Source of the DNA: Hydrogenophaga sp. BPS33 | GTDB lineage: Bacteria > Pseudomonadota > Gammaproteobacteria > Burkholderiales > Burkholderiaceae_C | Direction of reading: 5' to 3' | NCBI RefSeq assembly: GCF_009859475.1 | Contig: NZ_CP044549.1 | Coordinates: 5,943,501-6,007,500, forward strand | Length of the DNA stretch: 64,000 nucleotides | In this document: positions 1 to 64,000 of the stretch, piece by piece | Position numbering within the stretch: position 1 is the first letter of the stretch | Layout of the letters: every line of letters begins with the position of its first letter | Position numbers and translations under genes: made by a program | Notes under the pieces: generated by a model | Database searches by the model: none | Told to the model about the DNA's origin: nothing | The model's input: the letters and a program-made list of their open reading frames with translations, nothing else

Positions 1-2
1 GC

Positions 3-251
3 GGCGTCTTCCACATCCAACACGAGGGCCGGCAGGTCGGCGAGATGACCTACAGCCGAACCAACCCGTCGCTCGTCGTGGTCGACCACACCTATGTCGA
101 TCCAGGCCTGCGCGGCCATGGCCTTGCACAGCAGTTGCAGGACGCGATGGTGGCCTGGGCCCGCAAGACGAACACGAAGGTGGTGCCTGTCTGTTCCTAC
201 GTGAAGCTCCAGTTCGAACGCAATGCGGCCATCCGCGACGTGCTGGCGTGA
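3..251 (+). CDS. GNAT-family N-acetyltransferase, 5'-truncated by window edge
   Basis: The reading frame is open from the window edge, so the true start lies upstream; 82 residues are visible. They match the small single-domain GNAT proteins of the COG2388/YjdJ group. These are acetyl-CoA-binding proteins of about 95 residues whose substrates are mostly unknown. The acetyl-CoA loop reads RGHGLAQQL, followed by the helix DAMVAWARK and a C-terminal SYVKLQFERN stretch. The next gene is a paralogue, about 60% identical over the last 68 residues (41 identities by eye), 34 bp downstream on the same strand. The substrate cannot be told from the sequence. Confidence 0.75.
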   Translation, partial: GVFHIQHEGRQVGEMTYSRTNPSLVVVDHTYVDPGLRGHGLAQQLQDAMVAWARKTNTKVVPVCSYVKLQFERNAAIRDVLA

Positions 252-285
252 GAGGCTGACCTATATTCATCAACGTCCATCGACC

Positions 286-576
286 ATGACGACACACACC
301 ATCGAACACGAAGAGGCCGGCTCCAAAGGCGCTTTCTACACCCGCCAGGGCAGCGAACGCCTGGCCGAAATGACTTACAGCCGCACCAACGACACGCTGA
401 TCGTGATCGACCACACCGAGGTCGACGATCGCCTGAAGGGCCAGGGCGTTGGGCGCCAGCTGCTCGACGCGCTCGTGGCCTGGGCGCGCAAGACGCAGAC
501 CAAGGTGATCGCGCTGTGCCCCTATGCCAAGGCCCAATTCGACAAGGATCCCTCGATCCGCGACGTGTTGCGGTAA
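286..576 (+). CDS. Small GNAT-family N-acetyltransferase (COG2388-like)
   Basis: A 96-residue single-domain GNAT protein. The ATG at 286 is preferred over an upstream in-frame start because it gives the usual family length and aligns with the paralogue upstream. The acetyl-CoA pyrophosphate loop is LKGQGVGRQL, then DALVAWARK and CPYAKAQFDKD, which is the full COG2388 pattern. It appears to be a tandem duplicate of the preceding gene and probably shares its transcript. Members of this group have been proposed to acetylate small molecules or proteins, but no substrate can be assigned. Confidence 0.85.
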   Translation: MTTHTIEHEEAGSKGAFYTRQGSERLAEMTYSRTNDTLIVIDHTEVDDRLKGQGVGRQLLDALVAWARKTQTKVIALCPYAKAQFDKDPSIRDVLR

Positions 577-592
577 GTGGCGCAACGCCCCT

Positions 593-1282
593 TCAGACGG
601 GCGCGACCGGCCAGACGCTGCGCAACAACTCGCTCACACCGTCCCACACGATCTGCACCCCCAGGCACAGCAGGATGAAAGCCGAGAGGCGCAGGAAGAT
701 GATGGTGCCGGCCTCGCCCAGGGGCCGCAGCAGGCGCTGCGCATAACGGAACGCCAGATACAGCAGGATGCCGATGGCGAACAGGGCCACGATGCCACCG
801 CCCACATGGGCCAGCTGAATGCCGATGCGCGGACTGTGCAGCGACACCCCCACGGTGATCGCCGCGGCGATGGAGCCCGGCCCGCAACTGATCGGAAACG
901 TGAGCGGGTAGAACGCCTGGCGGCGCGCACGTTCGGGCGTGAAGGCTTCGGCCAGGGACACGCGGCTGTCTTCGGAGAGGTGGTCCGTGGTGAGCAGCTT
1001 CCACGCGGACGAGGCCACGATGAGCCCCCCGCCCACGCGCACGATCGCCAGCGAGATGCCGAAGAAATCGAGCACATACGAACCCACCAGCATCGAGCCC
1101 ACCATGAGCGCGAACATGTTGCGCGCAATGCGCCGCGCCAGCGTGGTGCGGATCGAGGGCGACGCGCCTTCGGTCAGGCTCAGGAAGATCGGCGCGGTGG
1201 CGGCCGGGTTCAGAATGGGGAGAAGGGCCGCGAAGGCAAACAGGAAACTTTTGCCGAAGGCCAGGGCCAGTTCAGTGGTCAT
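593..1282 (-). CDS. MarC family integral membrane protein
   Basis: A 229-residue hydrophobic protein with about six membrane segments, the usual size for the MarC/UPF0056 family. The N-terminus carries the family's FAALLPILNPAATAPIFLSL stretch, and the pattern RIARNMFALMVGSMLVGSYV followed by RVGGGLIVASSAW is typical. The family was once linked to multiple antibiotic resistance, but that link was later withdrawn and the function is unknown. The gene lies 18 bp downstream of the BCCT transporter on the same strand, so the two are probably co-transcribed. It converges on the GNAT genes with a 16-bp gap. Confidence 0.88.
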   Translation of the reverse strand: MTTELALAFGKSFLFAFAALLPILNPAATAPIFLSLTEGASPSIRTTLARRIARNMFALMVGSMLVGSYVLDFFGISLAIVRVGGGLIVASSAWKLLTTDHLSEDSRVSLAEAFTPERARRQAFYPLTFPISCGPGSIAAAITVGVSLHSPRIGIQLAHVGGGIVALFAIGILLYLAFRYAQRLLRPLGEAGTIIFLRLSAFILLCLGVQIVWDGVSELLRSVWPVAPV

Positions 1283-1300
1283 GGACGCGCAAGCCTAACC

Positions 1301-2815
1301 TCATTTCAAGACTTCCCGCATGCGCCGGCGCAATGCCCGATCGCGCCGCTGCTCTTCGTCATGGTCGTCGCGCACGCCCCGCCACAGCGCAATGCCCATG
1401 AGCACGATCACCAGCGAGAACGGCAAGGCGAACACGATGGTCGCCGTCTGCACCGCTTGCAATCCGCCGGCCAGCAACAGGCTGATGGCAATACCCGAGA
1501 TCAGCAGGCCCCAGACAATTTTCACCCGCGCGCTGGGGTCGCCTTCGCCCCCGGTACTCATCATGCCGAGCACCAGCGTGGCCGAGTCGCCCGAGGTGAC
1601 GAAGAAGAGCAGCACGACCACCGTCGCCACGCCCGACATCAAGGTGCTCAGCGGCAAGGCCTGGAACAACGCGAACAGCGCGGTGGACACGTCTGCACGC
1701 ACCGCTTCGGCCACGGGAACACCTTGCACGATTTCCAGATGCAGTGCGGTGCCACCAAACACCGAGAACCAGACGAAGGCAGCCAGGCTGGGCGCGAGCA
1801 TGGTGCCGAGGATGAATTCGCGGATGGTTCGGCCACGCGACACGCGCGCAATGAACAGACCCACGAAAGGCGACCAGCTCACCCACCAGGCCCAATAAAA
1901 GATGGTCCAGCCGCCGACCCAGGTGCTGTCGCGGAAGGGGGTCATGCGCAAGCTCATGCGCACGAATTCGCTCACGTAGCTACCCAGTGTGGACGTGAAG
2001 GCGTCGATGATGACCACCGTCGGCCCGACCACGAACACCACCAGCGCCAGCAGGCTGGCCAAGACCAGATTGATGCTGGAGAGCCACTTGATGCCTCTGC
2101 CGACACCGCTCACGGCCGAGGTCAGAAATGCCAACGTGGTCACCACGATGATGCCGATCTGCGAGAGCTCGCTCACTGGCAGGCCCAGCAGCGCATGCAG
2201 GCCGCTATTGATCTGCAGCGCCCCCATGCCCAGCGAGGCCGCCACGCCGAAGGCGGTGGCGATCACCGCCAGCACGTTCACCAGAGGACCGAGCCGGCGC
2301 ATCGGTGCCCAGGGCAGGGCCTCCACCGCCGTGCTCACCAACGCCGAACCGTTTCGGCGGAACTGGAAGAAGGCGATCGCCAGCGCCACCACGCTGTAGA
2401 CCGCCCAGGGATGCAGGCCCCAGTGGAAAAAGCTGTAGCGCATGGCCGCGTTGGCTGCCTCGGGGGTGTTCGCCGCGATGCCGGGCGGTGGCGCGCCGTA
2501 GTGCGAGATCGGCTCGGCCACGCCCCAGAACACCAGGCCGATGCCCATGCCGGCCGCGAACAGCATGGAGAACCAGCTGCCCATGGAGAACTCGGGCTCA
2601 TCGTCTTCGCCGCCGAGCTTGAGGTCGCCATAGCGGCTGAACGCCAGTACCAGCGCGAACACCACCAGCCCCAGCACCACCCAGAGATAGAGCCAGCCGA
2701 AGTCGCGCGTGATCACGGCCAGCACGGTATCGAACACCGCGTCCAGCGAGGCCGGGGCGATCACGCCCCACAGGACCACCAGCACGATGAGGCCGGCCGA
2801 GAAGATGAGCTGCAT
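1301..2815 (-). CDS. BCCT family transporter (betaine/choline/carnitine type)
   Basis: A 504-residue inner-membrane protein with about 12 membrane segments. It has the BCCT substrate-site motif GMGIGLVFWGVAEPISHY in the third/fourth membrane region and the tryptophan-rich signature FYWAWWVSWSPFVGLF, with the aromatic cage residues expected for quaternary ammonium compounds. The family imports betaine, choline, carnitine or ectoine with Na+ or H+ as osmoprotectants or carbon and nitrogen sources; the exact substrate is not evident. The start has a strong AGGAGG ribosome-binding site (complement of 2823-2828) 7 bp before the ATG. The C-terminal tail ends in a charged, arginine-rich stretch that could be an osmosensory extension. 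Transcription diverges from the SulP gene. Confidence 0.92.
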   Translation of the reverse strand: MQLIFSAGLIVLVVLWGVIAPASLDAVFDTVLAVITRDFGWLYLWVVLGLVVFALVLAFSRYGDLKLGGEDDEPEFSMGSWFSMLFAAGMGIGLVFWGVAEPISHYGAPPPGIAANTPEAANAAMRYSFFHWGLHPWAVYSVVALAIAFFQFRRNGSALVSTAVEALPWAPMRRLGPLVNVLAVIATAFGVAASLGMGALQINSGLHALLGLPVSELSQIGIIVVTTLAFLTSAVSGVGRGIKWLSSINLVLASLLALVVFVVGPTVVIIDAFTSTLGSYVSEFVRMSLRMTPFRDSTWVGGWTIFYWAWWVSWSPFVGLFIARVSRGRTIREFILGTMLAPSLAAFVWFSVFGGTALHLEIVQGVPVAEAVRADVSTALFALFQALPLSTLMSGVATVVVLLFFVTSGDSATLVLGMMSTGGEGDPSARVKIVWGLLISGIAISLLLAGGLQAVQTATIVFALPFSLVIVLMGIALWRGVRDDHDEEQRRDRALRRRMREVLK

Positions 2816-2957
2816 GGAAAGTCCTCCTGAGGAATCGAAAGGCGCGGCAGCGAGGAGTTGGCCGCGTGGCTCGGTGCTCAGGTTACCCCGGTCTGAGCGA
2901 GCGTTGCAAGTTCGCTGTGGCGCGAGGGCTTCCTCCCGAAACCCTTACGATCGGCCC

Positions 2958-4625
2958 ATGTCCCGCCTGCACCGTGTATTTCCGTTTCTCCGTTGGCCCC
3001 GCCCCGATGCCGGTCTGCTCCGGGGTGAAGCCCTGGCCGGACTCACGGTCGGCCTGATGGTCATTCCTCAAGGCGTGGCCTACGCCGCGCTGGCGGGCAT
3101 GCCCCTGGTCACCGGCATCTACGCCACGCTGCTGCCGGCACTGATCGCGGTGCTGTTCAGCGCTTCGCCGCGCTTGTCCGTCGGCCCCACGGCGCTGACG
3201 TGCCTGCTCGTGGGCGCCTCGCTCAGCGGTCTGGCCGAACCCGGCAGCCCGCAATGGATCGCCCTGGCCGTGTGGCTGTGCCTGCTCACCGGCCTGCTGC
3301 AGATCGCGCTGGGCTTCGCGCGCTTCGGTTGGCTGCTCAATCTGGTCAATTCGCCGGTGCTGATGGCGTTCACGCAGGCGGCCGCGGTGCTCATCATCGC
3401 GTCGCAGCTGCCGGCCTTGCTGGGGTTCGGCGCCTGGGACGCGCTGCTCGCGCAGCCCTCGCTGCACCTGCCCTCGCTCGCGTTCGGGGTGCTCAGCCTG
3501 GCGCTGCTGGTGCTGGCGCGCCGCTGGCGGCCCGGCTTTCCCACGGTGTTGCTGGTGATGGCGGTCAGCGGCGGCATCAGCTACGCCGTGGGTTTCGAAG
3601 CCCACGGTGGCGCGGTCGTCGGCACGCTGCCCCAAGGTCTGCCTGCCTTGTACTGGCCCGACTGGCCGGGTTGGTCCACGCTGGGCCAGTTGGTGGTTCC
3701 AACCCTGGTGATCACGTTGGTCAGTTTCCTGGAGACGGCCTCCAGCGCGAAGGTGGACAACGGTCAGCGCGGCCAGCGCTGGGACCAGGACCAGGACCTG
3801 ATCGGCCAGGGTCTGGCCAAACTGGCCGCCGGTTTCAGCGGCGCCTTCCCCACCAGCTCGTCGTTCTCACGCTCCGCGCTCAACCTCTACGCCGGTGCGA
3901 AGTCGGGCTGGGCCACGCTCTTCATGGTGGCGGTGGTGCTCATCTCGCTGCTGCTGTTCATGCCCTTGCTGCACCATGTGCCCATGGCGGTGCTGGCCGC
4001 CATCGTGCTGGTGGCGGTGATCGGCTTGATCAAGCCCCGCGCCTTCACCTATCTCTGGAAGGTCTCTCGCGTGGAGGCGGTGATCGCGGGAATCACCTTC
4101 GCCGTCACCGTGCTGGCCGCGCCGCGCCTGTACTGGGGCGTGCTGGCCGGCGTGCTCATGGCCTTGTCGCACTTCCTCTACCTGCGGCTGCACCCGCGCA
4201 TCATCGAAATCGGCTTGCACCCCGACGGCAGCCTGCGCGACCGCCACCTCTGGCAACTGCCGCCTCTGGCACCGGGCATGTTCGCCTTGCGCATGGACGC
4301 GGCGCTGGACTTCGCGACCGCCAACGCCTTCGAGCGCGCCATCGCGGAACATCTCAGCACCCACCCCGATACGCAACACGTGATGTGGGTCGCCCACCCG
4401 ATCAACCGGATCGATGCCACCGGTGCCGAGGCCTTCGGCCGTTTGCGCGAACAGCTCGACGACCAGCGCATCACGCTGCACCTGGTGGGCATCAAGCTGC
4501 CGGTGGAAAATGTGTTGCGCCGCGCGGGCCATTTGAACGAAAGCCCTCGGCTGCAGCTCTACCGCACCGAAGCCGAAGGCCTGCGCGCCGCGTCGGACCT
4601 CATTCCCGAAGACCCCTCGATCTGA
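2958..4625 (+). CDS. SulP family inorganic anion transporter with STAS domain
   Basis: A 555-residue protein. An N-terminal membrane region of about 430 residues opens with LRGEALAGLTVGLMVIPQGV, the SulP signature that includes the Q-G-V/A-Y-A segment. A cytoplasmic STAS domain covers roughly residues 440-550. The family carries sulfate, bicarbonate, dicarboxylates or related anions across the inner membrane. The ATG at 2958 is chosen because upstream in-frame codons run into the divergent promoter region and show no signal. The thioesterase gene follows after 7 bp, suggesting one transcript. The anion is not predictable from sequence. Confidence 0.92.
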   Translation: MSRLHRVFPFLRWPRPDAGLLRGEALAGLTVGLMVIPQGVAYAALAGMPLVTGIYATLLPALIAVLFSASPRLSVGPTALTCLLVGASLSGLAEPGSPQWIALAVWLCLLTGLLQIALGFARFGWLLNLVNSPVLMAFTQAAAVLIIASQLPALLGFGAWDALLAQPSLHLPSLAFGVLSLALLVLARRWRPGFPTVLLVMAVSGGISYAVGFEAHGGAVVGTLPQGLPALYWPDWPGWSTLGQLVVPTLVITLVSFLETASSAKVDNGQRGQRWDQDQDLIGQGLAKLAAGFSGAFPTSSSFSRSALNLYAGAKSGWATLFMVAVVLISLLLFMPLLHHVPMAVLAAIVLVAVIGLIKPRAFTYLWKVSRVEAVIAGITFAVTVLAAPRLYWGVLAGVLMALSHFLYLRLHPRIIEIGLHPDGSLRDRHLWQLPPLAPGMFALRMDAALDFATANAFERAIAEHLSTHPDTQHVMWVAHPINRIDATGAEAFGRLREQLDDQRITLHLVGIKLPVENVLRRAGHLNESPRLQLYRTEAEGLRAASDLIPEDPSI

Positions 4626-4632
4626 ACACACG

Positions 4633-5106
4633 ATGGAACTGCCCCGCCACCAACTCAGCATGACGGTGCTGATGACCCCCGACACCGCCAACTTCTCCGG
4701 CAAGGTGCATGGCGGCAACGTGTTGAAGCTGCTCGACCAGGTCGCCTTTGCCTGCGCCAGCCGCTATGCGTCGTCGTACGTGGTCACGCTCAGCGTGGAC
4801 CAGGTGATGTTCCGCCAACCCATCCACGTGGGCGAGCTGCTCACCTTTCTGGCGGCGGTCAACCACACCGGCACCTCGTCGATGGAGATCGGCATCAAGG
4901 TGATCGCCGAGAACATCCGCACGCAGGAAGAGCGCCACGTGAACAGCTGCTTCTTCACGATGGTGGCGGTGGACGACAGCGGCAAGCCCAAGGCCGTGCC
5001 GCCGCTGGAGCCCGGCACGCCCGACGAGAGGCGCCGCCACGCCGCCGCCAGCCTGCGCAAGACCATGCGCCAGGAAATGGAACAGCGCTACGCCGCCATC
5101 CGCTGA
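4633..5106 (+). CDS. Acyl-CoA thioesterase (hotdog fold, YciA/BACH type)
   Basis: A 157-residue single hotdog domain. The N-terminal half holds the diagnostic pattern MTPDTANFSGKVHGGNVLKL followed by LDQVAFACASRY, in which the Asp and the HGG turn form the active site and CoA site. The later VDQVMFRQPIHVGELL strand is also typical. The enzyme hydrolyses acyl-CoA thioesters in the cytoplasm; chain-length preference is unknown. The C-terminus (EPGTPDERRRHAAA) is the short helical tail seen in this group. It sits 7 bp after the SulP gene, which has no obvious functional link. A 182-bp regulatory gap follows. Confidence 0.9.
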   Translation: MELPRHQLSMTVLMTPDTANFSGKVHGGNVLKLLDQVAFACASRYASSYVVTLSVDQVMFRQPIHVGELLTFLAAVNHTGTSSMEIGIKVIAENIRTQEERHVNSCFFTMVAVDDSGKPKAVPPLEPGTPDERRRHAAASLRKTMRQEMEQRYAAIR

Positions 5107-5187
5107 GGCCGCGCCCAGCTTTCCGCTCTCCGACGCGTATCCCGGAACGCCGTTCGATTCGAACCGGCGCGTGATAGGTTCGCGCGC

Positions 5188-5216
5188 TTGCCATGCCCGC
5201 GGCAGCACCATATACT
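5188..5216 (+). promoter_or_regulatory. Predicted sigma70 promoter of the phthalate oxygenase gene
   Basis: TTGCCA at 5188-5193 and TATACT at 5211-5216 are separated by exactly 17 bp, a near-consensus promoter reading towards the oxygenase gene. The -10 element runs into the palindrome at 5215-5228. The untranslated leader would be about 65 nt. Confidence 0.6.
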
Positions 5217-5228
5217 TAGATCACTAAG
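5215..5228. promoter_or_regulatory. Putative MarR operator, site 1 (CTTAG-N4-CTAAG)
   Basis: The inverted repeat CTTAG ATCA CTAAG overlaps the -10 hexamer and the likely transcription start of the oxygenase gene. The same arms and spacer length recur at 10353-10366 in the other promoter region of this cluster. MarR dimers bind short palindromes of this kind and repress by covering the promoter. The local MarR protein (7598-8107) is the natural candidate; the link is inferred. Confidence 0.6.
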
Positions 5229-5288
5229 AATATTCCAGATTGCCCGCGAAACGCCGGTGCTTCAGCCCCGCTGATTGGAGACGCTCTC

Positions 5289-6608
5289 ATGATCTCGCCA
5301 GAAGAAAACGAATTGCTCTGCCGCGTCGTTGGCACAGCGCCCATGGGCCAGCTCATGCGGCGGCACTGGCTGCCGGTCTGCCTGACCGAAGAAGTGGCGG
5401 ACGCCGATGGCGCCCCCGTCAAGGCCCGTGTCCTGGGCGAGGACCTGGTGGTGTTCCGCGACTCGGACGGCCGCGTGGGCGTGCTCGACGAGCGATGTCC
5501 GCACCGGCGCGTGTCGCTGGTCTACGGACGCAATGAGGAAGGCGGCCTGCGTTGCCTGTACCACGGCTGGAAGATGGATGTGGCAGGCACCGTTCTGGAA
5601 ATGGTGTCCGAGCCGGCCGCCAGCGGACTGGCTGAAAAGGTCAAGCACAAAGCGTATCGGGTGCAGGAATGGGGAGGCATGGTGTGGGCTTGGTTCGGCC
5701 CGCCGGACGAAGCGCCGGACTTCGTGCCCCCGCCCTGGGCACCCACCGCGGACACTCGCGTGTCCATCGCCAAGGTGGTCCTGCCGTGCAATTGGGCGCA
5801 GGTCCTGGAGGGTGCGATCGACTCCGCGCACAGCTCCAGTCTGCATTCGTCCGACATGATGCCGGCACGCGTGGGTGGCGCCGAAGCCACCGACAAGAGC
5901 TGGCTTCGCCCCTCCACGGACAAGGCCCCGCGCATGCAGGTCCAGCGGGGCGGTTACGGCTTTCGGTACGCGGCCATCCGCCGCCCCATCCAGAATGCCG
6001 CGACGCACGACTACGTGCGCTGCACGGTGTTCTGCGCACCCATCACGGTGCTTGTTCCGCCCAACAATCTGTACAACGTGGCCAACGTGAATGTGCCGAT
6101 GGACGACACCACGACGGCGTTCTACTTTCTCGCCTGGGGCCACCCGGCCAGCACGCCCGAAACCGAGACCTGGCGCAAGTTCCTGCGCCAGACCGTCGGG
6201 GTGGACCTCGACCGCCACTACCGACCTTTGCGCAACGAAGACAACCGCTTCTGGCAGGACCGCGAGGCCATGAAGGCGGGCAACTTCACGGGCATCACAG
6301 GCTTTCCCAATCAGGATGTGGCGATGTGGATCACCATGGGGCCGATTGCCGACCGCACACAGGATCGCCTGGGCGCCAGCGACATGGCCGTGGTGGAGTT
6401 TCGCAAGCAGATGCTGGAAGCGGTGCGCGAATTCCAGAGCGGCACCCCGGCCATCGGCACGGGCGACAAGGCTATTCCGTCATCGGTCTGCTCGTTCCAG
6501 GCGGTGGTGCCCAAGACCACCGATTGGCGCGACCACGATACCTCCTATGTATGGGGCCGCGACGAAAAGCGCCCCGAACTGGAACCGTCCTACTCCGTGC
6601 AAACCTGA
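5289..6608 (+). CDS. pht3: Rieske non-heme iron oxygenase, phthalate 4,5-dioxygenase oxygenase type
   Basis: A 439-residue ring-hydroxylating oxygenase alpha subunit. The Rieske 2Fe-2S ligands are C70, H72, C89 and H92 (ERCPHRR and CLYHGW). The mononuclear iron site is D178, H181 and H186 in GAIDSAHSSSLHSSD. Length and layout match the phthalate dioxygenase/Pht3 group, which has no beta subunit and takes electrons from an FMN/2Fe-2S reductase. The predicted reaction converts phthalate, O2 and NADH to cis-4,5-dihydrodiol. The substrate is inferred mainly from the adjacent Pht5-like decarboxylase and the Pht4-like and Pht2-like genes 3-5 kb away. The decarboxylase follows after 7 bp. Confidence 0.85.
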   Translation: MISPEENELLCRVVGTAPMGQLMRRHWLPVCLTEEVADADGAPVKARVLGEDLVVFRDSDGRVGVLDERCPHRRVSLVYGRNEEGGLRCLYHGWKMDVAGTVLEMVSEPAASGLAEKVKHKAYRVQEWGGMVWAWFGPPDEAPDFVPPPWAPTADTRVSIAKVVLPCNWAQVLEGAIDSAHSSSLHSSDMMPARVGGAEATDKSWLRPSTDKAPRMQVQRGGYGFRYAAIRRPIQNAATHDYVRCTVFCAPITVLVPPNNLYNVANVNVPMDDTTTAFYFLAWGHPASTPETETWRKFLRQTVGVDLDRHYRPLRNEDNRFWQDREAMKAGNFTGITGFPNQDVAMWITMGPIADRTQDRLGASDMAVVEFRKQMLEAVREFQSGTPAIGTGDKAIPSSVCSFQAVVPKTTDWRDHDTSYVWGRDEKRPELEPSYSVQT

Positions 6609-6615
6609 GAGACCC

Positions 6616-7605
6616 ATGTCCCAACTCCAACTCTCCATCGCCATGGGCGACTACGACCGCACACGCGCCCTGTTGGACGGCCGTGTCCAGATCGATGGCG
6701 TCGACCCGGTCTACATGAACCTCTATCCGGAAGAGATGTTCTTTCGCGCCATGCGCAGCCAGGAGTTCGACATTTCCGAGCTCTCCTTCTCGAGCTATGC
6801 GGTGAAGACGGCCAAGGGCGACTGCCCCTACGTCGCGGTGCCGGTGTTCCTCTCACGCGCCTTTCGCCACACGTCCATCTATGTGCGCAAGGACCGCGTC
6901 CGGCGCCCTGAAGACCTGAAAGGCAAACGCATCGGCCTGCCGGAATACCAACTCAGCGCCAACGTGTGGGCACGCGCGCTGCTACAGGACGACTACGGGG
7001 TCGCGCCCGAAGACGTGACCTGGGTTCGCGGTGGCATCGAGACCGCAGGGCGCCCTGAGAAGATCGCCTTGAACTTGCCTGCAGGCGTGAAGCTGGAGAG
7101 CGCGCCCGAGGGCGTCACCATCTCCGAGATGCTCGACCGGGGCGACATCGATGGCTTCATGGCGCCGCGCCCGCCCAGCGCTCAGGCGCTGGCGAATCCG
7201 AATGTCGGCTGGCTGTTCGACGACCCCACGGCCGTGGCCAAGGACTACTTCCGCCGCACCGGCATCTTTCCGATCATGCACGTCGTGGGCGTTCGCCGGC
7301 GGCTGGCCGATCAGCACCCCTGGTTGCCGGGCGCCGTGTTCAAGGCGTTTTCTCAGGCCAAGGATGCCGCGTTGCTGGCCTTGTCGGACACCTCTGCCAC
7401 CAAGGTGACGCTGCCCTTCGTGGAAGAGCAGCTCAAGGCGGCGCGCGAGACCATGGGCGAGGACTACTGGTCTTACGGCGTGTCGCGCAACCGCGCCACC
7501 ATCGAGACCTTCCTGCGCCACCACCATGCGCAGGGTCTGTCCAGCCGTGCTTTGTCGATCGACGAGATATTCCACCCCGCCACCTACGAGAGCTACGCTA
7601 TTTGA
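6616..7605 (+). CDS. pht5: 4,5-dihydroxyphthalate decarboxylase
   Basis: A 329-residue protein with a periplasmic-binding-protein-like fold but no signal peptide, as expected for the Pht5 family. The N-terminus (LSIAMGDYDRTRALLDGRV followed by IDGVDP) and the DFMAP-like stretch GDIDGFMAPRPPSA are characteristic. It would decarboxylate 4,5-dihydroxyphthalate to protocatechuate in the cytoplasm. The ATG at 6616 is chosen because it follows the oxygenase stop by 7 bp and gives the family length (about 330); the frame is open further upstream only inside the oxygenase gene. The last 8 bp overlap the 3' end of the convergent marR-type gene. Generic annotation could mislabel it an ABC substrate-binding protein. 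Confidence 0.85.
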   Translation: MSQLQLSIAMGDYDRTRALLDGRVQIDGVDPVYMNLYPEEMFFRAMRSQEFDISELSFSSYAVKTAKGDCPYVAVPVFLSRAFRHTSIYVRKDRVRRPEDLKGKRIGLPEYQLSANVWARALLQDDYGVAPEDVTWVRGGIETAGRPEKIALNLPAGVKLESAPEGVTISEMLDRGDIDGFMAPRPPSAQALANPNVGWLFDDPTAVAKDYFRRTGIFPIMHVVGVRRRLADQHPWLPGAVFKAFSQAKDAALLALSDTSATKVTLPFVEEQLKAARETMGEDYWSYGVSRNRATIETFLRHHHAQGLSSRALSIDEIFHPATYESYAI

Positions 7606-8107
7606 GCGCTGCGCCGGGCTCGCTCTGGCTCGCCTCTTCGTCGGCCAGGTTTTCGATCATCTTCAGCAGGCTCTTGCGCACGATCGCCACCGAGCGTTCT
7701 GGTATGCCACGCACGCTGGCGCGGTTCACGTCCTCGGCCAGCGGCACCAGCAGCTTCTCCAGTGCACGCCCTTGCGGGGTGAGGAACACGTGCACGTTCT
7801 TGCGATTGCCTTCGAGCTGACGCCTCTCGATCAGACCCATGCCTTCCATCGCCCGCACGGCGCTGAAGGTGGTGGGCTCCATCACGCCGGCGAGGTCGCT
7901 GAGCTCGCGCTGCGTGAGCCCGTCCTGGATCCAGAGAATCCTCAGAAAAGTCCAATGGCCGAACGACACGCCATGGGCCGTCAGCCGAACTTGCAGCGCA
8001 CGCATCTGCGCGCGCGCCACATCGCGCACGAGATGCGCCAGGCGGTCTTGTGGAACGGCTTCGCGCCAATGGCGCAAGAGGTGTTGGGTCGCACGGGGAT
8101 CAGGCAT
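7598..8107 (-). CDS. MarR family transcriptional regulator of the phthalate cluster
   Basis: A 169-residue winged-helix protein. The recognition region runs from LTQRELSDLAGVMEPTTFSA (about residues 62-81) to the wing ERRQLEGNRKNVHVFLTPQG. The start at 8107 overlaps the dehydrogenase stop by 8 bp, implying translational coupling in a reductase-dehydrogenase-marR operon; an upstream in-frame start would add 50 residues lying inside the dehydrogenase gene. MarR proteins usually lose DNA binding when an aromatic ligand binds. Two matching CTTAG-N4-CTAAG palindromes sit on the cluster's promoters. The ligand is probably phthalate or a pathway intermediate (inference). Confidence 0.85.
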   Translation of the reverse strand: MPDPRATQHLLRHWREAVPQDRLAHLVRDVARAQMRALQVRLTAHGVSFGHWTFLRILWIQDGLTQRELSDLAGVMEPTTFSAVRAMEGMGLIERRQLEGNRKNVHVFLTPQGRALEKLLVPLAEDVNRASVRGIPERSVAIVRKSLLKMIENLADEEASQSEPGAALK

Positions 8108-9308
8108 CGGGACGAGAAGGCATCGGGTAGGCCACTTGGTGAGTGGGCATGATAGCCACCCCTTGCCGGCCAGACTCGATAATGGCCAGGCACACCTCCA
8201 GCGTGGCCCGGGACCAGGCGCCGCCATGCACGGGCGGATGGTCCTCTCGCGCCACACGCCACAACTCGTCGATCACCTCGGCACGCGGCACCGGGGGCAG
8301 GTCGACCGCCAGGAAGCGTGTGCCCTGCGCGTCCGTGAGCTCCACGCCCCGCGGGGTCAGCCGCAGATCGCCGCGATCGCCACTCACGATCACCGGGCCG
8401 AAATGCTGGCAAGCATCGGGAACGCGCGCCGAAGGCAGCACGAATTGACTCCCCCCGAAATTGCGCTCGGCCTTCATCGCCGCTTCTGCTGCTTCATCGA
8501 TCACACTCGCCAATCGCGCCCGGGTAAGGCGGTGGGCATCGGTGTCTTTGGGAAGCCCCATCTCGCCCAAACCCTCCATGAGGACGTCGGTGTCGTAGAA
8601 GCCATAGCCGTTGTACGTGACGCTGGCAAACGCGCCATTCTGGAAGTCCAGCAACGCACTGAAGGCGCCCTCGGTCGGTCGCGAAGCGTCCCAGGCGCCG
8701 GTGCGGGCGCGCACCTGCGACACGAGCCCCCCCGCCAGCAAGCGCACGATATCGATCTGATGCGCAGCCTGGCTGAACACGACGCCTCCGCCACGCGCGG
8801 TGTCGAGTTCCTCTGGTCGCCGGGGACGGTAGAGAAAGTCGGTGTATTGCATGGCGTGCACGAGGCGGACCTCGCCGAGCGCGCCAGTGTCGATCAATTG
8901 CCGCGCCTGCAGCACCGGGGCATTGAAGCTGTGGCTGTGGCCGACGATCAGGGAAACGCCCGCGCGCTCACAAGCTTCGATCATGCGCGTGGCATCGTCG
9001 AGCGTGAGGGCCATGGGTTTCTCCACCAAGACGCTCTTGCCATGCGCTGCGGCCAAGGCCACGTGCTCCGCATGCATCTGATGCGGTGTGGCCACGTAAA
9101 TCCATTCCACCGTGGGATCGGCGCAGAGCGATTCGGGGGAGCGGTGCGCGGTGCCGCCGAAGATGTCCTCAAACTGCGCACAAGCCGAAGCCCGCGGGTC
9201 GAAGGCTGCCCGCAACGCGACGCGCCGGTCTCCCAGGAAGGTGGGCAACATCAGCGTGAACGCCCGGCCCAGGCCAAGCACACCCAGGCGAATCGGCTCA
9301 GTACTCAC
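8100..9308 (-). CDS. pht4: Gfo/Idh/MocA oxidoreductase, probable phthalate 4,5-dihydrodiol dehydrogenase
   Basis: A 402-residue NAD(P)-dependent oxidoreductase. The N-terminal Rossmann domain has GVLGLGRAF (residues 9-17) and the catalytic EKP motif at 96-98; the C-terminal alpha/beta domain follows. Pht4/OphB of the phthalate pathway belongs to this same family and length class, so here it would oxidise the cis-4,5-dihydrodiol to 4,5-dihydroxyphthalate. Its ATG overlaps the reductase stop (ATGA at 9305-9308) and its end overlaps the marR start, so it is the middle gene of a minus-strand operon. Without the cluster context a sugar dehydrogenase role would also be possible. Confidence 0.82.
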   Translation of the reverse strand: MSTEPIRLGVLGLGRAFTLMLPTFLGDRRVALRAAFDPRASACAQFEDIFGGTAHRSPESLCADPTVEWIYVATPHQMHAEHVALAAAHGKSVLVEKPMALTLDDATRMIEACERAGVSLIVGHSHSFNAPVLQARQLIDTGALGEVRLVHAMQYTDFLYRPRRPEELDTARGGGVVFSQAAHQIDIVRLLAGGLVSQVRARTGAWDASRPTEGAFSALLDFQNGAFASVTYNGYGFYDTDVLMEGLGEMGLPKDTDAHRLTRARLASVIDEAAEAAMKAERNFGGSQFVLPSARVPDACQHFGPVIVSGDRGDLRLTPRGVELTDAQGTRFLAVDLPPVPRAEVIDELWRVAREDHPPVHGGAWSRATLEVCLAIIESGRQGVAIMPTHQVAYPMPSRPDA

Positions 9309-10273
9309 AAGTCAAGCACCAGGCATGGCGACTTGGCGCGCGAGACACACACCATGATGTGATCGGCCTTCTCCTCTTCGAGCAGCACGAGATCGCGGTG
9401 ATCGGCCTGGCCCTCGATCAAACGCGTCTTGCACGAACCGCAGGTGCCGCTCTCGCAGGAGCTGGGGACGTGAACGCCCTCCGACCGCAAGGTATCCAGG
9501 ATGGAGCGTCCGATCGGCACCGCCAGGGTGCGGCCATCGGACTTGAGCCGCACCGAGAACACCTGGTCGTCGGCATGGGGCTTGGTATCGCCGCCGAAAC
9601 TCTCGAAGTGCACGGCACTGCTCGGCCAATGACCGGTCATGTCGCGCACCGCGTCCATCAAGGGCCGAGGTCCGCAGCAGTACACGTGTCGGCCCGCTGC
9701 CGCACCCGGCTTCTCCAGCACCGGCCAGAGGTCAAAGCCCTTGGCGGGATCGCCCTGATCGTGGTGCATCACGACGCGCGCGGCAAATTCGCTGTCGAGA
9801 AGTTCCTGCCGAAACGCCGTTCCCTCCGAGTCCCGCGTCAGGTAATACAGCGTGAACGGGCGATCGCCCAGAGTGGACAACTGGCGCGCCATCGCCAGCA
9901 TCGGCGTGATGCCGATGCCACCGGCGATGAGCACGAAGCTGCGCGCCTTGGCGTCGAGTTCAAAAAGGTTCTCCGGCAAGCCCACCTGCACGGTCTGTCC
10001 CGCGCGCATGCCGTCAACCAGGCTCATCGAGCCACCACGCCCGTCGTGCTCGCGTTTCACGGCAATGACATAGCGGTGCCGCTCATCGGGATGGTTGCTC
10101 AGCGAGTATTGACGTACCACTCCCAGCGGCGTTTGGACGCGCACGTGCGCGCCGGCGGTGAAGGACGGCAACTCGCCACCCTCGGGGTCGGCCAGCTCAA
10201 AGCAGTGGATATCGCGCGCGATGGGCGCTGCGCGCACGATGGTCAGCGTGAGGAAGTGGAGATCGGGGGCCAT
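9305..10273 (-). CDS. pht2: Phthalate dioxygenase reductase (FMN, NAD, C-terminal 2Fe-2S)
   Basis: A 322-residue electron-transfer protein in the class IA order: flavin-binding barrel with RQYSLSN at 54-60, NAD-binding domain with AGGIGITPMLAMARQL, and a C-terminal plant-type ferredoxin domain whose cluster ligands are C273, C278, C281 and C309 (CESGTCGSC). This layout is that of phthalate dioxygenase reductase and vanillate demethylase reductase. It would pass electrons from NADH to the oxygenase at 5289, although the two genes are on opposite strands in separate operons. It is the first gene of the reductase-dehydrogenase-marR operon, 95 bp from a strong predicted promoter. Confidence 0.88.
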   Translation of the reverse strand: MAPDLHFLTLTIVRAAPIARDIHCFELADPEGGELPSFTAGAHVRVQTPLGVVRQYSLSNHPDERHRYVIAVKREHDGRGGSMSLVDGMRAGQTVQVGLPENLFELDAKARSFVLIAGGIGITPMLAMARQLSTLGDRPFTLYYLTRDSEGTAFRQELLDSEFAARVVMHHDQGDPAKGFDLWPVLEKPGAAAGRHVYCCGPRPLMDAVRDMTGHWPSSAVHFESFGGDTKPHADDQVFSVRLKSDGRTLAVPIGRSILDTLRSEGVHVPSSCESGTCGSCKTRLIEGQADHRDLVLLEEEKADHIMVCVSRAKSPCLVLDL

Positions 10274-10347
10274 GCATCGTCCTCGGAGGTGATCGACGGC
10301 TGGAGGGTTTTCAACGTTGACAAGCCGTATTCAGTTTGAAAGAATGA

Positions 10348-10376
10348 ATTATCTTAGCCATCTAAGTAAATTACAA
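10348..10376 (-). promoter_or_regulatory. Predicted sigma70 promoter of the reductase operon
   Basis: On the minus strand TTGTAA (complement of 10371-10376) and GATAAT (complement of 10348-10353) are exactly 17 bp apart. The whole spacer holds the CTTAG-N4-CTAAG palindrome. The promoter reads into the reductase gene with a leader of about 70 nt. The opposite-facing Bug gene starts 117 bp away; no equally good promoter was found for it. Confidence 0.6.
10353..10366. promoter_or_regulatory. Putative MarR operator, site 2 (CTTAG-N4-CTAAG)
   Basis: CTTAG CCAT CTAAG lies between the -35 and -10 elements of the reductase promoter, in the 219-bp gap separating the divergent reductase and Bug genes. 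Arms and spacing equal site 1 at 5215-5228 while the four central bases differ, as expected for two sites of one dimeric repressor. Confidence 0.6.
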
Positions 10377-10492
10377 GAGCGGCTCTGGAGGAGGCATCGC
10401 TCGTTGTCGTGACGTTGTCGTCAAGTGGAAGCCGGCGCTTGGGTCGTGTACGCGGCGGGCGCCCTTGCAAACCTATAACTCTGGAGACAAAA

Positions 10493-11464
10493 ATGCCCCG
10501 CACAACCCTCATCAGCTCTGCCCTCGTCCTGTGCTTTTCGCCCTGGCTTGCCACGGCGCAGACCGCCTATCCGTCCAAGCCTGTGAAATTCATCGTGCCC
10601 TATGCCGCGGGTGGTCTGCCCGACACCGTGGCGCGGATCGTGGCCAAGCAGCTCGGCGAGCGCATGGGCCAGTCGGTGGTGGTGGACAACCGCCCGGGCG
10701 GCAACGGCGTCGTGGCTTACCAGACCTTGCTGCAGAGCACACCCGGTGACGGCCATGCCTTCATCGTGTCGGACGGCTCCATGCTCTCCATCACGCCGCA
10801 AGTGAACAAGGCGGCGACGTACCAGAGCGGCAAGGACATCTTGCCGGTGTCGCTGATCGCGCGCTCGCCGCTGTTCGTGGTCGCCCACCCCAAGACCGGC
10901 GTCAACACCTTCGCCGAGTTCCTGAGCTTGGTGAAGAGCAAGCCCGATGAATTCACCTACGGCTCATCGGGCATCGGCAGTACGCACCACCTCACGATGG
11001 AAGCCCTCAAGGTGGCGCTGAATTTGAACCTGCGCCACGTGCCCTACCGGGGGTCTGGTCAGTCCACACCGGCGCTCGTCGGCGGACAGGTAGATTTTTC
11101 GGTCGCGGCCTTGCCCTCTGTCATGGGCTTCATCAAGAGCAACCAGGTCCGACTGTTGGCCAGCAATGCGCCCACGCGTTCGCCTCAGGCGCCTGAAATC
11201 CCCGCGATCGCGGAAACGGTGCCTGGCTTCGACTTCTCCGTGGTCGTGGGCGTTCTCGCGGCCGCCGGAACGCCGCAGACCGCCATCGACCGCATCAGCA
11301 AGGAGATCGCCGAAGTGGTGAAGAGCCCGGAAGTGGTGAAGACCTTCGAAGGTGCGGTCATCGAACCGGTGGGAGCGGGCCCCGAGGCGTACGGCAAGGT
11401 CATCGCACGCGAAAACGACCTGATGGCCAAGGCCGGAAAAGCGGCCAGCCTGAAGTCCGACTAA
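10493..11464 (+). CDS. Bug-family tripartite tricarboxylate transporter receptor (phthalate cluster)
   Basis: A 323-residue periplasmic solute-binding protein. The signal peptide covers about residues 1-19, with cleavage near ATAQ-TAYP. The Bug hallmarks follow: YPSKPVKFIVPYAAGG near the mature N-terminus, VVDNRPGGNGVVAY, the YGSSGIGSTHHL loop and HVPYRGSGQSTPALVGG. The ATG at 10493 has a GGAGACAAAA leader and places the signal peptide correctly. Bug receptors deliver carboxylates to TctA/TctB-type membrane proteins, which are absent from the window. Its position suggests binding of phthalate or a related aromatic acid, as for the terephthalate receptor TphC (inference). Confidence 0.88.
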   Translation: MPRTTLISSALVLCFSPWLATAQTAYPSKPVKFIVPYAAGGLPDTVARIVAKQLGERMGQSVVVDNRPGGNGVVAYQTLLQSTPGDGHAFIVSDGSMLSITPQVNKAATYQSGKDILPVSLIARSPLFVVAHPKTGVNTFAEFLSLVKSKPDEFTYGSSGIGSTHHLTMEALKVALNLNLRHVPYRGSGQSTPALVGGQVDFSVAALPSVMGFIKSNQVRLLASNAPTRSPQAPEIPAIAETVPGFDFSVVVGVLAAAGTPQTAIDRISKEIAEVVKSPEVVKTFEGAVIEPVGAGPEAYGKVIARENDLMAKAGKAASLKSD

Positions 11465-11506
11465 AAGCCACTGGCGGGCGGCGCGTTGGGTGTATCTTCA
11501 GCAGGT

Positions 11507-12001
11507 ATGGATACTGCAACCGCCGAAGGCCTATTGGCCACTGACGCCCCGCTCGCCTGGAGCGACGCCTTTCTGCTGGGCTACCCGCCCATGGACGACA
11601 AGCACCGAGAGTTCGTCGAGGTAGTGGCGGCACTGATCAACGCGCCGGATGCGCAGGTCAGCGACCGCCTCAACGCCGTCGAAGCGCACTTGCGCGATCA
11701 CTTCACCACCGAAGACCGGTGGATGGTCGAGACCGACTTCCCGCCGCGCGACTGCCACATCGACGAGCATGCGGCGGTGCTGAAGTCGCTCGGAGAAGTG
11801 AAAGAGCGACTGGAACAACACGGCGACGTGGAGACCTCGCGCGACTTCGCGCGCGAACTCGCCAGATGGTTCCCGGGCCACGCCGACTACCTGGACTCCG
11901 CCCTCTCGCACTGGATGAGCAAGCTGCGCACCGGCGGCAAGCCGGTCGTGCTGCGGCGCAAACTGTCGTTCGACGAAACGACGGTGCCCGAGACCAAGTA
12001 A
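11507..12001 (+). CDS. Bacteriohemerythrin-like protein
   Basis: A 164-residue hemerythrin-domain protein with a complete diiron ligand set: H33, H65, E69, H84, H88, H125 and D130 (DKHREF, HFTTE, HIDEH, HADYLD). These proteins bind O2 reversibly and are thought to carry or sense oxygen, or detoxify, in the cytoplasm. The ATG at 11507 is preferred to a TTG 21 bp upstream. It lies 42 bp after the Bug gene on the same strand. No signal-transduction domain is fused. A GC hairpin at 12009-12024 follows. Confidence 0.9.
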   Translation: MDTATAEGLLATDAPLAWSDAFLLGYPPMDDKHREFVEVVAALINAPDAQVSDRLNAVEAHLRDHFTTEDRWMVETDFPPRDCHIDEHAAVLKSLGEVKERLEQHGDVETSRDFARELARWFPGHADYLDSALSHWMSKLRTGGKPVVLRRKLSFDETTVPETK

Positions 12002-12008
12002 GGCCGCT

Positions 12009-12024
12009 GCCCGCGCGCGCGGGC
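12009..12024. terminator. GC hairpin between convergent genes
   Basis: The perfect palindrome GCCCGCGCGCGCGGGC fills the short gap between the hemerythrin stop (12001) and the stop of the convergent small gene (12025). It could act as a bidirectional transcription barrier, but there is no T tract. The identical 16-mer occurs again at 14634-14649. Confidence 0.4.
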
Positions 12025-12324
12025 TCAGTCGCGCGGCGCGAAATGCGCCACCAGCGCCTCACCCCAAGTCCACGGCCCGGTGAGAGTGAGCGTCACCGTG
12101 GTCCACTCGCCATCGACCTGCGTTTGCTCGTCCGCATCCCAAACGCCGCCATCGTCCAGCGGCCCCCGCTCGCCCGGCGCATGCGCGTCGGCCCACGCCA
12201 TCACGGTTCGGACTTCTTCCAACACCTCGGGCCATTGCGCGGCACGCACACTGGCCACGGCGTCCCAGGTGCCGGTGCCATCGCCGTTGTCGCTGGTGTC
12301 AAAGATAAGGTATTGCAGGGGCAT
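12025..12324 (-). CDS. Small conserved-looking protein of unknown function
   Basis: A 99-residue acidic protein that I do not recognise. It starts MPLQYLIFDTSDNGDGTGTW and is rich in Trp, Asp and Glu, with alternating hydrophobic strands (QVDGEWTTVTLTLTG). That pattern is consistent with a small alpha/beta protein. It has no signal peptide or membrane segment. The ATG at 12324 is chosen over one 15 bp upstream because it begins the strand-like pattern. It lies 72 bp downstream of glcB on the same strand. Codon use looks like that of its neighbours, which supports it being real. Confidence 0.6.
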   Translation of the reverse strand: MPLQYLIFDTSDNGDGTGTWDAVASVRAAQWPEVLEEVRTVMAWADAHAPGERGPLDDGGVWDADEQTQVDGEWTTVTLTLTGPWTWGEALVAHFAPRD

Positions 12325-12396
12325 GGGCGTTCGAAGCAAGAAGCGGAAACGGCGCCCGAAGGCGCCGTTGGTGCGAAGTAGTCCAGTGTCAGCGAA

Positions 12397-14610
12397 TCAG
12401 GCCTCGGCCTTCACCTTCAACCGCCACGCGTGCAGCAGCGGCTCGGTGTACCCACTCGGCTGTTCCTTGCCCTTGAACACCAGGTCCAGCGCGGCCAGGT
12501 AGGCCTTGCTGGTCTTGAAGTTGCCGGCCATTTTCTTGTAGAGCGGGTCGCCCGCGTTCTGGCCGTCCACCACGGCGGCCATGCGCTCGAAGGTCTTGGT
12601 GACCTGCGCTTCGGTCACCACGCCGTGGTGCAGCCAGTTGGCGATGTGCTGGCTGGAAATGCGCAGCGTGGCGCGGTCTTCCATCAGGCCCACGTCGTGG
12701 ATGTCGGGGACTTTGGAGCAACCCACGCCCTGGTCGACCCAGCGCACCACGTAGCCCAGAATGCCCTGCACGTTGTTGTCCAGCTCCTGCTGTTTCTCGG
12801 CCTCGCTCCAGTTCGGGTTGCTGCTCACGGGAATGGTCAGCAGGCCGGTGAGCAGGTTGTCGCGCTCGGCGTTGCCGTCGATCTTTTCCATCTCTTTCTG
12901 CACGTCGGACACCAGCACCTGGTGGTAGTGCATGGCATGCAGCGTGGCGCCGGTCGGGCTGGGCACCCAGGCGGTGTTCGCACCGGCCTTGGGATGGCCA
13001 ATCTTCTGCTTGAGCATCTCGGCCATCAGGTCGGGCATGGCCCACATGCCCTTGCCGATCTGCGCCTTGCCGCGCAGGCCGCAGTTCAGGCCCACGATGA
13101 CGTTGTTCTTCTCGTAGCTCTGGATCCAGGCGCTGGCCTTCATGTCGCCCTTGCGCACCATCGGGCCGGCCAGCATCGCGGTGTGCATCTCGTCGCCGGT
13201 GCGGTCCAGGAAGCCGGTGTTGATGAAGGCCACGCGGCTCGATGCGGCCTCGATGCAGGCCTTGAGGTTGACCGAGGTGCGGCGCTCCTCGTCCATGATG
13301 CCGAGCTTGACCGTGCTGTCCTTCAGGCCCAGCACGCGCTCCACGCGGGCGAACAGTTCGGCGGCGAATGCCACTTCGCGCGGGCCGTGCATCTTGGGCT
13401 TGACGATGTAGACCGAGCCCTTGCGCGAGTTGCGGATCGGATCCTTCTTCGTGCGCTGGATATCGTGCAGCGCGATGGTGGTGGTGACCATCGCGTCCAG
13501 GATGCCTTCGGGGATTTCCTGGCCCTGGGCGCCCCAGAGGATGGCGGGGTTGGTCATCAGGTGACCGACGTTGCGCACGAACATGAGCGAGCGGCCATGC
13601 AGGCGCACACCGTCCTTCTTGCCGTTGGGCGCGGTGTACACGCGGTCGCCGTTGAGGCCACGCGTGAAGGTCTTGCCGTTCTTGGTGACCGACTCGGTCA
13701 GCGTGGCCTGCAGAATGCCGAGCCAGTTGCGGTACGCGAGCACCTTGTCTTCGGCGTCCACCGCGGCCACCGAGTCCTCCAGGTCGAGGATGGTGGAGAG
13801 CGCGGCTTCCACCACGAGGTCGCTCACGCCGGCCGCGTCGCTCCGGCCGATGGGCGTGTTGCGGTCGATCTGGATGTCCAGGTGCAGGCCGTTGTGCACC
13901 AGCAGCACCGAGCTGGGGTTCTTCGCGTCGCCCTGGTAGCCGACAAATTGCGATTTGTGTTCCAGCTTGCTGGTGCCGCCGTCGGCCAGCGTGACGACGA
14001 GATCGCCGTCCTTGTTGACCTTGTAGCCGCGCGAGCCCACGTGCGAGCCCTTCTTCAGCGGTGCGGTGCGGTCGAGCACGTGGCGCGCCCATTCGATCAC
14101 CTTGGCACCGCGCTTGGGGTTGTAGCCGCCCTTGGGACCCGTCTTGCCGCAGCCTTTGTCTTCTGGAATCACGTCGGTGCCGTACAGCGCGTCGTACAGC
14201 GAGCCCCAGCGTGCGTTGGCGGCGTTGAGGGCGTAGCGCGCGTTGAGGATGGGCACCACCAACTGCGGGCCGGCCTGCACGGCCAGTTCGTCGTCCACGT
14301 TCTTCGTGGTTGCCTTCACGCTCTTGGGCTGCGGAACCAGGTAGCCGATGGTTTCCAGGAACTTGCGGTAGCCCGCCATGTCGCGAATCGGGCCGGGGTT
14401 GGCCGAATGCCAGGTGTCCAGCTCGGTCTGCAGGCGGTCGCGCTCGGCCAGCAGCGCGGCGTTCTTCGGCGCCAGGTCGGTGACGATGGCATCAAAACCC
14501 TTCCAGAAATCGGCCTCGCTCACGCCCGTGCCGGGCAGCACCTGCTGGTTGATGAAGTCGAACAGTTCGGTGGCGACTTGAAGGCCGTGGATGGAAGTGC
14601 GTGAGGTCAT
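12397..14610 (-). CDS. glcB: Malate synthase G
   Basis: A 737-residue enzyme, the normal length of the G isoform. It condenses glyoxylate with acetyl-CoA to malate in the glyoxylate/glycolate pathway. Visible family segments are [20 protein letters not shown] near residue 125, [20 protein letters not shown] with active-site Asp/Glu residues near 270, [33 protein letters not shown] and [19 protein letters not shown] with catalytic Glu/Asp and Arg, ending with [12 protein letters not shown]. The sequence is intact. It is monocistronic or leads into the small gene at 12324. Its leader carries a 16-bp GC palindrome. Confidence 0.97.
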
Positions 14611-14633
14611 GGGAAAAGACTCCGTCTGGGGAT

Positions 14634-14649
14634 GCCCGCGCGCGCGGGC
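14634..14649. repeat. 16-bp GC palindrome in the glcB leader region
   Basis: GCCCGCGCGCGCGGGC, identical to 12009-12024, sits 24 bp upstream of the glcB start codon in the 160-bp gap after hipA. It could be a hairpin in the glcB leader or the end of the hipBA transcript. No promoter consensus was recognised in the remaining gap (14650-14770). Confidence 0.35.
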
Positions 14650-14770
14650 GTTGCTTGTTCTAGGAATGAACTGTATTCGAGACCGGAGGTGGCATTAAAT
14701 CGGTTTGCCGAGATTTATCTGTGACTTCAACCGACCTAATAGAGACGCTGCGGGTTCGTACGATGCACGA

Positions 14771-16012
14771 TCAGGCGCGGTTGCGCTGATCGCGCAGAAA
14801 CGGGCGATCGATTTGCGCGGCCAGCGATTCGATGTCGGCCGCGCTCACGCCGATCTGCGCAAAGTGGGCCTTCCAGCCCGCCACGGCGCCGCAGACGCGC
14901 TTGATTTCGGCCACGGCCTGGGGCCTTTTCAGGCCGAACTGCGCGCACTCCGACAGCGCGTTGTCCAGCGTCGCATCGGTTTGCGCCTTGCCCACCCGCA
15001 TCTGCTGGTAGCCCAGCGCCTGGCCCGAGGGCAGCACGTCAAAGGCGGGAGACAGTTCGTACTCGCCACGGTCGGTCATCAACAGCACGTGGTTCTTTTC
15101 GTGGTCGTCGGTGTTGTCGATCAGAATGTTGAAGACCATGCGGCGGAACAACTCGTGCATCTGCGCCAGGTGTCGACCGCCCTCGGTCACACCGCGCCTG
15201 CGCAGCCATTGGGCCAGCTCGGGATAGCCCATGGCTTCCCCGGCGGCCTTGAGCGCCACGTTGGCAGAGATGGCGTGTCGGCGCAGGCCGGGTGCCCGAT
15301 CAAAGCGCTTGACCGCGACGGCATGTCCCTGGTGCACCTTCACCGGCTGCGTGAGCGCCACGCGAATGCCGGCTTGCTCGGCGAGCGTCATGGTCGCATG
15401 CTCAACCAGCGGCGTGTCGACGAGGTCACCCGGCTCGCCAAACTTCAACACCCACGGATGCCCTTCGATGTTCAGCAAGGCCTTGGGGCGTGCACCGCCC
15501 AAGGTGGTGCCCGGCGAGATCAGGCGGCGCAGTCGCTCATCGACCGAGGCGCCGGCCAGCACTTGCTGCACCAAGGCTTCCACGGTCAGCACATCGGCGA
15601 GTCGAGGCAGTGCGCCCGTATCGCGCGCCACGTAGGCGTCTGGCGAGATGGAGACACCCAGCGCGCCGAAGCGCTCGTCACCGGCGTAAAACAAGAAGTC
15701 GAGCACCGCCAGGCGCGGGGGCTTGTCCAGCACGCGGATGACGCGCTCGCCCCAACGGTCCGGGCGAGCGTCGTCGACCGCACCCGCAGCGGTTTCTCGG
15801 TCGGCCGGAAAGAACTCGCCAGTGGTCAGAGGCAGGTCTTCGCTGAGGGCGAATCCTGTGGCAAGCCAATCCTGCGCATAGACCAGCGACACCCCTTGGA
15901 GCGAGCGCGCCATGCGCAGCTCACCGATCAGGCGCGGTACTTCGGGCTTGGCGAGCCACCACAGGTAGAGCGTGTCCACCGCCTGGTAGCGGCTGAGATC
16001 GAACGGGATCAT
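14771..16012 (-). CDS. hipA: HipA-family serine/threonine kinase toxin
   Basis: A 413-residue HipA-type kinase. Key elements are intact: the Gly-rich P-loop GTTLGGARPK at 168-177, the ATP-site lysine in WVLKF (K190), KRFDR at 235-239, the catalytic loop NILIDNTDDHEKNH at 295-308 and the metal-binding SPAFD at 321-325. HipA toxins phosphorylate proteins such as glutamyl-tRNA synthetase and slow growth until the antitoxin neutralises them. The start overlaps the hipB stop (ATGA), the usual antitoxin-then-toxin order. No sign of decay is visible. The cellular target is unknown. Confidence 0.9.
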   Translation of the reverse strand: MIPFDLSRYQAVDTLYLWWLAKPEVPRLIGELRMARSLQGVSLVYAQDWLATGFALSEDLPLTTGEFFPADRETAAGAVDDARPDRWGERVIRVLDKPPRLAVLDFLFYAGDERFGALGVSISPDAYVARDTGALPRLADVLTVEALVQQVLAGASVDERLRRLISPGTTLGGARPKALLNIEGHPWVLKFGEPGDLVDTPLVEHATMTLAEQAGIRVALTQPVKVHQGHAVAVKRFDRAPGLRRHAISANVALKAAGEAMGYPELAQWLRRRGVTEGGRHLAQMHELFRRMVFNILIDNTDDHEKNHVLLMTDRGEYELSPAFDVLPSGQALGYQQMRVGKAQTDATLDNALSECAQFGLKRPQAVAEIKRVCGAVAGWKAHFAQIGVSAADIESLAAQIDRPFLRDQRNRA

Positions 16013-16416
16013 GGGGAAGGTTCCCCTGCGCTGTTGTCGTGGGTGGTGTCGTTGTCTTTGCCGTCAGCCTGCGAGGCTGTCCCATAGAGAGACGGTCGTT
16101 TGCGGACCGATCGGACCCGCGCCACACGCACCGCTGCTTCCAGCGCGCCCTGATCGTGCTCAGGCGCGGCGGCCTCGACCAGCGCCTGCGACCGGCCCAT
16201 CAACCACAACGCCGTGGCATAGACACCCATGGATACGCTGGGATCGCCTTTTTCCATGCGCATCAGAGTGGGCTCCGACACGCCAATGCGCAGCGCCCAG
16301 GATTTCAGCGGCTCGCGCCGGCGCTTGCGCGCAACCGCCAGGTTGTCGCCCAACTGGCGCAGTTGCGCCAGCACGGCGGACGGCATGGCATCGATGGCGG
16401 AAGAACGTCTAGACAT
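16009..16416 (-). CDS. hipB: HipB-like HTH antitoxin
   Basis: A 135-residue DNA-binding protein. The Cro/C1-type helix-turn-helix covers about residues 20-70 (LGDNLAVARKRRREPLKSWA and VSEPTLMRMEKGDPSVSMG). A long C-terminal tail rich in charged and polar residues may contact HipA. It is the first gene of the operon and overlaps hipA by 4 bp. As in other hipBA loci it probably represses its own promoter; the AT-rich upstream stretch with direct repeats at 16427-16467 is the likely binding region. Confidence 0.85.
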   Translation of the reverse strand: MSRRSSAIDAMPSAVLAQLRQLGDNLAVARKRRREPLKSWALRIGVSEPTLMRMEKGDPSVSMGVYATALWLMGRSQALVEAAAPEHDQGALEAAVRVARVRSVRKRPSLYGTASQADGKDNDTTHDNSAGEPSP

Positions 16417-16426
16417 TACATATATA

Positions 16427-16467
16427 TTAGTTTAAATCTTTAAAAATAGATATTTGTGTTAGTTAAA
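16427..16467 (-). promoter_or_regulatory. AT-rich hipBA control region with spaced direct repeats
   Basis: This stretch is far richer in A and T than the rest of the window. On the minus strand TTTAACTAA (complement of 16459-16467) and TTTAAACTAA (complement of 16427-16436) are direct repeats offset by 32 bp, about three helical turns, followed by a TAATATATAT run just before the hipB ATG. These are plausible HipB sites flanking the promoter; no exact TATCC-N8-GGATA operator is present. Confidence 0.4.
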
Positions 16468-16494
16468 AGAATCTCAAGCGACCCACGTTCTTCC

Positions 16495-17241
16495 TCAGCC
16501 GACGCGCCCACTCAACTGCCGCGCCGCCGCCAGTACCTTGCCCACATGCCGCTCGTCGTACCGGTGCGCCGGCATCGTGAGCGTGAGCGCAGCGGCGATG
16601 GTTCCATCGGCATGGAACACCGGTGCCGAGACGCCGGCCACTTCGGCGAGGCGGTCGCCCACCGAGGTCATGAAGCCTTCTTCGCGGATGCGCGCGTGCG
16701 TTCGCTTGTCCGCCAGCGTCGGTTTGCGGCTGTCATCCCCCGCCCCGAATGCCGACAACACGCGCCCGCCGGTGCCTTTGTGCAGCGGCAGCACGTCGCC
16801 GGCGCGGAGGTGGTCGCGCACCGGATGCGGCGAGTCCACCCGGTACAGGCACAGCCGCGTCTGGTTCGGCACCTGGCCCTGGCGCACGTGGTACGCCGCA
16901 CTCTCGCCGGTGGCCGCCACCAGCTGGCGCAACACCGGCATGACCACGCGGTCGAGCGAGAACGTCGCGGCATAGATGCCGTGCAGCCGAGCCACTTCGC
17001 CGCCCAGGGCGTAGCGCCCGTCGTCCAGGCGCTGCAGCAGGCGTGCATGTTCCAGCGAAGCAATCAAGCGCAGCGCGGTGCTCTTGTGCAGTTGCGTGCG
17101 CGCGGCCAGATCGGCCAGGGAGAGCGCGGCATCGTCCGCGCGGAACGCAGCGAGCAGCGAGAGGGCCCGGTCCACTGCGGCGGTGCCACCGGTGGCGGCG
17201 TTGGCATCGGCCAGCGAAGGGGTTTGCGCTTTGCGGGGCAT
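16495..17241 (-). CDS. IclR family transcriptional regulator
   Basis: A 248-residue regulator. The N-terminal winged HTH (about residues 20-80) reads VDRALSLLAAF and LSLADLAARTQLHKSTALRL. The C-terminal effector domain includes HKGTGGRVLSAFG and the closing GVSAPVFHADGTIAAALTL strands. It is divergent from the HMG-CoA-lyase-type gene, with a 90-bp shared region containing a perfect 20-bp palindrome, so it most likely controls the lyase/CoA-transferase genes and itself. The ligand is probably a small organic acid or CoA pathway intermediate (inference). Confidence 0.9.
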   Translation of the reverse strand: MPRKAQTPSLADANAATGGTAAVDRALSLLAAFRADDAALSLADLAARTQLHKSTALRLIASLEHARLLQRLDDGRYALGGEVARLHGIYAATFSLDRVVMPVLRQLVAATGESAAYHVRQGQVPNQTRLCLYRVDSPHPVRDHLRAGDVLPLHKGTGGRVLSAFGAGDDSRKPTLADKRTHARIREEGFMTSVGDRLAEVAGVSAPVFHADGTIAAALTLTMPAHRYDERHVGKVLAAARQLSGRVG

Positions 17242-17244
17242 GGG

Positions 17245-17250
17245 TTGACA
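17245..17250 (+). promoter_or_regulatory. Consensus -35 box upstream of the lyase gene
   Basis: TTGACA reads towards the lyase gene. A 17-bp spacing puts the -10 at 17268-17273 (GATTCT, weak), inside the palindrome at 17269-17288. A weak -10 covered by an operator would fit a promoter controlled by the IclR protein. Confidence 0.35.
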
Positions 17251-17268
17251 GTCCTGGGTCGATCTGCG

Positions 17269-17288
17269 ATTCTTTCTTTAGAAAGAAT
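17269..17288. promoter_or_regulatory. Perfect 20-bp palindrome, putative IclR operator
   Basis: ATTCTTTCTTTAGAAAGAAT has two perfect 9-bp arms around a TT centre. It sits 28 bp from the IclR start and 44 bp from the lyase start. IclR proteins bind palindromes of this size in divergent promoters. Confidence 0.65.
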
Positions 17289-17331
17289 ATCGTTCCAACT
17301 AACGAAACGCAAGCCCCACACGCCATTGCTC

Positions 17332-18255
17332 ATGTCAACAGCCCCGGAAGTCCTGATCAGCGAAGTCGGCCCGCGCGACGGTCTGCAATCCGTCCAGACG
17401 ACCATGCCCACAGCGAGCAAGCTGTTGTGGATCGATGCGCTCGTGGCCGCCGGCCTGCGCGAGATCGAGGTGGGCTCGTTTGTGCCGGCCAGGCTGCTGC
17501 CTCAAATGGCCGATGTGGCGGAGGTTGTGCAGCACGCGCTGCGGCACGAAAGCGTGACCGTGATGGCGCTGGTGCCCAACCGGCGCGGCGCCGAAGCCGC
17601 GCTGTCCAGCGGTGTGCACAAGATCACCCTGCCCGTTTCGGCCAGCGAGGCGCATTCACTGGCCAACGTGCGCAAGACGCCGGCGCAGATGGTGGATGCG
17701 TTGCGCGAGGTACACGCCCTGCGCCGCGAGCACGCGCCCGGTGTGGCAATGGAAGTGGGCCTCTCCACCGCCTTCGGTTGCACGCTGCAAGGTCTGGTGA
17801 ACGAAGACGATGTGATCCGCCTGGCGGTGGCCTGCGCCAACGCGGGCGCGGACGAAGTGGGACTGTCGGACACCACGGGCATGGCCAACCCGGCTCAGGT
17901 GCGACGCCTGTTCACCCGCCTGCGCGCCGAGCTCGGTGCCAAGGCCGGCGCGGCCCACATGCACAACACACGCGGCCTGGGCCTGGCCAACTGCCTGGCC
18001 GCCTACGACGTGGGCGTGCGCACCTTCGACGCTTCGCTCGGTGGCCTGGGCGGCTGCCCTTACGCCCCGGGCGCTTCCGGCAACGTGGTCACCGAAGACC
18101 TGGTGTTCATGTTCGAGGCCATGGGCGTGCGCACCGGCATCGACATCGAGAAACTCATCGCGGCGCGCGCGCCGCTCAAGGCCGGCCTGCCGGGCGAGCC
18201 GGTGTACGGAATGACGCCCGAAGCGGGTTTGCCCAAAGGCTGGCGCAACGCCTGA
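17332..18255 (+). CDS. Hydroxymethylglutaryl-CoA lyase family protein
   Basis: A 307-residue DRE-TIM aldolase-type lyase. Motifs are ISEVGPRDGLQS near the N-terminus (substrate- and metal-binding Arg and Asp), GLSDTTGMANP, HMHNTRGLGLAN with the metal histidines, and the signature LGGCPYAPGASGNVVTEDL with the catalytic Cys. The family cleaves HMG-CoA to acetyl-CoA and acetoacetate, or similar 3-hydroxy-3-methyl acyl-CoAs. The ATG at 17332 is chosen because the longer open frame runs through the regulator on the other strand. It lies 18 bp before a CaiB-type CoA-transferase, so the natural substrate may be a CoA ester made by that enzyme rather than HMG-CoA itself. Confidence 0.88.
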   Translation: MSTAPEVLISEVGPRDGLQSVQTTMPTASKLLWIDALVAAGLREIEVGSFVPARLLPQMADVAEVVQHALRHESVTVMALVPNRRGAEAALSSGVHKITLPVSASEAHSLANVRKTPAQMVDALREVHALRREHAPGVAMEVGLSTAFGCTLQGLVNEDDVIRLAVACANAGADEVGLSDTTGMANPAQVRRLFTRLRAELGAKAGAAHMHNTRGLGLANCLAAYDVGVRTFDASLGGLGGCPYAPGASGNVVTEDLVFMFEAMGVRTGIDIEKLIAARAPLKAGLPGEPVYGMTPEAGLPKGWRNA

Positions 18256-18273
18256 TCTCTTTCTTATCTCCCC

Positions 18274-19476
18274 ATGCAAGACACCACCAACACCCTTCCC
18301 TACGCTGGCATCCGCGTCGTCGAATTCACCCACATGGTCATGGGCCCCACCTGCGGCATGGTGCTGGGGGATCTGGGCGCCGAGGTGATCAAGGTGGAGC
18401 CGCCCACCGGCGACAACACGCGCCGCCTGCTCGGCTCGGGCGCGGGCTTCTACCCCATGTTCAACCGCAACAAGAAGAGCCTGGTGCTCGACCTGCAGTC
18501 GCCCGAAGGCCGGGAGGCGGTGCTCAAGCTCATCGCCACGGCCGATGTGGTGAGCGAGAACTTCAAGCCCGCCACGATGCAGAAGCTGGGTCTGGACTAC
18601 GCCAGCCTGAAGAAGCTCAACCCTCGCCTGATCTACGTCAGCCACAAAGGCTTTCTGCCCGGCCCGTATGACCACCGCACCGCGCTGGACGAAGTGGTGC
18701 AGATGATGGGCGGTCTGGCCTACATGACCGGGCGCCCCGGCGACCCGCTGCGCGCGGGCTCGTCGGTGAACGACATCATGGGCGGCCTGTTCGGCGCGAT
18801 CGGCGTGATGGCTGCCCTGGCGGCGCGCGAGAAGACGGGCGAGGGCTGCGAAGTGCAAAGCGCGCTGTTCGAGAACAACGTGTTCCTCGTCGCGCAACAC
18901 ATGATGCAGTACGCCGTCACGGGCAAGGCCGCCGCGCCCATGCCCGATCGCATTTCGTCCTGGGGCATCTACGACGTGTTCCGCGTGAAAGACGACGAGC
19001 AAATCTTCCTCGCGGTGGTCAGCGACACCCAATGGGCGATCTTCTGCGACGCCTTTGGCTACGAAGACCTTCGTGCCGACCCGCGGCTGCAGGGCAACAA
19101 CAACCGCGTGCGTGCCCGCGACTGGCTCATTCCCCTGCTGCGCGAGCGGCTGGCGCAGAACAGCTCGGCCGAGCTGGCCGCGCTGTTCGAGCGCCACGGC
19201 CTGCCGTTCGCGCCCATCACCAAGCCCCACGAGCTGCTGGACGATCCCCATCTGCTGGCCACCGGCGGCCTGGCGCCCATCACCCTGTCCGATGGCGAGC
19301 GCGCCGGACAGCCCGCGCGCACGGTGTTGTTGCCGCTGGCGCTCGATGGCGAACGCCTGGGCGTGCGCCGCAGCCCACCCCGGCTGGGCGAAGACAGTGC
19401 CGACTTGCTGGCCGAACTGGGTTACACCCCGCAGGACGCGGCCCGCTTGAGCGCCACGGTGGAAAAAGCGGCCTGA
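18274..19476 (+). CDS. CaiB/BaiF (class III) CoA-transferase
   Basis: A 400-residue class III CoA-transferase. The N-terminal region has VVEFTHMVMGPTCGMVLGDL and GAEVIKVEPPTGD. The catalytic aspartate is D167 in SSVNDIMGG, and the C-terminal interlocking region ends with LLAELGYTPQDAARL. These enzymes move CoA between carboxylic acids through a mixed anhydride at the aspartate. Placed directly after the HMG-CoA-lyase-type gene, it would activate a branched or hydroxylated dicarboxylic acid for cleavage (inference). The donor and acceptor acids are unknown. Confidence 0.9.
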   Translation: MQDTTNTLPYAGIRVVEFTHMVMGPTCGMVLGDLGAEVIKVEPPTGDNTRRLLGSGAGFYPMFNRNKKSLVLDLQSPEGREAVLKLIATADVVSENFKPATMQKLGLDYASLKKLNPRLIYVSHKGFLPGPYDHRTALDEVVQMMGGLAYMTGRPGDPLRAGSSVNDIMGGLFGAIGVMAALAAREKTGEGCEVQSALFENNVFLVAQHMMQYAVTGKAAAPMPDRISSWGIYDVFRVKDDEQIFLAVVSDTQWAIFCDAFGYEDLRADPRLQGNNNRVRARDWLIPLLRERLAQNSSAELAALFERHGLPFAPITKPHELLDDPHLLATGGLAPITLSDGERAGQPARTVLLPLALDGERLGVRRSPPRLGEDSADLLAELGYTPQDAARLSATVEKAA

Positions 19477-19539
19477 AAGTCATCAATCCGACACAAGCTC
19501 GCGTTGATTGTTCACACCAAGTGGGGTAATCTGCCCTCA

Positions 19540-20469
19540 GTGGACAAACTCAAACAACTCGAAACTTTCGTGGCGGTTGCCACGCGCGGCAGCCTCACCA
19601 ACGCTGCCAAGGCCGAGGGCGTGGCCCCGGCCATCATCGGTCGCCGGCTCGACGCGCTTGAAGCCCGGCTGGGCGTCAAGCTCATGGTGCGCACCACGCG
19701 GCGCATCACCCTCACGCACGAAGGCAGCGCATTTCTGGAGGATTGCCAGCGCTTGCTGGTCGACATCGCCAACGCCGAAGCCAGCGTGAGCGCGGGTGGC
19801 GTGAAAGCCAGTGGCCACTTACGCCTCACCGCACCGGCCGGATTCGGCCGCCGCCACGTGGCGCCGCTGGTGCCGCGGTTTCGCGAACTGCACCCCGAGG
19901 TGACGGTCTCGCTCAACCTGAGCGACCGCGTGGTCGACGTGGCGGGCGAGGCCTACGACTGTGCCGTGCGCGTGGGCGACCTGCCCGACTCCTCGCTGGT
20001 GAGCGTGCGCCTGGCCGACAACCGCCGCCTGTGCGTGGCCACGCCACGCTACCTGCAGCAACACGGCCGGCCCCAGGTGCCGGCCGATCTGGCGCGTTTC
20101 GACTGCCTGGGGCTCTCCAGCGACGCGTCGCAAACGCGTGGCTGGGCGTTCATGGTGCCCGGCTCGGCGGGGGGCAATGGCGAAGCCGAGATCGTGCACA
20201 TGCGACCCAGCGGCCCGCTGGACTGCACCGATGGCCAGGTCCTGCGCGAGTGGTGCCTGGCCGGCTACGGCATCGCCTGGCGCAGCACCTGGGAGGTGGA
20301 GGCGGACATCGCGGCCGGCCTGCTCGAGAGCGTGCTGGACGACTTCGCTGCGCCCCCCAACGGCATCTTCGCGCTGTTTCCGCAGCGCAAGCACCTGGCC
20401 TTGCGCGTGCGCCTGTGGATCGACTTCCTCAAGCACGAGTACGCTCGGCCGGACTTCTGGAAAACCTGA
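19540..20469 (+). CDS. LysR family transcriptional regulator
   Basis: A 309-residue regulator with an N-terminal HTH (LETFVAVATRGSLTNAAKAE, then the recognition helix and LEARLGVKLMVRTTRRITLT) and a periplasmic-binding-like effector domain starting near residue 90. The GTG at 19540 is preferred to an upstream TTG because the LysR family starts a few residues before the first helix. It is co-directional with the genes on both sides, 18 bp before the FMN reductase and 63 bp after the CoA-transferase. Its targets are not evident; the neighbouring reductase is a candidate. Confidence 0.87.
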   Translation: MDKLKQLETFVAVATRGSLTNAAKAEGVAPAIIGRRLDALEARLGVKLMVRTTRRITLTHEGSAFLEDCQRLLVDIANAEASVSAGGVKASGHLRLTAPAGFGRRHVAPLVPRFRELHPEVTVSLNLSDRVVDVAGEAYDCAVRVGDLPDSSLVSVRLADNRRLCVATPRYLQQHGRPQVPADLARFDCLGLSSDASQTRGWAFMVPGSAGGNGEAEIVHMRPSGPLDCTDGQVLREWCLAGYGIAWRSTWEVEADIAAGLLESVLDDFAAPPNGIFALFPQRKHLALRVRLWIDFLKHEYARPDFWKT

Positions 20470-20487
20470 GCCGCAACAAGACACACC

Positions 20488-21036
20488 ATGATCAAGATCC
20501 TCGGCATCTCGGGCAGCCTGCGCGCGGCCTCCTACAACACCGCGCTGCTGCGCGCGGCCGTGCCGCTCGTGGGCCCTGGCGCACAGCTCGACACCGCCAC
20601 GCTGCACGGCATTCCGCTGTACGACGGCGACCTGGAGCAGAGCGAAGGCACGCCTGCCGCAGTGCGCGCGCTGAAGGACAAGATCCTGGCCAGCGACGGC
20701 CTGTTGCTGGTCACGCCCGAGTACAACAACGGCGTACCGGGCGTGTTCAAGAACGCCATCGACTGGCTCTCGCGACCCACGCCCGGCCTGCCCGACGTGT
20801 TCCGCGACCGCCCGGTGGCCGTCATCGGCGCCTCTCCCGGCGGCTTCGGCACCATCATGTCGCAGACCCACTGGCTGCAGGTACTGCGCACCCTGGGCAC
20901 GCGCCAGTGGCACGGCGGGCGCTTGATGGTGTCGCGCGCAGGCTCGGTGTTCGGGACGGATGGCGCGGTGCAGGACGAGAAAGTCCTCGCTCAACTCGGA
21001 GAGTTCGTGCAGGGCTTCGCGGCCAGCTTGAAGTGA
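20488..21036 (+). CDS. NADPH-dependent FMN reductase (ChrR/YieF type)
   Basis: A 182-residue flavodoxin-like protein. The FMN phosphate loop is GISGSLRAASYN at residues 6-17 and the second flavin site is TPEYNNGVPGVFKNAIDW. The family reduces FMN, quinones, chromate or azo compounds in the cytoplasm with NAD(P)H. It starts 18 bp after the LysR gene and is probably under its control. The stop codon lies inside the first arm of the 71-bp inverted repeat. Confidence 0.9.
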   Translation: MIKILGISGSLRAASYNTALLRAAVPLVGPGAQLDTATLHGIPLYDGDLEQSEGTPAAVRALKDKILASDGLLLVTPEYNNGVPGVFKNAIDWLSRPTPGLPDVFRDRPVAVIGASPGGFGTIMSQTHWLQVLRTLGTRQWHGGRLMVSRAGSVFGTDGAVQDEKVLAQLGEFVQGFAASLK

Positions 21037-21310
21037 ACACCCCCCTGCGCCGCTGACGCGGCTTCCCCCCTCCGTAGCGCGCCTTCGGCGCTTCGAGGGG
21101 GGACGGCACCTGGGGCCGGCGGAGCCGGACCCTCGGTGCCCCTGGATCGGCTCCCCCTCACTCGCCGCCTCTTTGTTCGTCGGCGCGCGTGCATCATTCC
21201 AGAGATGCCGAGGAACCGGCTTTGCCGGGCCTCTGGCATCGTCCCCCCTCGAAGCGCCGAAGGCGCGCTACGGAGGGGGGAAGCCGCGTCAGCGGCGCAG
21301 GGGGGTGTTC
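21035..21310. repeat. 71-bp perfect inverted repeat with two internal hairpins
   Basis: Bases 21035-21105 and 21240-21310 are exact reverse complements (71 bp each). The left arm begins inside the stop codon of the FMN reductase gene; the right arm ends 4 bp from the stop of the convergent SRPBCC gene. The inner ends carry two more hairpins: 21105-21140 (GGCACC paired with GGTGCC around a GCCGGC-GGA-GCCGG core) and 21204-21240 (GATGCC paired with GGCATC around CCGGC-TTT-GCCGG). No protein was recognised inside. It could stop transcription from both sides. Similar GC-rich intergenic repeats are common in Comamonadaceae genomes. Confidence 0.85.
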
Positions 21311-21314
21311 CGAT

Positions 21315-21773
21315 TCAAGCGTCCGGGATGTCGGGTTCGACGAGCTGGGCCAATTGCACCAACGACTCCTGCCAACCCAGATAACACATCTCCGCCGGTA
21401 TGACCGCCGGAATCCCGTCCTGCACCACTGTGAGTTCGGTGCCACACACCACGGCCTTGAGCTGCACGTCCACATTCATCACGCCGGGCAGGTTCGAGTC
21501 GTCGAACTTGTCGTTGTAGCGCACGCGCTCGCCCGGCTTGAGTTCCAGGTATTCACCCCCGAACGAATGCGCGTGGCCGGTCGAGAAGTTGCGAAACGAC
21601 ATCTTGAAAGTGCCGCCGACCTTGGGCTCCAGGTGGTGCACCTGGCAGAGAAATCCGTAGGGCGGCAGCCAGCGGGCGAGCGCATCGGCGTCCAGAAAGG
21701 CGCGGTAGACCTTTTCCGGTGGCGCGCGCAGCACGCGGTGCAGTCGGACGGTATTGGTGGCATTGCTGGACAT
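21315..21773 (-). CDS. SRPBCC (AHSA1/START-like) family protein
   Basis: A 152-residue lipid/ligand-binding fold protein. It opens with VRLHRVLRAPPEKVYRAFLD, followed by ALARWLPPYGF and the characteristic VGGTFKMSF, and ends with GWQESLVQLAQLVE, the C-terminal helix lining the cavity. The family binds hydrophobic ligands or acts as an Hsp90 co-chaperone-like domain; no specific role can be given. It is 78 bp downstream of the PAP2 gene on the same strand and convergent with the FMN reductase across the inverted repeat. Confidence 0.85.
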   Translation of the reverse strand: MSSNATNTVRLHRVLRAPPEKVYRAFLDADALARWLPPYGFLCQVHHLEPKVGGTFKMSFRNFSTGHAHSFGGEYLELKPGERVRYNDKFDDSNLPGVMNVDVQLKAVVCGTELTVVQDGIPAVIPAEMCYLGWQESLVQLAQLVEPDIPDA

Positions 21774-21851
21774 GGTGGGATTCCTTTCAAGACAAAGAGA
21801 CCATGGATCCGGGCAGGCCGCAACGTGCAGCGCCCCATACCCGCACGACGG

Positions 21852-22538
21852 TCAGCGCACGGCGTTCTCGACAAGCGCCGAACGAAAAACCGGCTCCCGG
21901 CGCAGCGACAGCCAGCCGAACACCGCCCCCACCAGCGCCCCGGCCAGCACATCCAGAAACACATGCTGGCGGATCGCCATGGTGGACCACACGATCACCA
22001 CGCAGTACACCACGCTGAGCAACTGCAGGGCCGTGGGCGCGCGCACCTGCAGGAAGATGACACGCAGCCACATCAGCGAATACACCGCCGAGCCCACGTG
22101 CAGCGAGGGACAGGCGTTGCCCGAGGCGTCGATGCCCTTGAGAAACTGCAGTTGCGGGTGCAGCGACCAGTCGACATCGGGTACCGGCACCTGGGTCGGG
22201 AAGACCCAGAACAGCGCCAGACAGAACAGGCACATGGCCGCCGTCCAGAGTCCGTAGCGGATCAGCTCGCGCAGGTCGGGCATCAGCGCCGAGGGCAGGG
22301 ACACGTAGAACCAGAGCGACACATACGCCGGAAAGCCCAGCCCGGTGAACGGCACCCAGTCGTCGATCGCCAGCGTGGGCATCACCACGGGCTCGCCCAG
22401 TGGATGGTGCAGCACCCAGAAATAGCCCTTGAAGAACAGCACCATGAAGGCCGTGGTGCCCAGCGCCTTGAGATACCAGAGGGTGGCAAACCGGGACCAG
22501 AGTTGACCGTACCAGGAGCGGGCGGGGAGGGAGGACAT
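21852..22538 (-). CDS. PAP2-family membrane phosphatase
   Basis: A 228-residue inner-membrane protein with five or six membrane segments. The PAP2 active-site blocks are present: CPSLHVGSAV, holding the general-acid His, and RQHVFLDVLAG with the nucleophile His and partner Asp. The first KX6RP block is poorly conserved, as in the inositol-phosphoceramide-synthase-like PAP2 subgroup. Such enzymes dephosphorylate or exchange lipid phosphates. It is divergent from the aryl polyene operon across a 283-bp gap, so a role in lipid attachment of the pigment is conceivable but unproven. Confidence 0.85.
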   Translation of the reverse strand: MSSLPARSWYGQLWSRFATLWYLKALGTTAFMVLFFKGYFWVLHHPLGEPVVMPTLAIDDWVPFTGLGFPAYVSLWFYVSLPSALMPDLRELIRYGLWTAAMCLFCLALFWVFPTQVPVPDVDWSLHPQLQFLKGIDASGNACPSLHVGSAVYSLMWLRVIFLQVRAPTALQLLSVVYCVVIVWSTMAIRQHVFLDVLAGALVGAVFGWLSLRREPVFRSALVENAVR

Positions 22539-22645
22539 GGTCGTGGAGTGGGGTTCGGCCGGAACGGTCCCGACCGGCCGGGCCTACTGTACGTCACGCG
22601 CGTGGCGCCAGGTCCCACGCCAGGCCCCATACGAGAGGCCCTTTG

Positions 22646-22651
22646 TATAAT
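22646..22651 (+). promoter_or_regulatory. TATAAT -10 box upstream of the aryl polyene operon
   Basis: A perfect TATAAT hexamer preceded by TTG lies 171 bp before the first ACP gene in the 283-bp gap between the PAP2 gene and the operon. No good -35 hexamer is found 16-18 bp upstream, so an activator may be needed. The leader carries a short tandem repeat, GAGCGAGGCC twice near 22669-22688, and no other recognised element. Confidence 0.4.
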
Positions 22652-22821
22652 CCGTCTCCCTGCGAAGAGCGAGGCCAAGAGCGAGGCCGTGCGTGCCCAC
22701 CAAGGCACCGCGGACACAAGAAGACCTTCGCGTTGGAGGAGTTCCCCCGCTTGTCTTCCCTTGCGCAACCATGGCTTGCGTGCAGGCCGCGCCATGCCAG
22801 TCCCACCCTTGAGCGTTTCTC

Positions 22822-23061
22822 ATGAACTCTTCCGAAATGATTCGAACGTTTCTCGTTGACCGCCTGGGCGTGGAGGCCGAGCAGGTGCAACCGCACGCCC
22901 TGCTGGCCGAGCTCGGGGTGGACTCCTTGATGCTGGCCGAATTGATGTTCGAAGCCGAAGACCGCCTGGGCATCGACATCCCCTCCGACACCGAGCCCCC
23001 CAAGACCGTGGCCGACATGCAAGCTGTGATCGACGCGCTCACGGCCCTCAAGACCCCCTGA
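22822..23061 (+). CDS. Acyl carrier protein 1 of the aryl polyene operon
   Basis: A 79-residue acyl carrier protein whose phosphopantetheine attachment serine lies in the ELGVDSLMLAEL motif (about S35). This is the first gene of a plus-strand operon that runs, with tiny gaps or overlaps, to 36207. In aryl polyene/xanthomonadin synthesis, dedicated ACPs carry the aromatic starter and the growing polyene. Which of the two ACPs here does which is not decidable from sequence. The ketosynthase gene starts 3 bp after its stop. Confidence 0.9.
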   Translation: MNSSEMIRTFLVDRLGVEAEQVQPHALLAELGVDSLMLAELMFEAEDRLGIDIPSDTEPPKTVADMQAVIDALTALKTP

Positions 23062-23064
23062 TCC

Positions 23065-24336
23065 ATGCACCGCCACCACCGTGTCGCGATCACCGGCCTT
23101 GGGGTGATCAGCCCCTACGGCGGCGATGGCACCGATTTCTTCGAGCGCCTGCTGGCCGGCGAGTCGGCCGTGCGCCACCTCGCCACCGACGAGCCGCCGC
23201 GTCCGCTGTCGGTGCCGGCTGGCATCTGCCCCGAATTCGATCCCGAAACCATCCTGGGCAAACCGCTGGCGCTCATGATGGAGCGCTTCGCCCAACTGGG
23301 CACAGCAGCGGCGTTTCTCGCCTGGGAGCAGGCTGGCCTCACGCGCCGGCCGGGCGAAGGCGACGCGTCCCGCGAGCACTGGGGCTGCATCTGGGGCACC
23401 GCCCTGGGCGGCGTGGCGGCGCACGAGCGCGGCAGCCGCGAGATGTGGCTCAAGGGCCGCGAACGCGTCTCGCCGCTGTCGGTGGTGCAGGGCATGAACA
23501 ACGCGGTCAACGCGCACATCTCCATCCAGCTCGGCCTGGGCGGCGTGAGCACCAGCCACACGGCAGCGTGCGCGTCTTCGGGCATCGCCATCGGTGAAGC
23601 CTTCCGCCGGGTGCGCAGCGGCGAGGCCGCGGTCATGCTCACCGGCGGCTCCGACGTGTGCCAGTCCTACGGCGTGGTGCGCGCCTGGGAAGCCATGCGC
23701 GTCATGGCCCCGGGCGATGCGCTGACCTCCCCTTCGGCCTGCCGGCCCTTCGCCGCCGACCGCGCCGGCCTGGTGCTGGGCGAAGGCGGCGCGGCGCTGG
23801 TGCTGGAGGCCTGGGACCATGCGGTGGCCCGGGGCGCGCGCATCCACGGCGAGATCGTCGGCTTTGGCACCAGTTGCGACCACAGCCACCTCGTGCGCCC
23901 GAACCGCGAAGGCCAGGTGCGTGCCCTGCGCAGTGCACTGGCCGATGCGCAACTGGCGCCCGACGACATCCACTACGTCAACGCCCACGGCACGGCCACC
24001 GCCGAAGGCGATCCGGTGGAGATCGCCGCCCTGCGCGAGGTGTTCGGCGAGCGCGCCGTGCAACTGCCGGTGAGCGCCACCAAATCCATGCACGGCCACC
24101 TGCTGGGTGCCTGCGGCGCGGTCGAGGCGGTGGTCACCGCCATGACCTTGCGCGAGCAGGCCATTCCCCCCACCGCCCATTTGTCCGGCCGCATTGACCC
24201 GGCCTGCGAAGGGGTGGACCATGTCCTGCAGGGTCGCCGAGGCGTGCCGTTGCGCGCCGCCTTGTCGAATTCCTTTGCCTTCGGTGGCAGCAACGCCGTG
24301 CTGGCGTTTCGCGCGCCCCCCGCTTTTTCTTCCTGA
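23065..24336 (+). CDS. Beta-ketoacyl-ACP synthase (FabF-like), aryl polyene type
   Basis: A 423-residue condensing enzyme with a full catalytic triad: C169 in HTAACASSGIA, H308 in NAHGTATAEGD and H345 in KSMHGHLLGACG. It would catalyse decarboxylative condensation of malonyl-ACP with the starter or growing chain. Its position between two ACP genes is typical of aryl polyene loci, which usually hold two active ketosynthases plus a chain-length-factor-like partner; all three are found in this operon. It may be the starter-specific enzyme, since the second ketosynthase sits beside the chain-length-factor gene (inference). Confidence 0.9.
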   Translation: MHRHHRVAITGLGVISPYGGDGTDFFERLLAGESAVRHLATDEPPRPLSVPAGICPEFDPETILGKPLALMMERFAQLGTAAAFLAWEQAGLTRRPGEGDASREHWGCIWGTALGGVAAHERGSREMWLKGRERVSPLSVVQGMNNAVNAHISIQLGLGGVSTSHTAACASSGIAIGEAFRRVRSGEAAVMLTGGSDVCQSYGVVRAWEAMRVMAPGDALTSPSACRPFAADRAGLVLGEGGAALVLEAWDHAVARGARIHGEIVGFGTSCDHSHLVRPNREGQVRALRSALADAQLAPDDIHYVNAHGTATAEGDPVEIAALREVFGERAVQLPVSATKSMHGHLLGACGAVEAVVTAMTLREQAIPPTAHLSGRIDPACEGVDHVLQGRRGVPLRAALSNSFAFGGSNAVLAFRAPPAFSS

Positions 24337-24345
24337 ACCCACGCC

Positions 24346-24630
24346 ATGACTTCTGCTGCCTCTCCCGCCGACATCGACGCCCTCGTTCCAGAGGTGATCG
24401 CGCTGATCATCGAAGCCCTCAACATGGAGCTCGACGCGAGCGAGGTCGACCCCGACGGACCGCTGTACGGCGATGGCATGGGCCTGGACTCCATCGACAT
24501 GCTCGAGATCTCGCTGGTCATCTCCAAGCGCTATGGCTTCCAGATGCGCTCGGACAACGAAGACAACGAGAACATCTTCTCCTCGCCCCGCGCGCTCACC
24601 GCCTATATCGCGAGCCAGCGCACGCAGTGA
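24346..24630 (+). CDS. Acyl carrier protein 2 of the aryl polyene operon
   Basis: A 94-residue acyl carrier protein with the phosphopantetheine serine in GMGLDSIDMLEISL. It is longer and more acidic than the first ACP, with the insertion SDNEDNENIF before the last helix. It lies 9 bp after the ketosynthase gene. Aryl polyene loci commonly encode two non-redundant ACPs next to each other, as here. Confidence 0.9.
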   Translation: MTSAASPADIDALVPEVIALIIEALNMELDASEVDPDGPLYGDGMGLDSIDMLEISLVISKRYGFQMRSDNEDNENIFSSPRALTAYIASQRTQ

Positions 24631-24631
24631 G

Positions 24632-25279
24632 ATGGTGGAGTCCCCGGTGCTGCGCAACTTCGGCGTGCTGCTCCTGATGGTGGCATGGGTGGTCGCAGCG
24701 CACGTGGGCAGTAACGGCTGGGGCAACATGGACTTCAACGTCGCGGTGGCGATCTCCCCCATCGCGCTGGCCGTGGTCCTGGTGTTGTGGCGCCTGCCCA
24801 AGCCCTGGCAGCGGTGGTTGGGCCTGCTGGTCCCGTGCGCCGTGCTCGTCGGGCTCTGGCCGCAGTTGCGCCACAACGTGCCCTGGCTGTACTACCTGCA
24901 ACACCTGGGCATCCACGTGGCGCTCGGCGTGTTCTTCGGCAAGACGCTGCTCGGTCCGGGCGAGGCACTCATCACCCGCATGGCGCGGCGCATCTTCACC
25001 GAACCCCTTTCCGCGCGCAACGTGCGCTACACGCGCGGCGCCACCGTGGCCTGGACGCTGTTCTTCTTCGGCAACGCGCTGGTCTCTACCGCGCTGTTCA
25101 TCTGGGCACCCCTTGACGTGTGGTCCTGGCACGCCAACGTGCTCACCGGACCCCTCATGGGCTTGATGTTCCTGGGCGAGTACATCTGCCGCATGATCCT
25201 GCTGCCCCCGAACGAGCGGCCCGGCCTGTCGGACGTGGTGAAGGCCTACAAGCGCGAGTCGGCGCAGCGCGGAGGGTAG
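24632..25279 (+). CDS. Aryl-polyene-cluster membrane protein (COG4648-like)
   Basis: A 215-residue integral membrane protein with about six hydrophobic segments (for example NFGVLLLMVAWVVAAHV and LYYLQHLGIHVALGVFFGKT). It resembles the uncharacterised membrane protein that regularly follows the ACPs in aryl polyene clusters (COG4648). Its molecular role is unknown; a part in export or in anchoring the synthase complex is a guess. The ATG at 24632 lies 1 bp after the ACP2 stop and gives the expected length; the longer open frame overlaps ACP2. The AMP-ligase gene follows 7 bp later. Confidence 0.8.
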   Translation: MVESPVLRNFGVLLLMVAWVVAAHVGSNGWGNMDFNVAVAISPIALAVVLVLWRLPKPWQRWLGLLVPCAVLVGLWPQLRHNVPWLYYLQHLGIHVALGVFFGKTLLGPGEALITRMARRIFTEPLSARNVRYTRGATVAWTLFFFGNALVSTALFIWAPLDVWSWHANVLTGPLMGLMFLGEYICRMILLPPNERPGLSDVVKAYKRESAQRGG

Positions 25280-25286
25280 TAGTCCA

Positions 25287-26636
25287 GTGAGCCGATCTGC
25301 TCTCCTCAGCCGCCACGCGCTGGACGACGTGTTCGCCTGGCGCGCGCACGGCCCGATCACCGTACGGACCTTCCTGGCCGAAGCGCACGCGCTCGCCGAG
25401 CGGCTGCCACCGGGCGACTGGCTGCTCAACATGTGCGAGGACCGCTACCACTTCGCGGTCGGTTTCGCCGCCGGCCTGCTGGCGGGCAAGGTCAGCCTGC
25501 AACCCTCGTCGCAGTCGGCCGACACCTTGCAGCACCTGGCGCTCGAACATCCCGGCGTGGCCTGGCTCGGCGATCGGCCCGACACGGTGCCCGGCATGCC
25601 CGGGCTGGTGTTCCCCGACCTGGCGGCGCTGCCACGCCCGGCCGACGCGGCGATGCCCCAGATTCACAATGAGCGCCTGGTGGCCATCTTGTTCACCTCC
25701 GGCTCCACCGGCGCGCCGCAGCCGCACCGCAAGACCTGGGGCAAGCTGGTGCTCAACGGGCAGGCCGAGGCCCAGGCGCTGGGATTGCTCGATCGAGCCC
25801 AGGCCATCGTGGGCACGGTGCCCGCGCAGCACAGCTACGGTTTCGAATCCACCTTTCTGCTCGCCCTGCACGGCGGTTGCAGCTTCTTTGCCGGCAAGCC
25901 GTTCTACCCGCAGGACATCGTGTCCGCGCTGCAAGCCGTACCGCGTCCGCGCATGCTGGTGACCACGCCCTACCACCTCTCGGCGCTGCTGGCGTCGGAA
26001 CTGGCCGTGCCGCCGCTGGACCTCATCCTCTCCGCCACCGCGCCGCTGAGCACCGACCTGGCCCGCCGCGCCGAAGCGCACTGCGGCGCTCCGGTGCACG
26101 AGATCTACGGCTCCACCGAATCGTCCGCGCTCGCCTGCCGCCGCACGCTCGACGGCGCGCACTGGCGGCTCATGGGGCGGGCGCGGCTCGAACAGGAAGG
26201 CGACACCACCTACGCATGCGACGGGCATGTGGAGCGGCGCGTGCCGCTGGCCGACATCATCGAGTGCTTCGACAACGGCCGCTTCGTGCTGCACGGCCGC
26301 CACGCCGATTTGGTCAACATCGCCGGCAAGCGCACCTCGCTGGCCTACCTCAACCACCAGATCGCGGCGGTGCCCGGCGTGGTCGATGCGGCCTTCTTCC
26401 TGCCCGACGAGGCCGACGCGCAGGACGGCATCGTGCGCCTCACCGCCTTCGTGGTCGCGCCCACGCGGGACGCCCACGCGCTCATGGCCGAACTGCGCCA
26501 GCGGCTGGATCCGATCTTCCTGCCGCGCCCGCTGGTGTTCGTGGACACGTTGCCGCGCAACGACACCGGCAAGCTCCTGCGCGCCACGCTGCAGATGCTC
26601 TACGCCGACCAGGTGAAGCCCCATGGACGCGGCTGA
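25287..26636 (+). CDS. AMP-forming aryl-acid:ACP ligase (acyl-CoA synthetase family)
   Basis: A 449-residue ANL-superfamily enzyme. The phosphate loop is FTSGSTGAPQPHRKTW near residue 136, the adenine motif is EIYGSTESSALAC, and the C-terminal catalytic lysine is in LPRNDTGKLLR. It is shorter than typical acyl-CoA ligases, as are the ligases of aryl polyene clusters, which activate 4-hydroxybenzoate, 3-hydroxybenzoate or coumarate-type acids and load them onto an ACP. The predicted hydroxybenzoate source is the chorismatase at 52357. It begins with GTG and overlaps the next gene by 14 bp. Confidence 0.88.
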   Translation: MSRSALLSRHALDDVFAWRAHGPITVRTFLAEAHALAERLPPGDWLLNMCEDRYHFAVGFAAGLLAGKVSLQPSSQSADTLQHLALEHPGVAWLGDRPDTVPGMPGLVFPDLAALPRPADAAMPQIHNERLVAILFTSGSTGAPQPHRKTWGKLVLNGQAEAQALGLLDRAQAIVGTVPAQHSYGFESTFLLALHGGCSFFAGKPFYPQDIVSALQAVPRPRMLVTTPYHLSALLASELAVPPLDLILSATAPLSTDLARRAEAHCGAPVHEIYGSTESSALACRRTLDGAHWRLMGRARLEQEGDTTYACDGHVERRVPLADIIECFDNGRFVLHGRHADLVNIAGKRTSLAYLNHQIAAVPGVVDAAFFLPDEADAQDGIVRLTAFVVAPTRDAHALMAELRQRLDPIFLPRPLVFVDTLPRNDTGKLLRATLQMLYADQVKPHGRG

Positions 26637-26934
26637 ATTCACCTGGGCCGTGCCGGCCGACCACCCGGCCTTCGCCGGCCATTTCCCGTCGCGCCCGATC
26701 GTACCCGGCGTGGTGCTGCTGGACCAGGCGATCCTGTTCGCGCAGAAGATGCGCGGCGCAGCCGACGCCACCGGCTGGCGGATCGCCCAGGCCAAGTTCT
26801 TCGTGCCGATCGGGCCGTCCCAGGTGCTGCGCTTTGCCTTGCACACCACGCCACGCGGCGCGATCGCCTTTGCCGTCACCTGCGACGAGCGCGAGGTGGC
26901 CGCCGGCAGCCTGCTGCCCACGCCTGCCCCATGA
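26623..26934 (+). CDS. 3-hydroxyacyl-ACP dehydratase, short hotdog (ApeI-like)
   Basis: A 103-residue single hotdog domain of the FabZ/FabA type. The catalytic block is HPAFAGHFPSRPIVPGVVLL, with H20 as the likely active-site base. It is much shorter than FabZ, as the ApeI-type dehydratases of aryl polyene clusters are. It would remove water from 3-hydroxyacyl-ACP to form the polyene double bonds, possibly with the second dehydratase at 35027. The start overlaps the ligase by 14 bp and the stop overlaps the acyltransferase gene by 4 bp (26931-26934), indicating tight coupling. Confidence 0.87.
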   Translation: MDAAEFTWAVPADHPAFAGHFPSRPIVPGVVLLDQAILFAQKMRGAADATGWRIAQAKFFVPIGPSQVLRFALHTTPRGAIAFAVTCDEREVAAGSLLPTPAP

Positions 26935-27836
26935 GCCGCGCAATCCCACCCGACTGGATGCGCCAGGAAGAACGCAGCCACCTCGGCGTGCTGCGCTTCA
27001 TGGTGTGGATCTCCCTGCGCCTGGGCCGGCCCATCGGGCGGCTGGTGCTGCGCTTCATCGCGCTGTACTACGTGGTGTTCTCGCCCAAGGCGCGGCGCAC
27101 CGGCCGCGTGTACCTGCGGCGGGCCCTCGGGCGCGAGCCCACCTGGGCCGACGCCTACCGCCACGTCATGCACTTCTCTAGCACGGTGCACGACCGCGTG
27201 TACCTGCTCAACGACCGTTTCGACCTGTTCGATATCGAGCTGGTGGGCCATGAAGCCGTGCAGGCCGCGCTCGCGCGCCAACCGGGCGCGCTGCTGTACG
27301 GCGCGCACATGGGCAGCTTCGAGGTGCTGCGCGCCATGGCCCATGGGCACGCCCACGAGCCCGTGGCCATGCTGATGTACGAGGACAACGCGCGCAAGAT
27401 CAACGCCATCCTGCACGCCATCAACCCGCAGGCCCACCAGGACGTGATTCCCCTGGGCCATCCCGACTCGATGCTCAAGGCGCGCGACCGGCTCGACGCC
27501 GGCTCGCTGGTGGGTTTGCTCGCCGACCGCTCGCTGGCCCACGACAGCACGGCAGAATGCCGGTTTCTGGGCGAACCGGCACCGTTCCCCATCGGTCCCT
27601 GGCGCATGGCGGCCATGCTGCGCCGACCGGTGTTCTTCATGGCCGGCCTGTACCTGGGCGGCAACCGGTATCGGCTGCATTTCGAACCCCTGGCCGACTT
27701 CTCCACCGTGGAGCGCGGCGAGCGCGACGCGGCCATTGCCCAGGCCATGCAAGCCTACGCCGACCGCCTGAGCCACTACTGCCGACGGGCGCCGTTCAAC
27801 TGGTTCAACTTCTTCGACTTCTGGCACCGCACATGA
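26931..27836 (+). CDS. LpxL/HtrB-like lysophospholipid acyltransferase
   Basis: A 301-residue inner-membrane-associated acyltransferase. An N-terminal hydrophobic segment (LRFIALYYVVF) is followed by the active-site HX4E motif in GAHMGSFEVLRA and the substrate-pocket stretch LADRSLAHD. Homologues in lipid A synthesis add an acyl chain from ACP. In aryl polyene loci such an enzyme is thought to transfer the polyene acyl group to its lipid carrier. The start overlaps the dehydratase gene (4 bp) and the stop overlaps the LolA-like gene (ATGA), so it belongs firmly to the operon. Confidence 0.88.
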   Translation: MSRAIPPDWMRQEERSHLGVLRFMVWISLRLGRPIGRLVLRFIALYYVVFSPKARRTGRVYLRRALGREPTWADAYRHVMHFSSTVHDRVYLLNDRFDLFDIELVGHEAVQAALARQPGALLYGAHMGSFEVLRAMAHGHAHEPVAMLMYEDNARKINAILHAINPQAHQDVIPLGHPDSMLKARDRLDAGSLVGLLADRSLAHDSTAECRFLGEPAPFPIGPWRMAAMLRRPVFFMAGLYLGGNRYRLHFEPLADFSTVERGERDAAIAQAMQAYADRLSHYCRRAPFNWFNFFDFWHRT

Positions 27837-28402
27837 TCCGACGACTCCTCACTGGCCTGCTGCTGGGCGCCTTCGCGGCGGTGGCGCACGCCGCCTTCGA
27901 CCTCAACCAGCTCATGGCCGAACTCGCGCGCAACCCGGGCGGCAACGCCACGTTCGTCGAGAAGCGCTACCTCGCCCTGCTCGACAAGCCCGTGGTCGCC
28001 TCGGGTGAGATGAGCTACCGCGCGCCCGACTGGCTGCAAAAGCGCACGCTCAAGCCCAGGCCCGAAACCGTGACCCTCAACCGGGACACGCTGAGCCTGG
28101 AGCGTGAGCGCCGCACCATGACCATCAACCTGCGCCAGCGCCCCGAAGTCGCGGCCTTCGTCGACAGTGTGCGCAGCACGCTCTCGGGCGACCGCGCGGC
28201 GCTGGACCGCCACTACAAGCTCAGCCTCGCCGGCACACGCGATGCGTGGACGCTTACCCTGGTGCCCAGCGAACCCAAGATCCTGGAACTGCTGCAGCGC
28301 ATCACCGTCGCGGGCGTGCGCGAGCAGGTCTTGAAGATCGACTACCTGCAGGCCGACGGCGACCGCACCGAGATGACGATCGCTCCGGTGAAGAACCCAT
28401 GA
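27833..28402 (+). CDS. Outer-membrane lipoprotein carrier (LolA-like) protein
   Basis: A 189-residue secreted protein with a signal peptide (RRLLTGLLLGAFAAVAHA, cleavage near residue 21). The mature part begins FDLNQLMAELARNPGGNATF, with FVEKRYLALLDKPVVASGEM, the LolA-type opening of the half-barrel. LolA-like proteins ferry lipids through the periplasm. In aryl polyene clusters this protein and the MMPL exporter are the presumed route of the lipid-linked pigment to the outer membrane. It overlaps both neighbours by 4 bp. Confidence 0.87.
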   Translation: MIRRLLTGLLLGAFAAVAHAAFDLNQLMAELARNPGGNATFVEKRYLALLDKPVVASGEMSYRAPDWLQKRTLKPRPETVTLNRDTLSLERERRTMTINLRQRPEVAAFVDSVRSTLSGDRAALDRHYKLSLAGTRDAWTLTLVPSEPKILELLQRITVAGVREQVLKIDYLQADGDRTEMTIAPVKNP

Positions 28403-30738
28403 ACCGCGGTTTCTGGCGCGCCCTGCTGATCTGGTTGGCAGCCATGGGCTGCGGCGTGGTGCTGCTTCTGGACACCCGCTTCTCGGCCGACGTCTCCTTC
28501 TTCCTGCCTTCCAAGCCCACGCCCGAACAGCAGGTGATGGTGGACCAGTTGCGCGAAGGGGCCGTCTCGCGCCTGTTGATGCTGGCCATTGCGGGTGGCA
28601 CGCCCGAGCAGCGCGCGGATGCCTCGCGCGCCTTGCGCGCGGCGCTGGCGAAGGACCCGTCGCTGGAGACGGTGCAAAACGGCGAAGCCGAGGCGCTGGA
28701 GACGGTGCGCGACTTCATGCTCGACCACCGCTACCAGCTGAGCAACGCGGTCACCCCCGAGCGCTTCAGCGTGGAGGGCCTGCGCGATGCCGTCCTCCAA
28801 AGCGTGGACATGCTCAGTTCCTCGGCGGGCCTGCTGTTCAAGCCCTTTCTTGCGCGCGACCCCACCGGCGAACTGATCGAACTCGTCTCCGGCCTGAACG
28901 CCGGCGTGCAACCCAACGAGCGTGAAGGCGTGTGGGCCTCGCGCGATGGCGAACGCGCCATGCTGATCGCACAGACCCGCGCACTCGGCTCCGACACCGA
29001 CGGCCAGGCCGCGGTCATCGGTCTGATCCGCGGCACGTTCGACCAGATCGCCGCGCAAGACGGCATGAACGGCCTGAGCCTGCAAATGTCCGGCCCGGGC
29101 CTGTTCGCGGTGCGCGCGCGCGCGACGATCCAGGAAGAAGTGGCGCGGCTCTCGCTCATGAGCACGGCCATCCTCGCGGTCATGCTCGGCTTCGTGTACC
29201 GGCGCGGGCGCCTCATGCTGCTCACGCTGGTGCCCGTGCTCAGTGGCACCCTGGCCGCCATCGTCACCGTGGGCGTGGTGCACGGCACGGTGTTCGGCAT
29301 CACGGTGGGCTTTGGCGCGGCACTCATCGGGGAGGCGGTGGACTACGCCATCTACTATTTCGTGCAATCGGGTCGGCAGGGCGCGACGTCCTGGCGCGAG
29401 CAGTACTGGCCCACGATCCGCCTGGGCGTGATGACCTCGGTGCTGGGCTTTGGCGCGCTGCTGTTTTCCGGCTTTCCAGGACTGGCACAGCTGGGCCTGT
29501 ACGCCATCAGCGGCGTCCTGGCGGCCGCGCTGGTCACCCGCTACCTGTTGCCGGACCTGGCAGGCCCCGGCGTGCACCTGGCCGACGGCGCGCGCCAGGG
29601 CCGCGTGCTGCGCCCGCTGGTGGCACACGCGCACGTGCTGCGCTGGCCCCTGCTCGCGCTCGTGCTGGTGGCCGGCGTGTACCTCGCGCAGCACCGCGAA
29701 CAGCTCTGGAAATCCGACCTCTCCGCGTTGTCCACCGTGACGCAGGAAGAAGGCGAACTCGACGCGCACCTGCGCGCCGACCTGGGTGCTCCCGATGCGC
29801 GCTACATGGCCGTCATCACCGCCCCCGACCGAGAGAGCGCGCTGCAAGCCGCCGAACGCGCGGGGGCGGCCTTGCGCCCGCTGGTGGACCAGGGCCTCAT
29901 CGGCGGCTTCGACACGCCCGCGCGCTTCCTGCCCAGCGAAGCCGCGCAAGCCGCGCGCCGCGCCAGCCTGCCCACACCGGAGGAACTCGAGCAGCGCCTG
30001 CGCCAGGCCCTGGTCGATGCGCCGCTCTCGGCCGATCGGCTGCAGCCGTTTCTGGACGACGTGAAAGCCGCGCGCAACGCACCCCCGCTCACGCGCGCCG
30101 ACCTCGATGGCATCGGCCTGGGCCTCGCGGTCGACGCCCTCTTGCTGCAGCGGCCCAGCGGCTGGAGCGTGCTGCTGCCGCTGCGCCCACCGGCCGCATC
30201 GGAGAATGCCGAGCTGCCGGTGGACGCGGTGCGCGCGGCGCTGGCCGGCACCGGCGCGCTGTTCATCGATCTCAAGGGCGAGTTCGACACGCTCTATGGC
30301 GAGTACATCGACGAAGCCATCGTGCTCTCGCTGGCCGGCTTCATCGCCATCACCGTGGTGCTGGGCTTCGTATTGCGCAGCCCCATGCGCTTGCTGGGCG
30401 TGATGCTGCCGCTGGTGATGGCCGTGATGGTCGTCGTCGCCGGCCTGCACATGGCCGGCGTGCGCCTGCACCTGTTGCACCTGGTGGGCCTGCTGCTCAC
30501 CGTGGCCGTGGGCTCGAACTACACCTTGTTCTTCGACCGCCTCGCGGTGGGCGAACCGCTGGACGACGAGACCCTGCTGTCCATCGGTGTGGCCAGCTTC
30601 ACCACCGCCGTGGGCTTCGGCGTTCTGGCATGGTCCTCCGTCCCGGTGCTGCACGCGATCGGCATCACCGTAGGCCCGGGCGCCGTGCTCGCACTCATCC
30701 TGTCCGCGGCCTTCGCCGTGCGACAGCGCAGTGCATGA
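28399..30738 (+). CDS. MMPL-family (RND-like) exporter
   Basis: A 779-residue inner-membrane exporter with two repeats, each having one membrane helix, a periplasmic domain and about five further helices. The first repeat includes MLGFVYRRGRLMLLTLVPVL and FGAALIGEAVDYAIYYF; the second has VVLGFVLRSPMRLLGVMLPL and LTVAVGSNYTLFF. Asp and Tyr residues of the proton-relay segments are visible. It most likely exports the finished lipid-linked aryl polyene, with the LolA-like protein as periplasmic acceptor (inference from cluster context). The stop overlaps the hydrolase start by 4 bp. Confidence 0.9.
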   Translation: MNRGFWRALLIWLAAMGCGVVLLLDTRFSADVSFFLPSKPTPEQQVMVDQLREGAVSRLLMLAIAGGTPEQRADASRALRAALAKDPSLETVQNGEAEALETVRDFMLDHRYQLSNAVTPERFSVEGLRDAVLQSVDMLSSSAGLLFKPFLARDPTGELIELVSGLNAGVQPNEREGVWASRDGERAMLIAQTRALGSDTDGQAAVIGLIRGTFDQIAAQDGMNGLSLQMSGPGLFAVRARATIQEEVARLSLMSTAILAVMLGFVYRRGRLMLLTLVPVLSGTLAAIVTVGVVHGTVFGITVGFGAALIGEAVDYAIYYFVQSGRQGATSWREQYWPTIRLGVMTSVLGFGALLFSGFPGLAQLGLYAISGVLAAALVTRYLLPDLAGPGVHLADGARQGRVLRPLVAHAHVLRWPLLALVLVAGVYLAQHREQLWKSDLSALSTVTQEEGELDAHLRADLGAPDARYMAVITAPDRESALQAAERAGAALRPLVDQGLIGGFDTPARFLPSEAAQAARRASLPTPEELEQRLRQALVDAPLSADRLQPFLDDVKAARNAPPLTRADLDGIGLGLAVDALLLQRPSGWSVLLPLRPPAASENAELPVDAVRAALAGTGALFIDLKGEFDTLYGEYIDEAIVLSLAGFIAITVVLGFVLRSPMRLLGVMLPLVMAVMVVVAGLHMAGVRLHLLHLVGLLLTVAVGSNYTLFFDRLAVGEPLDDETLLSIGVASFTTAVGFGVLAWSSVPVLHAIGITVGPGAVLALILSAAFAVRQRSA

Positions 30739-31379
30739 ACACTTTGCTGCGCACCGTGGGTATCCCCGGCGATGCGCCGCATCTGCTGGTGATGCTGCCC
30801 GGCATGGTGATGCAGGCCGAGGCCATCTTCGAAGCCGGGTTTGCCGACGCGATAGCCCAACGCGCGCTGCCGCTCGATCTGCTGGCGGTGGACGTGAGCG
30901 GCATCGGGCTGGAGGCGGCCGACACCTGGAACGCGCTGCAGGACCAGATCCTCACACCCGAGCGCGCGCGCCGCAGGAGCGTGTGGCTCGGCGGCATCTC
31001 GCTCGGCGGCTTGGTGGCCATGGCGCACGTCGCGGCGCGGCCCGGCGTGGTCGATGGTCTGTGCCTGCTCGCGCCCTACCCGGGCAGCCGGCCGAGCGTG
31101 AACGTGATCGAGCGCGCGGGCGGTGTCGACCGTTGGCAACCCAGCGCAGCAGACTTGCGCGACCCCGAGCTGCGCCTGTGGCAGTGGCTGAAACGCCCTC
31201 CGCGGGACTTGCCGGTGTTCATCGGCCATGGCCGTGAAGACCGGTTTGCCGACCGCATCCAGCAAGTGGCAGACCGCTTTCCCGCGACCGCGCGCCACAC
31301 GGTCGCGGGCGGCCACGAATGGTCGGCATGGTTACCCGTCTGGGAACAATTTCTCGAGGCCGGTTATTTTTCCGCCTGA
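30735..31379 (+). CDS. Alpha/beta hydrolase within the aryl polyene operon
   Basis: A 214-residue alpha/beta hydrolase-like protein. The nucleophile elbow is GGISLGG, and the probable late acid and base are D in GHGREDRFAD and H in VAGGHEWSAW. It could hydrolyse a polyene-ACP or ester intermediate, or act as a thioesterase for editing; the substrate is unknown. It overlaps the exporter by 4 bp and precedes the deacetylase by 1 bp, so it is co-transcribed. I cannot match it to a named protein of the E. coli aryl polyene set. Confidence 0.75.
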   Translation: MNTLLRTVGIPGDAPHLLVMLPGMVMQAEAIFEAGFADAIAQRALPLDLLAVDVSGIGLEAADTWNALQDQILTPERARRRSVWLGGISLGGLVAMAHVAARPGVVDGLCLLAPYPGSRPSVNVIERAGGVDRWQPSAADLRDPELRLWQWLKRPPRDLPVFIGHGREDRFADRIQQVADRFPATARHTVAGGHEWSAWLPVWEQFLEAGYFSA

Positions 31380-31380
31380 C

Positions 31381-32187
31381 ATGACAAGCACGCGCTGGAC
31401 ACCCGCTCCTCTTCTACCGGCTTCCGCCGTGGTGCACGGCGCGGCCGTGCTCGGCACGCTCGCGGTGCCCGCCGCCTGGCCTTGGGCCGTGGGTGCGCTG
31501 GTGGCCAACCACGCGCTGCTCGCGGGTGCGGGCCTGTGGCCCAGCTCGCACCTGCTCGGCCCCAACCTCACGCGCCTGCCCGCCGATGCCGCGGCGCGGC
31601 GCGAGATCGCGCTCACCATCGACGACGGCCCAGACCCCGAGGTCACGCCACGCGTGCTCGACCTGCTCGACGCCGCGCATGTGAAAGCCAGCTTCTTCTG
31701 TATCGGCCGCATCGCCGAACAACACCCAGTGTTGTGCCGTGCCATCGTGCAACGCGGCCACCGCGTGGAGAACCACGGTTTCGCGCACAGCAACGCGTTC
31801 TCGCTCTTCGGCCCCGGCGCCATGCGGCGCGACATCGCACGCGCGCAGGCCACGCTGTCCGACATCACCGGCCAGGCACCCCGCTTCTTCCGCGCCACCG
31901 CCGGCCTGCGCAACCCGTTTCTCGATCCGGTGCTGCACGGCCTGGGGCTGCAACTGGCCACCTGGACGCGCCGCGCCTACGACACGCGCACCGGCGATCC
32001 CGAGCGCGTGTTTCAGCGACTGACGCAACACCTGGGCCCGGGCGACATCGTGCTGATGCACGACGGCCACTGCGCGCGCACGCCCACCGGTGAACCCGTC
32101 ATCCTCGCCGTGCTGCCGCGCTTGCTGCAGACCCTGAGCGAACGCCAACTCCACCCCGTCACCCTTCAGCCCACCCCGCCCACATGA
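31381..32187 (+). CDS. Polysaccharide deacetylase family protein in the aryl polyene operon
   Basis: A 268-residue NodB-fold hydrolase. Two hydrophobic N-terminal segments (residues about 10-50) suggest membrane anchoring. The NodB domain follows, with the catalytic and metal Asp pair in LTIDDGPDPEV, the metal histidines in ENHGFAHSN and the closing VLMHDGHCA. Such enzymes remove acetyl groups from N-acetylated sugars. Here it may trim a sugar that links the polyene to its lipid, made by the glycosyltransferase at 50795 (inference). It starts 1 bp after the hydrolase and overlaps the methyltransferase by 4 bp. Confidence 0.85.
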   Translation: MTSTRWTPAPLLPASAVVHGAAVLGTLAVPAAWPWAVGALVANHALLAGAGLWPSSHLLGPNLTRLPADAAARREIALTIDDGPDPEVTPRVLDLLDAAHVKASFFCIGRIAEQHPVLCRAIVQRGHRVENHGFAHSNAFSLFGPGAMRRDIARAQATLSDITGQAPRFFRATAGLRNPFLDPVLHGLGLQLATWTRRAYDTRTGDPERVFQRLTQHLGPGDIVLMHDGHCARTPTGEPVILAVLPRLLQTLSERQLHPVTLQPTPPT

Positions 32188-32906
32188 GCCGCCCTTTTGT
32201 CAAGACTCTGGTGAACGAAGCCAGCCACACCTTCCGCGCGAGCGGCCCCTTTGCCTACCACTACGCACGCGGCAAGCTGGGCTACGACACCATCTTTCAC
32301 GAAATGCTGCGCCGCGGCCTGCTGCCCGAAGGTGGCCGCTACCTCGACCTCGGTTGCGGCCAGGGCAGCCTGTTCGCCTGGCTGCTGGCCGCGCGGCGGC
32401 TGCACGACAAAGGCCAATGGCCCCAGGACTGGGCGCCCGCGCCCGCGCCCGAACAGCTGCACGGCATCGAACTGATGCCCAAGGATGTGGAGCGCGCCGC
32501 GCAAGCCTTCGGCCCTGCGCACCCGGTGGTGCGCATCGAACAGGGCGACATGAACGCCGCCGACTTCGGGCATGCCGATGCGGTGCTGATCCTTGACGCC
32601 CTGCATTACTTCAGCCACGAGCAACAGCGCGACGTGCTCACCCGCATCCGCGCGGCGCTGCGCCCCGGGGGCGTGTTCCTCACGCGCGTGGGCGACGCCA
32701 GTGCCGGACTGACCTACCGCATCTGCAATGGCGTGGACCGTCTGGTCACCTACGTGCGCGGCCACCGCCTGCCGCAGCTGTACTGCCGCAGCGTGAAAGA
32801 CTGGGTAGCCGAACTGGAACGCCTGGGCTTCGCGGTGGAAACGCAGCCCATGAGCGGCAAGAAGCCGTTTGCCAACGTGATGCTGGTCTGCCGGGTACCG
32901 CACTGA
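32184..32906 (+). CDS. SAM-dependent methyltransferase of the aryl polyene operon
   Basis: A 240-residue class I methyltransferase. The SAM-binding motif I is YLDLGCGQGSLFAWL near residue 53, motif II is LHGIELMP, and the post-I acidic position is EQGDMNAADFG. In aryl polyene loci a methyltransferase modifies the aromatic head (O- or C-methylation). A C-terminal conserved stretch (LPQLYCRSVKDWVAELERLG) is typical of this small group. It overlaps the deacetylase by 4 bp; a 53-bp gap to the next ketosynthase is the largest gap inside the operon. Confidence 0.85.
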   Translation: MSRPFVKTLVNEASHTFRASGPFAYHYARGKLGYDTIFHEMLRRGLLPEGGRYLDLGCGQGSLFAWLLAARRLHDKGQWPQDWAPAPAPEQLHGIELMPKDVERAAQAFGPAHPVVRIEQGDMNAADFGHADAVLILDALHYFSHEQQRDVLTRIRAALRPGGVFLTRVGDASAGLTYRICNGVDRLVTYVRGHRLPQLYCRSVKDWVAELERLGFAVETQPMSGKKPFANVMLVCRVPH

Positions 32907-32959
32907 GTCGGGCTCCCCCCTCTGAGACAATCCGCCGGTTCCGTTTTCCGAGACCTACC

Positions 32960-34150
32960 TTGACGCCCCTGCCCTTGACCGCCTACACCGCCACCAGTTG
33001 CCTGGGTGTGGGCCTGGCCGCGCACCGCGCGGCCTTGCACGGCAACCAGAGCGGCCTGCGGCCCTGCGCCTTTGAAACCGTGAACCTGCCGACCTGGGTC
33101 GGCGAGGTCGCAGGCGTGGACGACCACCCCTTGCCCGCCGCGTTGGCGCGCTACGAATGCCGCAACAACCGCCTGGCCCTGCTGGCCCTGCGCGCCGACG
33201 GCTTCGAAGAGCGCCTGCGCGCCGCCGTCGCCCGCCATGGTGCGCAGCGCGTGGGTGTCTTCATCGGCACCAGCACCTCGGGCATTCTGCAGACCGAACT
33301 GGCCTACCGGGAACGCGACCCTGCCACGGGCGCGTTGCCCGCATCGTTCGACTACGCCGCCACGCACAACCCCTACGGCGTGGCCGAACTGCTGCGCGAG
33401 CACCTGGGCATCACCGGCATGGCCACCACCATTTCTACCGCCTGCTCCTCCAGCGCCAAGGTGTTCGCGGCGGCCGCGCGCCAGATCGAACTCGGCACCC
33501 TCGATGCGGCGCTGGTCGGTGGCGTCGACTCGCTGTGCCTGACCACGCTGTATGGTTTTGCCTCGCTCGAACTCACCTCCAAAGAACCGTGTCGCCCCAG
33601 CGATGTGGACCGCGACGGCATCTCCATTGGCGAAGGCGCGGCCTACGCGCTGCTCGAGCGCGCCGACGGCGCCGCGCCCGATGCCGTGTGGCTGCTCGGC
33701 ACGGGCGAGTCGAGCGACGCGTACCACATGTCCGCGCCGCACCCCGAAGGCCTGGGCGCGCAGATGGCCATGCAGGCCGCACTGCGCTCGGCCTCGCTGG
33801 GCGCGGACGCGATCGACTACATCAACCTGCACGGCACGGCCACGCCGGCCAACGACAGCGCCGAAGGCAAGGCCGTGGCCAACGTGTTCGGCCAGCGCGT
33901 GCCCTGCTCCTCCACCAAGGGCGCGACCGGCCACACGCTGGGCGCGGCCGGTGCGCTTGAAGCGGTGGTGTGCGCGATCGCGCTGGTTGACGGCTTCGTG
34001 CCCGGCAGCGTCGGTACGCACACGCTCGATCCGGCCATTCCGCTCAACGTGCAGATGCAGAGCGCCACGCTGCCGGTGCGCCGCGCTTTAAGCAACTCGT
34101 TCGGCTTTGGCGGCAGCAATTGCAGCCTGATGCTGGGAGTTGGTGCATGA
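32960..34150 (+). CDS. Beta-ketoacyl-ACP synthase of the aryl polyene KS/CLF pair
   Basis: A 396-residue active condensing enzyme with C162 in STACSSSAK, H291 in NLHGTATPAND and K320/H325 in KGATGHTLGAAG. It probably starts at a TTG (32960), the first start codon after the last in-frame stop and the only one giving the conserved N-terminal strand (LTAYTATSCLG). It overlaps the chain-length-factor-like gene by 4 bp, the usual arrangement for a KS-CLF heterodimer that extends the polyene on its ACP. Confidence 0.9.
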   Translation: MTPLPLTAYTATSCLGVGLAAHRAALHGNQSGLRPCAFETVNLPTWVGEVAGVDDHPLPAALARYECRNNRLALLALRADGFEERLRAAVARHGAQRVGVFIGTSTSGILQTELAYRERDPATGALPASFDYAATHNPYGVAELLREHLGITGMATTISTACSSSAKVFAAAARQIELGTLDAALVGGVDSLCLTTLYGFASLELTSKEPCRPSDVDRDGISIGEGAAYALLERADGAAPDAVWLLGTGESSDAYHMSAPHPEGLGAQMAMQAALRSASLGADAIDYINLHGTATPANDSAEGKAVANVFGQRVPCSSTKGATGHTLGAAGALEAVVCAIALVDGFVPGSVGTHTLDPAIPLNVQMQSATLPVRRALSNSFGFGGSNCSLMLGVGA

Positions 34151-35019
34151 GCGCCGCGCCGGGCCGCCCCAAGCAAGCTCGCACCGCAGGCGAAGCCGAA
34201 GGGTCACCTGTGAACGCTCCCCGGCACACACCCTTGACCGCTTGGCTCACCGGCGTCGGCTTCATTGCCCCGGGCATGCCCGACTGGCCCAGCGCCCGCG
34301 CGGTCCTGCGCGGTGAGCAAGCCTGGGTGTCCGCGCCTTCGGTGCTGCCCGCGCCGTCCATCCTGCCACCGGCCGAACGCCGCCGCGCCAGCCGCGTCAT
34401 CAAACTCGCGCTGGGCATCGGTCTGGAAGCCGCGCAGGGCGCCGACGTGTCGACCCTGGCCACCGTCTTCAGCGCGTCCGGCGCCGATGGTCACAACTGC
34501 CATGCGCTGTGCGAACAACTCGCCACCGACGACCGCCACATTTCGCCCACGCGCTTTCACAACTCGGTGCACAACGCGCCCGCCGGCTACTGGGGCATTG
34601 CCACGCGCGCCATGGCGCCGTGCCAGGTGCTCTGCGCCTTCGACGGCAGCTTCGGCGCCGGCCTGCTCGACACCTTGGCGCAGGTCGTGCTCGACCAGCA
34701 GAGCACGCTGCTGCTGGCCTACGACAGCGAGTACCCCGAGCCGCTGTTCGCCACGCGCCCGGTGCCCGACTGCGCGGGCATCGCGCTGCGGCTGGAACCC
34801 CAACCCTCGCCGCAAGCTTTGGCGCGCATCACCGCCTGGACCACCGACGGCCCCGCGCCTGCGTGGCACAACGACACGCTCGAACCGCTGCGCGCGGCCA
34901 TCCCGGCCATGCGCGCCCTGCCTGTGATGGAACGCCTCGCGCGCGGCGAGCACGGCGAGGTCTGCCTGGACTACCTGTCAGGCCAGCAGCTCGCGGTGCG
35001 GCTGGACCCACCGGTCTGA
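34147..35019 (+). CDS. Chain-length-factor-like ketosynthase homologue (ApeC type)
   Basis: A 290-residue ketosynthase-like protein shorter than active condensing enzymes and lacking the Cys-His-His triad. The nucleophile-elbow region reads CAFDGSFGAG instead of a Cys active site. It belongs to the 'beta-ketoacyl synthase chain length factor' family (Ketoacyl-synt_2). In aryl polyene synthases such a protein pairs with the preceding active ketosynthase to set chain length. It starts inside the end of that gene (ATGA). An unusual 24-residue N-terminal extension (KQARTAGEAEGSPVN region) precedes the fold; an internal GTG near 34210 is an alternative start. Confidence 0.85.
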   Translation: MSAAPGRPKQARTAGEAEGSPVNAPRHTPLTAWLTGVGFIAPGMPDWPSARAVLRGEQAWVSAPSVLPAPSILPPAERRRASRVIKLALGIGLEAAQGADVSTLATVFSASGADGHNCHALCEQLATDDRHISPTRFHNSVHNAPAGYWGIATRAMAPCQVLCAFDGSFGAGLLDTLAQVVLDQQSTLLLAYDSEYPEPLFATRPVPDCAGIALRLEPQPSPQALARITAWTTDGPAPAWHNDTLEPLRAAIPAMRALPVMERLARGEHGEVCLDYLSGQQLAVRLDPPV

Positions 35020-35026
35020 GAAGCCG

Positions 35027-35491
35027 ATGACCCGCGACACGATGGACAAAGCCTGGATCGCAGAACGCATTCCCCATCAGGGTGACATGTGCCTGCTCGA
35101 TGCGGTGGACGGCTGGTCCCCAGACCACATCGACTGCCGCGCCACCAGCCACACCGATCCCAAGAACCCACTGCGCGCCGCCGGGCGGCTGGGCGCGGCC
35201 AACGGCATCGAATACGCGGCGCAGGCCATGGCGGTGCACGGCGCGCTGGTGGCCGAGGCCCAGGCCGCGCCGCGCCAGGGCTACCTCACCAGCGTGCGCA
35301 GCGTGACCCTGCACACCGACCGCCTGGACGATGTGGGCTGCCCGCTGAGCGTGCGCGCCGAGCGCCTCTCGGGCGATGCGAACAACGTGCTCTACCGCTT
35401 CAGCGTTTATGGCGGCGAGCGCTGCCTGCTCGAAGGCCGCGCCTCGGTCGTGCTGGACGCGCAAGCGCTTGTAACCAAGGACCCTGAATGA
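35027..35491 (+). CDS. 3-hydroxyacyl-ACP dehydratase, second hotdog (ApeP-like)
   Basis: A 154-residue hotdog dehydratase. The N-terminal block WIAERIPHQGDMCLLDAV holds the probable catalytic H17, and the partner region is RLGAANGIEYAAQAMAVHGA. It resembles the ApeP-type dehydratase that forms a complex with the short ApeI-type protein in aryl polyene systems. It lies 7 bp after the chain-length-factor gene and overlaps the reductase gene by 4 bp. An ATG 15 bp downstream is an alternative start. Confidence 0.87.
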   Translation: MTRDTMDKAWIAERIPHQGDMCLLDAVDGWSPDHIDCRATSHTDPKNPLRAAGRLGAANGIEYAAQAMAVHGALVAEAQAAPRQGYLTSVRSVTLHTDRLDDVGCPLSVRAERLSGDANNVLYRFSVYGGERCLLEGRASVVLDAQALVTKDPE

Positions 35492-36207
35492 AACGAGCCC
35501 TCGTCACCGGCGGCAGCGGTGGCATCGGCGCGGCGATCTGCCAGCGCCTGGCCGCCGATGGTCACCACGTCATCGTGCACGCGCACCGCGCGCTGGACAA
35601 AGCCGAAGCCACGGCGCAAGCCATTCGCGACGGCGGCGGCAGTGCCGAGGCCATCGCCTTCGACGTGAGCGACCGCGAAGCCAGCGCCACGGCACTGGCC
35701 GCTATCGTGGAAGCCGGCCCGGTGCAGATCCTGGTGAACAACGCCGGCATCCACGACGACGCCGTGTTCCCGGGCATGACGGGCGAACAATGGGACCGCG
35801 TGCTCGACGTCTCGCTCAACGGTTTCTACAACGTGACGCAGCCGCTGACCATGCCGATGATCCGCAAGCGCTGGGGCCGCATCGTCACCATCACGTCCAT
35901 TGCGGGCGTGATGGGCAACCGGGGCCAGGTGAACTACGCGGCGGCCAAGGGTGCGCTGCACGCGGCGAGCAAGTCGCTCGCGCTGGAGCTGGCCACGCGC
36001 GGCATCACGGTGAACGCGGTGGCCCCGGGCATCATCGAGACCGACATGAGCGCGGGAGCGTTCGACGCCGATGCGATCAAGCGCCTGGTGCCGATGCAGC
36101 GCGCCGGCCGCGCCGACGAGGTGGCCGAGCTGGTGGCGTTTCTGGCGTCGGACAAGGCGGCGTATGTGAGCGGCCAGGTGATCTCGATCAACGGGGCGAT
36201 GGCCTGA
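35488..36207 (+). CDS. 3-oxoacyl-ACP reductase (FabG-like SDR), last gene of the operon
   Basis: A 239-residue short-chain dehydrogenase. The cofactor motif is GGSGGIGAAI at residues 8-17, the structural NNAG is in ILVNNAGIHDD, and the catalytic Ser, Tyr and Lys are in ITSIAGV and NYAAAKGALHA. It would reduce the 3-ketoacyl-ACP in each polyene elongation round. It overlaps the preceding dehydratase by 4 bp and closes the operon. Its last 20 bp overlap the 3' end of the convergent lyase gene on the other strand. Confidence 0.93.
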   Translation: MKRALVTGGSGGIGAAICQRLAADGHHVIVHAHRALDKAEATAQAIRDGGGSAEAIAFDVSDREASATALAAIVEAGPVQILVNNAGIHDDAVFPGMTGEQWDRVLDVSLNGFYNVTQPLTMPMIRKRWGRIVTITSIAGVMGNRGQVNYAAAKGALHAASKSLALELATRGITVNAVAPGIIETDMSAGAFDADAIKRLVPMQRAGRADEVAELVAFLASDKAAYVSGQVISINGAMA

Positions 36208-37123
36208 GGGAATCCCCACCCCAGCCGGCCACCAGTTCCTTGAGCGTGGCCGACGCCTGTGGCGTCAGCGGCCAGGCCGAGGGCGGACGGGTCGCACCGC
36301 AGTCCAGGCCCATGCACTGCAACGCCGCCTTCACCACGGTCACGTTGGTGCCGTTGTTCTCCTGCGAACGCAGGGTCTCGAACGGCAGCACCGATTCGAT
36401 CAGCACCTGCGCGCCTTCGTAATCGCCGTTGGCGAGCGCCGCGTGGATCTGCATCGAGCGCTCGGGCAGCACATTGATCAGCCCCGAGGTGAAGCCGCGC
36501 GCACCGGCCGCGTACAAGGCCGGCGCCCAGTTCTCGGCCAGGCCGTTTACCCATGCCAGGCCACTCTCGCGCGTGCGCCGAATGGCCTCGGACAACAGCA
36601 GCGGCGTGGGCGACGCCCACTTCACCCCCACCACTTCCGGAATGGCACACAGCGCTTCGATGGTGGCCATGCCGATGTTCTCGTTGCGCAGGTACAGGAC
36701 CACCGGCAAACCCTGGCCGGCCTCGGCCACGCGCTGCACATAGGCCACCACGCCGCGCGGCGACACGAACGGGTCGGGCGGCTGGTGCACCATCAGTGCG
36801 TCCGCCCCCGCGCGGTACGAGGCGGCGGCCAGATCGCAGGCCTCTTCGATGCCACGCCCCACGCCACCCAGCAACGGCACACGCCCGGCGATGTGCGCGG
36901 CGCTCGCGGCCACCATGGCCTCGGCTTCGCTGGCGCGCAGCGCGTAGTACTCGCTGGTGTTGCCATTGGCCACCAGCACGTGCACGCCCGCCTCGATGGC
37001 GCGGTCCACGATCGGCTTCTGCAGCTCGGGCGCAATGCGGTTCTGCGCATCGAAAGGCGTGACCAGAATGCCCGAGATGCCATCGAGCGCAGAGCGCACG
37101 GCGGCGCGGTCAAAAGTCGGCAT
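36188..37123 (-). CDS. Dihydrodipicolinate synthase/N-acetylneuraminate lyase family protein
   Basis: A 311-residue class I aldolase/dehydratase. The Schiff-base lysine is K168 in VVGVKWAS, the conserved Tyr is Y144 in VVLYLRN, and the carboxylate loop is ANGNTSEYYAL. The family includes DapA, NanA and sugar-acid enzymes such as 5-dehydro-4-deoxyglucarate dehydratase. Next to an enolase-superfamily dehydratase and a Bug receptor, a sugar-acid (aldonate or aldarate) role is more likely than lysine synthesis (inference). It lies 33 bp downstream of the enolase-family gene in the same transcript. The 3' end overlaps fabG by 20 bp tail to tail. Confidence 0.87.
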   Translation of the reverse strand: MPTFDRAAVRSALDGISGILVTPFDAQNRIAPELQKPIVDRAIEAGVHVLVANGNTSEYYALRASEAEAMVAASAAHIAGRVPLLGGVGRGIEEACDLAAASYRAGADALMVHQPPDPFVSPRGVVAYVQRVAEAGQGLPVVLYLRNENIGMATIEALCAIPEVVGVKWASPTPLLLSEAIRRTRESGLAWVNGLAENWAPALYAAGARGFTSGLINVLPERSMQIHAALANGDYEGAQVLIESVLPFETLRSQENNGTNVTVVKAALQCMGLDCGATRPPSAWPLTPQASATLKELVAGWGGDSLRPSPR

Positions 37124-37156
37124 GAAAGTGTCCTGAATCGGTAAAGAAAGAAAGGC

Positions 37157-38359
37157 TCAAACGTGTTCGGTGCGGCGCACGACCACGGCCGGGTCGTTGC
37201 GCACGGCAGAGTTCAGTTCGGTGCCCAGGCCCGGCGCGGTGGGCCGCGCGAGAAAGCCCCGCTCCAGCACCGGCAGCTCGGTCACCAGGTCGCGGTAGAA
37301 GGTCGCCAGGAAGGCGCGCACCACCTCCTGGAAGATGGCGTTGGGTGAAGCCAGCGCGAGGTGCAGCGAAGCCCAGAGCACCACCGGCCCGGTGCAGTCG
37401 TGCGGCGCAATGGGCTTCTGGTACGCGTCGGCGAGGCTGGCGATCTTGCGCGCCTCGGTGATGCCACCGCACCACGACAGATCGGGCATGACGATGTCCA
37501 GCGCGTCGGCCGCCAGCAGATCGCGGAACGCGCCTTGCGCGGCCAGCGTCTCGCTGCCGCACACCGGAATGCCCGAGAGGCGGCGGTAGTCGGCCAGCGC
37601 GCCCGGGCTGTCCATCTTGATCGGGTCTTCGGCCCAGAACGGCCGGTACTGGCGCAGCTCGCGCGCGATCGACAGCGCCGAGGTGAGGTTCCACATGGAG
37701 TGCAGCTCGCACATGATTTCGATGCGGTCCCCCACCGCGAGGCGGATCTTCTCGAACACCTCCAGCCCCTGGCGCATCGACGTGCCGCTCACGTACTGCC
37801 CATCGGTCTGCGCGGCCGCACCATCGAAGGGCCAGATCTTCATGGCACCGAAGCCTTCGTCGAGCAGGCTTTGCGCGAGCTCGGCCGGGCTCTCGATGAA
37901 GGCGATCTGGTCGTCGTAGCGGCTGCGCACCTGCGACTGGCCCGGCTCGACCAGGCGGCGCTGGATACTTTTGCTGTTGTAGTCCACGCCTGCGCAGGTG
38001 TTGTAGACCCGCATGCGTTCGTGGCACGCACCGCCCAGCAACTGGTAGATCGGCTGACCCGTGACCTTGCCGAAGATGTCCCACAGCGCGATGTCCAGCG
38101 CCGAGGCCGCGCGCGTTTCGACACCGCTGCCGTTAAAGCCGAGATAGCCGCGAAACAGCGTCTTGTGCAGGCGCTCGATGTCCAGCGGGTTCTGCCCCAG
38201 CACCAGCGGCGCGGCCATGGTGTGCAGGTAAGTCTCGACCGCCGCGGCCCCGCGAAAGGTCTCGCCCAGGCCAACGAGGCCGGCATCGGTTTCCACCTCG
38301 ACCCACACAAGGTTGGGCTGGTGGGGCAAGCGGTAGGTCTGGAGCGCGGTGATCTTCAT
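37157..38359 (-). CDS. Mandelate racemase/muconate lactonizing (enolase superfamily) enzyme
   Basis: A 400-residue enolase-superfamily member. The N-terminal capping domain opens KITALQTYRLPHQPNLVWVE. The barrel carries metal-ligand candidates in CELHSMWN, AEDPIK and GSETLA and a late acid/base region in IAPHDCTGP. A Lys in GAMKIWPFD sits where the family's base lies. It looks like an acid-sugar dehydratase (galactonate or mannonate dehydratase-like), not mandelate racemase itself; the sugar cannot be named. The ATG at 38359 fits the family start better than one 15 bp upstream. It lies between the Bug gene (31 bp) and the DHDPS-like gene. Confidence 0.87.
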   Translation of the reverse strand: MKITALQTYRLPHQPNLVWVEVETDAGLVGLGETFRGAAAVETYLHTMAAPLVLGQNPLDIERLHKTLFRGYLGFNGSGVETRAASALDIALWDIFGKVTGQPIYQLLGGACHERMRVYNTCAGVDYNSKSIQRRLVEPGQSQVRSRYDDQIAFIESPAELAQSLLDEGFGAMKIWPFDGAAAQTDGQYVSGTSMRQGLEVFEKIRLAVGDRIEIMCELHSMWNLTSALSIARELRQYRPFWAEDPIKMDSPGALADYRRLSGIPVCGSETLAAQGAFRDLLAADALDIVMPDLSWCGGITEARKIASLADAYQKPIAPHDCTGPVVLWASLHLALASPNAIFQEVVRAFLATFYRDLVTELPVLERGFLARPTAPGLGTELNSAVRNDPAVVVRRTEHV

Positions 38360-38390
38360 GGGACCTCTGGGCAATGGAGAAAGTGGCAGC

Positions 38391-39368
38391 TCACTCGGCC
38401 GTGATCTTCTGGGCGCGGATCAGCTCGGCCCACTTGTCGTGCTCCAGGCGCATGTGCTGCGCGAAGGCCGCCGCGTTGCCACCGCCCACGCTGATGCCCG
38501 CTTCCTGCAGCGTCTTGCGCACGGTGGCGTCTTGCAGCGCGCGGTTGAACGCGGTGTTGAGGCGGTCGACGATGGCCGGTGGCGTGCCGGCGGGTGCGCC
38601 AATGGCGTACCAGGGCTCGATGACGAAACCCTTGTAGCCCAGCTCTTCCATGGTCGGCACCTCGGGCAGGTTGGCCGAGCGGGTCTTGCCGGTGACGGCC
38701 AGCGGCTTCACGCGGTTGCTCTTGATGAAGGGCAAGATCGAGGGCTCGTTGTCGAAGAACACCTGCACCTGCCCGCCCAGCAGATCGGTGATGGCCGGGC
38801 CCGAGCCCTTGTAAGGCACATGCAACAGCGGCACGCCGGTGACCTTCTTGAGCATCTCACCGCCCAGGTGGTTGGACGCGCCCACCCCCGATGACGCGTA
38901 GCTCAGTTGGCCGGCGCGCGCCTTGGTCAGCAGCTCGGGCAAGGTGTTGATGCCGGTCTGCGGGCCGACCGTGAGCACGTTGATGGAGTAACCGAGCAAT
39001 GCCACCGGTGCCACGTCCTTGAACAGGTCGTAGCCGGGGTTGGCGTACAGGCTGGCGTTGACCGCGCAGTTGCCGATGCTGCAGAGAAAGATGGTGTAGC
39101 CGTCGGCCGGCGATTTCACGGCCGCCACCGTGCCGATGTTGCCGGTGGCACCGGGCCGGTTTTCCACCACGATGGACTGGCCGAGGTCCTTGGCGGCGGC
39201 ATTCGCGAACAGCCGCGACACCATGTCACCCGTGCCACCTGGGGGCACCGGCACGATCATGCGGATGGGCTTGTTGGGGAAGTCTTGCGCGCCGGCGGGC
39301 GCAAGCCACAGGGCGAAGGGAAGGGCGGTGGCAAGGGTGAGGGCCAGGGTGGTCCAGCTGCTGCGCAT
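38391..39368 (-). CDS. Bug-family TTT receptor (sugar-acid operon)
   Basis: A 325-residue periplasmic receptor. The signal peptide is about residues 1-27 (TLALTLATALPFALWLAPAG), and the mature protein begins near QDFPNKPIRMIVPVPPGGTG. Later Bug motifs are VENRPGATGNIG, SYASSGVGASNHLGG and HVPYKGSGPAITDLLGG. The start at 39368 is chosen to give a normal signal peptide. It is first in a minus-strand operon with the enolase-family and DHDPS-like genes and divergent from the GntR gene, so it likely binds the acid sugar those enzymes degrade (inference). No TctA/TctB gene is nearby. Confidence 0.88.
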   Translation of the reverse strand: MRSSWTTLALTLATALPFALWLAPAGAQDFPNKPIRMIVPVPPGGTGDMVSRLFANAAAKDLGQSIVVENRPGATGNIGTVAAVKSPADGYTIFLCSIGNCAVNASLYANPGYDLFKDVAPVALLGYSINVLTVGPQTGINTLPELLTKARAGQLSYASSGVGASNHLGGEMLKKVTGVPLLHVPYKGSGPAITDLLGGQVQVFFDNEPSILPFIKSNRVKPLAVTGKTRSANLPEVPTMEELGYKGFVIEPWYAIGAPAGTPPAIVDRLNTAFNRALQDATVRKTLQEAGISVGGGNAAAFAQHMRLEHDKWAELIRAQKITAE

Positions 39369-39412
39369 GTGTTGTCTCCGGTTGGGTTTTTGTCGTCGAA
39401 GCCTCATTCATC

Positions 39413-39429
39413 TAATCATACGATGATTA
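39413..39429. promoter_or_regulatory. Perfect 17-bp palindrome, putative GntR operator
   Basis: TAATCATACGATGATTA has exact 7-bp arms around ACG. It lies in the 112-bp gap between the divergent Bug and GntR genes, 44 bp before the Bug start and 51 bp before the GntR start. FadR-subfamily regulators bind palindromes of this size. Confidence 0.65.
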
Positions 39430-39480
39430 AACCGAAGGCGTCCAGCACCGATGGTCGTGCGCGTGGTTATGCTCGGCGCC

Positions 39481-40185
39481 ATGGCTTCTTCGCGTCTTCG
39501 CAACTTTCACCACCAACTGGTCGACGCGGTCGGGCGTGACATCGTGACCGGCGTCTACGCCGAGGGTGCTCAGATGCCCACCGAGCCGCAACTGGCCGAG
39601 GTCTATGGCGCGAGCCGCATGGTGGTGCGCGAGGCCATGAAAAGTCTGGCGGCCAAGGGTCTGGTGTCGATCCGCCCGCGCACCGGCACCCATGTGTTGC
39701 CGCGCGCGCAATGGCATTTGTTCGACCCGGCGGTGCTGGGCTGGCACGGCGAGGGTGACTTCGACAGCGGCTTGATCGCCGACCTGCTGGAACTGCGTCT
39801 GGCCATCGAGCCGCTCGCGGCGCGGCTGGCGGCGGGGCGTGCTGGCGAGGCGGACCTGGCCGAACTGCGCAGCGCCTACGAAGCCATGGCCGGCGCGGGT
39901 GGACGCAGCGACTACATCGAAGCCGACCTGCGCTTCCACGGCGCGGTGGTGCGGGCCTGCGGCAATGTGTTCATCCAGCAACTGGAGACCGCGCTGTCTG
40001 CCGTTTGGAAGACGAGTTTCCAGGCCTCCAGCAACCCCACCGGTGCGCCCGACAGCGCGGCCCTGAAGCTGCACCACAAACTGCTGGTGGCGATCGAGCG
40101 GCACGATGCTGCGGGGGCCGAGAAAGCGGTGCACGGTCTGATCGCCCGGGCGACGACGCGCATCGAGGGACGCGCCGCCGGCTGA
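39481..40185 (+). CDS. GntR/FadR family regulator (FCD domain)
   Basis: A 234-residue regulator. The N-terminal winged HTH reads AEGAQMPTEPQLAEVYGASR and MVVREAMKSLAAKGLVSIRP. The C-terminal FCD domain has LLELRLAIEPLAARLAA and the metal-binding His/Asp pattern in DLRFHGAVVRACGN and LHHKLLVAIERHD. The ATG at 39481 is preferred to in-frame starts at 39451 and 39469. FCD regulators often respond to sugar acids or organic acids. It probably represses the divergent Bug/enolase-family/DHDPS-like operon through the 17-bp palindrome. Confidence 0.9.
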   Translation: MASSRLRNFHHQLVDAVGRDIVTGVYAEGAQMPTEPQLAEVYGASRMVVREAMKSLAAKGLVSIRPRTGTHVLPRAQWHLFDPAVLGWHGEGDFDSGLIADLLELRLAIEPLAARLAAGRAGEADLAELRSAYEAMAGAGGRSDYIEADLRFHGAVVRACGNVFIQQLETALSAVWKTSFQASSNPTGAPDSAALKLHHKLLVAIERHDAAGAEKAVHGLIARATTRIEGRAAG

Positions 40186-40219
40186 TCACCAGCGGGCGGC
40201 GCGCAGGGGAAGACCGACT

Positions 40220-41218
40220 TCAGTCGGCTTTCAGTTTCGCGGCCTGGACCACTTGCTTCCACTTCACCTGCTCCGCCTGCACATACGTGCGCAGCTCCTC
40301 CACGCCCATCACGTCCACTTCGGCCCCGTGCTCCTCCAGTCGCTTGACCACCGCCGGGTCGGCCAGCACCTGGTTCAGCGCCTTGTTCAGCTGTTCAACA
40401 ACCGCCTTGGGCGTCTTGGCGGGTGCGAAGAGCGCATACCACTGCGACAGGTCCACGTTGGCAATGCCCTGCTCCTTCAACGTGGGCACGTCAGGCATCG
40501 ACGGCGAGCGCTTGTCGCCGGCCAGGCCGAGCGCCTTGAGTTTGCCGTTCTTCACGTTGGGCATGGCGGTGAACAGGCTGGGGAACATCACCTGCGTCTG
40601 GCCGGCCATGGTGTCGGTCACCGCCGGTGCCGAGCCCTTGTAGGGCACGTGCATCATGTTCGTGCCGGTGGACAGCTTGAACATCTCGGCCGCGAAGTGC
40701 GGCGCCGTGCCATTGCCCGCCGAGGCGTAGTTGACCTTGTCCGGGTTGGCCTTCACGTAGGTCACCAGCTCCTTGGCGTTGGCGGCCGGCACGTTGTTGT
40801 TGGCCACCATGAGCGTGGCCGAGCGGCCCACCATGCCGATGGGCTCGAAGTCCTTCACCGGGTCGTAGCGCAGCTTCTGCAGCGCGGGGTTCATCGCGTG
40901 GGTGGCGATGTAGCCCAGCATGATCGTGTAGCCGTCGGGTGCGGCGCGCGCCACGAACTCGCTGGCGATGGCGCCGTTGCCACCGGCCTTGTTGTCCACC
41001 ACGAAAGACTGCTTGAGGAGGATGCCCATGGCCTGGCCGACGGTGCGGGCCATGGCGTCGTTCGCGCCGCCCGCTGCGGTGGGCACGACGATGGTGATGG
41101 GCTTTTCGGGGTAGGCGGCCCATGCTGCACCGCACGCGAACGTGGTGGCGAGAGCGACGGTGGTGGCAATGGCAACCGCGCCGAGGGTGCGCCGTTGGGG
41201 TTGGTGAATCTGCTGCAT
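40220..41218 (-). CDS. Bug-family TTT receptor, paralogue of the fused receptor domain
   Basis: A 332-residue periplasmic receptor with a signal peptide (VAIATTVALATTFACGAAWA, cleavage about residue 34). The mature N-terminus is AYPEKPITIVVPTAAGGAND, then VVDNKAGGNGAIASEFVARA, IATHAMNPALQKLRYDPVKD and HVPYKGSAPAVTDTMAGQTQ. The same segments recur nearly unchanged in the receptor half of the fusion protein at 46055-48070, so the two are close paralogues. It is divergent from the LysR gene at 41404, which probably regulates it. No membrane TTT subunits are nearby. Confidence 0.9.
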   Translation of the reverse strand: MQQIHQPQRRTLGAVAIATTVALATTFACGAAWAAYPEKPITIVVPTAAGGANDAMARTVGQAMGILLKQSFVVDNKAGGNGAIASEFVARAAPDGYTIMLGYIATHAMNPALQKLRYDPVKDFEPIGMVGRSATLMVANNNVPAANAKELVTYVKANPDKVNYASAGNGTAPHFAAEMFKLSTGTNMMHVPYKGSAPAVTDTMAGQTQVMFPSLFTAMPNVKNGKLKALGLAGDKRSPSMPDVPTLKEQGIANVDLSQWYALFAPAKTPKAVVEQLNKALNQVLADPAVVKRLEEHGAEVDVMGVEELRTYVQAEQVKWKQVVQAAKLKAD

Positions 41219-41325
41219 ATGTCTTCTCCGGTGGGTGGTGGTGAGCTCAAGGGCCGCTGCGCAAGACTTCGGTGTGGGGACAAGAGCCCTGATCGCGGAA
41301 CGTATGGTCGCCTTTGCTCACTGCC

Positions 41326-41337
41326 AAGTAAATTGCA
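41326..41337. promoter_or_regulatory. 12-mer AAGTAAATTGCA, copy 1 (Bug/LysR divergent region)
   Basis: The 12-mer lies between the Bug gene (40220) and LysR gene (41404), 67 bp before the LysR start. An identical 12-mer is at 45883-45894 in the other divergent region of this catabolic block. It may be part of a LysR-type site with the nearby ATTGCA and TGATGCA half-sites; the assignment is tentative. Confidence 0.35.
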
Positions 41338-41403
41338 TGTTTGCGAAGCATTGATGCACAATTTGGATCAACCCGGGCTCCCGGTTTACCCTCGAAAACC
41401 CGC

Positions 41404-42327
41404 ATGGCCATCAACTTCAACCTCAACGATCTGCAGGCCTTTCGCGCCGTGGCCGAGCTCAGCAGCTTTCGCAAGGCGGCCGACGCGTTGCACGTGTCGC
41501 AGCCCGCGTTCAGCCGGCGCATCGAAAAACTCGAAGAAGCGCTGGGCGTGAAGCTGCTGGAGCGCACCACGCGCAAGGTCACGCTCACCACGGTGGGCCG
41601 CGATTTCGACCGCAAGGTGCAGCAGTTGCTCGACGAGCTGGACAACACCTTGCTGGGCATTCGCGGCGTGGGCAGCACGCGCATGGGCGAGGTCACCATC
41701 GCCTGCGTGCCGTCCACGGTGTACTACTTCATCTCCCATGTGATCTCGCGCTACCGCGAGCAGTACCCCAAGATCCGGGTGAAGATTTTTGATGCCAGCG
41801 CGAACGACGTGCTGTCCGCCGTCTCGCGCGGCGAGGCGGACTTCGGGCTCAACTTCATGGGCAGCCAGGAGCCGGACATCGAGTTCAAGCCGCTGCTGGA
41901 AGAACGCTTCGTGGCGGCCTGCCGGCGCGACCATCCCATCGCAAAGAAGCGCCGCGTGACCTGGGCTGAATTGGCGAAGTACGACTACATCGCCGTGAGC
42001 AAGGCCTCGGGCAACCGGCTGCTGATCGACCAGGCCTTGTCCGGCCAGTCCGACATGCCGCAGAGCATCTACGAAGCGCAACACGTCACGACCATGCTGG
42101 GCCTGGTGGAAGCCGGGTTGGGCGTGGCGGCCGTGCCGTCCATGGCGATGCCCGCGCCCGGCCACCCGCTGCTGGTGAGCGTGCCGCTGGTGGACCCGGC
42201 GATCACGCGCAAGGTCGGGCTGATCCGGCGCAAGGGCCGCTCGCTGTCACCAGCGGCGCTGCAGCTTTACGAGTTTTTTGCGGAGATGAAGGCCAAGCGG
42301 GGCAAGCCCCGCAGCGCCGTCGCGTGA
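41404..42327 (+). CDS. LysR family transcriptional regulator
   Basis: A 307-residue regulator. The HTH covers about residues 6-65 (LQAFRAVAELSSFRKAADAL, VSQPAFSRRIEKLEEALGVK). The effector domain follows, with LGLVEAGLGVAAVPSMAMP near the C-terminus. The ATG at 41404 is chosen over one 63 bp upstream because it begins the first helix. It is divergent from a Bug gene and tail-to-tail with the lyase operon (3-bp gap). Genes of this type commonly regulate adjacent Bug receptors; a shared 12-mer suggests that it may also control the region at 45.9 kb. Confidence 0.88.
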   Translation: MAINFNLNDLQAFRAVAELSSFRKAADALHVSQPAFSRRIEKLEEALGVKLLERTTRKVTLTTVGRDFDRKVQQLLDELDNTLLGIRGVGSTRMGEVTIACVPSTVYYFISHVISRYREQYPKIRVKIFDASANDVLSAVSRGEADFGLNFMGSQEPDIEFKPLLEERFVAACRRDHPIAKKRRVTWAELAKYDYIAVSKASGNRLLIDQALSGQSDMPQSIYEAQHVTTMLGLVEAGLGVAAVPSMAMPAPGHPLLVSVPLVDPAITRKVGLIRRKGRSLSPAALQLYEFFAEMKAKRGKPRSAVA

Positions 42328-42330
42328 CTT

Positions 42331-43677
42331 TCAGCGTCTTGCGGCCAGCACGCGATCCACCATCACCCCGGCTTGCCCCAGGTGGTTGGCCGGCTCGCAC
42401 ATCGCCTCCAGCTGCGCCCGGCTCACATGCGCCGTGATCTCCCGGTGTTCGGCCAGGATCTCGATCAGCGGCCGATCTTCCTTCAGCGCCTGGCGGCACA
42501 GGTCGTACACCAGATCGTGCGCATACTCGCGGCCGATGTAGGGGCCCAGGCCCATCATCACCGCCTCGGACATCACCAGCCCATTCGTCATGTCGATGTT
42601 GGCGCGCATGCGGCTGGCGTCCACCTCCAGGCCCTTGAGAACGAACTTCGTTTGCTTCAACGCGCCCGACATCAGGCAGAAGATCTCGGGCAGCGACACC
42701 CATTCGATTTCCCACGGCCCGGTAGATCGCTCATGGTCGGCCACCATCGCATCCATGAGCGCGGCGGCGTGTTGCCGCGCCACCGAGATGTTGGCGTGGA
42801 TGTAGAGGCAGGAAATCGGGTTGCGCTTTTGCGGCATGGTGGACGATGAGCCGCGCCCCGGCGCATAGGGCTCGAACACCTCGGCCACTTCGGTCTGCAT
42901 CATGAGCTTCACGTCCATGGCGATCTTGCCGAGCGACCCGCCCACCAACCCCAGGAAGGCCCCCACCTCGGCGATGGTGTCGCGCACCGTGTGCCATGAG
43001 ATCAGCGGCTGGGCCAGGCCCAGCTCTTTCATCAAGCCGGCCTGCGTGTCCATGGCGCCCTTCTCCAGCGACGACAAGGTGCCCGACGCGCCGCCGAATT
43101 CGCCCATCAGCACGCGCGGCTTGAGCTGCTGCAGCCGCTCGCGGTGGCGGTCGATGCCGGCCAGGATGCTGGCCATCTTGTAGCCGAAGGTGATGGGCGT
43201 GGCCTGCTGCAGGTTGGAGCGGCCGATCACCGGCGTGTCGCGGTACTTCTTCGCCAGCGCCGCTAGCGCGTCGCCGATCTCGTTCAAATCTTGCTCCACC
43301 AGCGCCAGGCCTTCGCGCATCTGCAGCACGGCCGCCGTGTCGGTGATGTCTTGCGTGGTCGCGCCCCAGTGGCAGTACTCGCCGAGCTTGTCGCGGCAGT
43401 TGGCATTGATCTGGTTGACCACCGCAATGATCGGGTAGCCGATCTGCTCGGTCTTGGCCTTGAGCTTCACCCAGTCGATCTGCGAGAGCTCGCAGTTCTT
43501 CACGATCTCGTCGGCCGCTTCTTGCGGAATGATGCCCAGCTTCCCCTGCACCTTGGCCAGTGCGCGCTCGATGTCGAGGTACTTGGCAGTGCGGTTCTCG
43601 TCGGACCAGACGTCGCGCATGCGCACATCGCTGAACATGTCGCCGAAGATGCGCGAGTCGATGATGGTGGAGGCCAT
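42331..43677 (-). CDS. Adenylosuccinate lyase-family (fumarase/aspartase superfamily) lyase
   Basis: A 448-residue member of the fumarase/aspartase/argininosuccinate lyase superfamily. The signature loop is GSSSTMPQKRNP with the catalytic Ser, and other family blocks are YCHWGATTQDITDTA and RSNLQQATPITFGYK. It resembles adenylosuccinate lyase and carboxymuconate cycloisomerase. A housekeeping PurB role is unlikely here: it is the last gene of an operon with a CoA-transferase and an acyl-CoA hydratase. It may add or eliminate across a double bond of a di- or tricarboxylic acid (inference). It lies 63 bp after the CoA-transferase. Confidence 0.8.
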   Translation of the reverse strand: MASTIIDSRIFGDMFSDVRMRDVWSDENRTAKYLDIERALAKVQGKLGIIPQEAADEIVKNCELSQIDWVKLKAKTEQIGYPIIAVVNQINANCRDKLGEYCHWGATTQDITDTAAVLQMREGLALVEQDLNEIGDALAALAKKYRDTPVIGRSNLQQATPITFGYKMASILAGIDRHRERLQQLKPRVLMGEFGGASGTLSSLEKGAMDTQAGLMKELGLAQPLISWHTVRDTIAEVGAFLGLVGGSLGKIAMDVKLMMQTEVAEVFEPYAPGRGSSSTMPQKRNPISCLYIHANISVARQHAAALMDAMVADHERSTGPWEIEWVSLPEIFCLMSGALKQTKFVLKGLEVDASRMRANIDMTNGLVMSEAVMMGLGPYIGREYAHDLVYDLCRQALKEDRPLIEILAEHREITAHVSRAQLEAMCEPANHLGQAGVMVDRVLAARR

Positions 43678-43740
43678 GGCAGTTTCTTTCTCGAACAGGA
43701 ACGATGTGCAAATGCAGCGGATGGGAAAGTCGTGGTGATA

Positions 43741-44940
43741 TCAGATGGCCTGTGCACCGCGCAGCGCCGCGATCTCTGGGGCGCCGAGCCCCAGCTCCGA
43801 CAGGATCGCTTCGGTGTGCTCGCCCAGGGCGGGCACCGGGTCCATGCGCGGGCCTTCGTTCCAGGTGCCCGGGGGCAACATCGCCGGCAGCGGCCCTTGC
43901 GGCGAACCCACCGTGGTCCAGCGCTGGCGCGCCTGCAGTTGCGGGTGCGCCCACACATCGGCCATGGTGTTCACACGGGCGTTGGCAATCTGCGCCAGTT
44001 CCAGCCGCGCTTCCACCTCGGCCACGGTGAGCGGGCGGAACGTGTCCACGATGATCCGGCGCAGCGCATCGCGCTCGGCCACGCGCTTGAAGTTGGCGGT
44101 GAAGCGCGGGTCGGTGGCCAGCGAGGGCTGCTGCAACACCTTCTCGCAAAAGCTCAACCACTCGCGTTCGTTCTGCAGGCCCAGCATCACGTGCGCGCCT
44201 TGCTCGGCCGGCCCCACCGGGAACGGGCCGTAGGGATAGATGGTGGCGTGGCTGGCACCGGTGCGCGGTGGCGGTGCCGCACCTTCGAACGCGTAGTACA
44301 GCGGGTAGCTGGTCCACTCGGCCAGGGACTCCAGCATCGAGATGTCGATGCGCTGGCCCCGGCCCGTCTGGCTGCGCTGCATGAGGGCTGCGAGGATGCT
44401 GCTGTAGGCGTACATGCCGGCGGCGATGTCCGCGATCGACGGGCCGGCCTTGCAGGGTTCGTCCGCCGTGCCGGTGACCGAGACGAAGCCCGCCTCGCTC
44501 TGGATCAACAGGTCATAGGCTTTCTTGTCGCGGTAAGGGCCGGGGTTCTCCAGGTCGTCGCCGTAGCCCGAGATGTCGCAGACGATCAGCCCGGGCTTGA
44601 TGGCCGACAGCGCTTCATAACCCAGCCCCAGCCGCGCCGCCGCGCCGGGCGCCAAGTTCTGAACAACCACATCGGCCTTCTCCAACACCAGGCGCTGCAG
44701 GATGGCGGCGGCATCGGGGTGCTTCACGTCCAGCGTGAGGCTTTCCTTGGAACGGTTGGTCCACACGAAGTGCGAGGCCAGGCCACGCACGCGCTGGTCG
44801 TAACCGCGCGCGAAGTCGCCCGTGCCGGGGCGCTCAATCTTGATGACGCGCGCGCCCAGGTCGGCCAGCTGGCGCGTGGCGAAGGGGGCGGCAATGGCGT
44901 GTTCCAGGGTGACGACGGTGATGCCGGCAAGAGGTTGCAT
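43741..44940 (-). CDS. CaiB/BaiF CoA-transferase (mesaconate/succinyl-CoA-like operon)
   Basis: A 399-residue class III CoA-transferase. The opening is GITVVTLEHAIAAPFATRQL, then RVIKIERPGTGDFARGYD, with the catalytic D171 in PSIADIAAGMYAY. It resembles the succinyl-CoA:mesaconate or citramalate CoA-transferase branch more than the CoA-transferase at 18274. It lies between an upstream mesaconyl-CoA-hydratase-like gene (24-bp gap) and a downstream fumarase-type lyase, suggesting activation of an unsaturated dicarboxylic acid (inference). The acids are not identifiable from sequence. Confidence 0.88.
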   Translation of the reverse strand: MQPLAGITVVTLEHAIAAPFATRQLADLGARVIKIERPGTGDFARGYDQRVRGLASHFVWTNRSKESLTLDVKHPDAAAILQRLVLEKADVVVQNLAPGAAARLGLGYEALSAIKPGLIVCDISGYGDDLENPGPYRDKKAYDLLIQSEAGFVSVTGTADEPCKAGPSIADIAAGMYAYSSILAALMQRSQTGRGQRIDISMLESLAEWTSYPLYYAFEGAAPPPRTGASHATIYPYGPFPVGPAEQGAHVMLGLQNEREWLSFCEKVLQQPSLATDPRFTANFKRVAERDALRRIIVDTFRPLTVAEVEARLELAQIANARVNTMADVWAHPQLQARQRWTTVGSPQGPLPAMLPPGTWNEGPRMDPVPALGEHTEAILSELGLGAPEIAALRGAQAI

Positions 44941-44964
44941 GGGGTTCTCGAATGGCAGGGGTGA

Positions 44965-45825
44965 TCAGCGCAACGCCACGGTGGCATCCATCGTCAGCCA
45001 GCCTTCGTGGTCGCTGGCCCACAGGCGCACGCTCTTGCCGTCGGCACTCGGCTCGCCTTGCACGTGGAAAGGATGCAGGTCGAAAGTGGGACGAACGGCC
45101 TTGAAGCGGAAGCTGGCCACGTCGGCAGCGGGCATTTCGCGGCGCAGCAGGTCCAGCAACAAGGTCGCGATCAACGGACCGTGCACGATCAGGCCCGGGT
45201 AGCCCTCGACCTGCGTCACGTACCGCCGGTCGTAGTGGATGCGGTGGCCGTTGAACGTGAGCGCCGAGTAGCGGAACAGCAGCACGTCGTCCGGCACGAT
45301 CTGGCGGCGCCAGCTTGCTGCCGTGGGCGCGGCCTGAGGGGGCGGTGCCACGTCGCCGAGTTGCTGGGCGCCGCGGTAGACGATGTCGTGGAACTCGACC
45401 AGGGCCGGCTCGGCCGCGCCGTTGCAGCGCACTTCGTGGCGCACCTTCACGAACACCAACGCACCGGTGCGGCCTTCCTTGGTGGTGACGTCGTCAATGG
45501 TCGACGTGCGGGCCACCGCGTCGCCCACGCGGATCGGGGTGCGAAATTCAAACTGGCTGCCGGCCCACATGCGGCGCGGCAGCGGCACGGGTGGCAGAAA
45601 GCCGCCGCGCTTGGCGTGGCCATCGGCGCCAATGTCCGACTGGCGGTGCAGCGGCAGAAAGTAGAGCCAGTGCCAGAGTGGGGGCAACACGCTGCCCATG
45701 GCAACGTCGGCCGCCGGGTGGTCCAGCGTGGCGGTGAGGGCTGCCACCGGCGTGGGGTGGATCGTGTCGTGCACGGTCTCGCTGCGCCCGATCCAGGCAC
45801 GCAGGTCGTCGGTGGTAGGGGTCAT
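44965..45825 (-). CDS. Mesaconyl-CoA hydratase-like (FAS1-type/HTD2 hotdog) protein
   Basis: A 286-residue double-hotdog hydratase. The N-terminal hotdog begins LRAWIGRSETVHDTI and includes PLPRRMWAGSQFEFRTPIRV. The C-terminal MaoC-like hotdog holds the hydratase motif FRYSALTFNGHRIHYDRRYV, with the catalytic Asn/His and Asp, and the conserved GLIVHGPLIATLLLDL. This architecture is shared with mesaconyl-C4-CoA hydratase and HTD2. It would hydrate a C5-type enoyl-CoA made by the downstream CoA-transferase. The start at 45825 is preferred to one 48 bp upstream. It is the first gene of the operon and divergent from the PrpF-Bug fusion. Confidence 0.85.
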   Translation of the reverse strand: MTPTTDDLRAWIGRSETVHDTIHPTPVAALTATLDHPAADVAMGSVLPPLWHWLYFLPLHRQSDIGADGHAKRGGFLPPVPLPRRMWAGSQFEFRTPIRVGDAVARTSTIDDVTTKEGRTGALVFVKVRHEVRCNGAAEPALVEFHDIVYRGAQQLGDVAPPPQAAPTAASWRRQIVPDDVLLFRYSALTFNGHRIHYDRRYVTQVEGYPGLIVHGPLIATLLLDLLRREMPAADVASFRFKAVRPTFDLHPFHVQGEPSADGKSVRLWASDHEGWLTMDATVALR

Positions 45826-45882
45826 GCGGAAGTCCTTCGCGGGTCGGCTGCTGTGCAGGCAGTTTCCGACCAAGACTGCGCA

Positions 45883-45894
45883 AAGTAAATTGCA
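45883..45894. promoter_or_regulatory. 12-mer AAGTAAATTGCA, copy 2 (hydratase/PrpF divergent region)
   Basis: An exact second copy of the 12-mer at 41326-41337. It lies 58 bp upstream of the hydratase start, in the 229-bp divergent gap to the PrpF-Bug fusion. The same gap holds further TGCA-centred half-sites (around 45983-46020). Both copies could be bound by the LysR protein encoded at 41404. Confidence 0.35.
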
Positions 45895-46054
45895 AGATTG
45901 AAAACGAGTGATGCTGTGGGTGCATCAATGACAGGACCCGTCATCGAGAGCTTGAGCAACACAACAGCGGCCCCTTCATTTATTGCAAACCGTGGATCAA
46001 TGCATCCCAACAATGCAATTCACAGAATGCCTGGCGTTTTCGAGAATGCGGGCC

Positions 46055-48070
46055 ATGAACAAAGTCATCCCCTGCGTCCTCATGCGTGCTGGCACCTCGC
46101 GCGGCCCCTTCTTTCTGCGCGAATGGCTGCCCGAGGGCGATGAGGCCCGCGACCAGGCGCTGATCGGCGCGATCGGCGCGTCCGACCCGCTGCAGCTCGA
46201 CGGCGTGGGCGGCGGCAGCACCCTGAACAGCAAGGTGGCCATCGTCTCGCGCTCCACCCAGCCCGATTGCGATCTCGACTACCTGTTCGCCCAGGTGGGT
46301 GTGGGCCACCGTTCCGTCGACACCCGCCCCAACTGCGGCAACATGCTCTCGGGCGTGGCGCCGTTCGGCATTGAGCAAGGGCTGATCCCGGCGCAAGACG
46401 GCGTGACCAAGGTACGCGTGTTCAACGTCAACACCCGCTCGCGCATCGACGTCACGGTGCGCACCCCGAACGGCAAAGTGACCTACGAAGGCGACGCGCG
46501 CATCGACGGCGTGGCCGGCACGGCCGCGCCGATCCTGCTGGACTTTCTGGACGCCTGGGGCGCGGCGACGGGCCAGGTGTTTCCCACCGGCAAGCGCATC
46601 GACCACATCGACGGCACCGCCGTGACCTGCATCGACGCGGCCATGCCGCTGATGATCGTGCGCGCGGCCGACCTGGGCGTGACCGGCCGCGAAAAGCCGG
46701 TGGCGCTGGACGCGAACACCGCCTTGCTGGCGCGCATCGAAGCCTTGCGCCTGCAGGCCGGCCGCATGATGGGACTGGGCGACGTGTCCCACAGCGTGAT
46801 CCCGAAGCCGGTGCTGGTGAGCGAGGGCGATGCACCGAACAGCGTGACCTCGCGCTACTTCACGCCGCACCGCTGCCACGCCTCGCACGCGGTCACCGGC
46901 GCGATCGGCGTGGCCAGCGCCTTCGCCCTGCCCGGCACGGTGGCCAGCGGCATCGCACGCGCGGCGGGCCGCCACCCGCTGGTGGTGCTGCACCCGGCGG
47001 GGCAGATCGATGTGGAGGTGGAGATCGCCGGCCAGGGGGATGCGGCCGAGGTGAAAGGCGCGGCGCTGGTGCGCACGGCGCGCAAGATCATGCAAGGTGA
47101 AATGCACCTGCCCGACTACGTGTTCTCGCGCCCGGAAGAGCCCGCTGCCACGGCTCGCAAGCCGATCACCATCATGGTTCCCACCGCAGCGGGCGGGGGC
47201 AACGACACCATGGCCCGCATCATCGCCAGCAAGCTGGGCCAGCTGTTGGGGCAGGACGTGCTGGTGGACAACCGCGCGGGCGCGAACGGTGCGATTGCAA
47301 GCGAATTCGTGGCCCGCGCCGAACCCGATGGCCACACGCTGATGTTCGGCTACGTGGGCACGCACGCGATGAACCCGGCGCTGCAGAAGCTGGATTACGA
47401 CCCGGTGAAGGACTTCGCGCCGATCGGCCTGGTGGGCTCGTCGCCGACACTGATGGTGGTGCACCCCGGCGTTGCCGCGCCGCGGGTGCAGGATCTGGTG
47501 TCGCAGCTCCAGGCCGATCCGGGCAGCTTGATCTACGCGTCGGCGGGCGATGGCACACCACCCCATTTCGCGGCGGCGCTGTTCGAACTGGGCAGCGGCA
47601 CCGAGATGGCCAGTGTGAAGTTCGACGGCGCGGCACCGGCCATTGCGGACGTGGTCAGCGGGCGCACGCAGGTGATGTTCCCCAGCCTGTTCACCGCCCA
47701 CCCCTTCATCCGCGCAGGCCAGTTGCGCGCCTTGGGCGTGGCGGGCGCGCAGCGCTTGCCACGCCTGCCGGACGTGCCCACCTTGTCGGAGGCGGGCATT
47801 GCGGGGGTGGACGTGACGCAGTGGTACGGCCTGTTTGCGCCGGCCCACACGCCTGCTCCCATCGTCGCCCGGCTGAACCAGGCGCTGAACGACGCGCTGG
47901 CCGATCCGGCCGTGGTCGCGCAGTTCGGCAGCAACGGCGCCCGGGTCGAACCCGGTACGCCGCAGGCGCTGCAGCAGCGGCTCGGCAACGACCTGCAACA
48001 GTGGAAAACGCTGGTCACGCAAGGCGCCCTGGGCACCCCGGAGGCGCGCGCCCTGGCCTTCGTGGACTGA
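46055..48070 (+). CDS. PrpF-type isomerase fused in frame to a Bug receptor domain
   Basis: A 671-residue protein with two unrelated parts. Residues 1-358 form a complete PrpF/GalD (DUF453, DAP-epimerase-like) isomerase, with MRAGTSRGPFF, LDGVGGGSTLNSKVAIVSRS, the cysteine loop RPNCGNMLSG (C94), HRCHASHAVTGAIGVA and the usual ending RTARKIMQGEMHLPD. After a linker of about ten residues, residues 369-671 form a full Bug receptor beginning KPITIMVPTAAGGGNDTMAR, closely like the protein at 40220, but with no signal peptide. PrpF proteins move a double bond in methylaconitate or oxalomesaconate in the cytoplasm; Bug proteins normally work in the periplasm. The ATG at 46055 matches the family start. 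The frame is intact throughout. Confidence 0.85.
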   Translation: MNKVIPCVLMRAGTSRGPFFLREWLPEGDEARDQALIGAIGASDPLQLDGVGGGSTLNSKVAIVSRSTQPDCDLDYLFAQVGVGHRSVDTRPNCGNMLSGVAPFGIEQGLIPAQDGVTKVRVFNVNTRSRIDVTVRTPNGKVTYEGDARIDGVAGTAAPILLDFLDAWGAATGQVFPTGKRIDHIDGTAVTCIDAAMPLMIVRAADLGVTGREKPVALDANTALLARIEALRLQAGRMMGLGDVSHSVIPKPVLVSEGDAPNSVTSRYFTPHRCHASHAVTGAIGVASAFALPGTVASGIARAAGRHPLVVLHPAGQIDVEVEIAGQGDAAEVKGAALVRTARKIMQGEMHLPDYVFSRPEEPAATARKPITIMVPTAAGGGNDTMARIIASKLGQLLGQDVLVDNRAGANGAIASEFVARAEPDGHTLMFGYVGTHAMNPALQKLDYDPVKDFAPIGLVGSSPTLMVVHPGVAAPRVQDLVSQLQADPGSLIYASAGDGTPPHFAAALFELGSGTEMASVKFDGAAPAIADVVSGRTQVMFPSLFTAHPFIRAGQLRALGVAGAQRLPRLPDVPTLSEAGIAGVDVTQWYGLFAPAHTPAPIVARLNQALNDALADPAVVAQFGSNGARVEPGTPQALQQRLGNDLQQWKTLVTQGALGTPEARALAFVD

Positions 48071-48115
48071 GCCGCCGCGCCGGCCCGGGGCCGGGCACGG
48101 TGGTATGGTGGTTCG

Positions 48116-49312
48116 ATGCGAAACCTTCCAGCCCCCAGAACGCTCTTGGCCCACCGCTCTCCTGTTGCTGCGTCGGCGTGCGGCGGCACACGTGCTCTCA
48201 CACCACCGCACGCGTTGCTGCTGCTGTACGGCCTTGCCGCTGCGGCGCCCGCCCTGGCGCAAACCGAGGCACCCCCCACGCTGGAACAATGCGCCGCCAT
48301 CGGCGCGGCGGCAGACCGCCTGACGTGTTACGACAAGCTGGCCGGCCGGGCACCAGCGCCAACCACCCCCGTGGCGCAGCAGGCGCTTGCGAGCACCGCC
48401 ACGCCGGCCACGGCCGAGCCCTCGCTGCTTTCGCAAACCGGCGGACCTCTGCCGCCGGACAGCACGTCCGCCTCGGCATCGGCTTCCTCGAGCAGCCTCA
48501 CCTCCAAGTTCTGGGAGCTCGATCCGATCGACAAACGCGGCGTGTTCAACTTCGTGGGCTACCAACCCAACTACGTGCTACCGCTGCACGTGACCTCGCG
48601 CATCAACCGCGCGCCGCAGTCACCGACGCAGGCCGCCGTGGCGCAGCCCGACAACCGCCGCGAGGAAGCGAAGTTCCAGCTGTCGCTGCGCACCAAGGTG
48701 CTGCAGAACGTGGGCCTGCCGGGCGGAGATTTGTGGGCGGCCTTCACGGTGCAGGCGATGTGGCAGGTCTACAGCCATTCCGATTCGCGGCCGTTTCGCA
48801 ACACCGACTACCAACCCGAGCTGATCTATGTGGTGCCCACGGCCGAGCGTTTTCGGGGCCTGCCGTTCGGCTGGAAGTGGCGGTACACGCAGTTGGGCGT
48901 GGCGCACCAGTCCAATGGGCAATCCGACCCGCTCTCGCGCAGCTGGAACCGCAGTTACCTCGACGCCGGTTTCGAGAACGGCAACTGGACCTTCTCGGCG
49001 CGCGTCAACCACCGCCTGCGCGAGCGCGCGGAAACCAACAACAACCCCGACCTGGTCGACATGCGCGGGCGCACCGAGCTCAACCTGGGCTGGGCCAGCG
49101 GCCTGCACACGGCGTCGCTACACCACCGCACCACCTTCCGTGGCGGCAACAAGGGCTCCAACCTGTTCGAATGGACCTACCCGGTCTCGCGCGACCAACC
49201 CAACGGCTTGCGCTGGTACGTGCAGGTGTTCAGCGGCTACGGTGAGACGCTGTCGGACTACAACTTCCGCCAGACCAGTGTGGGGGCGGGGGTTAGTTTC
49301 CTGCAGTTCTGA
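48116..49312 (+). CDS. pldA: Outer membrane phospholipase A1 (OMPLA)
   Basis: A 398-residue outer-membrane beta-barrel enzyme. The signal segment is around residues 32-49 (ALLLLYGLAAAAPALAQ). A low-complexity Ser/Ala/Pro region (about 80-130) precedes the barrel, which starts near FVGYQPNYVLPL. The catalytic residues H264, S266 and N278 lie in GVAHQSNGQSDPLSRSWNRS with the same spacing as E. coli H142, S144 and N156. The chain ends in Phe, the outer-membrane insertion signal. It hydrolyses phospholipids that reach the outer leaflet. The N-terminus is unusually long; an internal start is possible but none is better. Confidence 0.93.
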   Translation: MRNLPAPRTLLAHRSPVAASACGGTRALTPPHALLLLYGLAAAAPALAQTEAPPTLEQCAAIGAAADRLTCYDKLAGRAPAPTTPVAQQALASTATPATAEPSLLSQTGGPLPPDSTSASASASSSSLTSKFWELDPIDKRGVFNFVGYQPNYVLPLHVTSRINRAPQSPTQAAVAQPDNRREEAKFQLSLRTKVLQNVGLPGGDLWAAFTVQAMWQVYSHSDSRPFRNTDYQPELIYVVPTAERFRGLPFGWKWRYTQLGVAHQSNGQSDPLSRSWNRSYLDAGFENGNWTFSARVNHRLRERAETNNNPDLVDMRGRTELNLGWASGLHTASLHHRTTFRGGNKGSNLFEWTYPVSRDQPNGLRWYVQVFSGYGETLSDYNFRQTSVGAGVSFLQF

Positions 49313-49360
49313 TGTCTTTTTTTCGCCGGCTGACACGGTCTGCGGCGACCGGGGTGCCCG

Positions 49361-49548
49361 GCTCCGCGGGTGTCCCCCGGACCGGCTTCGCCGGTCCTCC
49401 TCCTTTACCCCGCTGCGCCGGACACCCCGATCACCGCAGACCTATCGGCGTGCTGCCTTGCCTTGCCTTGGCTCGCGGACGTGGGGTGTTCTGCGCAGCG
49501 GGGTAAAGGAGGAGCCGCCCTCCCGGCGGCGGGGGACACCCGCGGAGC
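49361..49548. repeat. Compound inverted repeat between convergent genes
   Basis: Outer arms 49361-49378 and 49531-49548 are perfect reverse complements (18 bp, GCTCCGCGGGTGTCCCCC). Inner arms 49398-49418 and 49493-49513 are perfect over 21 bp. Between them each side has a different self-complementary hairpin: 49379-49397 (GGACCGGC-TTC-GCCGGTCC) and 49514-49530 (GCCGCC-CTCCC-GGCGGC). A further stem joins 49471-49487 with 49553-49570 (one mismatch). This fills the 297-bp gap between pldA and the antiporter gene. No gene was recognised inside. It may terminate transcription from both sides. Confidence 0.8.
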
Positions 49549-49609
49549 AGAGCGCCCCACGTCCGTGAGCCCGCGAGGTGCAGGCAAGAAAGCATCTCTG
49601 ATGGCACGC

Positions 49610-50788
49610 TCACTTGAAGCGGCGCAGCTTCGGGTCGACCACCGGCACCGTCAACATCGTGCTGGCCACCGCCATCAACAGCAGCGCGGTAAAGGTCTCG
49701 CTGGTGATGATGTGTTTGTCCAGCAGCACGTTGGCGAAGATGATCATGATCAGGGCCTTGGTCTGCAGCAGCCAGCCGATGATGGACGCCTGACCTGCCG
49801 GCCATTGCAGAATGCGGCCCGCCGCGTGCACGCCCAGCAGCTTGCCGCTGACCGAGGCCACCAGCAGCAGCGCGGCCATGCCGAACACCGCCGCGCCGCC
49901 CAGGTCCCAGTTGGTGCGCAGGCCGGTCGAGAGAAAGAACACCGGCATGACCACCAGCAGCACGTGGTGGCGCAGCAGGTCTAGCTGGACCTGATCGAAC
50001 CACTCCGTATCCATCACCACACCGGCCAGAAAAGCGCCCACCATGTAGTGCAGACCCGACCAGTCGGCACCGAAAGCGCACACGGCGAGCCAGATCAGGC
50101 TCACAGCCCAGCGGTCTGAGGCGCGCAGGCGTTGCATGAGACCGCGAAAGCCCCACGACAACACCGCGAACGCCAGCAGGAAGAACACCTGTCGCCCGAC
50201 ACGCTCCCAGTCCATCAGGATCAGCGCCAGCACACCCCAGATAGCGATGTCGTCCAGGCTGGCGTAGCGCAGGATGCGTTGGCCCAGCGGCTGTCGCAGC
50301 AGCTGCAGTTTCTCCATCAAGAGAATGAGGATGGGCAAGGCGGTCACCGCGCACGCCATGCCCACGCCCGCCACGAACTGCCAGGGCCGCGCGGCCGCGC
50401 CCATCCACCCCGGCATGTTCAACATGACCAGCGCAGCGACGCTGCCCAGCACCAGCGGCATGCCCAGCGCGAGCCCGGCCGTGATGCCGCTCTCGCGCCG
50501 GTGCTTCCACGCCTGGCGCAGGTCGAGCTCGATGCCGGCGATCATCACGAACAGCATCACCGCCCACCAGGCAATGCCGTTGAGCGACTGGATCACCGCA
50601 GGGTTGAAGACGAATTGGTGGAACTCGGGAAAGGCCTTGCCCAGCACGCCCGGCCCGAGCAGGATGCCGGTGACGATCTGCACCACCACCAGTGGCGCCC
50701 AGTAGTCGGTGCGCCCCACGCGCCAGATCAACCAGGGCACGGTGAAGATGATCGCCATGGCGATCAGGAAAATCTCGGTGGTGTTCAC
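49610..50788 (-). CDS. CPA2-family cation:proton antiporter
   Basis: A 392-residue inner-membrane protein with about 12 membrane segments of the Kef/NapA type. Family segments include VTGILLGPGVLGKAFPEF, VMLFVMIAGIELDL and FAVLSWGF. It lacks the RCK/TrkA-N regulatory domain of full Kef proteins. It is the last gene of the minus-strand operon with the glycosyltransferase (6-bp gap), acyltransferase, chorismatase and halogenase. Exchange of Na+ or K+ for H+ is the family function; why it is tied to pigment genes is not clear. Confidence 0.87.
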   Translation of the reverse strand: MNTTEIFLIAMAIIFTVPWLIWRVGRTDYWAPLVVVQIVTGILLGPGVLGKAFPEFHQFVFNPAVIQSLNGIAWWAVMLFVMIAGIELDLRQAWKHRRESGITAGLALGMPLVLGSVAALVMLNMPGWMGAAARPWQFVAGVGMACAVTALPILILLMEKLQLLRQPLGQRILRYASLDDIAIWGVLALILMDWERVGRQVFFLLAFAVLSWGFRGLMQRLRASDRWAVSLIWLAVCAFGADWSGLHYMVGAFLAGVVMDTEWFDQVQLDLLRHHVLLVVMPVFFLSTGLRTNWDLGGAAVFGMAALLLVASVSGKLLGVHAAGRILQWPAGQASIIGWLLQTKALIMIIFANVLLDKHIITSETFTALLLMAVASTMLTVPVVDPKLRRFK

Positions 50789-50794
50789 GGTGTC

Positions 50795-51559
50795 TTAACG
50801 CCGTCCCACAAGCCGACGCCACAGCAGCAGCGGCAAGCGCAGCACAAAACCCGTGAACAGCCGCGTGTGCATGCCGCTGAGCAGCAGGTTGTCGCGCACG
50901 TAGTTGAAGTGCGAAACACCGCCCTCTTCCGGCGTGAAGTAGCGCACCGGCGCGTCGATGTTGATCGGCCGCACGCCGGCCCAGCACAGGCGCACCACGG
51001 CTTCGGGGTCGAAGTCGAAGCGGCGCATGAAGCGCGTGCCTTGCATCACGCGCACGAGCGGCGCGATGGGGTACACGCGGAATCCGTACAACGAGTCGCC
51101 GATGCCCATGCCCAGGGTTTCCAGGTTGGCCCAGCCGTTGGAGAGCTTGCGCCCCATCACGCGCACCCAGGGCGCCTCGGGGCCGAACACCGGTTTGCCC
51201 AGCACCATCGCACCGGGCTGGGCTTGCGAGGCGGCCATGAAAGCCGGGATCAGCGTCTCGGGGTGTTGGCCATCGGAGTCCATGGTGAGCGCGTGCGTGA
51301 AGCCGGCTTGCGCGGCCAGCGTGATGCCGTGCAGCACGGCCGAGCCCTTGCCCTGGTTCTGCGGCAACACGATCACGCGCAGCCCGGGGTCGCCCTCGGC
51401 CATCTCGGCGAGCCATTGGGCCGAACCGTCGGTGCTGCCGTCGACCACCACCCACACCGGCGTCCATTGCGCGCGAGCAGCGCGCACCGTCTGCAGCACC
51501 TTGCGGCCCGGGTTGTAGCTGGGGATGAGGACCAGGTGCGAGGTGCTGGATGCGGGCAT
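50795..51559 (-). CDS. Family 2 glycosyltransferase
   Basis: A 254-residue GT-A fold glycosyltransferase. The nucleotide-sugar motifs are LVLIPSYNPG, VVVDGSTDGS, GKGSAVLHGI and the DXD in TMDSDGQHPETL, with GIGDSLYGFRVYP as the acceptor-side motif. Glycosyltransferases of this type are regular members of aryl polyene/xanthomonadin loci, where they may glycosylate the lipid anchor or pigment. It lies 3 bp after the acyltransferase and 6 bp before the antiporter in one operon. The sugar and acceptor are unknown. Confidence 0.88.
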   Translation of the reverse strand: MPASSTSHLVLIPSYNPGRKVLQTVRAARAQWTPVWVVVDGSTDGSAQWLAEMAEGDPGLRVIVLPQNQGKGSAVLHGITLAAQAGFTHALTMDSDGQHPETLIPAFMAASQAQPGAMVLGKPVFGPEAPWVRVMGRKLSNGWANLETLGMGIGDSLYGFRVYPIAPLVRVMQGTRFMRRFDFDPEAVVRLCWAGVRPINIDAPVRYFTPEEGGVSHFNYVRDNLLLSGMHTRLFTGFVLRLPLLLWRRLVGRR

Positions 51560-51562
51560 TTG

Positions 51563-52360
51563 TCAGGCAGCGGCGGTCGAAGCCAACGGTGGGACTGAGG
51601 CAGCGAGTTCGGCCCGGAAGTAGGCTTCGAGCTCGTGGGTGAAGGCACGCGAATCGCGCGGCGCCTCGAAGCGCTTGCCCAGGCGCACGCGGCAGGTCAG
51701 CGGCAGGCGGGGTTTGCGCCACAAGGGCCAGCCCTTGCCCAGGTAAGGGCTGGAAAACTCGACCAGCAAGGTCTGCACCGGCACCTCGGCACGCGCGGCG
51801 ATCAATGCGGTGGAGCGCGACAAGGCGTTGAGCCGATTGGCCGGGTAGCCCAGTGTGCGCGTGCCTTCCGGAAAGATCACCAGCTGCGCGCCGTCCGCAA
51901 GTTCGCGGCGGCACGCCAGCACCGCGCTGAGCAGGTGGTCGTTGCGCACGTAGCGCGCCATGCGCGCGCCCGCGCCGAACAAGGGGTTGTCCATGATGTC
52001 GGCCTTCATGAAGCAGACCGCGTTCGGCAGGCGCGAGGTGATCAGCACCGCGTCCAGCAACGAGGGATGGTTGGCGGCGATCACCATCGGCCCCTGGTCA
52101 CGGAGTTGGTCGATCTCGGCGAGGTCGAAGCGGCACGCGCAGACCGTGCGCAGAATGCCCACGTAGATCCGAAAGCCGCGCATGATGGCCTGGCGGCCGA
52201 GCCAGCGGCCGATGCCGTTGGGCAAGACCGGGTACAGCGCCAGTGCCAAGGGCGTCCACGTCAGGCACACCAGGGCCAGCGAGGACAGGCCGAGCACCAT
52301 GGCGATGTGTTCGTACACGCCCCAGAGCCGCGAGGTGGGAGAGCGCTGCGCGGCGTTCAT
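51563..52360 (-). CDS. PlsC-type 1-acylglycerol-3-phosphate acyltransferase family protein
   Basis: A 265-residue membrane-associated acyltransferase. A hydrophobic N-terminal helix (HIAMVLGLSSLALVCLTW) is followed by the HX4D motif in AANHPSLLDAVLI and the glycerol-phosphate motif FPEGTRTLGYP. Such enzymes occur in aryl polyene and xanthomonadin loci and are thought to place the polyene acyl chain on a glycerol-type lipid. The start overlaps the chorismatase stop (ATGA). It provides, outside the main operon, a second acyltransferase besides the LpxL-like one at 26931. Confidence 0.88.
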   Translation of the reverse strand: MNAAQRSPTSRLWGVYEHIAMVLGLSSLALVCLTWTPLALALYPVLPNGIGRWLGRQAIMRGFRIYVGILRTVCACRFDLAEIDQLRDQGPMVIAANHPSLLDAVLITSRLPNAVCFMKADIMDNPLFGAGARMARYVRNDHLLSAVLACRRELADGAQLVIFPEGTRTLGYPANRLNALSRSTALIAARAEVPVQTLLVEFSSPYLGKGWPLWRKPRLPLTCRVRLGKRFEAPRDSRAFTHELEAYFRAELAASVPPLASTAAA

Positions 52361-53364
52361 GGAGAGGGCAGCGCGTGGATCGCCTGCGACTCGATTTCCA
52401 CCAGCAGATCGGCGCGGCACACGTCGGCCTGCACGGCCACCACGTCCGCATCGCCCAGCAGCGGCTGGAGCGCGCGTTGCACGGTGTGAATGTCGCCGGC
52501 ATGGCGCACGTAGATGCGGTGGCTCAGCGCCCGCACCGAAAACGGCTGGGCCGAACGCGCCAGGCGGTTGGCCTCCCGCACGACGGATTCCAGGTTGCGC
52601 ACGGTCTCTCGGCACTGCGCCGCCACGTCGTCGGTGTGCAGTGTTTCGTGGCCGACGATGCTGGCCGTGCCGGAAATGAACAGCACTTCCTGCCCGGGCG
52701 GGTACACCAGCGCCGCGCGCGAGAACGTGGGGGCGCGCGGACCGTACTGCGGCGGGTAGGCCCAGGCGCTCACCTGGCGCGGGTTCTCCACCGTCACCAC
52801 GGGCGACGCGCCAGCCAGGAAGGCCACCGAGAGCGGGCCTTCGCGCACACCGAGCGCGCACGCCGCCGGCACCTGGCCACCGGTTTCCTGGCGCGCCTTC
52901 ACGAAGGCGTCGTAGCGGCCGAGGTTGAACTGGCGGTAGCGCTCCAGGCCGTGGCTGTCTTCGTTGATGCGCGCGATGTAGTTCCAGACGCGCCAGAGGT
53001 GCGGAAGCCGCTGTTCGCGCAGCAGGCAAAAGAGGCGCTCGTACAGCATCCGGCTGGTCGCTTGCAGCGGTGGCACGCCGGGCTGCGTCGGGTCCTCGGC
53101 TTCATCCAGTTCGATGACACCGTAGAGCAGGTGCTGGTTGCGGCGCCAGCGAATGCCGTGGTCCGTGCCTTGTTGCAGGGGGCCGTGCGCAAGCCAGCAT
53201 TCGCGCAGCGTGGTCTCGCCCGGGGAGAGCATGGGCGTTTGCAGGTGTTGCTGCGGCCAGGTGACCGCGTCCGTGCCATGGGGCGTGCCAATGAGCACGC
53301 CCCCGATTTCTTGTCCAGTGGCGCGGCCAGGGGCCGTTCGCCAGGTCTCATGTTGCAAAGTCAC
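52357..53364 (-). CDS. xanB2: XanB2/FkbO-like chorismatase (hydroxybenzoate-forming)
   Basis: A 335-residue protein of the chorismatase family (FkbO/Hyg5/XanB2). In Xanthomonas the XanB2 type converts chorismate to 3- and 4-hydroxybenzoate, the aromatic starter of xanthomonadin and a ubiquinone precursor. Recognisable blocks are LLYGVIELDEAEDPTQPGVP, LPHLWRVWNYIARINEDSHG, ERYRQFNLGRYDAF, PAACALGV and LVYPPGQEVLFISGTASIVG, the last being the YjgF/RidA-like region that causes mislabelling as pteridine-dependent deoxygenase. It begins with GTG overlapping the halogenase stop by 4 bp. It would supply the acid for the AMP ligase at 25287. Which isomer it makes cannot be read from sequence. Confidence 0.83.
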   Translation of the reverse strand: MTLQHETWRTAPGRATGQEIGGVLIGTPHGTDAVTWPQQHLQTPMLSPGETTLRECWLAHGPLQQGTDHGIRWRRNQHLLYGVIELDEAEDPTQPGVPPLQATSRMLYERLFCLLREQRLPHLWRVWNYIARINEDSHGLERYRQFNLGRYDAFVKARQETGGQVPAACALGVREGPLSVAFLAGASPVVTVENPRQVSAWAYPPQYGPRAPTFSRAALVYPPGQEVLFISGTASIVGHETLHTDDVAAQCRETVRNLESVVREANRLARSAQPFSVRALSHRIYVRHAGDIHTVQRALQPLLGDADVVAVQADVCRADLLVEIESQAIHALPSP

Positions 53365-54698
53365 GTGGGATGGGCTTGTGCGGCCTCGTCGGCCGGTCGG
53401 ATGTTGGTGCGGCGGCTGCGCCAGGCGGCGAACGCGCGCCGCGGTTGGGTGACGTTGGCCAGGAAGTACATGGTCTTGAAGATGAACAGCGAACGCCCGA
53501 TCGGTGCGCCACCATACACGTCGCCGGCCAAGGTGGAGAGCAGCGCTTCCTTGACGCGGAAATAGTTGCGCGGCCCCATGAAGAAGTCGCGCATGATGGG
53601 ATTGGTCACGCGGTAGATGAACCACGAGAACGCCTTGGGGCCATGGCGGCTCTGGCGGTCGAATCGCTTGAGCGCGGCGCGCGCCCGAGACGGATGGCGC
53701 AAACAGGTGTCGATGGTTTCCGCGCCCAGCTCGCCACCGATCATGGCCAGCCACACGCCCGAGGAGAACACCGGATCGATGAAGGTGTAGGCGTCGCCCA
53801 GCATCAGGTAGTTCTCGCCGTGGTTGCGCTCGGCGGCGTAGGAGAAGTTGCCGGTGGCTTCCACCGGGCTGACCAGGGTGGCGTCTTTCAGCCGCTCGGC
53901 CAGGCCCGCGCAGGTCGCGATGTTGTCCATCAGGAACTGCTGCACGCTGCGGCCGTTGCGCGTTTTCATGTGGTACGGCCAGGTCACCATGCCGACGCTG
54001 GTGGCGCCATCGGTGAGCGGGATGAACCAGAACCAGCCGTGGTCGAACCAGAAGATGGTGATGTTGCCTTCGGCCGTGCCTTCGTTGCGGCGGGCATTGG
54101 CGAAGTGGCCGTACACCGCCGCGCTGGTGTGGCTCGGGTTGCGTTTCTTGATCTTGAAACGGGAGGCAAGAAATGTGTCGCGCCCGGAAGCGTCGACGAG
54201 AAACTTCGCGTCCCACACCACCTCGCGGCCATCGTCGTACCGGGCTTGCACGCGCACCGTGCGGTCGGGCAGAAACTCCACCGAGCGCGCCTGGCAGCCT
54301 TCGTGCACGTCGGCACCCTGGCGCTGGGCGTTGCGCACCAGGATTTCGTCGAACTCGGAACGCCGCACCTGGTAGGCATAGGGCATGGATTTGTCCCACG
54401 CGTCGGCGAAGTCGAACACTTGTTTGTGGGCGTGGTGCGGCGAGACGAACTCGGCGCCCGGCTTGTACTGCCCGATGGCGCGCACCTCGTCGGCCACGCC
54501 CAGGCGTTCGAGCAGCGGCAGGTTGGCCGGCAGCAGCGATTCGCCGATGTGGAAACGCGGATGGTGCTCCTTGTCGAGCAGCACGACACGGTGGCCTTTT
54601 CGGGCCAGCATGGGCGCAATCGTGGAGCCGGCAGGCCCTGCGCCGATCACGAGAACGTCACAGCTGCGGCGTTCGACTCCCTGGTGTTGTTCGTTCAT
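53361..54698 (-). CDS. FAD-dependent halogenase-like oxidoreductase
   Basis: A 445-residue flavoprotein of the flavin-dependent halogenase family. The FAD motif is GAGPAGS (19-25), HIGESLLPANLPLLERLG is typical, and the candidate catalytic lysine is K79 in GQYKPGAEFVS. The halogenase hallmark WXWXIP appears as WFWFIP (222-227) and FIDPVFSSG matches the halide-channel motif. Xanthomonadins are brominated and their loci carry a related enzyme, so halogenation of the aryl head is likely, though some relatives in aryl polyene clusters may only oxidise. It is first in the operon with the chorismatase, acyltransferase, glycosyltransferase and antiporter. Confidence 0.82.
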   Translation of the reverse strand: MNEQHQGVERRSCDVLVIGAGPAGSTIAPMLARKGHRVVLLDKEHHPRFHIGESLLPANLPLLERLGVADEVRAIGQYKPGAEFVSPHHAHKQVFDFADAWDKSMPYAYQVRRSEFDEILVRNAQRQGADVHEGCQARSVEFLPDRTVRVQARYDDGREVVWDAKFLVDASGRDTFLASRFKIKKRNPSHTSAAVYGHFANARRNEGTAEGNITIFWFDHGWFWFIPLTDGATSVGMVTWPYHMKTRNGRSVQQFLMDNIATCAGLAERLKDATLVSPVEATGNFSYAAERNHGENYLMLGDAYTFIDPVFSSGVWLAMIGGELGAETIDTCLRHPSRARAALKRFDRQSRHGPKAFSWFIYRVTNPIMRDFFMGPRNYFRVKEALLSTLAGDVYGGAPIGRSLFIFKTMYFLANVTQPRRAFAAWRSRRTNIRPADEAAQAHPT

Positions 54699-54761
54699 AT
54701 CGGCGTTCCCTGAGTATCGCGGTGGGCGGGGCTGGTGTCGTCGAGAAAAGCGCGGTTCAAA

Positions 54762-54767
54762 ATTCTA
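54762..54767 (-). promoter_or_regulatory. Candidate -10 (TAGAAT) for the halogenase operon
   Basis: TAGAAT on the minus strand lies 63 bp before the halogenase ATG, with a weak TTACAA 18 bp upstream. The 304-bp gap 54699-55002 shared with the divergent LysR gene holds no other element that I can recognise. Confidence 0.3.
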
Positions 54768-55002
54768 CCGAGCGCATTCCAAAAGTTGTAACACGCGCAT
54801 GAAGCTCACAACGGACAGCGTCATCGCTGGTGCACTGGCCGGTGCCGTGAGGGGGTGTTGATTTTCAGTGTTTTCCGTGGCCGCGGCCGAACACGGTGTG
54901 GCGGACTTCGCGAAGGTCGAGCGCGCACCGTGGCCGCAGACCAGGAAACGCCCGTATCCACGCGCGGGGGACCTCGATCGACCTGTCCTAAACTGCCTCT
55001 CC

Positions 55003-55950
55003 ATGACACCGTTTCAGCGCAAGCTGCGCATTCGCCACCTGGAGGTCGTGCTGGCGATCGCCGATTTCGGCAGCCTCTCCAAGGCGGCCGTGCAGTTGCA
55101 CATGACGCAATCGGGCCTGTCGCGCGCGATCACCGAGATCGAAGAGATCGTAGGCGGTCGTCTCTTCGAGCGCACCGGCAAGGGCATGGTGTCCACACCG
55201 CTGGGCGAAGCCATGTGCCGCCACGCGCAGGTGTTGCTCGGCGATCTGGACACCGCCGAAACCGATCTGCGGGCGGTCGCCAACGGCGACCTCGGCAGCC
55301 TGTCCGTGGGCTGCTTTTCCATGTTCAGCGGCTGGCCGCTGGCCGAAGCGGTGCGCGTGTTCCGCAGCGATCACCCGCGCGTCGCGCTCGCGATCCACGT
55401 GGGCATGCACGAGCGGCTGATCGAGGACCTGGACGCGGGCAAGCTCGACCTGCTGCTCAGCCGGCGCCTGCCGACCTTGAATCCGGAGATCTACCGCTCC
55501 GTGGACTTGCTGGAAGACTCGGTGGTGCTCGCCTGCGCGGCCACGCACCCGCTGGCACGGCAAGACGCCGTCGCGCTCGCCGATTGCGTGACCTGGCCCT
55601 GGATCGCCGCGCCGCCGAAGAACCGCGTGCGCATGGAACTCGAGGCCCACCTGCGCGCGACCGGGACGACCGTACCGCAAATGGTGGGCGCGCTGTCGCT
55701 CGAATTTGCGACCGAGATGATCGCCGGCGGCGAGTACCTGTGCATGCTCGCGGCCAGCGTCGGGCGCACGCTGGAAGCGCGGGGCCTGTTGCACGTGCTG
55801 CCGGTGGAACTCGCCCTCAACACGCCGCCGCTGGCCGCGATCTGGCGCCGTGAGCGCTCCAACACCCGCCAGCTGCGAGAGTTCACCGCGGCGCTGACGT
55901 CCGTCGTCGCCGCGGCGGGACCGCCGGCAGGAGGTGACACGAAGCACTGA
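55003..55950 (+). CDS. LysR family transcriptional regulator
   Basis: A 315-residue regulator. The HTH (residues about 10-65) reads LRIRHLEVVLAIADFGSLSK and MTQSGLSRAITEIEEIVGGR. The effector domain opens with LGSLSVGCFSMFSG. The ATG at 55003 begins the first helix; a longer in-frame start would add 45 unlikely residues. It lies upstream and in the same direction as the esterase/glyoxalase-like/Bug genes (104-bp gap), so it is probably their regulator. It is also divergent from the halogenase operon. Confidence 0.87.
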   Translation: MTPFQRKLRIRHLEVVLAIADFGSLSKAAVQLHMTQSGLSRAITEIEEIVGGRLFERTGKGMVSTPLGEAMCRHAQVLLGDLDTAETDLRAVANGDLGSLSVGCFSMFSGWPLAEAVRVFRSDHPRVALAIHVGMHERLIEDLDAGKLDLLLSRRLPTLNPEIYRSVDLLEDSVVLACAATHPLARQDAVALADCVTWPWIAAPPKNRVRMELEAHLRATGTTVPQMVGALSLEFATEMIAGGEYLCMLAASVGRTLEARGLLHVLPVELALNTPPLAAIWRRERSNTRQLREFTAALTSVVAAAGPPAGGDTKH

Positions 55951-56054
55951 GGTATGCGGGTTGCGCAAGGATGCGATCGAACTGCGCATGCCACGGCGGC
56001 CGGTATCGCTCCTACGATCTTCGTTCCAGCAACAAAGACAAAGGTTCGGGAACG

Positions 56055-57326
56055 ATGACAGGCGCAGTCCATGCAGTGATGCCGCAAGGCACCGTCACGG
56101 GCATCCGTGAGGGACAGGCCTGCCGCTTCAGCGCGATCCCCTATGCGCAGGCGCCGGTGGGTGACCTGCGTTTCCGCCCGCCCGTGCCGGCCGTGTGGCG
56201 CGGTCCGCTCGATGCGACGCGCCCCGGCCCCGTCGCGCCGCAACTGCCTTCGCGACTGCGCGGCGCGATGGGTGACTTCGACGCGCCGCAGTCCGAAGAC
56301 TGCCTGCGCCTGACGGTATGGACGCCTGCCGCGGACGCTCGCCGACGCCCCGTGGTGGTGTGGCTGCACGGTGGTGCCTGGCAAAGCGGCGCGGGCGCGC
56401 TGGACTGGTACTCGGGCGCCCGGCTCGCGGCGCGCGGCGATCTCGTCGTTGTCGCACCGAACTACCGCCTCGCCTCGCTCGGCTGGCTCGCCGTGGCGGG
56501 CGAGACCGCGAACGTCGGGCTGCTGGACCAGGAAGCCGCGCTGGCCTGGGTGGCGCGGCACATCGATGCGTTCGGCGGCGACCCCGAGCAGGTGACCGTG
56601 ATGGGCCAGTCCGCCGGCGGCATGTCGATCGCCTGCATGCTGATGCGCGAGCGGCCGCTGTTTCACCGCGCGATCCTGCAAAGCGCGTCCATCGGCCGAG
56701 GCTTTCGCAGCGCCGCGCAGGCCGGCGAGATCGCCGACCGGTTTCTGCAGGCGGCGGGCGTCGACAGCCTCGAAGCCGCACGCCGCCTGCCGGTGAATGA
56801 ACTGCTGAAAGCGCAGCAGGCCGCCCCCGTGGTCGACTGGCTGGCCGCGGAAGGCGCGAACCGCGCCCTGTTTGGCCCGGTGGCCGATGGCGATGTGCTG
56901 CCGCTGCACGCGCCCGACGCGCTCGCCGCCGCCAGCGCCCGGGTCGACACCCTCATCGGCTACACCCAGGACGAGATGGCAGCCTTTCCCGGTACCGGCA
57001 CGGCGCCCGCCACGGCGACCTGGGGCGACGAGGTCTTCGGTGCACCGGCGCGGCAGTGGGCCACCGATGCCACCGAACAAGGTCGCAAGTCCTGGGCCTA
57101 CCGCTTTGATTTTTCACCGACCGACAGCTTGCGCGCCTGCCACTGCATCGAACTGCCCTTCGTCTTCGACTCGATGGCGGCTTTCGCGGACGCGCCGATG
57201 GTGCGCGGTGTGAAGCAGGACGACGCGGCGCGATTGGTCGATGCCCTGCAGCGGGCATGGATCGCTTTCATCCGCGATGGCGACCCGGGCTGGTCCGCGT
57301 GGCCGGCGCAAACGGTTTTCTCCTGA
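56055..57326 (+). CDS. Type B carboxylesterase
   Basis: A 423-residue alpha/beta hydrolase of the carboxylesterase/cholinesterase family. The oxyanion loop is HGGAWQSGA (105-113), the nucleophile S186 is in MGQSAGGMS, and the catalytic His region is CHCIELPFVFDS. SEDCL (80-84) is the second family signature. It is about 60-80 residues shorter than typical members (around 500), mostly in the C-terminal half. There is no clear signal peptide. It could release an acid from an ester that the downstream proteins then handle; a phthalate monoester is one possibility given the phthalate genes elsewhere, but nothing in the sequence shows it. Confidence 0.87.
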   Translation: MTGAVHAVMPQGTVTGIREGQACRFSAIPYAQAPVGDLRFRPPVPAVWRGPLDATRPGPVAPQLPSRLRGAMGDFDAPQSEDCLRLTVWTPAADARRRPVVVWLHGGAWQSGAGALDWYSGARLAARGDLVVVAPNYRLASLGWLAVAGETANVGLLDQEAALAWVARHIDAFGGDPEQVTVMGQSAGGMSIACMLMRERPLFHRAILQSASIGRGFRSAAQAGEIADRFLQAAGVDSLEAARRLPVNELLKAQQAAPVVDWLAAEGANRALFGPVADGDVLPLHAPDALAAASARVDTLIGYTQDEMAAFPGTGTAPATATWGDEVFGAPARQWATDATEQGRKSWAYRFDFSPTDSLRACHCIELPFVFDSMAAFADAPMVRGVKQDDAARLVDALQRAWIAFIRDGDPGWSAWPAQTVFS

Positions 57327-57345
57327 TCAGAACAGTGGAGTTTTC

Positions 57346-58215
57346 ATGACCCTCGCAGACATCGACAGCATCAACCACGTCGGCATCGTGGCACGCGACC
57401 TCGGCGTGACCAGCGCGCGCTACGAAGCCATGGGCTTCACGCTGACCCCGTTTTCGCCCCACACGGGCGCGTGGAAACCCGGCGAGGCGGTGACGCGGCT
57501 GGGCTCGGGCAACCGCTGCGTGATGTTCGGCCACAACTACCTCGAGATCCTGGCCAACGAAGACCCCGCCGTGCCCAGCGCGCGCCTCGAGGGTTACCTG
57601 AAACACCACCAGGGTGGCCACATCATCTGCTTCAACTCGGAGGACCTGCCTTCCGTGGAGCGGCGGCTGATCGCTGGCGGACTGAAGACTTCGGGCGTGC
57701 TGCCGCTGCAGCGCGACGTCGACACACCCGACGGCGCGCGCACCGCGAAATTCGAGCGCGTGCAGTTCGCCCCGGATCAGTCGCCCGAGGGCTACATACA
57801 GGCTGCTCGGCATCTCACGCCGGCGTACGTCTACCAACCGCGCTACACGGCCCATGCCAACGGTTGCACGGAGCTGTCGAGCACCACCGTCGTGGTGGAA
57901 GACCTTCCGGCTTTTCGCGACCGCTACGAGACGTACACCGGCGTGCGCGCCCAGGTCGACGGCGGCGCGGCCACGTTCCCGTTTTCGTTGTGCTCGCGCC
58001 TGGTGCTGATGGACCGGGCCACCGCGCAGCGGCAACTGCCCGGCACCTTGTACCCGCCCCTGCCCGGCATCGCGGCCGTGGGCTTTCGCTGCCCCGACCT
58101 CGCGCGGCACGCGCAGCGCCTGCGCGAACAGCGCATCCCGTTCAACGAGGGCGATGGTCGCCTCGTCGTGCCCGCGGAAGAGGCCAGCGGCATCGCGGTC
58201 GTCTTCGAGTCATGA
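57346..58215 (+). CDS. VOC/glyoxalase-like domain protein
   Basis: A 289-residue protein of the vicinal-oxygen-chelate superfamily, resembling the Glyoxalase_3-type group. The first module opens INHVGIVARDLGVTSARYEA and the second begins around TELSSTTVVVEDLPAF. Metal-ligand candidates are the His in NHVGI and Glu in NYLEIL; the role could be a dioxygenase, isomerase or ligand-binding protein. The ATG at 57346 follows a GTGGAG ribosome-binding site and comes 19 bp after the esterase stop. It belongs to the esterase/VOC/Bug operon. The substrate is unknown. Confidence 0.82.
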   Translation: MTLADIDSINHVGIVARDLGVTSARYEAMGFTLTPFSPHTGAWKPGEAVTRLGSGNRCVMFGHNYLEILANEDPAVPSARLEGYLKHHQGGHIICFNSEDLPSVERRLIAGGLKTSGVLPLQRDVDTPDGARTAKFERVQFAPDQSPEGYIQAARHLTPAYVYQPRYTAHANGCTELSSTTVVVEDLPAFRDRYETYTGVRAQVDGGAATFPFSLCSRLVLMDRATAQRQLPGTLYPPLPGIAAVGFRCPDLARHAQRLREQRIPFNEGDGRLVVPAEEASGIAVVFES

Positions 58216-58243
58216 ACCTGCCATCCGATAGGAGATAAGCCAA

Positions 58244-59233
58244 ATGAAGATCCAGATCAAGACGTCCCTGGCACGCGCCGCGCTGCTGATTCCGCTGCTG
58301 GCCGCCAACGTTCCCCTTGCGTTCGCGCAGGGCTACCCGAGCGGCACCGTCCGCATGATCGTCCCCTACCCGCCCGGCGGCGGCGTCGACGGCCTGGCGC
58401 GGCCTCTCGCCGACAAGCTCACCGCCCTCTGGGGCAAACCCGTGATCGTTGACAACAAGGCCGGCGCCGCGACCCTCATCGGCAGCGATTTCGTCGCCAA
58501 GGCGAAACCGGACGGCCTCACGCTGCTGTTCACCAGCGATTCCACCGTGACCAGCAACCCGCATCTGTTTGCGCAGATGCCCTTCGACCCGATGAAGGAC
58601 CTGGTGCCGGTCACGCAGCTGATCGACCTTTACCAGATGGTCGTGGTACATCCCTCGGTCAAGGCGAACACCATGAAGGAGTTCGTCGCGCTGGCCAAAT
58701 CGCTGCCCCAGCCAATGAACTACGCCTCATACGGCTCGGGCAGCCAGCCCAACCTGCTGTTCGAGGCCCTGAAGCTGGAAACCGGCATCCGGCTGGAACA
58801 CATTCCGTACAAGGGCATCGCGCCGGCGATCCAGGCCACGCTCTCCAACGAAGTTCAGATGACGCTCGGCGGCGCCGCGACCACCGGCCAGTACTTCGCG
58901 GCCGGCAAGATGAAGCCGCTGGCCATCTCCGCGCCCAAACGCAGCACGGTGCACCCCGACGTGCCCACGCTGGCGGAAGCGGGCTTTCCGGACATCGGGC
59001 CGCGGGCGTGGTTTGGCCTCTTCGCGCCGCGTGGCACGCCGCCGGCCCTGCTCGAGCGGATCAGCCGAGACATCGCAAAAATCATGGCCGATCCGGCTTT
59101 TGACGCTGCGCAGCTCAGCAGCAAGGGCTACCAGCCCGTGGGCAGCACACCACGCGAGTTCGCGGCCTTCGTGGCACAGGACTTCCAGCACAAGGGCCGC
59201 GTGATCAAGGACAGCGGGATCAAGCTGGACTGA
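58244..59233 (+). CDS. Bug-family TTT receptor (esterase operon)
   Basis: A 329-residue periplasmic receptor. The signal peptide is about residues 1-28 (RAALLIPLLAANVPLAFAQ). The mature start is GYPSGTVRMIVPYPPGGGVD, then VDNKAGAATLIGSDFVAKAK, NYASYGSGSQPNLLFEALKL and HIPYKGIAPAIQATLSNEVQ. It is the last gene of the LysR/esterase/VOC/Bug unit, 28 bp after the VOC gene, and is followed by a hairpin terminator. Its likely ligand is an acid or ester taken up for the esterase pathway (inference). No TctA/TctB partner is nearby. Confidence 0.88.
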   Translation: MKIQIKTSLARAALLIPLLAANVPLAFAQGYPSGTVRMIVPYPPGGGVDGLARPLADKLTALWGKPVIVDNKAGAATLIGSDFVAKAKPDGLTLLFTSDSTVTSNPHLFAQMPFDPMKDLVPVTQLIDLYQMVVVHPSVKANTMKEFVALAKSLPQPMNYASYGSGSQPNLLFEALKLETGIRLEHIPYKGIAPAIQATLSNEVQMTLGGAATTGQYFAAGKMKPLAISAPKRSTVHPDVPTLAEAGFPDIGPRAWFGLFAPRGTPPALLERISRDIAKIMADPAFDAAQLSSKGYQPVGSTPREFAAFVAQDFQHKGRVIKDSGIKLD

Positions 59234-59237
59234 TCCC

Positions 59238-59252
59238 GAGGCCGGCGGCCTC
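59238..59252. terminator. Hairpin terminator between convergent Bug and mnhG genes
   Basis: GAGGCC-GGC-GGCCTC begins 5 bp after the Bug stop and overlaps the last 2 bp of mnhG on the other strand. It is followed by a short T-rich stretch (AGTCTTCTT), consistent with a rho-independent terminator reading from the Bug gene. Confidence 0.55.
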
Positions 59253-59655
59253 AGTCTTCTTGCACCGGGTCGCCGGCCTCACGCCGGTCGGGCGGCGGCA
59301 CGTAGCTCAGCGGCGGTGGGATGTCGTCCGCGCCGGGCGGGCTGTTGCGGCGGCGGAACAGCTCGGTGCGGGCCAGAAGGATGGTGGTGACCGGCACGGT
59401 GAGCGACAGGAAGATGATGATCAGCCAGGCGTGCAGCGAGAGCCGCGCGTCCTGCGCCGAGAAGTAGATGATGCTGGCCAGCGTGACGCACCAGGCCGAG
59501 AAGCTGAACGCCAGCGCGGGCGGGTGCATGCGCTGGAAGAAGGTCTTGAAGCGCACCACGCCGATGGCGGCGGTGAGCGTGAAAATGCCGCTGAGAATGA
59601 GCAGCAGCGCCACCGGGATCTCGGCCCAGAGCGACACACCGGCGGGCATCATCAT
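59251..59655 (-). CDS. mnhG: Mrp/Pha cation:proton antiporter subunit G
   Basis: A 134-residue membrane protein with three hydrophobic segments (VALLLILSGIFTLTAAIGVV first), the MnhG/PhaG pattern with VRFKTFFQRMHPPALAFSFS. A hydrophilic Pro-rich tail (about residues 108-134) is longer than usual. It is the last gene of the Mrp antiporter operon, whose subunits form one large complex exchanging Na+ or K+ for H+ for pH and salt homeostasis. The start overlaps the F-subunit stop (ATGA). Confidence 0.9.
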   Translation of the reverse strand: MMMPAGVSLWAEIPVALLLILSGIFTLTAAIGVVRFKTFFQRMHPPALAFSFSAWCVTLASIIYFSAQDARLSLHAWLIIIFLSLTVPVTTILLARTELFRRRNSPPGADDIPPPLSYVPPPDRREAGDPVQED

Positions 59656-59930
59656 TCGATCACCTCGCCGCGCAACAGGAACTTGGCCATGGCCGCCGAA
59701 CTGACGAAGCCGAAGACGGCGATCAGCAGCGCCGCCTCGAAGTACATCGCGCTGCGGTAACGGATCGCCAGCACCATGAGCACCAGCATGCCGATGGTGT
59801 AGATCAGGTCCATGGCCAGCACGCGGTCCTGCGCCGAAGGGCCACGGTACAGGCGCACCAGCGCCAGCGCCATGCCCAGCACGTAACAGGCGAGCGCGAA
59901 GACGATCGCGCCAAACAGAAAGGGGCTCAT
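59652..59930 (-). CDS. mnhF: Mrp/Pha antiporter subunit F
   Basis: A 92-residue protein with three membrane helices. The MrpF pattern is VRLYRGPSAQDRVLAMDLIY, followed by the membrane stretch IGMLVLMVLAIRYRSAMYFE. The start at 59930 is chosen within a longer open frame because it overlaps the E-subunit stop by 4 bp (ATGA) and gives the family length. It is a small structural subunit of the Mrp complex. Confidence 0.9.
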   Translation of the reverse strand: MSPFLFGAIVFALACYVLGMALALVRLYRGPSAQDRVLAMDLIYTIGMLVLMVLAIRYRSAMYFEAALLIAVFGFVSSAAMAKFLLRGEVIE

Positions 59931-60418
59931 TCGAAAATCTCCATCAAGGGGCGCTCGTAGCGGTTCTTGATCAGATCGATCTCGCGCTGCGCATCCTCCA
60001 GGTGAAAGAGGTGCACCAGCAGGGCACTGCGGTCCAACGCGATCTCGGACCAGATGGTGCCCGGGATCACGCACATGATGGCGGCGAGCACCGCCAGCCC
60101 ATTGGGGTCGCGCAGGTCCAGCGGCACGGTGATGAAGCCGCCGCTGGGCATGCGCTCGGCGCGCGCGATCGTGCCGCGCAACACGCGCCAATTCCACTCG
60201 ATCACGTCGAAGCCGACACGCCAGAACAGCTGGAACGCCACCCAGGGGTGGCTGAAGCGCACCGGCGTGGGACGCAGGGATTGCGTGAGCAGCGGCACCA
60301 CCACGGACAGCAGCACCGCCATGAGCCAATTGCCCACGCTGTAAGGGTTGGTGAGCACCAGCCACAGCGCGACCAGCGCGAGCGACAGCAGCGGGGCGGG
60401 GAACAGACGTCGCATCAT
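59927..60418 (-). CDS. mnhE: Mrp/Pha antiporter subunit E
   Basis: A 163-residue membrane protein with the MrpE pattern: two N-terminal helices (LLSLALVALWLVLTNPYSVG), then PWVAFQLFWRVGFDVIEWN and GGFITVPLDLRDPNGLAVLA, where the Pro/Asp-rich turn is diagnostic. The C-terminal part is cytoplasmic (HLEDAQREIDLIKNRYERPL). It overlaps both the D and F genes by 4 bp. Confidence 0.9.
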   Translation of the reverse strand: MMRRLFPAPLLSLALVALWLVLTNPYSVGNWLMAVLLSVVVPLLTQSLRPTPVRFSHPWVAFQLFWRVGFDVIEWNWRVLRGTIARAERMPSGGFITVPLDLRDPNGLAVLAAIMCVIPGTIWSEIALDRSALLVHLFHLEDAQREIDLIKNRYERPLMEIFE

Positions 60419-62148
60419 GGCCGTTGCTCCGGAAGCGATGCCGGCTTGGGAACGCCCAGGCGCTCGGCATTGGTGGGTGTGGGCACGGGTTTGACGGAGA
60501 ACACCGCGTCGATGTATCCGTGCGGCTGGTACAGCGACGCGGCGGTGGACTGGGCATAGCGCATGACGGCTTCACCGCGCACGGTGAACAGCACGCACAA
60601 GGTGATGAGCACCGCGATCGGCAGGACTTCGGCCACGCGCAGCAAGGGCGCACCGCGCCCCAGCGGCGCCCAGAAGAAACGGATGCCGGTGCGCGAGAGC
60701 GCCACCATGGCGAACAGCCCGGAGACGATCACCAGACCGAGGAAGGTCCAGCTGGCCACCGCCACCTCGGGCGCGTCCACCTGCAAGGGCAGCAAGGCCG
60801 AGAGCATGGCGAACTTGCCGATGAAGCCCGAGAGCGGCGGCAGCCCCGCCACCAGCACGGTGCAACAGATGAAGGCCAGCCCCAGCAGCGCGATGGACGC
60901 GGGAATGGCGCGGCCGATCAGCACCTCTTCGTCTTCATCGAGGTTGGCGGTCTTGGCGATCTCCAGATCGGCCAGCGCGAACGGCAGGTGGTCTTCCTCG
61001 TCTTCGGGCGCGCGCTGCACGGCCGGGTCCATGCGCGAGCGGTCCATCAACTCGGCCAACAGGAAGAACGCGGCCACGGCCATGGTGGAGCTGGGCAGGT
61101 AGTACAGCGCGGCGGCGGTGAGTTCGGGCCGCGCGAAACCGATCACCGCCATCAGCGTGCCGGACGACACGATGACCGCAAACCCCGCCAGCCGCGCCGG
61201 GCGCTGGGAGGCCAGCATGCCCAGGGCGCCGAAGACCAGCGTGGCCATGCCGCCCCAGATCAGCCACTGGCTGCCGAAGCCGGACGAGGGCCCCGCATCG
61301 GACGAGAAGAACAGCGTGGACAGGCGCAGCAGCACATAGATGCCCACCTTGGTGAGCAGCGCGAACATGGCCGCCGACGGCGCGCTGGCGCTGGAGTACG
61401 CCCGCACCAGCCAGAAATTGAGCGGCCACATCGCCGCCTTGGCCAGGAAGGCCACGGCAAGGATGGCGCAGGCCGCGTGCAGCAGGGCCCGGTCTTCCAG
61501 TGCCACCTGGGGAATGCGCGCGGCCACGTCGGCCATGTTGAGCGTGCCGGTGACGCCATAGACCATGGACGCGCCGACCAGGAACAGCGAGGACGCGGCC
61601 AGGTTGATGGAGATGTACTGCATGCCCGCCTTCACCCGCGACGGCCCCGAGCCGTGCAGCAGCAGGCCGTAGGACGCTGCGAGCATGACCTCGAAGAACA
61701 CGAACAGGTTGAACAGGTCGCCGGTGAGAAACGCGCCGTTCAGGCCCATGATCTGGATCTGGAACAGCGGGTGGAAATGCGCGCCCGCCTTGTGCCAGCG
61801 CGCCAGCGCGAACAGCAGCGCCATCAAGGCCACGATCGCCGCCAGCAGCAGCATCAAGCCCGAGAGGCGGTCGAGCACCAGCACGATGCCGAAAGGCACG
61901 TCCCAGTTGCCCGGCAGGTACACGCCGAACGCGCTCGGGCCTTCGCTCTGCTTGCTCGACCAGAGCAGGCCCACGGCCACCGCCAGGTTGATCACCACGG
62001 CGAGCAGGCTTAGCGACGCCTTGGTGCGGTGCTTGCGCTCGCCCACGAACAGCAGCAGGCAGGCCGTGACCAGCGGCAACAGAATGGGCGCGATCATCAG
62101 ATGCGGCATGAGCGCCGTGACCGCCGTCGAGAACCATCCTCCGCTCAC
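60415..62148 (-). CDS. mnhD: Mrp/Pha antiporter subunit D (NuoN/NuoM-like)
   Basis: A 577-residue membrane protein of the proton-translocating NADH-quinone oxidoreductase (NuoL/M/N) superfamily, about 14 helices. Family segments include FQIQIMGLNGAFLTGDLFNL, EVMLAASYGLLLHGSG and LAKAAMWPLNFWLVRAYSSA, the last with the functionally important Lys. A hydrophilic loop at about 380-415 (MDPAVQRAPEDEEDHLPFAL) is longer than in many homologues. It starts with GTG, overlapping the C-subunit stop by 4 bp. Confidence 0.92.
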   Translation of the reverse strand: MSGGWFSTAVTALMPHLMIAPILLPLVTACLLLFVGERKHRTKASLSLLAVVINLAVAVGLLWSSKQSEGPSAFGVYLPGNWDVPFGIVLVLDRLSGLMLLLAAIVALMALLFALARWHKAGAHFHPLFQIQIMGLNGAFLTGDLFNLFVFFEVMLAASYGLLLHGSGPSRVKAGMQYISINLAASSLFLVGASMVYGVTGTLNMADVAARIPQVALEDRALLHAACAILAVAFLAKAAMWPLNFWLVRAYSSASAPSAAMFALLTKVGIYVLLRLSTLFFSSDAGPSSGFGSQWLIWGGMATLVFGALGMLASQRPARLAGFAVIVSSGTLMAVIGFARPELTAAALYYLPSSTMAVAAFFLLAELMDRSRMDPAVQRAPEDEEDHLPFALADLEIAKTANLDEDEEVLIGRAIPASIALLGLAFICCTVLVAGLPPLSGFIGKFAMLSALLPLQVDAPEVAVASWTFLGLVIVSGLFAMVALSRTGIRFFWAPLGRGAPLLRVAEVLPIAVLITLCVLFTVRGEAVMRYAQSTAASLYQPHGYIDAVFSVKPVPTPTNAERLGVPKPASLPEQRP

Positions 62149-62489
62149 TCGGCGTCCCCTTGGCCATCCACATGGTCATTGCCGAAGAAGCCCCGCTGCG
62201 CCAGCAGCACCACGAGAAACAGCGCGGTCATGGCGAAGCCGATGACGATGGCGGTGAGCACCAGCGCCTGTGGCATCGGGTCGTCGTACTGCAGCAGCGT
62301 GGCCGGCAGGCCGGGGGTGAGCACCGGTTCGCTGTCTACCGACAGGCGCCCCATGCTGAAGATGAACAGGTTGACGCCGTAGCCCAGCAGGCACAGGCCC
62401 ATGATGACCTGGTACGTGCGGGGACGCAGCATCAGCCAGACGCCGCAGGTGGTGAGGGCACCGATGGCGATCGCCATGACGAGTTCCAT
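62145..62489 (-). CDS. mnhC: Mrp/Pha antiporter subunit C (NuoK-like)
   Basis: A 114-residue NuoK-like protein with three membrane helices. MrpC motifs are YQVIMGLCLLGYGVNLFIFS and DPMPQALVLTAIVIGFAMTA, where the PQALVLTAIVIG core is nearly invariant. It starts at 62489, sharing one base with the stop of the A/B subunit (TGATG), and overlaps the D gene by 4 bp. It is chosen from a longer open frame by family length. Confidence 0.92.
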   Translation of the reverse strand: MELVMAIAIGALTTCGVWLMLRPRTYQVIMGLCLLGYGVNLFIFSMGRLSVDSEPVLTPGLPATLLQYDDPMPQALVLTAIVIGFAMTALFLVVLLAQRGFFGNDHVDGQGDAE

Positions 62490-64000
62490 CAGATGACTCC
62501 TTCTTCGGGTGCGGTGCTCGGGTCCCCAGCCTTCAGGCGCGAGGGGAGTCGGTGGCCGCGCACGGACTGGTGGCCCAGCGCCGTGAGAATGAGCAGGGTC
62601 GCGCCCACCACCAGCGTGAAGACGCCGATGTCGTAGAACAACGCGCTGGCCACGTGGATCTCGCCCAGCAGGGGCAGGTTCAGGTGGGCGGTGTGCGTGG
62701 TGAGAAACGGGTAGCCGAACCAGAACGCCCCCAGGCCGGTGGCGGTGGCGGTGAGCAGGCCGGCCGCGATCCAGCGCTGCGGGCGCAGTCGCATGTTGGC
62801 CTCCACCCACTGCGTGCCCGAGACGATGTACTGCAGGATGAAGGCGGTGGACAGCACCAGCCCGGCCACGAAGCCGCCGCCCGGTTCGTTGTGGCCGCGC
62901 ATGAAGAGGTAGACCGCGATCACCGCCGCGATCGGCAGCAACAGCCGCACCAGCACGGCCGGCACCATGAGGTAGCCCTGCGCGGTGTCCTCGGCCATGC
63001 CCGGGTTGACGAGATCGGTGTCCAGGTCGGCCGGCAATGCCTGCTGCTGCGCCGTGAGCTCGGCGCTTTCCGGCGCGGGCCTGAAGCGCCGCAGCAGCGC
63101 ATAGACCGTGAGCGCCACGATGCCCAGCACCGTGATCTCGCCCAGGGTGTCGAAGCCGCGGAAATCGACCAGCATCACATTGACCACATTGGTGCCACCG
63201 CCTTCGGGCAGGGACCGCTCCAGGAAGAAAGGGGAAATGCTCTGCGGAAAGTCGCGCGTCATCATCGCGTAGGACAGGCCGGCCATGCCGCCGCCAGCGG
63301 CCAGCGCCAGCACCAGGTCGCGCGAGCGCCGGCCCTTGGCCTTGACACGCTCCCACAGCGACTCGCGCAGCTCGATCTCTTCCAGCCGCTTGGGCAGCCA
63401 GCGCAGGCCCAGCAGAATGAGCACCGTGGTCACCGCCTCCACCGAGAGCTGGGTGAGCGCGAGGTCGGGCGCGGAGAACCAGGCGAAGGTGATCACGGTG
63501 GCCAGGCCGGAGACGCTCATGAGCGCCAGCGCGGTGAGCCGGTGGTATTTGGCCTGCCAGACCGCGCCCACCGCCGCGCCGATGCCCACCACCCAGAGCA
63601 GCGCGAACATCGGGGAAAACGTGAGTGTTTCGCGGCTGCCCGCGCTCAGCACCGGGTTGGGCACGGCAAGCCGGAACGCCGCCACCGCACCCACCACCGT
63701 GACCAGCACCAGCAGGAACAACTGGGGCTGCAGGCGCTGCGTGCCGAGCAGGCGCAGCGCGCTGCGGCTCCCGGCGCTCAGGCGCGCCATCACGTGGTGG
63801 TAGGCACGCTTGCCATTGAAAAGGCCCACCACCGGCGTGCGCCGGATGCTGCCGCTGTGCAGGCGCTTGCGCAGCAACAGGTAGAGCGCGATGCCGCCGG
63901 CCAGGGCCAGGAAACTCATGGCCAGCGGCAGGTTGAAGCCATGCCACACGGCCAGGTCGAACGCAGGCAGCGCGCCATTGACCACCGGTGCCGCCGCCGT
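62489..64000 (-). CDS. mnhA: Mrp/Pha antiporter subunit A/B fusion, 5' part outside window
   Basis: 503 C-terminal residues are visible; the start lies beyond base 64000. The visible part covers the end of the NuoL-like A region, the DUF4040/MBH region (LATVITFAWFSAPDLALTQL, VEAVTTVLILLGLRWLPKR) and a full MnhB domain (FRGFDTLGEITVLGIVALTV, LFMRGHNEPGGGFVAGLVLS). It is therefore the fused A+B subunit typical of the Pha-type systems of proteobacteria, usually about 950 residues in total. It heads the A/B-C-D-E-F-G operon. Confidence 0.92.
   Translation of the reverse strand, partial: TAAAPVVNGALPAFDLAVWHGFNLPLAMSFLALAGGIALYLLLRKRLHSGSIRRTPVVGLFNGKRAYHHVMARLSAGSRSALRLLGTQRLQPQLFLLVLVTVVGAVAAFRLAVPNPVLSAGSRETLTFSPMFALLWVVGIGAAVGAVWQAKYHRLTALALMSVSGLATVITFAWFSAPDLALTQLSVEAVTTVLILLGLRWLPKRLEEIELRESLWERVKAKGRRSRDLVLALAAGGGMAGLSYAMMTRDFPQSISPFFLERSLPEGGGTNVVNVMLVDFRGFDTLGEITVLGIVALTVYALLRRFRPAPESAELTAQQQALPADLDTDLVNPGMAEDTAQGYLMVPAVLVRLLLPIAAVIAVYLFMRGHNEPGGGFVAGLVLSTAFILQYIVSGTQWVEANMRLRPQRWIAAGLLTATATGLGAFWFGYPFLTTHTAHLNLPLLGEIHVASALFYDIGVFTLVVGATLLILTALGHQSVRGHRLPSRLKAGDPSTAPEEGVI

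Follow-up and report, generated by a model that had tools for sequence, protein, structure and literature searches.

Analysis of a 64,000-nucleotide stretch of the genome of Hydrogenophaga sp. BPS33 (hereafter the window) indicated that it very probably encodes one xanthomonadin-type aryl polyene pathway in two operons with an old tail-to-tail arrangement, whose junction received insertions and whose split is likely neutral. Judging from the protein families and from Azoarcus, the chorismatase would supply 3-hydroxybenzoate, which the AMP ligase would load onto an acyl carrier protein (ACP). The ketosynthases, chain-length-factor (CLF)-like protein, reductase, and dehydratases would then build the polyene, methyltransferase and halogenase would decorate the ring, and the acyltransferases, glycosyltransferase (GT), LolA, and MMPL proteins would serve attachment and export.

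Gene content and regulation of the two operons

Operon A (22822-36207, plus strand) comprised 16 genes, A1-A16:

22584..22653, +, operon A promoter region: CTAMTGTACGNCAC-type element at 22584-22599, TTTGTATAATCC -10-like box at 22642-22653
22822..23061, +, A1, acyl carrier protein (PF00550)
23065..24336, +, A2, FabF-like ketosynthase (PF00109/PF02801; TIGR03150 below cut-off)
24346..24630, +, A3, acyl carrier protein, arcV position (PF00550)
24632..25279, +, A4, membrane protein, arcU position (no Pfam match; order as in Azoarcus)
25287..26636, +, A5, AMP ligase, arcT position (PF00501/PF13193)
26623..26934, +, A6, ApeI-like dehydratase (PF22818, PF07977)
26931..27836, +, A7, LpxL-type acyltransferase (PF03279)
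27833..28402, +, A8, LolA-like carrier (PF19574, LolA_3)
28396..30738, +, A9, MMPL exporter (PF03176)
30735..31379, +, A10, alpha/beta hydrolase, arcO position (PF12697)
31378..32187, +, A11, polysaccharide deacetylase family (PF01522)
32184..32906, +, A12, SAM methyltransferase (PF13649 and others)
32960..34150, +, A13, ketosynthase (PF00109/PF02801)
34120..35019, +, A14, ketosynthase-like, chain-length-factor type (PF13723)
35027..35491, +, A15, putative second dehydratase, arcI position (position; weak FabA/FabZ match)
35488..36207, +, A16, SDR ketoreductase, last gene of operon A (PF00106)

The core synthase and export set that the earlier note had placed in this operon was borne out by family matches, including a type II ketosynthase/CLF pair with ACP, reductase, and dehydratases (Pfam), the second dehydratase being assigned by position only. 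The naming of A15 as a dehydratase follows its arcI position, since no Pfam model matched it at 1e-3 and its best PDB match, a FabA/FabZ protein, was weak (E 0.052). A5 probably activates the aryl starter acid. During annotation, the gene models 24473-25279, 27557-28402, 28246-30738, 30731-31237, 31228-32187, 37110-38084, 39427-40134, and 45007-45888 were dropped for starting too early or for lying in the wrong frame or strand.

Operon B (49610-54698, minus strand) consisted of genes B1-B5, the antiporter included:

53361..54698, -, B1, flavin-dependent halogenase-like enzyme, arcA position (PF04820, Trp_halogenase, above cut-off; carries WFWFIP)
52357..53232, -, B2, chorismatase, arcB/XanB2-like, FkbO/Hyg5-type (PF21168; TIGR04444 below cut-off; active-site residues)
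51563..52360, -, B3, PlsC-type acyltransferase, arcD position (PF01553)
50795..51559, -, B4, GT2 glycosyltransferase, arcE position (PF00535)
49610..50788, -, B5, Na+/H+ antiporter, arcG position, last gene of operon B (PF00999)

The halogenase, chorismatase, PlsC acyltransferase, and GT previously proposed for a minus-strand operon were all recovered by family matches. The minus-strand unit reaching to 54698 stood, while its other limit had to be moved from 50795 to 49610, because B5 was assigned to operon B: 6 bp separate the antiporter and GT genes, and in 21/29 linked relatives the antiporter lay on the same side of the junction as the GT, not being found in the remaining 8/29. B1, in which the WFWFIP motif is present, is predicted to act as a halogenase. 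This gene was not universal: none was found in the stretch of genome G204, and G151 gave only a 147-base match.

In the alignment of B2 (290 aa), Gly187, Cys271, and Glu278 agreed with chain 5ag3, whereas FkbO has Ala, Ala, and Glu at these positions, making B2 a probable 3-hydroxybenzoate synthase. The chorismatase gene was unlinked to the pigment locus in part of the genus, lying 2.5-4.2 Mb away in G153, G155, G173, and G188 (in linear contig coordinates) and on a separate contig in further members. A comparison with UbiC (PF04345) was based on the idea that the chorismatase may serve ubiquinone too. Among 60 genomes searched, UbiC was absent from BPS33 itself and from all 34 chorismatase-positive genomes, and it was present in 6 of the 26 chorismatase-negative ones; 20 genomes showed neither gene.

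A separate promoter-like box stood at the outer 5' end of each operon. Upstream of operon A, TATAAT occurred in 9/9 of the upstream sequences shown and the CTAMTGTACGNCAC-type element, judged by eye, in 8/9 (G177 being without it); within the window, each of these promoter elements was a single exact match. One simple k-mer test of 12 and 14 upstream regions yielded no regulatory motif shared by the two operons, as did its control of ten shuffles, and the Rfam search of 20000-56000 gave no family at or above its gathering score.

The intervening block and the junction in relatives

The two operons were separated by 13.4 kb with the following content:

36217..40175, cassette I: DHDPS-family enzyme, enolase-superfamily (MR_MLE) enzyme, TctC receptor, GntR/FCD regulator
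40217..48068, cassette II: TctC, LysR, lyase, CoA transferase III, MaoC-like protein, PrpF::TctC fusion
48116..49312, +, phospholipase A1 gene (PF02253)
49340..49545 (approximate limits), palindromic repeat element, whose 21-mer had 17 matches in the genome

What had been described as a single block of acid-catabolism genes does hold catabolic genes, but it is not one insertion: these genes form two discrete cassettes, and a phospholipase A1 gene and the repeat element lie beside them. Cassette I was found whole at another locus of Hydrogenophaga genome G203 (36221-40174 of the window matched) and cassette II at another locus of G159 (40217-48068 matched). In the sister genome G186 (Hydrogenophaga sp. 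2FB), cassette I was colinear at the same junction and cassette II was absent from it, homology breaking at 36210/36217, at 40175, and at about 48210. Close matches (94-100%) to the cassette I MR_MLE protein occurred in only 3/60 genomes, namely BPS33, G186, and G203. The phospholipase gene also lay between the operons in G186, G159, and G151 and probably occupied the junction before the cassettes did. Cassette I would then have entered in the common ancestor of BPS33 and 2FB, with cassette II either gained in the BPS33 lineage or lost in 2FB. No transposase or integrase families were detected among the open reading frames scanned in the block (36.2-49.3 kb), and the sole tRNA of the window, at 60097, lay away from the block borders.

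Wherever a single contig carried both ends (29 relatives), the operons were convergent and in the same order (29/29). Eleven relatives had gaps of 3-59 bp between the operons, seven of 203-992 bp, three of 1171-1446 bp, and eight of 3.1-21.3 kb, so that the gap was below 1 kb in 18/29 and below 100 bp in 11/29. Operons were directly joined in G160, G177, and G180, of the same clade as BPS33; the other relatives with gaps of 3-59 bp were G170, G176, G187, G195, and G204, and G150, G154, and G189. In G176, which is H. intermedia, the spacing was 32 bp. The undivided state that the earlier note expected from a comparison of synteny was thereby found, in keeping with insertion between once-joined operons. 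Junctions above 2 kb (8/29) contained different cargo among those examined. Unlike the junction, spacers within the operons, which served as the control for junction growth, were seldom enlarged. Since the junction is bordered by nothing but operon 3' ends, insertions there would leave each operon its own promoter, which may explain why they are tolerated and why the split is likely neutral for the pathway.

A probable single pathway and its alternatives

Two operons with different products, A making an unhalogenated aryl polyene and B an unrelated modification, with accidental vicinity, would be compatible with the 13.4 kb between them and with the unlinked chorismatase. We considered this very unlikely, because across the 60 genus genomes (BPS33 included) the AMP ligase and the GT occurred together in 33, the ligase only in 2, the GT only in none, and neither in 25, the two ligase-only genomes being 59% and 67% complete. 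The unbroken convergent order in the linked relatives, found also in 40/41 fetched loci with both GT and SDR (8/41 from Hydrogenophaga), and the colourless mutants published for both Azoarcus loci argue against it as well. For ligase and chorismatase, the corresponding numbers were 33 both, 2 ligase only, 1 chorismatase only, and 24 neither. Relatives with a single operon, which would have spoken against the one pathway proposed earlier, were sought in a stricter subset of 26 ligase-positive genomes (at least 90% complete, at most 5% contaminated, BPS33 included); none was found, the partial exception being G207 and G150, ligase-positive and without a chorismatase match.

That the inserted genes belong to the pathway, for example by supplying a building block or head group, also appeared highly improbable. 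Some encouragement comes from G153 and G155, whose junction carries a FabH-like gene (in G155 also an ABC-2 transporter gene), a set that by our reading resembles dialkylresorcinol genes and could modify the pigment. The FabH-like protein of G155, taken as DarB-type, was present in 2/60 genomes and, used as query, gave no match at 1e-20 in the BPS33 genome. Against such a role in BPS33, both cassettes come with regulator and TctC receptor genes of their own, and the MR_MLE protein of cassette I is confined to 3/60 genomes as opposed to 35/60 for the ligase.

Least probable of all was an ancestral split followed by later joining in relatives, which the likewise split Azoarcus pathway might suggest. 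Against it, the Azoarcus break lies elsewhere (beyond arcK/L, not at arcG/arcH), gaps of 3-59 bp occur in the BPS33 clade and in others, Dechloromonas, Azonexus, Thauera, and other loci share the convergent order, and the cassettes occur elsewhere as units.

The locus was compared with three related systems. In Xanthomonas, the xanthomonadin (pig/xan) genes form a single cluster. Compared by published description, it has an enzyme set in common with the locus described here, including chorismatase, acyltransferase, ketoreductase, dehydratase, ketosynthase, and CLF-like protein (PMC3949708). In Azoarcus sp. BH72, the arc genes for arcuflavin (arcA-arcV) form two unlinked loci, and a mutant in either is colourless, so that a two-locus pathway with the same gene set was already known (PMC3949708). 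Both operons were colinear with arcA-arcV and of the same families, in a first part (halogenase, chorismatase, PlsC, GT, antiporter, SDR, dehydratase, ketosynthase-like protein, ketosynthase) and a second part (methyltransferase, deacetylase, an unnamed position, exporter, LolA, acyltransferase, dehydratase, ligase, an unnamed position, ACP), with the Hydrogenophaga break at arcG/arcH. The Azoarcus list also names MipA-like, ArgC-like, arcL, and two-component genes; these did not lie within the two operons described here. For Hydrogenophaga sp. SL48, an antiSMASH arylpolyene region was reported with Xanthomonadin I named among similar known clusters (PMC12993520); in G173, taken for comparison, the operons are 992 bp apart and the chorismatase gene lies 4.2 Mb from them in the coordinates of the record.

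Implications for Hydrogenophaga

The pathway is, as far as its genes tell, of a known type, with two unrelated acid-using gene sets having landed between the operons and neither operon broken. The two cassettes, the antiporter in operon B, the unlinked chorismatase, and the published two-locus split had been missed in the earlier note. It is possible, if rather less than probable, that metabolic cassettes dock repeatedly at this junction in Hydrogenophaga and perhaps other betaproteobacteria. Operons kept intact by selection would then shelter foreign cargo where their 3' ends meet, and part of that cargo, such as the dialkylresorcinol-like set in G153/G155, may join the pathway.

Some Hydrogenophaga species are yellow, a colour formerly labelled carotenoid. 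In BPS33, no TIGR02734 (CrtI) match exceeded the cut-off of 238.1 bits, the best reaching 43.4; one of two SQS_PSY genes was directly followed by a weak CrtI-type FAD match, an arrangement reminiscent of the hopanoid set. Our results suggest an aryl polyene as a possible source of the yellow in some Hydrogenophaga species; this cannot hold genus-wide because the ligase is absent in 25/60 genomes. The joined state and those with one gene, one cassette, and two cassettes, together with the other cargo of other lineages, provide stepwise snapshots of a locus splitting without gene loss, and software for detecting gene clusters may divide such a pathway or assign the catabolic cargo to it.

Convergent arrangement of the two operons

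Operons A and B of the 6.77 Mb source genome (G000; the window spans bases 5943501–6007500 of contig 1) very probably form a single xanthomonadin-type aryl polyene pathway in an old tail-to-tail arrangement, a grade kept slightly lower because halogenase and antiporter genes are missing in some relatives. Genus genomes and fetched loci carry G and L numbers.

22822–36207, plus strand: operon A (A1–A16; membrane protein A4, AMP ligase A5, KS/KS-like pair A13/A14, terminal SDR gene A16)
36221–40174: cassette I (DHDPS-family, MR_MLE, TctC, GntR/FCD)
40217–48068: cassette II (TctC, LysR, lyase, CoA transferase III, MaoC-like, PrpF::TctC)
48116–49312: phospholipase A1 gene
49610–54698, minus strand: operon B (antiporter 49610–50788, glycosyltransferase (GT) 50795–51559, PlsC 51563–52360, chorismatase 52357–53232, halogenase 53361–54698)

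Pfam searches confirmed the gene content claimed for both operons in the earlier note. Its placing of operon B at 50795–54698 held for the genes themselves, but the limit moves to 49610, the antiporter gene lying 6 bp from the GT gene. Ahead of operon A (22584–22822), a conserved TGTACG-type element, a −10-like box and a leader of ~170 nt were similar across the majority of 8 relatives compared; an Rfam search of this region gave no match.

Of the 34 ligase-positive relatives, all but G168 and G190 contributed a stretch to the comparison, and in 29 of these 32 the SDR and GT genes shared a contig. They were on separate contigs in G194 and G196, and the G152 stretch, from a rearranged locus, contained no SDR gene. 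The undivided state sought among relatives was recovered: all 29 linked relatives were convergent, with GT 3′ of SDR. Between SDR and the closest gene of operon B (the antiporter, or GT where no antiporter was found), approximate distances from tblastn ends were 3–59 bp in 11, 203–992 bp in 7, 1171–1446 bp in 3 and 3.1–21.3 kb in 8. The antiporter was not found in eight linked relatives (G170, G172, G176, G181, G187, G195, G204, G207). Among named loci around the best 80 of 576 chorismatase relatives, 41 had both GT and SDR in the flank (8 from Hydrogenophaga, some also among the 29), and 40 of these were convergent in the same order, the exception being Herminiimonas (L153); neither PlsC nor GT lay within the flank in 17 of the 80, some on short contigs.

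Co-occurrence, probable relocation and possible loss

Co-occurrence was scored in 60 genus genomes, own included. The ligase was present in 35 (E ≤1.2e-100; a partial 39% match in G185 was scored absent, as was a chorismatase match in G200 at E 5e-4). Ligase and chorismatase occurred together in 33 genomes, ligase alone in 2 (G150, G207), chorismatase alone in 1 (G205, 62% complete) and neither in 24. With GT scored at 1e-40, both were found in 33, ligase alone in 2 (G168 and G190, 59% and 67% complete), GT alone in 0 and neither in 25. Both patterns are clear, though kinship makes p-values too small.

Members of the genus around H. flava and H. pseudoflava carry the chorismatase gene away from the pigment locus; in L121 its neighbours encode D-Tyr-tRNA deacylase, YbeY and PhoH. 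In these members an ORF, taken as a MipA-like arcC, occupies the place between halogenase and PlsC (slot sequences from G152, G188 and G189). Relocation is likelier than replacement, since the relocated chorismatases, G189 excepted, group with the copies that in G152 and G196 sit inside the cluster (gene tree, support 0.946). In G207, halogenase and PlsC are ~58 bp apart (L167:3809–5942) and no chorismatase match was found anywhere in the genome, perhaps a natural deletion. H. palleronii (G151) has only a 147-base halogenase match (L060:6162–6308) beside an otherwise complete operon B and may represent a natural halogenase loss; halogenase was also not found in the G204 stretch. At the halogenase end of operon B, and outside it, L169, L171, L174 and L178 (G175, G203, G194, G169) carry an A4-like membrane gene and a second KS/KS-like pair (34–51% identity to A13/A14).

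Comparison with Azoarcus and chorismatase chemistry

According to PMC3949708, Azoarcus sp. BH72 has the same gene families split over two loci that are not linked; each locus was hit by one insertion, in arcK or in arcT, and both mutants were colourless. Since arcK encodes a ketosynthase, the halogenase, chorismatase, PlsC and GT genes themselves were not those disrupted in the mutants described there. Read from arcA to arcV, the Hydrogenophaga gene order is colinear with that of Azoarcus, but the break falls at arcG/arcH in the present genome rather than beyond arcK/L. An arylpolyene region similar to Xanthomonadin I is described for Hydrogenophaga sp. SL48 in PMC12993520; the literature seen in part on Hydrogenophaga arylpolyene/xanthomonadin yielded no description of the junction (the stretch between the 3′ ends of the operons) or its cargo.

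Chorismatase Gly187, Cys271 and Glu278 (290-aa query numbering) were invariant across 18 aligned sequences. They match chain 5ag3 (PDB title: putative pteridine-dependent dioxygenase), which we take to be Hyg5; FkbO (4bps) carries Ala, Ala and Glu at these sites. The residue comparison covered these three sites and set the query against 5ag3 and 4bps. PMC7170507 gives Gly-164, Gly-231, Cys-318 and the active Glu-325 as the 3-HBA-type marks of Nat-hyg5. The residues thus favour 3-HBA as the predicted product. PMC3949708 gives both 3-HBA and 4-HBA as ArcB products and cautions that an alignment by itself does not settle which product is made. UbiC (PF04345) was present in 6 of the 60 genomes, never together with chorismatase, and 20 had neither. 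The pathway product, its halogenation and its head group are putative.

Junction gaps and their cargo

Gaps >2 kb were counted at the junction and between neighbouring gene pairs within operons A and B only. They occurred in 8 of 29 junctions vs. 8 of 446 operon A pairs (5 further pairs, on different contigs, left out), six of the latter tracing to distant A4 matches (three genomes) and the other two to G152, whose locus is rearranged. Operon B gave 0 among 83 pairs when chorismatase was disregarded and 7 among 98 when it was included, all seven from chorismatase relocation; the second count omits 9 pairs split between contigs. In a FastTree phylogeny from seven locus proteins, large gaps placed by eye were spread over several branches: G000/G186, G172, G207, G153/G155 and G169/G175/G203. 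The junction may be a spot that tolerates insertions. The 13.9 kb G172 junction holds an IstB gene next to one of integrase type, a pairing like that of IS21, together with LysR, NMT1-like and sensor kinase genes; in G180, beside it in the tree, the junction is 29 bp. That of G175 (H. flava) holds AcrB-family and FGGY kinase genes. The G153/G155 junction (9 kb; lower GC3 in G155) contains a FabH-like gene, confined to these two of the 60 genomes, and in G155 (L175:1328–10568) an ABC-2 transporter gene, possibly a dialkylresorcinol set inside the pigment locus.

Homology to the sister genome G186 (Hydrogenophaga sp. 2FB) ends at 36210, restarts at 36217 (cassette I), ends at 40175 and restarts at ~48210 near the phospholipase gene; the G186 junction therefore carries the phospholipase gene and cassette I but lacks cassette II. 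A palindromic repeat element lies between the phospholipase and antiporter genes (49340–49545) and is absent from the short G186 spacer; its 21-mer matches the genome at 17 places with ≤2 mismatches, against 0 for the reversed control, and four times these matches form inverted pairs spaced 97–120 bp.

Cassette II is complete at a different locus in G159 (84–85% nucleotide identity in two blocks, proteins 83–97%), whose own junction holds the phospholipase gene alone and whose position next to G000/G186 has low support (0.108, FastTree). Transfer is less clear for this cassette than for cassette I, because its identity does not plainly exceed the values for the G159 operons. A single 695 aa ORF (45983–48070) fuses a PrpF-family protein to a TctC-type receptor domain, an odd joining of an enzyme to a periplasmic-type receptor; the fusion is retained in G159 (88% identity over 695 aa), making sequencing error unlikely. 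Cassette I is complete at a different locus in G203 (83% nucleotide identity, proteins 85–95%), and its MR_MLE protein has matches of at least 94% in only G000, G186 and G203 of the 60 genomes, the lesser ones being 52% (G171) and 45% (G167). As operon A and B proteins of G203 are only 45–81% identical to ours, this suggests that cassette I spread horizontally. The gene families present suggest sugar-acid catabolism for cassette I and catabolism of di- or tricarboxylates for cassette II.
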